From positions 1 to 25,928 of IMG/VR virus record IMGVR_UViG_3300026932_000021: DNA of 25,928 nt; one strand, written 5' to 3'. The DNA is from a virus. This document shows, piece after piece, positions 1-25,928 of this stretch. The notes below the pieces were generated by a model, which saw only the letters and a program-made list of their open reading frames with translations, made no database searches and was not told where the DNA came from. The position numbers and the translations under genes are program-made. The first letter of the stretch is position 1. Every line of letters starts with the position of its first letter.

Positions 1-687
1 CACATTCGGAACAGGTGCAAGAGGGCTCCCAGGAGGCGCCAATCCTGCATCGTAGAATGCCTGGATGCCAAATTCATAAACTGCCAGAATGTAGTTGAGG
101 TGGCGGATGATCGCAGAGGCAAAGCCATAGGTATTCACAGCACCGACGACGTTTAGCGCAGGCCAGGTCGTCGGGTCGTTGAGAGCACTGCCGTGAACCT
201 GACGATCGTTGGCCGAAAGGACATACCAGATCCCGTCCAGATAGGCGATACCAGGGCAAAGGAACGGAGGCATGCTGCCTATTTGGGTGAAGGTCAGGGC
301 TGCGGGAGGCGCGCCACCGATGGTATAACCAGTGGTCGTATCCTGTGCGATCACGTTTGTGTAGCCTGCAACTTCAATCCACGAGAACCACCTTCCACCA
401 GCCCAAGGTGGGATTGTGTTCGTAGAACCGTCGGAGTAGATTGCGTAGGCATTTGGACCCTGCTGCACAATCTGAAAAGGGAGACTAGAAACGGAAATGA
501 TACCCAGGGAAACACCACCAGTGAGCCCACTGGCGTTCAAGAGGCTCAGCCCTGACCGTTTCACCGCCCACATTCCATCCGCTCTGGCTTCCGACCAGAG
601 GTTTTTCATCCCAGAATCCTTCGTCGGGTCGCCATCGCGGGCCTGGAAGGACTGGGAAAAGGGGAGTTGTACTGGCGTGGCCGGCAT
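1..687 (-). CDS. P22 gp10-like tail accessory / DNA stabilisation protein (partial)
   Basis: An open frame starts with ATG at 687 and runs 229 codons without a stop to the left edge, so the C-terminus is missing. Its start overlaps the stop of the upstream gene (TAATG), which implies translational coupling. Residues from about 135 on carry a DGIWYV strand, then SALNDPTTWPAL, then VYEFGIQAFYDAG. This order (DG-WY, SALND-TTW-AL, FG---E-FYD-G) is typical of phage packaged-DNA stabilisation proteins of the P22 gp10 type, which plug the portal and join it to the tail needle. It follows a gp4-like gene, as expected for consecutive tail accessory factors. The family call rests on recalled motifs; the reading frame is clear. 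Confidence 0.8.
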   Translation of the reverse strand, partial: MPATPVQLPFSQSFQARDGDPTKDSGMKNLWSEARADGMWAVKRSGLSLLNASGLTGGVSLGIISVSSLPFQIVQQGPNAYAIYSDGSTNTIPPWAGGRWFSWIEVAGYTNVIAQDTTTGYTIGGAPPAALTFTQIGSMPPFLCPGIAYLDGIWYVLSANDRQVHGSALNDPTTWPALNVVGAVNTYGFASAIIRHLNYILAVYEFGIQAFYDAGLAPPGSPLAPVPNV

Positions 688-1397
688 TACATGCTCCGAG
701 TGGCAGGGGTGAAGTAGACGGAGGCGAATTCCTGCTCAAAGGCCATGAGGTCGTTCAGGTACATCGTCGCATTCTTCTCGATCTTTGCCAAGTTCAACTG
801 AGGATTTCCATATTCCAACACCAGTTCATTTGCCAGACCCCACTTGAGAGCCTGAAAGGCTTCCGCAGGCATGTCAGGGTTGTCCGCCGCGAGGTTGAAG
901 TCCTGGATTTGGCGCTGGATCACCACATGGAGCTCGTACCCAGTCAGGTTGGGCACGTTGTACAGCGTTACGAGGCCGTTTGTGGCCTGGGGATCGTAGA
1001 AAAGCTGGTTCGGGATGCCGGGACTGGCCTTGAAGCCGAGCATGTCGAAGTCGTAGCGGGATTCGACCTGCAGAATGACGTCAGTATTCCCGTTGTTCGT
1101 GTTGCGGAGGAAGGCGTCCAGAATCCGCAGGGGTCGCAGAGGGCTGGAAGGGTTGGCAGGACCCAGCGTATAGGTCCCCTGGCCTACCACGCAGGGGACT
1201 GTAACCTCCAGCACACACCAGAGGGGCAGGCCCTTCAGCGGCCAGCTCTTCACCAGGATGTTCAGTGCCTGTGCACAGTTCGTAATGTCTGCTGCTGGAA
1301 TTGTATCCTGCGATCCGAAGGCTCCCAGTGTCCGAAGGGCCGCTCCGATCACATCATCCCTGGTCATGGAGAAGGAATAGGTGCCACTGGAGGCCAT
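687..1397 (-). CDS. P22 gp4-like head-completion / tail accessory factor
   Basis: This 236-residue protein has an N-terminal helical segment (TRDDVIGAALRTLGAFG) and then the phrase ALNILVKSWPLKGLPLW at about residues 43-59. That pattern is common in phage gp4-like adaptor proteins, which bind beneath the portal ring after packaging. P22 gp4 is shorter (about 166 residues), but longer podoviral versions are known. The start is supported by AAGGA about 7 bases upstream. It sits between virion genes and the gp10-like gene and overlaps the latter by one base. Assignment is by motif memory and gene order; a generic head-tail connector is the main alternative. Confidence 0.7.
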   Translation of the reverse strand: MASSGTYSFSMTRDDVIGAALRTLGAFGSQDTIPAADITNCAQALNILVKSWPLKGLPLWCVLEVTVPCVVGQGTYTLGPANPSSPLRPLRILDAFLRNTNNGNTDVILQVESRYDFDMLGFKASPGIPNQLFYDPQATNGLVTLYNVPNLTGYELHVVIQRQIQDFNLAADNPDMPAEAFQALKWGLANELVLEYGNPQLNLAKIEKNATMYLNDLMAFEQEFASVYFTPATRSM

Positions 1398-1406
1398 AGG
1401 GTATCC

Positions 1407-1541
1407 TTACTTTCGCTGTTGCTGTTTGGAAGTCTTGCGGCCAAAGGCCAGCCCGGCCATTTCCCGAAAATCCCTCGTGGGACTGGGTTGGGGCCGGGCT
1501 GGTGGCTTGGGCAGGGACCGTTTTTGCGTTCCCTTGGCCAT
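1407..1541 (-). CDS. Small basic protein, 44 residues
   Basis: ATG at 1541 begins one base after the stop of the upstream 165-residue gene, and its own stop lies 9 bases before the gp4-like start. The product is very basic and Pro/Gln-rich (MAKGTQKRSLPKPPARPQ at the start, KTSKQQQRK at the end) with no hydrophobic segment. I do not recognise it. The tight packing between two virion genes supports translation, and it may be a minor virion or nucleic-acid-binding protein. A longer 107-codon reading of the same frame would overlap the upstream gene heavily, so the shorter start is preferred. Confidence 0.6.
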   Translation of the reverse strand: MAKGTQKRSLPKPPARPQPSPTRDFREMAGLAFGRKTSKQQQRK

Positions 1542-1542
1542 T

Positions 1543-2040
1543 TTACACGTTCTGCGGGATGGTGCCCGCGTTGTCGACGTACTGCTGATTCGCAGCCGTG
1601 CCAGGGACAACAGCAACGACCCCCGATTGCACCTTAACCAGCTCGATGAGGAGCGTGAAGTGCAGAACGGCAGCGGCAGCCCAGCCTTGTGTGGACAAGA
1701 GGATCTTGCCGGTCTTCCCTGCCCCGGCATTGTTCGTCAAGCCGCCGTAGCGCTGAACCGAAGGAGGCGTTGCACCCCGACCAGTGAGCGTTTCGATCAC
1801 CACTGGGGTTGTCGCGTCCCAGGAAAGAGTCACGGAAAGTGTGTCCTGGATGGAGTAGTTCATCCCCACCAACCGAAAACCGGCCGCTTTCAGTGTCCCT
1901 GTGTTGTCGATCCCAGCCAGCGTGGAGGGATCAGCAATCACCGTATTGGCCAGGTCTGATGTGTCCAGGATGCCAGTGACCTTCACCACTGTATTCCTGG
2001 GGCCATCGATAATGACCTGCGTCGTTAGGGCGTTGGCCAC
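1543..2040 (-). CDS. Probable virion structural protein
   Basis: This 165-residue protein starts with GTG at 2040, chosen because AGGAGGA sits 7-8 bases upstream. It has no signal peptide or membrane segment and is rich in Thr, Val, Ala and Gly. Alternating short hydrophobic and polar stretches (TQVIIDGPRNTVVKVTGIL; LSVTLSWDATTPVVIETL) suggest a beta-sandwich. It lies between a probable decoration protein and the gp4-like gene, so a role as a head or head-tail structural protein is inferred. No specific family is recognised. Confidence 0.75.
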   Translation of the reverse strand: MANALTTQVIIDGPRNTVVKVTGILDTSDLANTVIADPSTLAGIDNTGTLKAAGFRLVGMNYSIQDTLSVTLSWDATTPVVIETLTGRGATPPSVQRYGGLTNNAGAGKTGKILLSTQGWAAAAVLHFTLLIELVKVQSGVVAVVPGTAANQQYVDNAGTIPQNV

Positions 2041-2055
2041 AAGCGTTCCTCCTGC

Positions 2056-2811
2056 TTACCGTTCGGACGAAACAACCAGGAAGTCGAGGGTGGCATTCTT
2101 CGCAGCCGCCGTATTCGACTTGATACTGACCGTCGGGGACAACAGCACCTGCGTGAGGCTGTTGGTGAACGAGGGCGTGTTTTGCAGCGAAGCAACACGA
2201 CCACGTGGGGCACCAGCGGCAGCATTGATCGACGAGTTCGGCCCGGTTGTCGGGTTCCAGAACATGGCAATGTTGCCCTGCTGGTCGATGAAGAAGCCGA
2301 GCTCTTCCGCTGTACCATCCACCGACAGGCAAGTGGCGGGCAGCGGAGTGTCCGTGTTCACACCGCCGATGCGCGAGCGGAAGATCCACTGGGACTGCCC
2401 CGTTGCCCGGAGGAAGAAGAGGCCGTCAGCTGCGGTGAGGGGACTTGCACCCACAGGGGCCAGGCCCACGAGCACATCAGAGCTGGCAGAGGCAACGGGG
2501 GTCCACTTGAACTTGAAGAACAGCGGCTTGCCCGGCGTCGCCTGGAATCCCGCCACAGGAAGCTGCAGAGTGGAAGTGTCCCCGTTCGCAGCAGTCGTTG
2601 CAAGGTTCAGCAGCCCACCTTGGCCTGCCGCGAGAGCTGCTGCCGGCGTGCCCACACCCGTCAGACTCCAGGCACCCGCCACGTATTGGTTGAAATCCTC
2701 AGCGAAGGTTTGTGCCCAGGTGGGGTCCAGAAGACCTGCCCGAGCCATAGTCTGCCAGTCGGCTGCGTTCGTCACGCCGAATGGCATTCCAGAGGAACGA
2801 GAAGTAAACAT
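2056..2811 (-). CDS. Probable capsid-associated beta-sandwich protein
   Basis: This 251-residue protein directly follows the major capsid gene in the direction of transcription, separated by one of the dispersed dyads. The start at 2811 has AAGGAA about 8 bases upstream. The sequence is beta-rich, with features such as FFKFKWTP, LVGLAPVG, FFLRATGQSQWIFRSR and a late TLDFLVVSSER strand, resembling a jelly-roll or lectin-like fold. The position suggests a head decoration or minor head protein. This is inference; the family is not recognised with certainty. Confidence 0.72.
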   Translation of the reverse strand: MFTSRSSGMPFGVTNAADWQTMARAGLLDPTWAQTFAEDFNQYVAGAWSLTGVGTPAAALAAGQGGLLNLATTAANGDTSTLQLPVAGFQATPGKPLFFKFKWTPVASASSDVLVGLAPVGASPLTAADGLFFLRATGQSQWIFRSRIGGVNTDTPLPATCLSVDGTAEELGFFIDQQGNIAMFWNPTTGPNSSINAAAGAPRGRVASLQNTPSFTNSLTQVLLSPTVSIKSNTAAAKNATLDFLVVSSER

Positions 2812-2837
2812 GATTCAGTTTCCTTGGTTTTGAATGA

Positions 2838-2877
2838 GAATCGGGGCGGATTACTCCGTTGTAACCCGCCCCGATTA
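2838..2877. repeat. Dispersed dyad, copy 1 (between capsid and decoration genes)
   Basis: The arms AATCGGGGCGGATTAC (2839-2854) and GTAACCCGCCCCGATT (2861-2876) are inverted repeats around the 6-base centre TCCGTT. There is one mismatch (GGATTAC against GTAACCC). It fills the gap between the capsid stop and the next start codon. It is one of eight full copies in the window. No T-tract follows on either strand, so it is not a standard intrinsic terminator. Confidence 0.85.
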
Positions 2878-2904
2878 TCGGTTCACGAGAAGGTCAGTTG
2901 ACCA

Positions 2905-3819
2905 TCAGAGTGCGTTGCTGGCGAAGCCTCCGCGCGGGTTGGCCCACAGGAAGACGTAGCGCTCATACGCTGCAATCTTGTAGTTGCGCGTGTCAGCGTC
3001 GTTGTCTTCCCAGATTTCCAGTGCCTCACGCTCTTGCCAGATCAGTCCGTCCTGGCAGTTCGTGGTAATGAACCACGGGCCGGTGCCGCCGAGATAGGGG
3101 TTGCTGACAATCCCACCGCGGATCATGCCGTCCACTGCCACCGGGTTGATATCGTTGTTGTTCGTGCCAACTGCCTTGTCGGTGCGCAGGATGCGCTGGG
3201 CCGTGAAGTAGTTGTTCGGATGCACGATCAGCTTGTCACCCGACAGTGGCTCGATGAAGCCGCGGTCGTCCTTGGCCTGCATCATCAGGATGAGCATGTC
3301 TTCCAAGGCAGCCTGGGACAAGGCGGCGTCCACGGACAGCTTGTTCTGCCAGGTTCCGCCGGACATGTTCGGGTGCGCGACGTTGAACAGCGACACCCCA
3401 TCACCCCCGACGTAGGAGCTGTTGAAGCCCCGCGTGAAGATGTTCGTAGCGTTGATGTTCTTCGTCTCGTTGAAACTGCGGCGCAGCTTTTCCGCACGGC
3501 CCTTGGTGAGCTTGATGTACAGGTTGTCCTTCAGCTCCTCGTGGGTCGTGATGATGCCCAGACCATACGCGGCGTTCGTGCCACGGGTCGTGAAGCCCTG
3601 CATCGTCGTATCGTACGACACCGGCTGGCCTTCCGGCTTTCGCGGTGCGATGCCCAGGCCGACAGCCTGCACATACTCTTCGTAGTTTTTCGAGCTGGAT
3701 TCCTTGCGGTACATCATCTCCCAGTAGTGGGGGGTGGATGCAGCGGCCGAATCCCACCAGCTCTTCACGCCTTCCCACAAGCCCTTGGGAAAGCTGCCAG
3801 TATTGACTACACCAGACAT
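2905..3819 (-). CDS. Major capsid protein (probable)
   Basis: This 304-residue protein contains RGFNSSY, DGVSLFNVAHPN, a segment of the form LSGDKLIVHPNNYFTAQRIL and GGIVSNPYLGG. Together these recall HK97-fold major head subunits of the Mu gpT / podoviral type (F-R-F, DG-LF--HP, L-V-P----A--IL). The length (about 34 kDa) fits. ATG at 3819 has AGGAG about 9 bases upstream. It follows the scaffold and a probable cement protein, the usual capsid order. The shell assembles around the scaffold in the cytoplasm. The assignment combines motifs and order; no alignment was made. Confidence 0.8.
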   Translation of the reverse strand: MSGVVNTGSFPKGLWEGVKSWWDSAAASTPHYWEMMYRKESSSKNYEEYVQAVGLGIAPRKPEGQPVSYDTTMQGFTTRGTNAAYGLGIITTHEELKDNLYIKLTKGRAEKLRRSFNETKNINATNIFTRGFNSSYVGGDGVSLFNVAHPNMSGGTWQNKLSVDAALSQAALEDMLILMMQAKDDRGFIEPLSGDKLIVHPNNYFTAQRILRTDKAVGTNNNDINPVAVDGMIRGGIVSNPYLGGTGPWFITTNCQDGLIWQEREALEIWEDNDADTRNYKIAAYERYVFLWANPRGGFASNAL

Positions 3820-3850
3820 GGTTCGTTCTCCTGTTTTTCAGTGTTGGTGG

Positions 3851-4456
3851 TCAGACGCCGGCAGTGTTGCCCATCAGCTCATGCTGATTGAACCGCACAA
3901 GCCAGTGAGCGTACTGTCCGAAGGTGTTGTCGTCGCGCTGCACCAGGCCCATCAACTTGAGGTTCAGGGCTTGGGTTGTAGCGACGCTGGCAGTCGTCAG
4001 CACGCTGGCCGACATTTGCTGCGGCGCCGTGGGGTTGGCCACAGTGAAGCTGGCATTTTTGTTGACCGACGTTCCCGTCAGGATCGAGAGGCCGTCGTCA
4101 ACCATCTCGAACAGCACGTTCGGGTCGTCGAGCACCAGCGCGTAGTAGGCGCGCAGTTTCGTCGCAGGGATCTGCTGCGTGGCGAGGTCCAGAGTCGGGG
4201 CCAGCAGGCTGCCAACGTAGGGAGGAGATTGCAGGAAGCCCAGGAACACGCCGCGAACGGTGTCGGTCCCTGCTGCCTTCTGAATGCCCATCACTCCGTT
4301 ACCATCCGACAGAGCCACGCTCTTGACTGCATCGCCGGGCGAGTACACGCTGCCGTCGGTGCTGGGGATGTAGTACAGGTTGGTCGCGCCGTTCCAGGCA
4401 TTTCCGTCCAAGTACCGGATGGGGACAAAGCCCCGCGGATTGTTCAGGTTGGCCAT
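3851..4456 (-). CDS. Probable capsid cement / decoration protein
   Basis: This 201-residue protein opens MANLNNPRGFVPIRYLDG, followed by NLYYIPSTDGSVYSPGDAV and VRGVFLGFLQ. It later has YYALVLDDPNVLFEM. The combination NPRGFVP, YYIPSTD, GD-V and DDP-VLFE is common in small phage head proteins placed next to the capsid gene, often annotated as coat, cement or decoration proteins. It lies 31 bases upstream of the capsid start. Which capsid role it plays (trimeric clamp or minor coat) cannot be told from sequence alone. Confidence 0.7.
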   Translation of the reverse strand: MANLNNPRGFVPIRYLDGNAWNGATNLYYIPSTDGSVYSPGDAVKSVALSDGNGVMGIQKAAGTDTVRGVFLGFLQSPPYVGSLLAPTLDLATQQIPATKLRAYYALVLDDPNVLFEMVDDGLSILTGTSVNKNASFTVANPTAPQQMSASVLTTASVATTQALNLKLMGLVQRDDNTFGQYAHWLVRFNQHELMGNTAGV

Positions 4457-4483
4457 TTGAAAAAGTCTTTCTGACGCCTAGTT

Positions 4484-5011
4484 TCAGCGTCTGCCAGTTG
4501 TCAATTTGATATCGTAGCCGGTGGGCTTGTAGCGGTTCCGGTCGGCTTCGATCTCGCCCTGCCGGATAGCCTCATCCCAATCGTCTGCCTGTGCCTGGTT
4601 TCCATCTTGGAAGTCCTGCCAGAGCTCCTCGGTGGCCTTCAACAGGTAAGCCCGGAGGGGGCTGCCATCAGCACGAGTGCCGACGTACTTGCTGAGGCGA
4701 TTGTCAAGGTCTTTGTCCACCACCAGGGCCGACTCCATCTTGACTTCCGCGGGCTGGACGAACTCGAAGCCTTCCGCCAGCAATTGCTCAATGGCTGCAT
4801 CCTCGTCGTTGCACCAGTACAGATGGTAGCCAGGAATGGAGCCGAACACGTTCAGCTTCATTTTGGGGCCACCGAGGCGGGACCGGCGCTCACGGGATGC
4901 TTGGGGGCGATCATCCTCACGGCGCACCGCTTGGGCAACACGCTCACTGTTGCGACTCGGCCCAGCTGGGAAGGAGGAGGTACGCTGGGCAGCAGAGGTT
5001 TTGGATTGCAT
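4484..5011 (-). CDS. Hypothetical protein of the head gene cluster
   Basis: This is a 175-residue protein. The first 50 residues are polar, Arg/Ser-rich and probably disordered. A folded part follows from the second methionine (MKLNVFGSIPGYHLYW), then EQLLAEGFEFVQPAEV, and it ends in a charged Asp/Glu/Arg-rich tail. Translation could also start at that internal MKLNV, but the upstream ATG at 5011 has GAAAG in the right place. Its position between scaffold and cement genes implies a head or assembly function. The family is not recognised. Confidence 0.65.
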   Translation of the reverse strand: MQSKTSAAQRTSSFPAGPSRNSERVAQAVRREDDRPQASRERRSRLGGPKMKLNVFGSIPGYHLYWCNDEDAAIEQLLAEGFEFVQPAEVKMESALVVDKDLDNRLSKYVGTRADGSPLRAYLLKATEELWQDFQDGNQAQADDWDEAIRQGEIEADRNRYKPTGYDIKLTTGRR

Positions 5012-5059
5012 CTTGGGCTTTCAGGGAAAGGGTTGGGAAGGGGGAGGGAAGGGGAAGGG

Positions 5060-5998
5060 TCAGCGCTTGGGGTTCCGAGCGAAGTAGGATTCCAGGAATT
5101 TCTCTTCCGTGGTCCAGCCTTCGCGGACGAACTGCGCGCAGAGGGCACGGTCCTCAGCCGGGAGGTCCCGAATGCTCATCTTGCCGCCAGAGGACGAAGC
5201 ACTGCTCCGATTGCTGCTGTCGACAGGACTACGGCGAGGGGTACGAGGGGTGGAGGAGGACTGCCCAAACTTCCTCGGCATTTCCTCTTCCATTCTGCGC
5301 CGAACCTCATCCAGGAACGGACGGCCAAGCTCCTGGTTGGGGTCTTTGCGCATCTCTGCAGCAATTTCCAGAGCGACTTCGCGCATGCCAGCGTTGTCCC
5401 GGAACCACTCGTTGCCCTCGTCAATCCAGCCCTGAAGGACTGGGTCCAATTGGGCCTCTTGGGTAGTGGGCTTTTGCACTGCCTCCTTCTCCCTCTGGAG
5501 ATCAGCAGCACTCTTGTCCAGCAATTCCTTCCGATCCTCCAGCTGCTCTACGAGGTCATCGTCCCCGTTGCGATCAGCTTCTCGAATCTCCCGCTTGATT
5601 TGCCTGAGGGCCGACTGCAGTTCCTTCTCCTTCTGCTCCATCGCTTCCTGGTGGAACTTCTTGAACGCTTCAGCAGTGCCCTTGAACTCCGTCAGCTGCT
5701 GCTTCAGCAGGGCATTTTCGGCCTGCAGGTTCTTGTTGAACTTTGCGCCGCGCTCGTTGAAGGTTTTTGCATCGACCCACTTGCTGGGGTCACCCTTGTA
5801 GCGGTTTTTCGGAACCCAGCCCTTTGAGGCAGCAGTCCGCTCGGCCTCTCGGCCCTCCTCTGCATCTCCGGCCTCGAAGTTGAGGTCCAGTTGAGCATCC
5901 GCCTCTTCAGTGGACAGCTCCTGAATCCGCGCATCCAGGTCATCCGCGGCTTCCTGCGGAGTTTGCTGCGTGGTTTGTTGTGTGCCTTCGACTGCCAT
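5060..5998 (-). CDS. Scaffolding protein (probable)
   Basis: This is a 312-residue, highly charged protein. An acidic N-terminus (residues 1-60) leads to KGWVPKNRYKGDP, KWVDAKTFNERG and then about 100 residues of heptad-like coiled coil (LLKQQLTEFKG to DLQREKEAVQ). A Ser-rich linker near 250-272 precedes a short basic C-terminal domain. The GWVPK--YKGDP-KWVDAK-F-ERG phrase with a long coiled coil is typical of podoviral internal scaffolds. Scaffold C-termini usually bind the coat. AAGGAA lies upstream of the ATG at 5998. It opens the capsid-assembly cassette. Confidence 0.82.
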   Translation of the reverse strand: MAVEGTQQTTQQTPQEAADDLDARIQELSTEEADAQLDLNFEAGDAEEGREAERTAASKGWVPKNRYKGDPSKWVDAKTFNERGAKFNKNLQAENALLKQQLTEFKGTAEAFKKFHQEAMEQKEKELQSALRQIKREIREADRNGDDDLVEQLEDRKELLDKSAADLQREKEAVQKPTTQEAQLDPVLQGWIDEGNEWFRDNAGMREVALEIAAEMRKDPNQELGRPFLDEVRRRMEEEMPRKFGQSSSTPRTPRRSPVDSSNRSSASSSGGKMSIRDLPAEDRALCAQFVREGWTTEEKFLESYFARNPKR

Positions 5999-6027
5999 TT
6001 TCCGTTCCTTCTTTCAGTTTCAATCGA

Positions 6028-6067
6028 TTAATCGTGTGGATTACAGCGAAGTAATCCGCCTCTATTA
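6028..6067. repeat. Dispersed dyad, copy 2 (between co-chaperonin and scaffold genes)
   Basis: Core GGATTAC (6038-6044), centre AGCGAA, then GTAATCC (6051-6057). The outer arms are degenerate (TAATCGTGTG on the left, GCCTCTATTA on the right), and the left inner spacing is one base shorter than in other copies. The centre read on the minus strand is TTCGCT. It occupies the 84-base gap between the GroES-like stop and the scaffold start. Confidence 0.8.
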
Positions 6068-6082
6068 CTCTCCGTCCCTGCT

Positions 6083-6520
6083 CTAGTCCTCGATGGTGGA
6101 AATGATATCCAGGTCCGCAACGAACCGATACTTCTTCCCGTCCTTCGGACTGACATGAAACTTTCCGGTGTACATGCCGACCAGAACTCGATCCCCGACG
6201 TCGCAGTAGTCCGCCTGCTTATCCACCCACGCATCCACGCCAATCTCCAGCACAGTGCAAATGACTGCGTTGTTTTCAGTGGCCTCGATGGTCTTCTTGG
6301 GGAGGACGATACCGCCACTGGTAACCTCCTCAACCTCTTCAGGCTTCAGCAGAACACGAAAACCAGTGGCCCGGAAGCCGCTCTGATTCTCTGCTTGCGG
6401 ACCTTTCTGAGCCCGCCAGCCAATTTGCCCCTTTTGAGGTTCCAGCGCGGAGTGCCCAAGCATGCTCTTCTGCAACACTGCTACAGCTTCTGGGCTGAGT
6501 TGCACGGGAAATCCAGTCAT
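6083..6520 (-). CDS. GroES-like co-chaperonin
   Basis: This 145-residue protein has a GroES fold from about residue 45. It shows FRVLLKPEEVEEVTSGGIVLP (the R-L-----E--T-GGI-LP signature), a loop, VICTVLEIG, then YCDVGDRVLVGMYTG with the GD-V----Y-G pattern, and a C-terminal ADLDIISTIED strand. About 45 N-terminal residues are extra compared with the usual roughly 97-residue GroES. Phage co-chaperonins such as T4 gp31 replace host GroES to fold the capsid protein inside GroEL. The gene sits just upstream of the scaffold and capsid genes, which fits. No GroEL is seen in the window. Confidence 0.85.
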   Translation of the reverse strand: MTGFPVQLSPEAVAVLQKSMLGHSALEPQKGQIGWRAQKGPQAENQSGFRATGFRVLLKPEEVEEVTSGGIVLPKKTIEATENNAVICTVLEIGVDAWVDKQADYCDVGDRVLVGMYTGKFHVSPKDGKKYRFVADLDIISTIED

Positions 6521-6524
6521 ATGT

Positions 6525-6707
6525 TCACCATCCTTCTTCCAGTAGGTCTATGATCTGCCGAAGGACCGAAAGGCCCCCCAGCGCTTTTGCGTTCATCAAC
6601 GCGGTTTGTTCGAGGCTGTCGCCCACGAACCCTTCGGCGGCCCAAGTTTCCTGGGTCTCCTTCAGGCTATTGTAGAGTTTGGCCCGCAGTTCCTGGGTCG
6701 TTGGCAT
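6525..6707 (-). CDS. Small protein overlapping the portal gene end
   Basis: A 60-residue product is predicted from ATG at 6707 (MPTTQELRAKLYNSLKETQE), which has GGTGGA about 8 bases upstream. It overlaps the last 41 bases of the portal gene and ends 4 bases before the GroES-like start. An upstream ATG at 6764 would add 19 residues and lengthen the overlap to 98 bases. The sequence is helical and charged with no membrane segment. The family is not recognised; close packing between two good genes supports it. Confidence 0.65.
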   Translation of the reverse strand: MPTTQELRAKLYNSLKETQETWAAEGFVGDSLEQTALMNAKALGGLSVLRQIIDLLEEGW

Positions 6708-8976
6708 TTGCGTCCATTCCACCCATTCTTGCCGCTGCGTTTCCGGCTTGCTTGCTTGCACCATCTGCTACTCCGTCGGCTTTCGCCCTCTGTTGAGAAT
6801 CTGCGGCCCGCTGCATCAATTCGACTGCCTTCAGCAGACCTTCTTCGTGTACCTTCGCCGCTCCAATCTGGGCATTCAGCAGGGAAATTTGCTGCTGCTT
6901 GTCCACACCATCGGCTTCCGCAAGCAGCTTGGTTGCCTCCGCTTGCAGCTTCAGGATCTTGGCCTGGCTTTCCAGCGCGGCCTGCTCCAGTTCCTTCGTT
7001 GCCAGCTGGAACTCCCGCTGAGCATCCTGTTCCTTCTGCTTCAGCTTCCCTTCCTCGATCTGAACCTTCGGATTTGGGGGAGGCTGAATTGCATTCGGTC
7101 CCTGCGGATCGGGCAGCAGCAGGTCAATGTCGGCCACGTTGTAGGATTCGAGAAATTCCCGATGCACCAAATACTTATTGTACCCAAAGTAGCTGTTCGA
7201 CGCATTCAGCACCATCGTTGCGTTCTGCTGTCGCTGGGTCTCGGAAACCATCTCCGCAGCCACTGCTGGATACACGCGGAAGCGGCCACTGTCGTAGTCC
7301 GTCGGAGCAATCATGGCCATTGTGCCCTGGGTCAGCTCCTCCCACTGCGGACTGTCCCGGAGGAAAAGTCGGTTGCAGTTGTGAACCTTCCGCAGCTCAT
7401 ACGTGAAGCTCCTGTGCATCCGAGTGAAAATCCCGCTGAAGATCTTCATCCCCTGTTCCAGCGTATTCCGGCTCGTCTCCGCGGGCGTATTCTGCCCTGG
7501 GCTAATGCCCATCATAATGTCAGTCGACCCGGCGATCTTCTCCCCGTAGCTAATGAGCAGGGAAAGGAGCTGGAAAAGTACTGTGGAGGGTTCCCGAACG
7601 GGCAGCGGGAAGATGTTCTTCCGAAGGTCATCCCCAGTCGAATCCACCGTCTTCCACTCGAAGGGGTTGAAGGTAGTCTGCCCGCCCTTGAGCTTCACCC
7701 CTCTCCCCAGAAAGCCACCCGCGGTCGTGTTCATCGTCCCGCTGTCGATCATCTGATTGAGCGTCGTGTTCACTGCCTCATTCGTCGGACCCATCAGGGC
7801 AATCAAGCCCAGGTCGTAGAAGCCGCCGTCAGGCGAGGGGATGAAGGTGTATTTTGTAAAGTAGTCTGGCGGAGTGATCCGAAGGATGCTGTTTGCAGGG
7901 TGGTTCCTCAGCTCCAGCTTTTTGTCCTCAAGCCGATTCTTTTCCGCCCGATCCTCTGCCTTTTGGATTGCTTTGTCCAGGCTTCGCACCAGTGCATCGT
8001 TCTTCCGAACAACGTCTCCTTCATCGTAGAATCGAGCCACGATTCGCAGAGTTTGTTTGGTGTCCAGCCTGACAAACACAACATACGGTTCAGCATACCC
8101 GTCCCCATCGAGGTCCAGCCACTTGTGCTGTTCCAGGATATCGAACATTTCGGTCGTTGTGTCCTGATCAGGGTGGGTGCCCGCAGCATCCTTGGCTGCT
8201 TGGGACAGTTCGTTCGACTCGGTTGCCCTGGTCGGAGGGGTGTCGTCCATCTCCAGGAACACACCTGCATTCTCCCGCTCGGCAATGTCGTTCCTGGTCC
8301 ACTCCAGCAGATGCGTTGCCCGATTGCACCTGTCCAGGTTCTTCGTATTGTAGTCCACCACAAACTTCTGTGCCGGGACGAACTCGCTGACCACAATCCC
8401 CTTCACTGAATCCCAGTAGGTCTTCTTAAAGGCGCAGCCCATCAGGCTTGCTGCAAACTTGCACTTTTCGTCATCATCGCGCCAGTTTAGATCTTCCTCA
8501 ATCAGCTGGAAGCTCATGTGCTGCCCAATGCGTTTGGCAACCTTGCTGGCCTCACCCTTCGGATCGGCACCAAACACAGTGCACTTCACCGGCGTCTTCC
8601 CCTTGGTCAGAACTGCGACCCTGCTGAGGAACTGAAGTGCGCCGACCGTCAGCAGCGGAAACTTCACATTGGAGCAGTTTTCCCAGGGAAAGCTCTTCGC
8701 CTCCACGACCTGCATGGCCAGCTTCATCCCGTCGGCATTCTTCCGCTCCCACTCCTTCCTGGTGGCCAGGTCCGAACGATAGTCCTCCACAACTGTACTG
8801 CCGATCTGATCCAGTTCTTCCCGGCTCAGCATCGTGCCGATGTTTGCTGTCGAGCTCAGCAACTCAAACTTCAATTTAAACTTTGGCTGGTTGAGCCGAC
8901 TACTCACCCCCTGGTTCGTCTGTCGGGGAATGTTATTCGTGCCGGTCTTCACGACTTTTGCCTGATGCAGTGACAT
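6667..8976 (-). CDS. Portal protein (P22-like)
   Basis: This 769-residue protein is in the size range of P22 gp1 (725 residues). The N-terminal part has REELDQIGSTVVEDYRSD and ERKNADGMKLAMQ. The middle has YTFIPSPDGGFYDLGL, NTTLNQMIDSGTMNTTAGGF and DIMMGISPGQNTPAETSRN, typical of podoviral portal crowns and stems. Residues about 630-730 form a long Gln/Glu/Ala-rich coiled coil, like the P22 portal barrel. AAGGAA is 6 bases upstream of the ATG at 8976. It forms the dodecameric DNA channel and docks terminase. It lies 24 bases after the terminase stop. Confidence 0.88.
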   Translation of the reverse strand: MSLHQAKVVKTGTNNIPRQTNQGVSSRLNQPKFKLKFELLSSTANIGTMLSREELDQIGSTVVEDYRSDLATRKEWERKNADGMKLAMQVVEAKSFPWENCSNVKFPLLTVGALQFLSRVAVLTKGKTPVKCTVFGADPKGEASKVAKRIGQHMSFQLIEEDLNWRDDDEKCKFAASLMGCAFKKTYWDSVKGIVVSEFVPAQKFVVDYNTKNLDRCNRATHLLEWTRNDIAERENAGVFLEMDDTPPTRATESNELSQAAKDAAGTHPDQDTTTEMFDILEQHKWLDLDGDGYAEPYVVFVRLDTKQTLRIVARFYDEGDVVRKNDALVRSLDKAIQKAEDRAEKNRLEDKKLELRNHPANSILRITPPDYFTKYTFIPSPDGGFYDLGLIALMGPTNEAVNTTLNQMIDSGTMNTTAGGFLGRGVKLKGGQTTFNPFEWKTVDSTGDDLRKNIFPLPVREPSTVLFQLLSLLISYGEKIAGSTDIMMGISPGQNTPAETSRNTLEQGMKIFSGIFTRMHRSFTYELRKVHNCNRLFLRDSPQWEELTQGTMAMIAPTDYDSGRFRVYPAVAAEMVSETQRQQNATMVLNASNSYFGYNKYLVHREFLESYNVADIDLLLPDPQGPNAIQPPPNPKVQIEEGKLKQKEQDAQREFQLATKELEQAALESQAKILKLQAEATKLLAEADGVDKQQQISLLNAQIGAAKVHEEGLLKAVELMQRAADSQQRAKADGVADGASKQAGNAAARMGGMDANANDPGTAGQTLQ

Positions 8977-9000
8977 TGCAATTCCTTTGGGTTGTTCAGC

Positions 9001-10458
9001 TCAGTAGCCCGTCACCTTGTTCCGGCCATCCGCCTGAACCCTGTCGACACGCTTGAAGTAGAGTTCCTCCTCAGTCAGGAAAAACTCCTCGTCAATGACG
9101 GGAAGCTCATCATATCCACGAGAGAGGATGGCTGTGGAATCCACCTGATCGTCAGCAATTGCATCGGACATTCCAGTGAACTTTCGCAGCTCAATCTCGT
9201 AGGCTGCGTACCAGTCAGCCTCTTTGTCAAACTTCACACGTTTGGAGCGCATGCGGCGCTGGAGGCTCTTGGCCCGCACACCCTTGTCTTTGTTACTGAT
9301 CAGTGGAACGAAGTTAATGAAGACGTTGCGCTCTGCCATCTCCTGCCGAAGCATGGGCTCCAGCATCTTCCAAATAACTCCGTCTTCGACGAAGAACAGC
9401 TCTGGCTCCCACCGTTCATTCACCTCAAACAGCTGCTCGATGAGCTCCAGGCTGTCCCAGCGGCCAAGGACCTCCCCGATGATATGCAGGCAGTTGGTCC
9501 TATCCTGTCCACCGATCGTAAAGCTGCTCCGATTGGCCTTGTCCTTCTTGCTGACGGCGAAGTCCACCCCACAGCAGACCCGCTTATCCAACTCATAGTC
9601 CAGACCTTCCATCGGCTGGAAGTCTTCCTTCCGAAAGTATGCTTCGCTGTTGTCAAACGGATCATTCAGATACTCTTGGCTGTACCCCGCGGCATCAAAC
9701 TGATCCACGAAGCTCTTACGAATCTGCCGCAGCGTCTTCTCGGTGAACTGCTCGGGCCACAGGATTTCAGTGAAATCATCAAAGCCCTTGTGGGCTCTGT
9801 AGAAGAGGGTCTTCCAGCTGCTGTCCTTCATGATCCGCGCTAACAGCGAATCTTCGTGCAGAATGGTCCCATGCAGTCTGACCTTGCCACCGCGTCGCAT
9901 AGCGGGCAGTAGGGCGCGATAGAACCACTTTCGGAATTTGACCCGCCTGTCGACATTCTCGACCTGTTCGTCATCTTCCAGGTCGTCGCAGATGATGAGG
10001 CCTGGCCGCTTCCCTTTCCACTTTCGTCCCCGCATCTTCTGCCCACTGCCTCGGGCGATGATCCGGCACTGATACCCATCCGCGAAGTTAATGACAATGT
10101 CAGTCTTCGCAGCAGTCTCCAGGCCGACAATGCCGAAGTGCTCGATAAGGTCTTCATTTTCAGTAACCTCACGACTGATATCCCCCAGGTGTTCAATGGC
10201 CATTTCCTCATTGGAGCTGACCAAAATCATATAGCTCTCGACGCGGAAAAGAGCGACTGCCAGCGTGTAGTCATGCGTGAGAGCAGTGGACTTCGCGTGA
10301 CCACGAGGGGCAGCCACTGCACAGAAGGGATCTTCGCCCGAATACAGTGCCCAGCTTTCCCGATGGAATTCTGGCGTGGGCTTGGCATCATCGTACAGTG
10401 GACTGAGGAACGTTCCTGCAAAGCCCTCCACCAGTTCTGCCGTGAGCTTAATTGCCAT
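9001..10458 (-). CDS. terL: Terminase large subunit
   Basis: This 485-residue protein has a Walker A variant APRGHAKST at 50-58, a Walker B LIICDDLEDD at 154-163, and an RNase H-like nuclease start CCGVDFAVSKKD with Asp299. Length and motif order match two-domain large terminases of P22-like and related podoviruses (ATP-driven translocation, then DNA cutting). The ATG at 10458 lies inside the end of the preceding gene with an 11-base overlap and has GGGGAAG upstream. The usual order small terminase, large terminase, portal is kept. Confidence 0.93.
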   Translation of the reverse strand: MAIKLTAELVEGFAGTFLSPLYDDAKPTPEFHRESWALYSGEDPFCAVAAPRGHAKSTALTHDYTLAVALFRVESYMILVSSNEEMAIEHLGDISREVTENEDLIEHFGIVGLETAAKTDIVINFADGYQCRIIARGSGQKMRGRKWKGKRPGLIICDDLEDDEQVENVDRRVKFRKWFYRALLPAMRRGGKVRLHGTILHEDSLLARIMKDSSWKTLFYRAHKGFDDFTEILWPEQFTEKTLRQIRKSFVDQFDAAGYSQEYLNDPFDNSEAYFRKEDFQPMEGLDYELDKRVCCGVDFAVSKKDKANRSSFTIGGQDRTNCLHIIGEVLGRWDSLELIEQLFEVNERWEPELFFVEDGVIWKMLEPMLRQEMAERNVFINFVPLISNKDKGVRAKSLQRRMRSKRVKFDKEADWYAAYEIELRKFTGMSDAIADDQVDSTAILSRGYDELPVIDEEFFLTEEELYFKRVDRVQADGRNKVTGY

Positions 10459-11098
10459 CGGACTTCCCCTTCACCTTCGGGGTTACATCCTCCACCAGCT
10501 CCTTCGCCGGGACCGCTCCTATCCCCTGCCCCTTCCTGTTAACAATAAGTGCCGTGAGACGATCTGCGAGAGACTCAAGATTTGTTTTCTCTGCTGGAGG
10601 AGCTTCTCTTCCTGGATTACCCAGTCCGAGAGCTCTTGATGCCAGCTTTCCAGCTTCGATTGCGATGGCATCAGAGGCGTTCGGGTTGCTGAGCTTTGTG
10701 TGCAGGACGTCGACACTTCGGAGCATGAGAGCCTGGAGGCGCTCTTGGATTGTGCTGACGATGGCAGGATCGGTGACCTGTCCCCTGAAGGGCTCAAGGG
10801 CCGCTTGGAACTCTGGAAGAACAAGAACAGTGCTGAACCAGCCAGCAGGCCGACCATAGGCAGTAGAGATTTCCGCATGAGTTGCACCTGGGTGGGCCAA
10901 GATCCACTGCACCAGCTCGGCGAAGTCGATCCTCGGCCTTTCGGACAGAGGGATGAGGGTTTGGGGCGAGGGCTCCAGAGGAACTGGCGGAGCCGCAATG
11001 ATCGCAGTCGTGCGACCGAGCTTCACTGCCTTCAGAGGCTGACCTTCCGCAGCCAGCTGTGCGAGAATTTCCCCCGTCTCCGGGTCAACCTTGTCCAC
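10448..11098 (-). CDS. Terminase small subunit-like protein, paralogue B
   Basis: This 216-residue protein starts at GTG 11098, three bases after the preceding stop. Residues about 70-105 form a helix-turn-helix-like region (LAHPGATHAEISTAYGR). Then come FQAALEPFRGQVTDP, ERLQALMLRSVDVLHTKL and ASRALGLGN. The same series of phrases occurs in the next gene upstream, so the two are paralogues. A DNA-recognition role in packaging is inferred from position immediately before the large terminase. It has an extra N-terminal stretch of about 65 residues and a longer basic C-terminal tail than its partner. Confidence 0.75.
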   Translation of the reverse strand: MDKVDPETGEILAQLAAEGQPLKAVKLGRTTAIIAAPPVPLEPSPQTLIPLSERPRIDFAELVQWILAHPGATHAEISTAYGRPAGWFSTVLVLPEFQAALEPFRGQVTDPAIVSTIQERLQALMLRSVDVLHTKLSNPNASDAIAIEAGKLASRALGLGNPGREAPPAEKTNLESLADRLTALIVNRKGQGIGAVPAKELVEDVTPKVKGKSDGN

Positions 11099-11101
11099 AG
11101 C

Positions 11102-11500
11102 TTACTTCCGCCGAGCACCTGGAACTGCCTGATGATTCCCCAGGCCAAGCGCCTTTGAGGCCAGGCCCAGTGCCTCCAGCGCATAGGATGCCGAATCCTG
11201 CTGTTCCAACTTCCGATGCACAACTTCCAGACTCTGGTGGGCCAACCCTCCCAGCCGCTCATCCAGTGCCCTCGAAATGCTCGGATCGATCAGTTCTGCC
11301 CTTCGCTGTGCCAACCTTGCCTGGAATGCGTCCGAAGCGATCACGCGGCTGACCCAACCTTGGCTCAGGTTGTACTTCTCCGCAAGAGCCTTCTGACTCA
11401 CCCCTGGGTCCGCCAAGATGTGGTCAATCATCCTGTCGTGGGTGTAGTTCACCTTCAGTATCGCTTTGCCTTCGTCACATCCAGCGGCGCCGATGGTCAT
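11102..11500 (-). CDS. Terminase small subunit-like protein, paralogue A
   Basis: This 132-residue protein is the first gene of the leftward operon. It shows a helix-turn-helix-like region (ILADPGVSQKALAEKYNLSQ), then FQARLAQRRAELIDP, ERLGGLAHQSLEVVHRKL and ASKALGLGN. These match paralogue B in order and spacing. GGAG stands 9 bases before the ATG at 11500. It could be the DNA-binding terminase subunit, with B as a partner, or the reverse. One of the two could also be a regulator. No wet evidence can be read from sequence. Confidence 0.75.
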   Translation of the reverse strand: MTIGAAGCDEGKAILKVNYTHDRMIDHILADPGVSQKALAEKYNLSQGWVSRVIASDAFQARLAQRRAELIDPSISRALDERLGGLAHQSLEVVHRKLEQQDSASYALEALGLASKALGLGNHQAVPGARRK

Positions 11501-11615
11501 AAATTACTCCTATAGCTTGGGACAGAGGTCGCATCCTACCACTAAGGGCACATGGGAGGGGATGCGCAAGGCTGCACAGGAGCGAATGTACCTTCAGTTA
11601 CACAAAAGATATGTC

Positions 11616-11621
11616 AGTATA
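11616..11621 (-). promoter_or_regulatory. Candidate leftward late promoter (-10 box)
   Basis: On the minus strand a perfect TATACT lies 116 bases upstream of the first leftward gene. A second hexamer, TATTAC, overlaps from the upstream side. No good -35 hexamer is found at 16-18 bases (CACGGA at 17), so it may need an activator. The nearby dyad copy 3 lies just upstream and could be where such a factor or repressor binds. Confidence 0.4.
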
Positions 11622-11633
11622 CAGTAATAGGCC

Positions 11634-11678
11634 GATTATCCGTGCGGATTACTCCGTTGTAATCTGCCTCAATAATCC
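11634..11678. repeat. Dispersed dyad, copy 3 (divergent region)
   Basis: Core GGATTAC (11646-11652), centre TCCGTT (identical to copy 1), right arm GTAATCT (11659-11665). The outer half-sites are TTATC on the left and AATAA on the right. On the plus strand it contains TTGTAA (11657-11662), followed 18 bases later by TACAGG, a weak version of the promoter geometry seen at copies 6 and 8. It stands in the divergent region between the two arms. Confidence 0.8.
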
Positions 11679-12373
11679 TGTACAGGAAAAAATAAAAAAA
11701 TTGGAAGGGAAAAGAGCTCAGTGAGGGAAGAGGGAAAAAAATTTGAAAAACTGCGGAGGGGTGCATTAACACTTTTTTGCTGCGCCGCCGTTTTCCCCCC
11801 ACACCCCCCTGGAACCCCTCCCACCGCCTGGAGACCCCCTCCACATGTTCAGCCCCCTGGGTGGGGGTTCGCCCAGCCTACCGGGGCCAATCTCGCACCC
11901 CACTCCAGACCCTTCGCATGCCTCCCCGTGCCTACCGGCCAACCTGTCACACATCCACCACACCACCAGACGGAGGGCCAACCACATCGGAAGGCCTGGG
12001 GTATACGACCGGGCGAGGCAGGCGGGGAGGGGTGAGGCAGGGGAGGGCGGTTTGCCGCGCACGCCCGCCCCCACACCCTGCCCACACTCCTTGCATGGTC
12101 TTTCATCCTTTCAGCCCTCCTGTCCCCTTCCCTTTCGTCCTCGCGCAGCCCCGCCTACCGACTCAACCCGGCACATTGGATTAGCGAGGCTGTGCGCTCT
12201 TGGCCGGGGTTGGGGCCACCATTGCACCAGCCCCCACTCGTTCACGCCCCCTAGAGGCCATTGCGGCCCGTTTTCACCAAAATGGTGCGAGGCATAAAGG
12301 GCCGCAGGTTCATACGCAACGGGGCATATGGGAATGGGAAGGGAAAGGTGTGCGGGTTGGGCGACATTCCCCC

Positions 12374-12401
12374 TTGCAATCAGTCCCCCAACCCCTATAC
12401 T
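12374..12401 (+). promoter_or_regulatory. Sigma70-like promoter for the first rightward gene
   Basis: TTGCAA (12374-12379), a 16-base spacer and TATACT (12396-12401). The start codon of the 39-residue gene is 37 bases downstream, preceded by the leader CCTGAAAGGCTCACC. Confidence 0.6.
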
Positions 12402-12438
12402 AGAGGTGTACGCAACCCAACCCTGAAAGGCTCACCAC

Positions 12439-12558
12439 ATGGTCTCCGTTCTCCTCCTCCTCATCATCGCCGGCGCAGTCTCCTCCGCCGTCCTCCTCGG
12501 CATGGCCGTGCGGAACCTTGCCACTCTCGTGGCCTTGTGCATGGATGCGCTCTCCTAA
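12439..12558 (+). CDS. Small single-span membrane protein, 39 residues
   Basis: ATG at 12439 opens a 39-codon frame (start MVSVLLLLIIAGAVSSAVLL, end LCMDALS). Residues 2-22 form one hydrophobic helix, so an inner-membrane location is likely. It is preceded by a promoter and by the leader GAAAGGCTCA shared with other block-opening genes. The next gene starts 8 bases after its stop. Function is unknown. Short phage membrane peptides of this kind sometimes act on host membranes or exclude other phages, but nothing here shows that. Confidence 0.6.
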   Translation: MVSVLLLLIIAGAVSSAVLLGMAVRNLATLVALCMDALS

Positions 12559-12566
12559 AGGCCAAG

Positions 12567-12896
12567 ATGAACACGACCCAAACTCCTACCGCTATCGCGC
12601 GGTTTCTATCCCTCCACCGGCCGCAGCACCAAGAGGGCGCGATGGTGTACGAAGTCTGGCAAGACGGCGAAATCACGCTCACGAAGGGCGGTGACCTTTG
12701 GCGGAAGCGCTCGCTCCACATGCTCGTGGCGGGCGTCAATCCGGCCTACGCCCTCCCGGCCGATCAAATGCCCATCAAGATCGGCGTCAACGGATCAATC
12801 ATTGTCGAGAGCTACGATAAGGCGCTGGAGGCCCACCGGATCGTGGTGTCCGAAGCGAGAGAGAGGCACGGCAAGATGGCCGGACCACTCCTCTAG
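12567..12896 (+). CDS. Hypothetical protein, 109 residues
   Basis: ATG at 12567 was chosen because it follows the 39-residue gene by 8 bases. The frame is open further upstream, but that part overlaps the promoter and the small gene. The product starts MNTTQTPTAIARFLSLHR, has a mid segment MVYEVWQDGEITLTKGGDLW and a helix at the end rich in Arg, Glu and Lys. There is no membrane segment or cysteine cluster. Not recognised. A GC-rich hairpin begins at its stop codon. Confidence 0.65.
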   Translation: MNTTQTPTAIARFLSLHRPQHQEGAMVYEVWQDGEITLTKGGDLWRKRSLHMLVAGVNPAYALPADQMPIKIGVNGSIIVESYDKALEAHRIVVSEARERHGKMAGPLL

Positions 12897-12910
12897 GGGC
12901 TTCGCCCCCT
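12895..12910 (+). other. GC hairpin at gene end, no T-tract
   Basis: GGGGC-TTC-GCCCC forms a short perfect stem beginning in the stop codon. The sequence after it lacks a run of T, so termination would be weak at best. A similar GGGGC-TTT-GCCCC hairpin follows the gene ending at 21867. Confidence 0.45.
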
Positions 12911-12936
12911 CCGCGTCGATGTGCGCGGTTTGAATG

Positions 12937-12967
12937 TTGACACGAAGCGCCAGCCCCGTGCTAGAAT
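12937..12967 (+). promoter_or_regulatory. Promoter upstream of the 171-residue gene
   Basis: A consensus -35 TTGACA (12937-12942) is followed by TAGAAT (12962-12967). The 19-base spacer is longer than ideal. The gene start is 79 bases downstream, so the leader is long and contains the hairpin at 13011-13026. Confidence 0.55.
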
Positions 12968-13010
12968 TCAAACCGGGCACATTGCCCACACCCTGCCGGG
13001 GGTTTCCGGT

Positions 13011-13026
13011 CCGGGGCCAGCCCCGG
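13011..13026 (+). promoter_or_regulatory. Leader hairpin before the 171-residue gene
   Basis: CCGGGGC-CA-GCCCCGG is a perfect 7-bp inverted repeat in the 5' leader, 20 bases before the start codon. It may affect translation or bind a protein as DNA. There is no direct evidence for either. Confidence 0.4.
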
Positions 13027-13046
13027 TAGCTATAGAGGCTCACATC

Positions 13047-13562
13047 ATGGCAACCGTTACCAACTCCACCGCCCGCGTTCCCGCGCTCTCCGCTGAGATC
13101 GACGGCACTTCCCTTATTCTCACGTTCGCCGATGCGCGGAAGCTCTCGGTGGACACCCAATCTCTCTCCGAGAGCATCATCCTTTCCGCCATCCTCCACG
13201 GCATCGAACAAAAGCTCCGTGACGCCGCTGCCATCGGCCGCGACCCCGTGACCGGGCGGAGCGCGACCCTGGAGGACAAGTACAATGCCGTTCGGGAGGT
13301 GTACGACCGGATCACGAGTGTGGATGGCACCTGGAACAAGATTCGCACCGGCGAAGGGGCCGTGCCTACCGGTGGCCTCTTGGTTCGCGCCCTCATGCAG
13401 CTGTCCGGCAAGGATCGGGATGCGATCGTTGAGCAGCTCGCGGGGCTCTCCAAAGAACAGGTGTCGGCGCTCCGCAAGAACAAGCGCGTCGCGGAAGCCA
13501 TCGCCAGCCTCCGTGAAGCCTCGGACGATTCGGACGAGCTTCTGGATGGCCTCTTGGGTTAA
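13047..13562 (+). CDS. Hypothetical protein, paralogue of the 16803 gene
   Basis: This is a 171-residue soluble protein. The ATG at 13047 follows the shared leader AGAGGCTCACATC; an in-frame upstream start would read through the promoter. Residues 20-60 contain LILTFADARKLSV and ILHGIEQKLRDAAA. Later come GGLLVRALMQLSGKD and VSALRKNKRVAEAIASL, and the end is DSDELLDGLLG. The order HG-EQKL, LVRAL---GKD, ALR-N-R---I--L and D-LL-G matches the product of 16803-17447. Function is unknown. An own promoter and a strong terminator make it a single-gene unit with the properties of an abundant early protein, by inference. Confidence 0.78.
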   Translation: MATVTNSTARVPALSAEIDGTSLILTFADARKLSVDTQSLSESIILSAILHGIEQKLRDAAAIGRDPVTGRSATLEDKYNAVREVYDRITSVDGTWNKIRTGEGAVPTGGLLVRALMQLSGKDRDAIVEQLAGLSKEQVSALRKNKRVAEAIASLREASDDSDELLDGLLG

Positions 13563-13582
13563 CGTCCCCCCGCTCCCCTCCC

Positions 13583-13607
13583 AGCCCCTTCGGGGGCTTT
13601 TTCTTTT
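13583..13607 (+). terminator. Intrinsic terminator
   Basis: AGCCCC-TTCG-GGGGCT (13583-13598) is a perfect 6-bp stem with a UUCG loop, followed by TTTTCTTTT. It lies 20 bases after the 171-residue gene and should end its transcript. Confidence 0.85.
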
Positions 13608-13630
13608 GGTGCACGGACCAGCCCCCTCGG

Positions 13631-13676
13631 GGGTTATTGGGGCGGAGTACTCCGGTGTAATCCACCCCGATAACCC
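13631..13676. repeat. Dispersed dyad, copy 4
   Basis: The left arm 13631-13650 (GGGTTATTGGGGCGGAGTAC) and right arm 13657-13676 (GTAATCCACCCCGATAACCC) are centred on TCCGGT. It is the longest copy (20-base arms) but has three mismatches, including GAGTAC in place of GATTAC. It lies just downstream of an intrinsic terminator. Confidence 0.83.
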
Positions 13677-13981
13677 GCCAAAGCCTCTAGGGGATGTGAT
13701 CGCCTCTAGACGTACCGTGCCCCCACCCCGCCCCCGATCGCCCCGCCTACGTGATCCTAGCGCGTCGACTCCACCCCCTAGTGGCACCCCTCCAACCCCC
13801 TCCCCATTCCATTCTTTTACTTTCCCGCACAGGGACAACCCCCACACTTACTGGGTTGCACGGGGGAAAACCACTTGGGCAGGAGACCCCTGCCTGCTAT
13901 GCTTGGGGGTGGCACGTGGGCGGGATATATAGGAGGGGCTGGGTGGAGGGCGGTGGTGGGGCCGGGTCGCGCGGTGGATTG
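13677..13981. other. Gene-poor stretch with one promoter candidate
   Basis: No convincing gene is visible. The plus strand goes from C-rich (13710-13830) to G-rich (13900-13975). TTGGGC (13875-13880), a 17-base spacer and TATGCT (13898-13903) form a rightward promoter candidate, and AGGAGG follows at about 13931. The only frames after it are short Gly-rich ones that do not look like protein. A non-coding transcript is possible but unsupported. Confidence 0.35.
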
Positions 13982-14025
13982 TGGTTATTGAGGTGGATTA
14001 CTCCGGTGTAATCCGCATGGATTAT
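13982..14025. repeat. Dispersed dyad, copy 5
   Basis: Core GGATTAC (13995-14001), centre TCCGGT (same as copy 4), GTAATCC (14008-14014). The outer half-sites are TTATT on the left and GATTA on the right. It lies 163 bases upstream of the 78-residue gene and about 300 bases from copy 4, the closest full pair in the window. Confidence 0.82.
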
Positions 14026-14082
14026 GGCTACGTCACTGCCATGACTTTCCGCTACGTCCCTTCCGTGGATTCTGGCTACCTC
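14018..14082 (+). repeat. Short direct repeats around TGGCTAC
   Basis: GGATTATGGCTACGTC (from 14019) and GGATTCTGGCTACCTC (from 14067) are near-identical 16-mers. Between them lies a partial copy, CCGCTACGTC. A third TGGCTAC follows at 14197, inside the next gene after GAATTC. They could be binding sites in the leader of the 14189 block, or the result of local duplication. Confidence 0.4.
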
Positions 14083-14188
14083 TAAGTCTTTATGCTTTTC
14101 CGCTTGACTACTGACCCCCGTGGGTGTCCAATTGGGGTGGGTTGGGCATCCTGCCCCGCTCGCAACCAACCTTCAGAGGCTCCCATCC

Positions 14189-14425
14189 ATGAATTCTGGC
14201 TACACACAGTCCCCGACAGGGGACACTTCTCCTCTGCCCCAGGAGGAGTACTTCCTCTACTGGGACTACTCCGACCATCGAGCGATCATCCACAATGGTC
14301 CCTGGATGATCGGCGATGTTGTCCTGGTGACGAGCTGTTGGGCTGATTCCTGGAAGGATGCCAAGCGCATTCTGCAGGACGACGTTGCACGTCTTTCTTC
14401 CCCCCGGCGGTCCTGGGAGTACTGA
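14189..14425 (+). CDS. Hypothetical protein, 78 residues
   Basis: ATG at 14189 is chosen because the shared leader CAGAGGCTCCCATCC stands directly before it; the frame is open upstream but without a ribosome site. The product begins MNSGYTQSPTGDTSPLPQEE, then has an aromatic part (YFLYWDYSDHRAIIHNGPW) and ends RRSWEY. It has no membrane segment. Not recognised. It opens a block of four tightly packed small genes that ends at 15322. Confidence 0.65.
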   Translation: MNSGYTQSPTGDTSPLPQEEYFLYWDYSDHRAIIHNGPWMIGDVVLVTSCWADSWKDAKRILQDDVARLSSPRRSWEY

Positions 14426-14427
14426 AC

Positions 14428-14628
14428 ATGGCCACCAGACCCGTGAGCATCCGTCGATTTCCGCTACCACAGGGTACGATCCGCGTATACCCCGTGCTGG
14501 GAGCGAAGTTCACCGGCCAGTCCAAGGGCTGCCACAACACTGAAACCGGGGAATATTGGGAAGTTCTCCCTCCACTGGACCGGGATGCGATTCGATTCCA
14601 GCGAATGCTTCTCCAAAAGAGGCGCTGA
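14428..14628 (+). CDS. Hypothetical protein, 66 residues
   Basis: ATG at 14428 is two bases after the preceding stop, so translation is likely coupled. The product is basic (start MATRPVSIRRFPLPQGTIRV, end RFQRMLLQKRR) with a mid segment GCHNTETGEYWEVLP. No known motif is visible. The gene's place in a compact run with both neighbours 2 bases away is the main support. Confidence 0.65.
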   Translation: MATRPVSIRRFPLPQGTIRVYPVLGAKFTGQSKGCHNTETGEYWEVLPPLDRDAIRFQRMLLQKRR

Positions 14629-14630
14629 CC

Positions 14631-14993
14631 ATGCCCACCCCAACCCTGCAGTCCATCCGCGACCTGCTGCTGACGTCTGACAAGGCTGTCTGCCGCGCAG
14701 TTGTTGCAATCTACCGTCGACAGACCCAGGAGGAGAAGTCGATGGAAGGTACGCTGGCACGGAATGGCGTGGGCTTCAACTCTGCCGATGCCTATCCCCT
14801 CACAAGACTAGCGAAGCAGCTCCTACACTCCGGGCCGGAAGCTGTCCCTGCTTTCCAGATCCTCGGTGCGCGCGAACGCATCCTGAAGTACGCTGGACAG
14901 CTTCTGGAAATTGCCCAGGAGAGGGAAGCGGAAAAGCTCCTCAATCAACTGACCTCAACTGAAACTGAAACTCAAAAGGAAACCACTGTATGA
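14631..14993 (+). CDS. Phage protein with NGxGFNxADA motif
   Basis: This 120-residue protein starts at ATG 14631, two bases after the preceding stop; an earlier in-frame ATG would overlap that gene. It has a helical N-terminus (LQSIRDLLLTSDKAVCRAVV), then NGVGFNSADAYPLTRLAKQLL, then ARERILKYAGQLLEIA. The NG-GFN--DA motif followed by a helical segment with AR-RI-KY--QL recurs in small accessory proteins of many phages; its function is unknown to me. A related but shorter motif occurs in the product of 19671-20027. Confidence 0.72.
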   Translation: MPTPTLQSIRDLLLTSDKAVCRAVVAIYRRQTQEEKSMEGTLARNGVGFNSADAYPLTRLAKQLLHSGPEAVPAFQILGARERILKYAGQLLEIAQEREAEKLLNQLTSTETETQKETTV

Positions 14994-15322
14994 CCACACT
15001 GATCGGCTCTTTCATCTCTGCCGAATGGGGCAAGGTTCTTGTAGGCACTGACCACTACGGGGGTAAAGGTGGTCCCCTGGCTGTGCTCCTCCTCGAAAGG
15101 GAAGGACAGCACCTGGCGACCCTCTCTGTCAACATGTATCGTCCCGAATGCAGCCACGACAGTCGTGATCTACCGAAAGACTGCTTCTATGTGAAAGAAT
15201 GGGGGGAGAATGCCCAATTGGCCCAGGAAGCCTACAACAGTGGCCTGTTCCTCCTGCGCCCTGACCTTCCCAAAGCTTACAGTGGCTTTGTGAGTGCCCC
15301 GGTGTGGCAGCTGGCAGACTGA
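14990..15322 (+). CDS. DUF4313-like small protein
   Basis: ATG at 14990 overlaps the upstream stop (ATGA), with AAAGGA 8-13 bases upstream. In the 110 residues I see GGPLAVLLLEREGQHLATLS, a VNM strand, then CFYVKEWGENAQLAQEA and YNSGLF. The layout (hydrophobic strand, G-P-A-L-VNL-like strand, F-----EN--L---A---GL) resembles DUF4313, a family of unknown role in plasmids and phages. This match is from memory and moderate. It ends the four-gene block, and dyad copy 6 begins 2 bases after its stop. Confidence 0.6.
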   Translation: MTTLIGSFISAEWGKVLVGTDHYGGKGGPLAVLLLEREGQHLATLSVNMYRPECSHDSRDLPKDCFYVKEWGENAQLAQEAYNSGLFLLRPDLPKAYSGFVSAPVWQLAD

Positions 15323-15324
15323 CT

Positions 15325-15368
15325 TTGTAATCAAGGCGGATTACTCCATTGTAATCCGCGCCAATAAC
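15325..15368. repeat. Dispersed dyad, copy 6
   Basis: Left half-site TAATC, then GGATTAC (15338-15344), centre TCCATT, GTAATCC (15351-15357) and outer AATAA. It lies between two gene blocks. The right core arm doubles as the -35 of a promoter. The bases AGACTGACTT just before it are also found before half copy 8. Confidence 0.85.
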
Positions 15369-15378
15369 CCCCTATACT
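15349..15378 (+). promoter_or_regulatory. Promoter with -35 inside dyad copy 6
   Basis: TTGTAA (15349-15354) is formed by the end of the dyad centre and the start of its right arm. An 18-base spacer leads to TATACT (15373-15378). The GHKL ATPase gene starts 48 bases downstream. Any protein bound to the dyad would cover the -35 box. Confidence 0.62.
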
Positions 15379-15426
15379 GACCTTCCCCTAACCCTTGGGC
15401 ACCCCGTGCCCTTTCCTGAGGCTCAT

Positions 15427-16629
15427 ATGACCATCATTCAGTTCGACAATCCCGGCGAAATCGACCTCGCTGCCATCACAACCTTCGGCGTCAGCGTCAA
15501 GGACTCCTCCAACCCGATCGGTATGTTCGGCACTGGCTTCAAATATGCCCTCGCGGTTCTGCTGCGCAACAAATGCAGCCTGGAGATTTGGAGTGGCCTA
15601 AAGCACTACAAGTTCGCTGCCCACCCGACAGTCATTCGGGGCGAAAAGTTTGACATTATCCATCTGAGCGAAGCCCAGGGCGAGTGGCGCTCCCTTGGCT
15701 TCAGCACCCAATTGGGTAAAAATTGGGAACTCTGGATGGCCTACCGCGAGCTTGTCTGCAACTGCAAAGATGAGAACGGCACCACCAGCCAGCTCATCAA
15801 CTTCAAGGGTCCGAAAGCTGACCACACCTACGTCCTTGTGCAGGGTTCGGACTTCATCACCGTCCACCAGCAGCGCTCCAAGTTCTTCCTGGACAGTGAG
15901 CCTGACATGGTCAGCGGCGGCATGCAGATCTTCGCTCGCAAGGCTGAGAACTTCTTCTACCGTGGAATTGCAGTTGCGACCCTCCCGAAGCAGTCCCTGT
16001 TCACCTACAATACCACGGACGAAATGACCCTGACGGAAGATCGCACCGCAAGGTATCCCTGGAACGTGGGCGAGCGGATCAGCTTTGCCATTCAGACCTC
16101 TCTGGACAAGGAATTCATCCGCGAATGCATCCTGGCACCCGTCGACACCTTCGAGCACGAGCTGCGCTTCCACGACATTCAGGCTGCCAGCCCAGAGTTC
16201 CTGGAAGTCTGCCTCCAGGAAAGGAATCGCAACATCAATCGGGTCAACCCGACTGCACTCGAAGTCCTCCAAAAGCAGGACCGAACGGGTGCCTTCAGCC
16301 CAAAACCCCACACTCTCACCCCGATTCAGCAGAAGCAGCTCGCAAAAGCCATCGCCTTCTGCCACACCCTGGGCTACCCTGTCGACGACTACCCCATTAT
16401 CGTGTCTGCAACCCTGGGCGAAGGCATCCTCGGCCTTGCACTGGACGAGAAAATTTGGCTCAGCGAAACAATCTTCCTCACCGCAGGCACCAAGGGCGTT
16501 GCAGCAACTCTGATCGAGGAGTTCATCCACCTGCACCATCGCTTCGAGGACTGCTCCCGCCGCCTTCAGCAGCACCTGTTCGACAAGATCGTAAGCCTGG
16601 GTGAGGACATGTTGGGCGAACCCCTCTAG
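15427..16629 (+). CDS. GHKL-fold ATP-binding protein with C-terminal EExxH segment
   Basis: This 400-residue protein starts at ATG 15427, after CCTGAGGCTCAT, a version of the shared leader; an ATG 21 bases earlier has no ribosome site. Residues 29-42 (NPIGMFGTGFKYAL) match the G-FG-G-K loop of GHKL ATPases (Hsp90, MutL, histidine kinases, MORC). The middle (about 130-230) is beta-rich and unassigned. Near the end EEFIH (364-368) inside LIEEFIHLHHRFEDCSRR looks like a zinc peptidase HExxH helix in which the first His is Glu, so catalysis is doubtful. GHKL proteins act as ATP-driven clamps. Whether this one works on DNA, on a host protein or in counter-defence is unknown. Confidence 0.75.
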   Translation: MTIIQFDNPGEIDLAAITTFGVSVKDSSNPIGMFGTGFKYALAVLLRNKCSLEIWSGLKHYKFAAHPTVIRGEKFDIIHLSEAQGEWRSLGFSTQLGKNWELWMAYRELVCNCKDENGTTSQLINFKGPKADHTYVLVQGSDFITVHQQRSKFFLDSEPDMVSGGMQIFARKAENFFYRGIAVATLPKQSLFTYNTTDEMTLTEDRTARYPWNVGERISFAIQTSLDKEFIRECILAPVDTFEHELRFHDIQAASPEFLEVCLQERNRNINRVNPTALEVLQKQDRTGAFSPKPHTLTPIQQKQLAKAIAFCHTLGYPVDDYPIIVSATLGEGILGLALDEKIWLSETIFLTAGTKGVAATLIEEFIHLHHRFEDCSRRLQQHLFDKIVSLGEDMLGEPL

Positions 16630-16662
16630 GCCGAGGCCAACTGTCAACCCCTCACAGAACAA

Positions 16663-16696
16663 GGGTATTCCCTCGAAAAACACTTGGGAATTTCCC
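16663..16696. promoter_or_regulatory. Pair of short dyads upstream of the 16803 promoter
   Basis: GGGTATTCCC (16663-16672) and GGGAATTTCCC (16686-16696) are two similar near-palindromes about 23 bases apart, centre to centre. The second abuts the -35 box at 16697. The spacing is about two helical turns, so two dimers could bind on one face of the DNA. They differ from the main dyad family. Confidence 0.45.
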
Positions 16697-16725
16697 TTGC
16701 CCATCTGCCGCCCATGTGCCATACT
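16697..16725 (+). promoter_or_regulatory. Promoter for the 214-residue gene
   Basis: TTGCCC (16697-16702), a 17-base spacer and CATACT (16720-16725). The start codon at 16803 is 77 bases downstream with AAGGAA before it. An intrinsic terminator follows the gene, so this looks like a single-gene unit. Confidence 0.55.
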
Positions 16726-16802
16726 TCGCTTTCCGGCATCGCAGTTCGCAATGTCGCCAACCCAGGGGGCACACTTTCCCCCGCCACACTGAAGGAAATA
16801 TA

Positions 16803-17447
16803 ATGTCCCATACCGAAGCTGCCAAGGAAGTCGAACAGGCCGAAGCCCCCAAGGGCAAAAAGGCTGTCGTGATCCAGACCGTCACGATGGATGACGGCCG
16901 CGTGGTTGAGTTCGCTGGCAAGAAGCGGATGAAGAAGGAGACCACGATCAGCGCCACCGGCGAGATCCACACCCGCCTGGACTTCGTGAACGGCGAAGTT
17001 CGCAGCTACAAGGTCACCCCCGAAATGCTTCCCCGCTTCGCTGCTCACGGCGTGGAACAGAAGCTCGGGGATGAGATCGCTGGTGTCGACGACATTGCAG
17101 ACGCAGTCGAGGCGATCGACGAGCTGCTCATCCGCCTGGAAAAGGGCGAGTGGACCGCCGAACGCGCTGCCGGCACCGGTGGCCAAGGCAAGGGCAACAG
17201 CCTGTCGGGTGCTTCCATTCTGGTGCGGGCACTGGTGGAAATGACCGGCAAGGACGTTCGCAGCATCCGCGAAGCCCTGATGGACAAGACGCCAGCGGAA
17301 AAGGCTGCGCTCCGCCGCAATCCGCGCCTGCGTCCGATCATCGAGCGCCTGGAGTCGGAGAAGGCTGCCAAGAAGGAGGAGAAGTCGGGCATCAACAGCG
17401 ACGACCTCCTCGAAGGCATCGTGTCCAGCGAAGCCGAAACGGTTTGA
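16803..17447 (+). CDS. Hypothetical protein, paralogue of the 13047 gene
   Basis: This 214-residue, charged, soluble protein has ATG at 16803, 6 bases after AAGGAAA. Segments in order: VIQTVTMDDGRVVEFAGKKR, HTRLDFVNGEVRSYKV, HGVEQKLGDE, a helical DAVEAIDELLIRLEKGEW, then ILVRALVEMTGKDVRSI, AALRRNPRLRPIIERL and INSDDLLEGI near the end. HG-EQKL, LVRAL---GKD, ALR-N-R---I--L and D-LL-G occur in the same order in the 171-residue product. It has an extra 50-residue N-terminus. Its own promoter and terminator suggest strong independent expression. Role unknown; I could not place it in a named family. Confidence 0.8.
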   Translation: MSHTEAAKEVEQAEAPKGKKAVVIQTVTMDDGRVVEFAGKKRMKKETTISATGEIHTRLDFVNGEVRSYKVTPEMLPRFAAHGVEQKLGDEIAGVDDIADAVEAIDELLIRLEKGEWTAERAAGTGGQGKGNSLSGASILVRALVEMTGKDVRSIREALMDKTPAEKAALRRNPRLRPIIERLESEKAAKKEEKSGINSDDLLEGIVSSEAETV

Positions 17448-17520
17448 GGACGTAGGCCAAAGCTGCCACCTTTTGCGTAATTGAGCCTCCGCAGGCGGCA
17501 GCCGGAGCTGAACCTCACAG

Positions 17521-17554
17521 AAGGGGCCAGGGTTGGAAAATCCTGGCCCCTTTT
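17521..17554 (+). terminator. Intrinsic terminator
   Basis: AAGGGGCCAGG (17521-17531) pairs perfectly with CCTGGCCCCTT (17542-17552) around a 10-base loop, and the right arm runs into TTTT. It lies 73 bases after the 214-residue gene. Confidence 0.85.
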
Positions 17555-17616
17555 GCACACTTGCGGAGCATAATCTGCTTCGCTCCCCCTTCCCTCCCAT
17601 CCGAAAGGAACCTTGA

Positions 17617-18072
17617 ATGTCTGACGAAACGACCGCGGTGCCTCCAGCACCTGCAACCGAACCCGCCGCAGCACCCGTGGCAGCTCCCGCACCCGTGGAA
17701 GCACCGGCTGTTGCTCCCGCACCTGTTGCTCCGCCTCCGCCTGATGCTCCACCCACTCTCGACCCCGCCGCAGCCGCCCTTGACCCCGCCGCAGCTGCAA
17801 CCGCCGATGGCGCTGTCGAGACAACCAACGACCTGACTCCTGCCGCTCCTCCCGCGGTCCCTCAGCCCACGGAAGCCCAAATCCAAGAGCAGGATCTGGC
17901 CCGCTTTTTCGACATGACCAACGTGTACTGGGCGCAGTCCGACGTCGATCCAGTCCGCGGTGTGCCTTCCGACATTCCTGAAGGCTACGCGAAGTGCTCC
18001 GATGGCGGCTGGCGCAAACCTCTGTACGCCGGCGGCACTGTCGAACCTCCAATGGGGGGAACTGCAGCATGA
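17617..18072 (+). CDS. Pro/Ala-rich protein with short C-terminal domain
   Basis: This is a 151-residue protein whose first 100 residues are low-complexity Pro/Ala (APAPVEAPAVAPAPVAPPPP). They include a perfect tandem LDPAAAA repeat at about 48-61. A conserved-looking C-terminal part follows from about 90: LARFFDMTNVYW, GVPSDIPEGYAKCSDGGW. The ATG at 17617 has AAAGGAA about 7 bases upstream. The Pro/Ala stretch is probably an extended linker or tether. Function unknown. The stop overlaps the next start (ATGA). Confidence 0.7.
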   Translation: MSDETTAVPPAPATEPAAAPVAAPAPVEAPAVAPAPVAPPPPDAPPTLDPAAAALDPAAAATADGAVETTNDLTPAAPPAVPQPTEAQIQEQDLARFFDMTNVYWAQSDVDPVRGVPSDIPEGYAKCSDGGWRKPLYAGGTVEPPMGGTAA

Positions 18073-18365
18073 CCATGCCTACCGTTGGTCGCAGGGTCTG
18101 GCTCATCATCCGTGACGGCTGCCCTGCACCCTTCGCCCGCCACGGCGACCAGCCACACGACGCAGGAATCGCCTTTGTCTGGCACGAACACCTGGTGAAC
18201 ATCAGTGTGTCCGACCACAATGGCTATCCCCAAAGTCTGACCAGTGTGCACTTCCGCCAGCCAGGGGAAGATGAACCTGTGGCCCCCTACTGGTGCGAAT
18301 GGATGCCCTATCAAATCGGGCAGGCCAAAAAGGATGAGGCCGAGGCGAAGCGAAAGCAGAGCTAG
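18069..18365 (+). CDS. Small conserved-type phage protein (PTVGR start)
   Basis: This 98-residue protein starts with ATG at 18069, overlapping the preceding stop. It begins MTMPTVGRRVWLIIRDGC and then has AGIAFVWHEHLVNISVSDHNG. The PTVGR-VH----G---A-IV--V--D--VNL-V-D--G layout is common in small phage proteins placed next to replication genes; their role is not known to me. The C-terminus is Lys/Glu-rich. It ends a block, and dyad copy 7 begins 18 bases later. Confidence 0.68.
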   Translation: MTMPTVGRRVWLIIRDGCPAPFARHGDQPHDAGIAFVWHEHLVNISVSDHNGYPQSLTSVHFRQPGEDEPVAPYWCEWMPYQIGQAKKDEAEAKRKQS

Positions 18366-18382
18366 CGCCCTCCCCTTCCGGG

Positions 18383-18426
18383 GATTATCGGGGCGGATTA
18401 CAGTAGTGTAATCCGCCCCGATTATT
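18383..18426. repeat. Dispersed dyad, copy 7
   Basis: ATCGGGGCGGATTAC (18387-18401) pairs perfectly over 15 bp with GTAATCCGCCCCGAT (18408-18422). The centre is AGTAGT. The right side ends ATTATTTT, so on the plus strand it could also act as a terminator. Half copy 8 follows within 20 bases. Confidence 0.87.
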
Positions 18427-18439
18427 TTGTAAGACTGAC

Positions 18440-18468
18440 TTGTAATCCGCCCCGATTACGGTTACACT
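18440..18468 (+). promoter_or_regulatory. Promoter built on dyad half copy 8
   Basis: TTGTAA (18440-18445), a 17-base spacer and TACACT (18463-18468). The -35 and spacer are the right half of the dyad family (GTAATC-CGCCCC-GATTAC, itself a 6-bp inverted repeat). The left half is nearly lost. The 242-residue gene starts 49 bases after the -10. Confidence 0.65.
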
Positions 18469-18517
18469 TTGTATTGGACACACCCGCTCCAACCCCAACC
18501 CTGAGAGGCTCAAAAAC

Positions 18518-19246
18518 ATGCTGGTTCCCTCCGACGCCACCCTCCCTGCTACATTCCCCTCGGCAGGTCTCCTGCTCCCCTCCCTCCCAGACCTTCCGGT
18601 CGAACCCTCCACCCCCTCTGACCCCTTGCTCTCCAACTTCATTGGAGACTTGCTGGCGGAAGTCCCCCCGAAGGAAAAGCGGCCTGCTGCCCCGCGCCCC
18701 AAGCGTGAACCAGTTGCTGACCTTTCCTCCTTCATGGGCGAACTCCTCTCCGAATCCGCTGAAGAAAAAGCGCAAAAGGAGAAGCTGAAGGAACTCCGCA
18801 AGCAAGCGAAAAACACTGCCCTTCCGGGTTCCACCGTGAAGCGGCTGAAGGAAGAGGTCTACAGCCTTGACGTGGCCCAAAATTGGGTCGAAAAGGCTGA
18901 CACGATCTGGATTCACAACTGCACCTGCTTGAATTGTGGCCGGTCCACCCCCACATTCCAGGGCTATTTCCGCCGAATGTATAACAGACACTCCCACGTC
19001 GATCGGTGGGTTGCGCTGGACCCGGAAACCGTGAGCACTCTCCCCAGGGAAATGAAAGTCGAAGAGCGCGAAGTGTCCCTCTGCCCCGAATGCCTTCCCC
19101 AGGTCCTGATGGAAGACGGCTGGCTTACGGCCGAAGCCCCTGAAGGCACCGATTCCGACATTCTCCAGGAGGAACTGGATGAAGAAGTGACGGACAATGT
19201 GGCAGGGAGCATCGACAATGAAGATAATTTGGAGGAGCTGCTCTAA
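18518..19246 (+). CDS. Probable zinc-binding protein with repeated LL peptide
   Basis: This 242-residue protein opens the block, with the leader CCTGAGAGGCTCAAAAAC just before the ATG. The N-terminal 60 residues are Pro/Leu-rich. Two similar peptides, LSNFIGDLLAEV and LSSFMGELLSES, occur at about 39-50 and 69-80. A basic helix follows (EKLKELRKQAKN). Cysteines C135, C137, C140 and later C189 and C192 (CTCLNCG and LCPEC) could hold one zinc. The C-terminus is strongly acidic and ends DNEDNLEELL. No family is recognised. A regulatory or adaptor role is possible. Confidence 0.72.
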   Translation: MLVPSDATLPATFPSAGLLLPSLPDLPVEPSTPSDPLLSNFIGDLLAEVPPKEKRPAAPRPKREPVADLSSFMGELLSESAEEKAQKEKLKELRKQAKNTALPGSTVKRLKEEVYSLDVAQNWVEKADTIWIHNCTCLNCGRSTPTFQGYFRRMYNRHSHVDRWVALDPETVSTLPREMKVEEREVSLCPECLPQVLMEDGWLTAEAPEGTDSDILQEELDEEVTDNVAGSIDNEDNLEELL

Positions 19247-19311
19247 TCAGGGGCATACTCCTCCCTTTCCCTCTTCCCATTTCCATCCCTGCAACTGAAA
19301 GGAGGACTAAA

Positions 19312-19521
19312 ATGTCCCGACCTGCCCGTGTCGTTCGCACGATCAGCAAAAACATCGCCTTGCCTGAAGACCTCGTCGCCAGGCTAGAACTCGAACTCTA
19401 TTCGGACCTGGAAGGGAAAATCCCCTTCGGTGCCCAGGCGAAATTCTTCGAGGATCTGCTCCGGCGGCACTTTACGGAGCAGGATGCCCGCATGCACAAA
19501 CGCGCTCCCCATCACAGCTAA
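19312..19521 (+). CDS. Ribbon-helix-helix-like small protein
   Basis: This 69-residue protein has an excellent ribosome site (AAAGGAGG, 6 bases before ATG 19312). A short basic N-terminus is followed by ISKNIALPEDLVARLELELY, then KIPFGAQAKFFEDLLRRHF. A predicted strand, then helix (PEDLVARLELEL), turn and a second helix (AKFFEDLLRRHF) fit a ribbon-helix-helix fold or the similar P-GA-S-F phage protein group. Such proteins often bind DNA dyads as dimers, so it is a candidate regulator of the dispersed dyads. That link is speculation. Confidence 0.65.
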   Translation: MSRPARVVRTISKNIALPEDLVARLELELYSDLEGKIPFGAQAKFFEDLLRRHFTEQDARMHKRAPHHS

Positions 19522-19537
19522 ACTGAAAGGAAATACA

Positions 19538-19702
19538 GTGGAAATCCCCCCGCATGCACAGCTCTCCAACCCTCGCCGCAATGAGCAGCGCAAGTTGCTG
19601 AAAGCCCTTGGAGGCCGGCGTCAGTACCGTAAAGCCCAACGCCAGTGGCGAGAAGAACAGCGAGCCCAGCATGGCAACCAAGGCCCTCATCCAGCCCAGT
19701 AG
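19538..19702 (+). CDS. Small basic protein, GTG start
   Basis: GTG at 19538 has GAAAGGAAA 7 bases upstream and lies 16 bases after the preceding stop. The 54-residue product is very rich in Arg and Gln (RRNEQRKLLKALGGRRQYRK, then QRQWREEQRAQ), so it may bind nucleic acid. The same frame is open to 19430, but that part overlaps the previous gene. It overlaps the next start by 32 bases. Unrecognised. Confidence 0.5.
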   Translation: MEIPPHAQLSNPRRNEQRKLLKALGGRRQYRKAQRQWREEQRAQHGNQGPHPAQ

Positions 19703-20027
19703 TCACCGCTCCCCTCGCCCTCGAATCTGGAAAGACCGGATTTCGAGGATTTACCACTGCGCCGTCATCATAGCAAGTCGGCGCAAGGTGCTGCAACCCG
19801 TAGGTCTCGGCTTCAACGCAGCCGAAGCCTACAATGATTGGTGGGACCTAGTGCAGCCTTCCAACCTCCCAAGAGCACTCATCCCCAACCGGGCCACTGG
19901 CCTGACAGAAAGTAACTCCAATGTCCGACAATCAGCCGAACCTCGCTACTCCAGTCACCGAGCAGCCTTCAACTCTGGCATCGCCCCCGACGGAAACTGG
20001 CCAAGCAGCCACAAGCGAGAGCCCTAA
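19671..20027 (+). CDS. Short relative of the NGxGFN protein, overlapping the helicase start
   Basis: ATG at 19671 is followed by a 118-codon frame. Residues 20-70 contain RISRIYHCAVIIASRRKVLQ and VGLGFNAAEAYNDWWDLV, which resembles NGVGFNSADAYPLTRLAKQL of the 14631 product. The last 35 codons overlap the helicase gene by 107 bases and look like out-of-frame reading (Ser/Arg/Pro-rich). There is no strong ribosome site. The protein may really be shorter and hit by a frameshift, or the helicase may start later. Function unknown. Confidence 0.5.
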   Translation: MATKALIQPSSHRSPRPRIWKDRISRIYHCAVIIASRRKVLQPVGLGFNAAEAYNDWWDLVQPSNLPRALIPNRATGLTESNSNVRQSAEPRYSSHRAAFNSGIAPDGNWPSSHKREP

Positions 20028-21309
20028 GGTTGCTGCCACTCCGCGGCCCAAAGTTCCCAACCCGGAGCAGCAAGCGGCCATCGACCAAATTTTGCAGTTC
20101 ATTGCCGACCCCGATCCAGGGCACAACTTCTTCATCCTCAGTGGAGGTGCTGGCACCGGCAAGACCTTTTGCATGAGCAGCGTCCAATCCGCCCTTCGTG
20201 GGAGCCGGACGAACCTGGCCTTCACCGCGCCCACCAACAAGGCTGCCAAAGTCCTCAAAGGTGTGGTCGGGTATGCAAAAACCATCTACTCCCTGCTGGG
20301 ACTGCGCATCGACACCAGCGGCGAACTCAAGCAGATCGTGGCTGGAGAGTACACTGACCTCTCCGACGTCGATGTGATCGTGCTGGATGAGGCCTCGATG
20401 GTCAACAAGCACCTGATCCGCGAGCTGAAAGAGCACGTGAACGATGGTCGCCTGAAGATCATCTTCATGGGGGACAATGCGCAGCTCCCCCCGGTCGGTG
20501 AAGTTTCCAGTCCCATCTGGACCGAAAAGAACGTCCCGCTCGCCCAGCTCCTGAAGGTCGAACGGCACGACAACCAGATCCTGAAGCTCGTCACCCACAT
20601 CCGCGAACAGGTTTTCCTCCCCCAGACTGACCTGAAGCTCCAGGCGGACAACGATGGTCAGGAAGGTGTGTGGAAGATCAATAAGCAGGCGTTCAAGATG
20701 AAAATCTACGATGACGCTGTGGACGGAGCCTTCAGCGACACCAACGGGACCAAGGTTATCAGCTGGCGCAACATCAAGGTCGCGGAATACAATGATCTGA
20801 TCCGCTTGGGTATCTTTGGCGAGGCTGCCATTCCCGGCTACTACCTCCCAGGGGACCGGGTTATTGCTACCGCACCCTGCAAGCGGGGCGAAGAACTCAT
20901 CCTGGCCACGGACGAAGAGGCTGTGGTGGAGAGTGTTCGGGACAGTCAGCATCCGGTGGAGCCGAAGTATAAGATTTCGGAGCTGAAGTGCACCACGGAG
21001 GATGGCCGAACCATTCGACTTTGCACCCTGCATCCCCACTCCGCAGAGCTTTTCAACAAGGACTGCGAGGAGCTGGCCCATGCTGCCCGCAAGGATGGTC
21101 GCCTGTGGCGCAAGTTTTGGCTTCTGAAGGAGCTGTTCCACGAAGTGAAGTACGGCTACGCGATCACTGCCCACCGTGCCCAGGGGAGCACCTACGGGAC
21201 AGTGTACGTCGACACCGGAGATATTCTGCTGAACCGAAGCCGGCGAGAAGCTCTACAGTGCCTCTACGTTGCGACCAGCCGCCCCACGACGCGCCTCATT
21301 CTCACGTAA
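19921..21309 (+). CDS. SF1 DNA helicase, Dda/RecD-like
   Basis: The 462-residue size is near T4 Dda (439). A Ser/Pro/Thr-rich lead of about 45 residues precedes PEQQAAIDQIL (Q-motif-like). Walker A is GGAGTGKT (75-82); motif Ia is FTAPTNKAAK. The DEAS box of motif II has D156-E157; motif III is GDNAQLPPV from 184. Near the C-terminus YAITAHRAQGSTYGTVYVD (motif V) and LYVATSRPTTRL (motif VI) complete the SF1B set. It probably unwinds DNA 5' to 3' at phage forks or in recombination. There is no clear ribosome site at 19921, so the exact start is uncertain. Confidence 0.9.
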   Translation: MSDNQPNLATPVTEQPSTLASPPTETGQAATSESPKVAATPRPKVPNPEQQAAIDQILQFIADPDPGHNFFILSGGAGTGKTFCMSSVQSALRGSRTNLAFTAPTNKAAKVLKGVVGYAKTIYSLLGLRIDTSGELKQIVAGEYTDLSDVDVIVLDEASMVNKHLIRELKEHVNDGRLKIIFMGDNAQLPPVGEVSSPIWTEKNVPLAQLLKVERHDNQILKLVTHIREQVFLPQTDLKLQADNDGQEGVWKINKQAFKMKIYDDAVDGAFSDTNGTKVISWRNIKVAEYNDLIRLGIFGEAAIPGYYLPGDRVIATAPCKRGEELILATDEEAVVESVRDSQHPVEPKYKISELKCTTEDGRTIRLCTLHPHSAELFNKDCEELAHAARKDGRLWRKFWLLKELFHEVKYGYAITAHRAQGSTYGTVYVDTGDILLNRSRREALQCLYVATSRPTTRLILT

Positions 21310-21323
21310 GACTGTCACCTAGA

Positions 21324-21365
21324 GTTATCGGGGTGGATTACAATGGAGTAATCCACCCCGATAAC
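21324..21365. repeat. Dispersed dyad, copy 9
   Basis: GTTATCGGGGTGGATTAC (21324-21341) and GTAATCCACCCCGATAAC (21348-21365) are a perfect 18-bp inverted repeat around AATGGA. This is the best copy. Relative to copy 7 both arms change C:G to T:A together, so the pairing is kept. The centre is the reverse complement of TCCATT in copy 6, so the element is inverted. It lies 14 bases after the helicase stop. Confidence 0.92.
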
Positions 21366-21392
21366 CATTTCCCCTCCCTGAAAGGAACCCCT

Positions 21393-21608
21393 GTGTCCGA
21401 AGTCATCCAATCCCAGATCCAAGAGTGGCGCCGCAAGGCCCGCGAAGGCACCCTGACCCCCGAAGAACTCCGCGCAGCCATCAACGCAATTCGCAAGGAA
21501 CGGGTTGAGGCGTCGGATCGCTCCTCCACTTCCCGTGCTCGCACGGCTGCAGCGAAGGAAAAAGCCAAGCCGATCGACAGCGAAGCCCTTCTGAACGGGT
21601 TTTTCTAG
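21393..21608 (+). CDS. Small helical protein with DSEALLNGFF tail, GTG start
   Basis: GTG at 21393 is chosen because AAAGGAA sits 6-8 bases upstream; the longer frame from 20988 runs inside the helicase gene. The 71-residue product starts VSEVIQSQIQEWRRKAREGT, continues LTPEELRAAINAIRKERVEA, then a Ser/Ala/Lys-rich linker and DSEALLNGFF. This two-part layout (helical -Q--W--KA--G-L--EE---AI--LR--R, basic linker, D--LL tail) is familiar from small proteins of many phages; I do not know the function. Confidence 0.72.
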   Translation: MSEVIQSQIQEWRRKAREGTLTPEELRAAINAIRKERVEASDRSSTSRARTAAAKEKAKPIDSEALLNGFF

Positions 21609-21612
21609 TTCT

Positions 21613-21867
21613 ATGGGCCGCAAATTCACCATCGAAGGCGGTGTCCGGGTGAAAGTCCCTGGGGACTACCCTTGGCCCTATGAAGGTCAGCCCGACCGAA
21701 CCGTCTTTCTGGACCGCGATGATGTGCTGACCGAAGAGCGTGCCAGCTACGGCACCCGCCGCGGGAGCTATGCCAAGCACACTGGCCTTTGCTGCTACGA
21801 CATTCGCCTCTTGCAGTCGGAAGTCGAACCTTGGCCCGAGCCTGTCCGGCTTCAATTCACCTTCTAA
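21613..21867 (+). CDS. Hypothetical protein, 84 residues
   Basis: ATG at 21613 is 4 bases after the preceding stop. The product starts MGRKFTIEGGVRVKVPGD, includes FLDRDDVLTEERASYG and ends LQFTF. It has two neighbouring cysteines (GLCCYD) but no clear zinc pattern. It appears soluble and beta-rich. I do not recognise a family. A GGGGC-TTT-GCCCC hairpin follows its stop. Confidence 0.62.
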   Translation: MGRKFTIEGGVRVKVPGDYPWPYEGQPDRTVFLDRDDVLTEERASYGTRRGSYAKHTGLCCYDIRLLQSEVEPWPEPVRLQFTF

Positions 21868-21871
21868 CCCC

Positions 21872-21884
21872 GGGGCTTTGCCCC
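21872..21884 (+). other. Short GC hairpin after the 84-residue gene
   Basis: GGGGC-TTT-GCCCC, a 5-bp stem with a 3-base loop, comes 4 bases after the stop. There is no T-run after it, so it may stabilise the 3' end or weakly terminate. Compare the hairpin at 12895. Confidence 0.4.
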
Positions 21885-21914
21885 TCAGCCATAAAGTCAT
21901 AAGGAAACCATAAG

Positions 21915-22964
21915 ATGCCAGCCTCCTCAGTTCCTCAACTCCGACCGATGTTTCCCCACACGGTCGACAGTACCATCATCGGAACCATGCGCAGCTGCCT
22001 GCAGAAAGGATTTTTACAATATGTCCAGCACTGGAAACCCAAGGCACAAAGCGTGCACCTCGTGGCTGGCGGAGCTTTCGCAGCAGGAATTGAAGCAGCT
22101 CGACGAGCTTTTTTCCTACAGGGAGCTTCACCTGCTGATGCAGAAGGCGCAGGACTTGCAGAACTCATTCGACATTATGGCGATTTTGAGTGCCCAGCGG
22201 ATTCCGCAAAATCGCTGGAACGAATGTGCGGAGCACTTGAATTTTATTTTGAACGTTATCCGCTGGGAGGCGACGGGGCCGATCCCATCGCATTTGCCGA
22301 CGGCAGACGGGGAATCGAGTTCTCTTTTGCTGAACCCCTCGACATTCTTCACCCAGTGACGGGTGATCCCATCCTGTACACAGGGCGGTCGGACATGATC
22401 GCGCACAGGGCCAATGGCATCTACACCTATGATGAGAAGACGACCAGCAGCCTTGGGGCCTCATGGGGCCGGCAGTGGGAAATGCGTTCCCAGTTCACGG
22501 GCTATGCGTGGGCAGCGCGACAACAGGGGGTGAAGGTTGCTGGCACGATCGTCCGCGGGGTTTCGATCCTGAAGACAAAGTACGATACCATCGAGGTTCC
22601 AACCTACCGTGCTGACCACGAAATTGACCTCTGGTACGCTCAGGTCCACCGCGACGTCCGCCGGATGATCCAGGCTTGGGAAGAGGGCTACTGGGACTAC
22701 AACCTGGATGGTGCCTGCACCGACTACGGTGGATGCAGCTTCGTGAAGGTCTGCAAGTCGGACACACCTGAGAATTGGCTCCCAGTCTACTTCGAGAAGA
22801 AGGTCTGGGACCCGCTGGCCCGCCGGGAACTCTCGGTCAGGGAGTTTGAGGAGTCCTGGGGGCATGTGCGGCATCCGAGCCTGCCGCCTGCCGAAGGGCT
22901 TTCCGAAGCCCAGTCTGCAACCTCTGGTATGTCGGACGACGCACTGGCCGAACTCGGGCTCTGA
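21915..22964 (+). CDS. PD-(D/E)XK nuclease, Cas4/RecB-like, with probable Fe-S cysteines
   Basis: This is a 349-residue protein. The active-site pattern is GRSDMI with D160, then a strand and D173-E174-K175 (DEKTT), the D---E-K core of RecB-family nucleases. QFTGYAWAARQ near 196 fits the downstream Q---Y motif, and HLVAGGAFAAGIE near 48-60 fits the upstream helix. C28 at the N-terminus and C268, C274, C280 at the C-terminus form the split cysteine set seen in Cas4 and AddB nucleases that hold a 4Fe-4S cluster. AAGGAAA is upstream of the ATG at 21915. Likely an exonuclease in phage recombination; it is not linked to a CRISPR array here. Confidence 0.85.
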   Translation: MPASSVPQLRPMFPHTVDSTIIGTMRSCLQKGFLQYVQHWKPKAQSVHLVAGGAFAAGIEAARRAFFLQGASPADAEGAGLAELIRHYGDFECPADSAKSLERMCGALEFYFERYPLGGDGADPIAFADGRRGIEFSFAEPLDILHPVTGDPILYTGRSDMIAHRANGIYTYDEKTTSSLGASWGRQWEMRSQFTGYAWAARQQGVKVAGTIVRGVSILKTKYDTIEVPTYRADHEIDLWYAQVHRDVRRMIQAWEEGYWDYNLDGACTDYGGCSFVKVCKSDTPENWLPVYFEKKVWDPLARRELSVREFEESWGHVRHPSLPPAEGLSEAQSATSGMSDDALAELGL

Positions 22965-22974
22965 GGGGAAGCAG

Positions 22975-23319
22975 ATGCGCTACCCTCTCACTGATTATGG
23001 CAGGGCCGAAGCTGCCTTCAACGAAGGTCAGGAGGCAGAAGGCTGGTATCACCTTTTCCTCTTCCAGGAACAATTCCACTATCCCTTGAAACGAGGGTGG
23101 AGGGAAAGCTCCCCTCGTCAAAAGGAAGCTCAGCGGCTTTGGCAACAACGAGGACTCCTGGAACGGGCAAAGGCGAACCTCCACCTAGTTTTGCGTGACC
23201 CCACCCTGGCTGTCGTTGCTGAATATCCCAGTATAAGTCAAACCCTTTCCCTGCTCAGTCGGTTGATCCTGGAAAACAGTTTGGCTATGGACACAATCCG
23301 CTCTCGCATCCCCAAATGA
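22975..23319 (+). CDS. Hypothetical helical protein, 114 residues
   Basis: ATG at 22975 follows the nuclease stop by 10 bases with GAGGGGAAG before it. The product begins MRYPLTDYGRAEAAFNEGQE, then has WYHLFLFQEQFHYPLKRGW and a long helical second half. No membrane segment or known motif is seen. It overlaps the next gene by 4 bases (ATGA), so it belongs to the same unit as the nuclease. Confidence 0.65.
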   Translation: MRYPLTDYGRAEAAFNEGQEAEGWYHLFLFQEQFHYPLKRGWRESSPRQKEAQRLWQQRGLLERAKANLHLVLRDPTLAVVAEYPSISQTLSLLSRLILENSLAMDTIRSRIPK

Positions 23320-23666
23320 GCTGGACCCAGCATTTCCTCATCGAAGGAGCATACCTTGGCACTGCTTCCCGCACGTATTCAACCCAGTCGAAAGACGCTG
23401 CGCCTCCTGATGGCCACGCCTTCTTCTGCCCTCACTGCTCAACCCTCTGGGCAGTGTGCGCAATCGAGGGTCGGCCATCCTTCCCCCTGGTCCGAAACTG
23501 TCGGAAGCACTCCTTCACCAGCCCCTTGGGACCGGGAGGAAGTGTCTGGCTCAGCTGGGACCAGGAATTCGTGGAAGCTCTGCCGATTGCTGTTCTCCGA
23601 CGAGAATTGGAGCTCCACGCAGACTGGCATGAACGTCGAACAGCAGACCTGATGGAGGCCATCTGA
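23316..23666 (+). CDS. Small protein with zinc-ribbon-like cysteines
   Basis: ATG at 23316 overlaps the preceding stop. The 116-residue product has C38-P-H-C41 and later C62-R-K-H65, a possible CC/CH zinc site, plus C48. The N-terminal part (HFLIEGAYLGTASRTYST) and C-terminal helix (ALPIAVLRRELELHADWH) flank it. No named family comes to mind. DNA or protein binding is possible. Confidence 0.65.
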   Translation: MSWTQHFLIEGAYLGTASRTYSTQSKDAAPPDGHAFFCPHCSTLWAVCAIEGRPSFPLVRNCRKHSFTSPLGPGGSVWLSWDQEFVEALPIAVLRRELELHADWHERRTADLMEAI

Positions 23667-23791
23667 TGCGACGACCTGCCCCGATGACCCGTATGCAGTG
23701 GGCCATCTACTATTCCCAGAGGCCCAGCCCGGAAGCCTGCCACCTTTGCTGGTGGTATCTTCTGCTGGCTGAGGCCTTCGGGGACACCTAG
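23666..23791 (+). CDS. Very small protein, 41 residues
   Basis: ATG at 23666 overlaps the previous stop in a TGATG arrangement typical of coupled genes. The product begins MRRPAPMTRMQWAIYYSQRP and ends with an aromatic, hydrophobic part containing CHLCWWYLLLAEAFG. The pair C25/C28 could bind metal. The unit ends at 23791, 22 bases before the lipoprotein start. Unrecognised; it rests on gene packing alone. Confidence 0.5.
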   Translation: MRRPAPMTRMQWAIYYSQRPSPEACHLCWWYLLLAEAFGDT

Positions 23792-23813
23792 CCTTTACTT
23801 TCAGGATGTTAAA

Positions 23814-24203
23814 ATGAACTTCGCCTACAAACTCCTCCCTGCTCTGGCCCTCTTCACGGCCCTTTCAGCCTGCAAAACCGATGCCGACATAGCCTCACAT
23901 AACCTCTCACAGGCTGCCGACAACTTCGAGATCAATCGCCGAGTGGTCTTTTACAACGGTGTGACCAACGATTACATGCTGAGCATCGAAGGCCTTTGCT
24001 CGATTGGCAGCACGTCCAGCAGCAAGGGCGTTTCTGTGACCTGCAAAGTTGGTCCTGGAACCTTCAAAAAGCACATGCTCGGTCTGTCGGATAACGTAAC
24101 CTACTTCGTCGAACAGCTGGAACCCGCCCCAGCAAACACCTACCACTACCGTGTGATCTTCAAACCCGCAGCGATCATCCCCGATATTCAGCCAAAACTT
24201 TGA
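23814..24203 (+). CDS. Phage lipoprotein, beta-sandwich type
   Basis: This 129-residue precursor has a signal peptide with lipobox LSAC (C20), so the mature protein would be lipidated at Cys20 in the cell envelope. After it come ADIASHNLSQAADNFEIN, RRVVFYNGVTNDY, GLSDNVTYFVEQ and YHYRVIFKPAAIIPDI. These phrases match, from memory, a phage family annotated as beta-sandwich lipoprotein. Phage lipoproteins such as T5 Llp block receptors and exclude superinfection. That role is possible here but is inference. Single gene, AGGA upstream. Confidence 0.8.
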   Translation: MNFAYKLLPALALFTALSACKTDADIASHNLSQAADNFEINRRVVFYNGVTNDYMLSIEGLCSIGSTSSSKGVSVTCKVGPGTFKKHMLGLSDNVTYFVEQLEPAPANTYHYRVIFKPAAIIPDIQPKL

Positions 24204-24213
24204 AGAGCCCCTC

Positions 24214-24483
24214 ATGGTAATCTGGATTTTCCTCACTGGCCTTGCCCTTTGGGCTTTCGGGACGCTCCTGAACTGGCTCATCACCCTCTATCAGACCCTG
24301 AAGGACGAGAGGGAAGAGGCAGCCTCCCGCGCCCGACAGGAATACTACTTCAGAATGTGGCTTCGAGAAGCAAGTCCCGATCAGATCCATTCGTGGATGT
24401 ACAATAACCAACGGATACGGGAAGCTGCCCTCGCGGAAGCTGTATCCACCCCCTCAACCAACCCTGAAAAGGAAACCAAGTGA
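24214..24483 (+). CDS. Small membrane-anchored protein, 89 residues
   Basis: ATG at 24214 follows the lipoprotein stop by 10 bases. Residues 1-27 (MVIWIFLTGLALWAFGTLLN and on) form one membrane helix. A charged helix follows (TLKDEREEAASRARQEYYF), then a polar tail. Its place after the lipoprotein gene suggests that the two envelope proteins are made together. Its stop overlaps the next start (GTGA). Unrecognised. Confidence 0.68.
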   Translation: MVIWIFLTGLALWAFGTLLNWLITLYQTLKDEREEAASRARQEYYFRMWLREASPDQIHSWMYNNQRIREAALAEAVSTPSTNPEKETK

Positions 24484-25376
24484 CCACAGTTCTTCAAACT
24501 CCCATCCCTGCATCCGCTGCGACCCCTCGCTCCGCCCTAAAGGGTGCGAACATTCTGCTGATGGGACCAGCAGGCACGGGTAAAACTCACGCCGTGGGCA
24601 CGCTAGTGGATGCTGGCGTCGAGGTTTTCTATCTAGGTCTCGAACCAGGCCTCGAAGCTCTCTTGGGATATTTCACCGACAGGGGCAAAGAGATTCCCCC
24701 GAACCTGCACTGGCACGAGATCGCAGCCCCGAAAGCGAGCTTCACTGACCTCCTGGCCAACGCGAAGAAGGTGAATACGATGGCGCTGGACAGCCTGGCA
24801 AAAATGTCAGACGCCAACCGGTCCAAATACAATACCTTCGAGCTTGTCCTGGGGAGCCTCAATGACTTCGTCGATGATCGAACTGGGCGTTCATTTGGAT
24901 GCGCGGACACCTGGGGGGCAGGCCGTGCTCTTGTCGTTGACGGAATGGCTGGACTCTCACGAGCAGCTATGGCTCTGGTCGTCGGAGGGAAGCCAGTCCG
25001 AAACCAATCAGACTGGGGGATCGCTCAGCAGCAAGTGGAGACGCTTCTGCACATGGTTACGTCCCAACTCCGTTGTCACTTTGTCCTGCTGGCTCACGTC
25101 GAACGAGAGACTGATGCAGTTCTCGGAGGAGTTAAGATTACACTTTCCAGTTTGGGAAAAGCTCTAGCGCCGAAGCTGGTGCCGATGTTCAGCGATGTGA
25201 TCCTGTCTGTTCGGGAGGGAACGAAGTTCACCTGGGATACGGGCAGCGCACTTGCAGACGTGAAGAGCCGCAATCTGCCGATTGCACAGAATCTGGAGCC
25301 AACCTTCGGGACGATCATCAGCAAGTGGAAAAGTCGTGGTGGGGTGCTGGAGAAGGAAGAAGGGGGTGGGGTATGA
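24480..25376 (+). CDS. Sak4-like RecA-fold ATPase (AAA_24 type)
   Basis: This 298-residue protein begins with GTG at 24480, overlapping the previous stop, with AAAAGGAAA upstream. Walker A is GPAGTGKT at 29-36; a strand with Asp follows in ALVVDGMAGLS; later comes CHFVLLAHVERE, the core RecA-like strand and turn. FYLGLEPGLEALLG lies near 50-63. This layout is that of phage Sak4-type single-strand annealing ATPases, which act in recombination with the phage SSB. It is adjacent to the helicase and nuclease region. It might instead be a general RecA-like NTPase. Confidence 0.82.
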   Translation: MTTVLQTPIPASAATPRSALKGANILLMGPAGTGKTHAVGTLVDAGVEVFYLGLEPGLEALLGYFTDRGKEIPPNLHWHEIAAPKASFTDLLANAKKVNTMALDSLAKMSDANRSKYNTFELVLGSLNDFVDDRTGRSFGCADTWGAGRALVVDGMAGLSRAAMALVVGGKPVRNQSDWGIAQQQVETLLHMVTSQLRCHFVLLAHVERETDAVLGGVKITLSSLGKALAPKLVPMFSDVILSVREGTKFTWDTGSALADVKSRNLPIAQNLEPTFGTIISKWKSRGGVLEKEEGGGV

Positions 25377-25928
25377 ACAACACGAACGACAAGCTGCCGC
25401 AGTGGATGGCTGAGCGCGCCGAGAAGATTACCCGCGCTGCTGAGTCCCCAAACGGAGGACTTTATGCTGCCATCATTGAGGCTATGCAGGAAGCCGGCCG
25501 GGAGGTTGCGTTCTACTTCGCTGGGCAAAGTGCGCCGACGCCCACCGCAGCTGAAGCGCAAGGGGTGCCGAGCGAATTTGCTGCTTTCTTACGTGAAGGC
25601 GCGCGAGTCATCGGTGCTCTGATCGTCAAGTCTGATTGCCATGTAGATCGCAATCAGGAGTTCTACGACGCCGCCCAGTGGAATGCCAAGGCGCTGAGAT
25701 ATGCGACTCCACCCCAGCCCGCCAATCCGGCATCGGCTCCAGTGCAAAGGCACCCCGTGACAAAGCAGCCATGGGGCACAGCGCAAGGGGCAGAGCCGGT
25801 AGCGTGGATGTGGCAGCACCCGGAAACTGGGAATATCGGATTCGTTGAGCACGCCAGCCCGGAAGACCTCGCGCACTGGGAGCGCGTGAACCGACCGCGC
25901 AAGATCATCAAACCGCTAGGTGACTTAA
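25373..25928 (+). CDS. Hypothetical phage protein, partial at right edge
   Basis: ATG at 25373 overlaps the Sak4 stop (ATGA), and the frame stays open for 185 codons to the right edge. The start is MNNTNDKLPQWMAERAEKIT, with a helical LYAAIIEAMQEAGREVAFYF and FLREGARVIGALIVKSD. A Pro/Ala-rich linker leads to EPVAWMWQHPETGNIGF and then NRPRKIIKPLGDL. The EPVAW-W---TG--GFV end resembles small repeat-like domains in phage proteins. Function is unknown. Codon choice looks less C-rich than in its neighbours. Confidence 0.7.
   Translation, partial: MNNTNDKLPQWMAERAEKITRAAESPNGGLYAAIIEAMQEAGREVAFYFAGQSAPTPTAAEAQGVPSEFAAFLREGARVIGALIVKSDCHVDRNQEFYDAAQWNAKALRYATPPQPANPASAPVQRHPVTKQPWGTAQGAEPVAWMWQHPETGNIGFVEHASPEDLAHWERVNRPRKIIKPLGDL

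Follow-up and report, generated by a model that had tools for sequence, protein, structure and literature searches.

Dispersed 44-bp dyads in the intergenic gaps of an uncultured soil phage and its relatives: candidate paired operators for phage-encoded DNA-binding proteins

The window analyzed here is the entire virus record of an uncultured soil phage (25,928 bp), which is incomplete in it and has no megablast match among phages. It harbors eight 44-bp dyads and one half copy, every one of them located in a gap between called genes (Table 1). A scan for GGATTAC-N6-GTAATCC allowing up to three mismatches returns ten matches against 0.42 expected, eight of them with at most one mismatch, and a repeat finder recovers a single family of 8 copies and 49 nt, so that the eight dyads of about 44 bp and the half copy described in the first-pass annotation are confirmed. 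Each dyad consists of two 19-bp half-sites in inverted orientation with a 6-bp center between them, and each half-site is composed of an outer GTTAT-like arm, a genome-specific spacer and an inner ATTAC. The center keeps its constant length of 6 bp, as had been claimed, but it is not restricted to the few types first listed, since AGCGAA at 6026 and AGTAGT at 18383 fall outside TCCRNT; the flanks that had been read as outer arms of the dyad are usually incompletely complementary. The change of C:G to T:A on both arms that distinguishes the 21323 copy from the 18383 copy is real.

Table 1. Coordinates in the window of the dyads, the isolated half-site, its promoter and the genes that follow it
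Feature	Coordinates	Strand	Description
Dyad 1	2836..2879		Between major capsid gene (2905-3819, -) and next late gene
Dyad 2	6026..6069		Between GroES-like gene and scaffold-like gene
Dyad 3	11634..11677		Divergent region, upstream of small-terminase-like genes
Dyad 4	13632..13675		Follows paralogue gene 13047-13562 and a terminator-like stem with T run
Dyad 5	13983..14026		Shares gap with dyad 4
Dyad 6	15326..15369		3 nt past stop of 14990-15322
Dyad 7	18383..18426		Upstream of WIN_23-RHH-helicase genes
Dyad 8	21323..21366		Between Dda-like helicase gene and 21393-21608; nearly perfect palindrome
Sigma-70-like promoter TTGTAA-N17-TACACT	18440..18468	+	Its spacer is the half-site
Isolated half-site GTAATCCGCCCCGATTACG	18442..18460	+	Highest-scoring isolated half-site in the window (PWM)
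WIN_23	18518..19246	+	Protein with CxxC zinc-like motifs; first gene past the promoter
WIN_24	19312..19521	+	RHH-like DNA-binding protein; candidate dyad binder

Three contigs (L126, L095 and L153) continue the window phage with 100% overlap and carry at least six further dyads. One of these sits within the UDG-DNA polymerase gene, in frame, and uses GTA, a codon that accounts for 4% of the Val codons in the window; therefore, the claim that no copy lies inside a gene is true of the window only. Operators rarely lie within coding genes, and this copy counts against an operator reading.

With genome-specific PWMs, a recognizable dyad family is found in 26 of 31 genomes (the window phage and 25 of the 30 relatives examined), with 5 to 16 copies per genome and 8–16 in most of them. 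Counts over 19 genomes place 207 of 226 copies in intergenic DNA, where 13.5% would be expected, and thus this profile scan of relatives, proposed in the first-pass annotation as a check that could speak against a functional element, favors function. The gaps are conserved as well: a dyad is present downstream of the 13047-13562 paralogue family in 19/19 genomes, before the small terminase in 16/19, in the gap before the scaffold gene in 16/19, in the post-capsid gap in 16/17 and upstream of WIN_23 in 9/16. Dyads fill these gaps in genomes whose TerL is 50–60% identical to the window's, yet their sequence depends on the genome: groups have core and outer arms in common, the 5–7 bp spacer differs genome by genome, and the core reads TTAC in some genomes and TTAA or TTAT in others. 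This conservation of place with change of sequence, together with the rare codon of the in-frame polymerase copy, makes it hardly credible that the dyads are mobile or selfish REP-like palindromes spread through phage genomes, even if such elements would also be intergenic, alike within a genome and free to invert their centers. The positions of the copies do not differ as those of a REP-like element would, with up to 19 of 19 genomes having a dyad in the orthologous gap, and this candidate, one of the options of the first-pass annotation, was rejected.

Dyads are found in codirectional, divergent and convergent gaps, and the orientation of the center is inverted between orthologous copies. 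Within an element, the left and right halves pair at 0.691, versus 0.717 for halves re-paired randomly within the genome (z -4.1), and the mismatches comprise 197 G-T and 224 A-C, with no G-U bias. As the halves are independent, the two kinds of mismatch balance and the center inverts, the site is best described as orientation-neutral DNA, and the half-sites have, judging by these sequence comparisons, the behavior of separate DNA sites for protein binding and not of an RNA hairpin. Intergenic hairpins that serve in RNA processing, termination or the stability of mRNA would account for near-perfect palindromes such as the one at 21323 and for the copies lying between stop and start codons. However, besides the pairing below that of random halves and the absence of G-U bias, the dyad flanks have no T tract and nothing else strongly conserved, Rfam gives no match, and an intrinsic terminator is located within 120 nt of 18/198 dyads compared with 10/232 control gaps, so that RNA elements, another option of the first-pass annotation, appear very unlikely. 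It could also be argued that the dyads belong to late or middle gene promoters with a phage activator bound at them, in view of the many copies placed ~20–50 nt upstream of start codons and of the one half-site that overlaps a promoter; this is improbable, as no -10 is found at a fixed distance, no flank is conserved, the orientation of the center is free at the same place, and the copies in convergent gaps need no promoter. Pairing no better than random, balanced mismatches and the occurrence in all gap types together make RNA stems, terminators and simple promoters poor explanations. It is also a difficulty for an operator reading that no promoter is visible near many of the codirectional copies (scaffold, post-capsid), and therefore their effect must concern elongation or something else.

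The half copy of the window, with a PWM score of 27.4, ranks 1 of 51,820, and the promoter that contains it is the sole match to TTGTAA-N17-TANNNT in the window (0.00 expected). It is located upstream of WIN_23 and then of the RHH-like gene WIN_24, which may form a single operon. The best isolated half-site upstream of WIN_23 reaches a genome-wide rank of 1–5 in 5 of 16 genomes (WIN, G012, G013, G014 and G005), with the RHH gene further downstream, and it is outside the top ranks in the other 11. A half-site on the promoter preceding WIN_23 and the RHH gene may be what an RHH autorepressor would display, the RHH fold being supported indirectly, through the Mel-JY34 homologue. Pfam and PDB matches of this RHH candidate are weak or obtained through a distant homologue, its AlphaFold model has two helices (pLDDT 84), and Foldseek with this model finds no match.

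A second candidate, a fusion protein with ParB_N (PF02195), HTH and N6_N4_Mtase domains, is encoded just outside the window, the window phage having its own copy at L153:6040-7467; the AlphaFold model of the fusion is poor (pLDDT 47). In partial Mantel tests over 25 genomes, the spacer tracks the RHH protein best (0.39 with its N-terminal strand, 0.10 for the next unrelated family) and the inner core tracks the HTH of the ParB fusion best (0.38), these correlations being modest, picked after looking among 15 matrices and 4 site parts, and with phylogeny partly removed. The paralogues WIN_14 and WIN_20, considered as binders because a dyad is always downstream of them, show weak or no co-variation with the sites (0.27 and -0.02) and were rejected.

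The ParB fusion might instead load at the dyads and slide along, compact, segregate or methylate the phage DNA, in the manner of ParB-parS, Noc sites or guided methylation, regulation then being secondary. Known ParB-family sites are single palindromes of ~13–16 bp and not 44-bp pairs, and the spacer tracks the RHH protein rather than ParB, so we regard this as unlikely. On its side, the fusion is present in 18/19 genomes of the first set, in the extension of the window phage and in MW202489, its PDB relatives include Spo0J and Noc (similarity within residues 7–201), and the intragenic dyad and the convergent-gap copies require no promoter logic. Moreover, intergenic repeated motifs are kept where the RHH profile finds nothing, in a Vibrio phage and in G024, which lacks the RHH protein, encodes a divergent ParB fusion and has no dyads. 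G024 is the only genome with short palindromes in place of the 44-bp pairs: it carries 11 GTCCCAA sites, nine of the form GTCCCAA-N-TTGGGAC and 10 of them outside genes. In a 2025 survey, ParB-methyltransferase fusions form a class enriched in phages whose role is unknown (PMC12704722).

The operator or punctuation system favored in the first-pass annotation fits the independence of the halves at the DNA level, the maintenance of orthologous gaps and the half-site on a sigma-70-like promoter. The co-variation with the two proteins, the rare Val codon of the in-frame polymerase copy and the exchange of dyads for other sites in G024 also speak for an operator reading. We propose that the dyads are probably dispersed paired operators, each 44-bp element being a paired site for the phage's own DNA-binding protein or proteins. 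The lead candidates would be WIN_24, reading mainly the spacer, and the ParB_N-HTH-methyltransferase fusion, reading the core, alone or paired; the RHH protein alone and the two together are equally tentative predictions, while the fusion alone or another protein would each be a doubtful one. The copies in the gaps of both arms would work at the boundaries of transcription units, as repressor or roadblock sites, and the half-site at 18440 would lead to autorepression of WIN_23 and WIN_24 as early genes. A composite site throughout the family, in which the spacer is read by the RHH protein and the core by the HTH of the ParB-NTPase/DNA-methyltransferase fusion for a KorAB-like long-range silencing and marking, with spacer changes giving each phage a specificity of its own, is itself rather unlikely; if true, it would provide the phage ParB-methyltransferase fusions with a target and a role.

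Several known systems resemble parts of this arrangement. In lambda OR and OL, adjacent operators of ~17–19 bp lie ~6 bp apart, sizes and spacing like those of the dyads, but they are clustered at two promoters, whereas the dyads are dispersed and no CI-like protein was identified here. The RHH repressors Arc, CopG and NikR usually have one or few operators instead of 8–16 sites dispersed through the genome, although in them, as may hold here, a small protein of RHH type goes with subsites in inverted repeat and with a site on the promoter that precedes its gene. KorB and other ParB-family systems, Noc sites among them, have in common with it an HTH protein of the ParB family and palindromes near and away from promoters. 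KorB also has a small partner, KorA, which is not an RHH protein; here the RHH protein is proposed in that place. In plasmid RK2, the KorB site OB is a 16-bp sequence and KorB-OB acts with KorA-OA, a second small DNA-binding protein (PMC11790492), in contrast to 44-bp pairs of 19-bp halves and a ParB protein fused to a DNA methyltransferase. The stoperators of cluster A mycobacteriophages (L5, TipsytheTRex repressor) are more than 20 dispersed repressor sites in short intergenic spaces and promoters; they are asymmetric 13-mers that follow the direction of transcription, and the protein that binds them is the monomeric immunity repressor of temperate phages (PMC9283540). The dyads are likewise many and dispersed in short intergenic gaps, but they are symmetric pairs, orientation-neutral and also present in convergent gaps. 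The present family is apparently virulent; for 83 proteins from two relatives (the window phage being incomplete), the Pfam matches include no integrase and no classical repressor.

Genome-wide dispersed phage operators are best known from temperate actinophages. The dyads point to an undescribed genome-wide control system across an uncultured phage family without visible lysogeny genes, with genome-specific sites in conserved gaps, and they offer a concrete candidate DNA target for two orphan proteins, the small RHH-like protein and the ParB-methyltransferase fusions; for a test, two proteins and one 44-bp oligonucleotide would suffice.

At the limits of the family, the cultured structural relatives MW202796 and QDWS535 and phage M6 have no dyads. 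A TerL scan of GTDB genomes returns three MAG contigs only, so that no host or prophage can be assigned. Copies are few and poor in G016 and G031. The seeds used recover no dyad in G026–G029, though the RHH-like and ParB-fusion proteins are both encoded there; single palindromes of other sequences are present in these four genomes.

Allowing at most one mismatch, the window contains eight copies of the core GGATTAC-N6-GTAATCC; allowing up to three gives ten, where 0.42 matches would be expected. The same eight copies were grouped as one family by a repeat finder, and a position-weight scan resolved them as 44-bp dyads, in which two 19-bp half-sites (outer arm, spacer and inner core) are inverted around a 6-bp centre. 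For the window, this confirms the first-pass annotation of eight dyads plus a half copy lying outside genes: the called genes contain neither any of the eight nor the isolated half-site.

Coordinates of the dyads and associated features
Feature	Genome	Position	Strand
44-bp dyad	window	start 2836	
44-bp dyad	window	start 6026	
44-bp dyad	window	start 11634	
44-bp dyad	window	start 13632	
44-bp dyad	window	start 13983	
44-bp dyad	window	start 15326	
44-bp dyad	window	start 18383	
44-bp dyad	window	start 21323	
Isolated half-site	window	18442-18460	
TTGTAA-N17-TACACT	window	18440-18468	
WIN_24 (69 aa, next gene after WIN_23)	window	19312-19521	
Paralogue, function unassigned	window	13047-13562	
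Paralogue, function unassigned	window	16803-17447	
Second noncoding element	window	11733-11785	
Second noncoding element	G003	22396	
Second noncoding element	G009	42803	
Second noncoding element	G010	34723	
Second noncoding element	G011	45319	-
Second noncoding element	G012	5552	-
Second noncoding element	G013	6719	-
Second noncoding element	G015	365	
Second noncoding element	G018	7165	

The window is the complete virus record; it carries no tRNA genes and gave no megablast match to cultured phages. Its minus-strand left arm holds a podovirus-like head module (terminase, portal, GroES-like, scaffold-like, the latter so labelled from gene position, and major capsid), and its plus-strand right arm holds replication and recombination genes, including a Dda-like helicase, an exonuclease and Sak4. 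Contigs L126, L095 and L153 extend the right end, with 99.9-100% identity in the overlap, and add six dyads, which brings the window phage to at least 14. They also encode a ParB_N-HTH-methyltransferase fusion (ParB fusion) and a UDG-DNA polymerase (UDG-PolA), whose coding sequence itself contains a dyad.

The comparison set comprised IMG/VR relatives selected by TerL (29 of their records used whole, one of them just 24 kb long) and the Manatee Spring phage MW202489; dyads were searched for with genome-specific profiles. This yielded 173 dyads in 14 genomes, more in six others, and families in six of 11 further genomes. In all, a dyad family was obtained for 26 of 31 genomes, window phage included; the sets of G016, G020, G022, G023, G025 and G031 are small, and some of their entries are doubtful. 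Most genomes have TTAC as inner core and the rest TTAA, TTAT or TATC-like sequences, the outer arm is mostly GTTAT-like, and the spacer differs by genome (window phage, GGGGC; G013, GGCCA; G014, ACCGG; G012, GCCTG).

A count over 19 genomes placed 207 of 226 copies in intergenic DNA, where 13.5% would be expected. The 173 dyads fall into codirectional (134), divergent (16) and convergent (9) gaps, genes (9) and contig edges (5). Dyad positions recur: 16 of 17 genomes have one in the post-capsid gap, 16 of 19 in the gap preceding the scaffold-like gene, 16 of 19 in the region ahead of the small terminase, and all 19 in the gap that follows the WIN_14/20 paralogues. Both paralogues occur in 19 of 19 genomes, and in each genome at least one of them is followed by a dyad; a C-terminal DSDxLLxxL-like motif, perhaps a common docking motif, is shared by WIN_14, WIN_20 and WIN_26. 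One intragenic position recurs: nine of 18 genomes, and additionally the window phage and MW202489, have a dyad some 500-590 nt from the start of the UDG-PolA gene. The copy of the window phage translates as DYSFVIRPDY, with a Val codon, GTA, that makes up 4% of Val codons there; this rare-codon use is supporting evidence only, and the protein itself may favour the peptide. Around the dyads there is no strongly conserved motif, T tract or -10 at constant spacing.

For an RNA stem under selection, the halves of an element should match each other better than chance and G-T mismatches should be favoured; the opposite was observed. Halves match within elements less than when randomly re-paired in the same genome (0.691 vs 0.717, z -4.1, all positions; spacer, z -3.0), and transcribed-strand mismatches comprise 197 G-T and 224 A-C. 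Post-capsid orthologues that are otherwise near-identical carry the centre in either orientation (for instance, TCCATT in L014, AACGGA in L023). The dyad is therefore best read as orientation-neutral DNA in which two 19-bp half-sites are independent of each other, and perfect-looking palindromes, such as that at 21323, are cases in which both halves have the same spacer. The centre inversion, seen among the post-capsid dyads of L014, L016, L023, L041, L167 and L174, looks as if produced by hairpin-mediated flipping.

Candidate binders were sought by comparing between-genome distances of site profiles with those of proteins. In these exploratory tests (fifteen matrices by four site parts, permutation floor 0.003), the best raw correlations in the first 19 genomes were for the ParB HTH region (0.62), portal (0.60) and the probable ribbon-helix-helix (RHH) protein WIN_24 (0.59). 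With core proteins controlled for in 25 genomes, the spacer follows the RHH strand most closely (partial 0.39, p 0.003, compared with 0.10 for the best family other than RHH), a trend also present on 19 genomes; the inner core goes best with the ParB HTH (partial 0.38, p 0.007) and the outer arm with the ParB protein (partial 0.32). G024 is a natural contrast: it has the head module in common with the other phages, gave no RHH hit, has a divergent ParB fusion, and yielded no dyad in the search used on other genomes. It carries (L266-L268) eleven GTCCCAA sites, nine reading GTCCCAA-N-TTGGGAC and ten outside genes, apparently a separate system of dispersed sites. G026-G029 count against a simple protein-dyad rule, as they encode RHH and ParB fusion yet have no dyad with the seeds used. 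Each of them (L269-L280) has one or few intergenic palindromes of other sequence, e.g. CGTGTTCACACTATG in G027. Microcystis phage Mel-JY34 (L264) and Vibrio phage VS-ABTNL-3 (L265) both have a ParB-methyltransferase fusion, and their AATTACA-type repeats are intergenic in 6/6 and 7/12 cases; one copy follows a capsid gene, and a pair occupies a convergent gap.

WIN_24 has no direct Pfam family match. Its homologue in Mel-JY34 (profile domain E-value 5e-4) matches NikR (E 0.0025) and, weakly, Pfam RHH_3 (E 0.007, below the curated cut-off), so WIN_24 is probably an RHH protein. The isolated half-site falls within the only TTGTAA-N17-TACACT match in the window, a sigma-70-like promoter sequence. 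Upstream of WIN_23, the top-scoring isolated half-site is first genome-wide in the window and G012, third in G013 and G014 and fifth in G005; it stands out less in the remaining eleven genomes.

The dyads, spread across both arms, most probably serve as paired operators for a regulator that the phage encodes, and the isolated half-site would be a single-operator version on an early promoter. The simplest function would be promoter repression, together with roadblock or boundary control in the gaps. Among Pfam matches of the 83 proteins of G001 and G003, many of which match nothing, there is no integrase or classical repressor, and the dyad-bearing phages therefore look virulent. Stoperators (PMC9283540) are closest in logic and KorB-OB with KorA (PMC11790492) in the possible proteins, but stoperators are asymmetric and ParB-family sites are single short palindromes, features that the dyads lack, so that they were assigned to neither. 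No description of such a system was found in the open-access literature on dispersed palindromic phage operators and ParB-methyltransferase targets.

A second conserved noncoding element, approximately AATTTTGAAAAA-CTG-GG-GGTGCATTA-CACTTTTTT, lies in the long noncoding region on the small terminase side in nine genomes, and is possibly an origin or packaging site.
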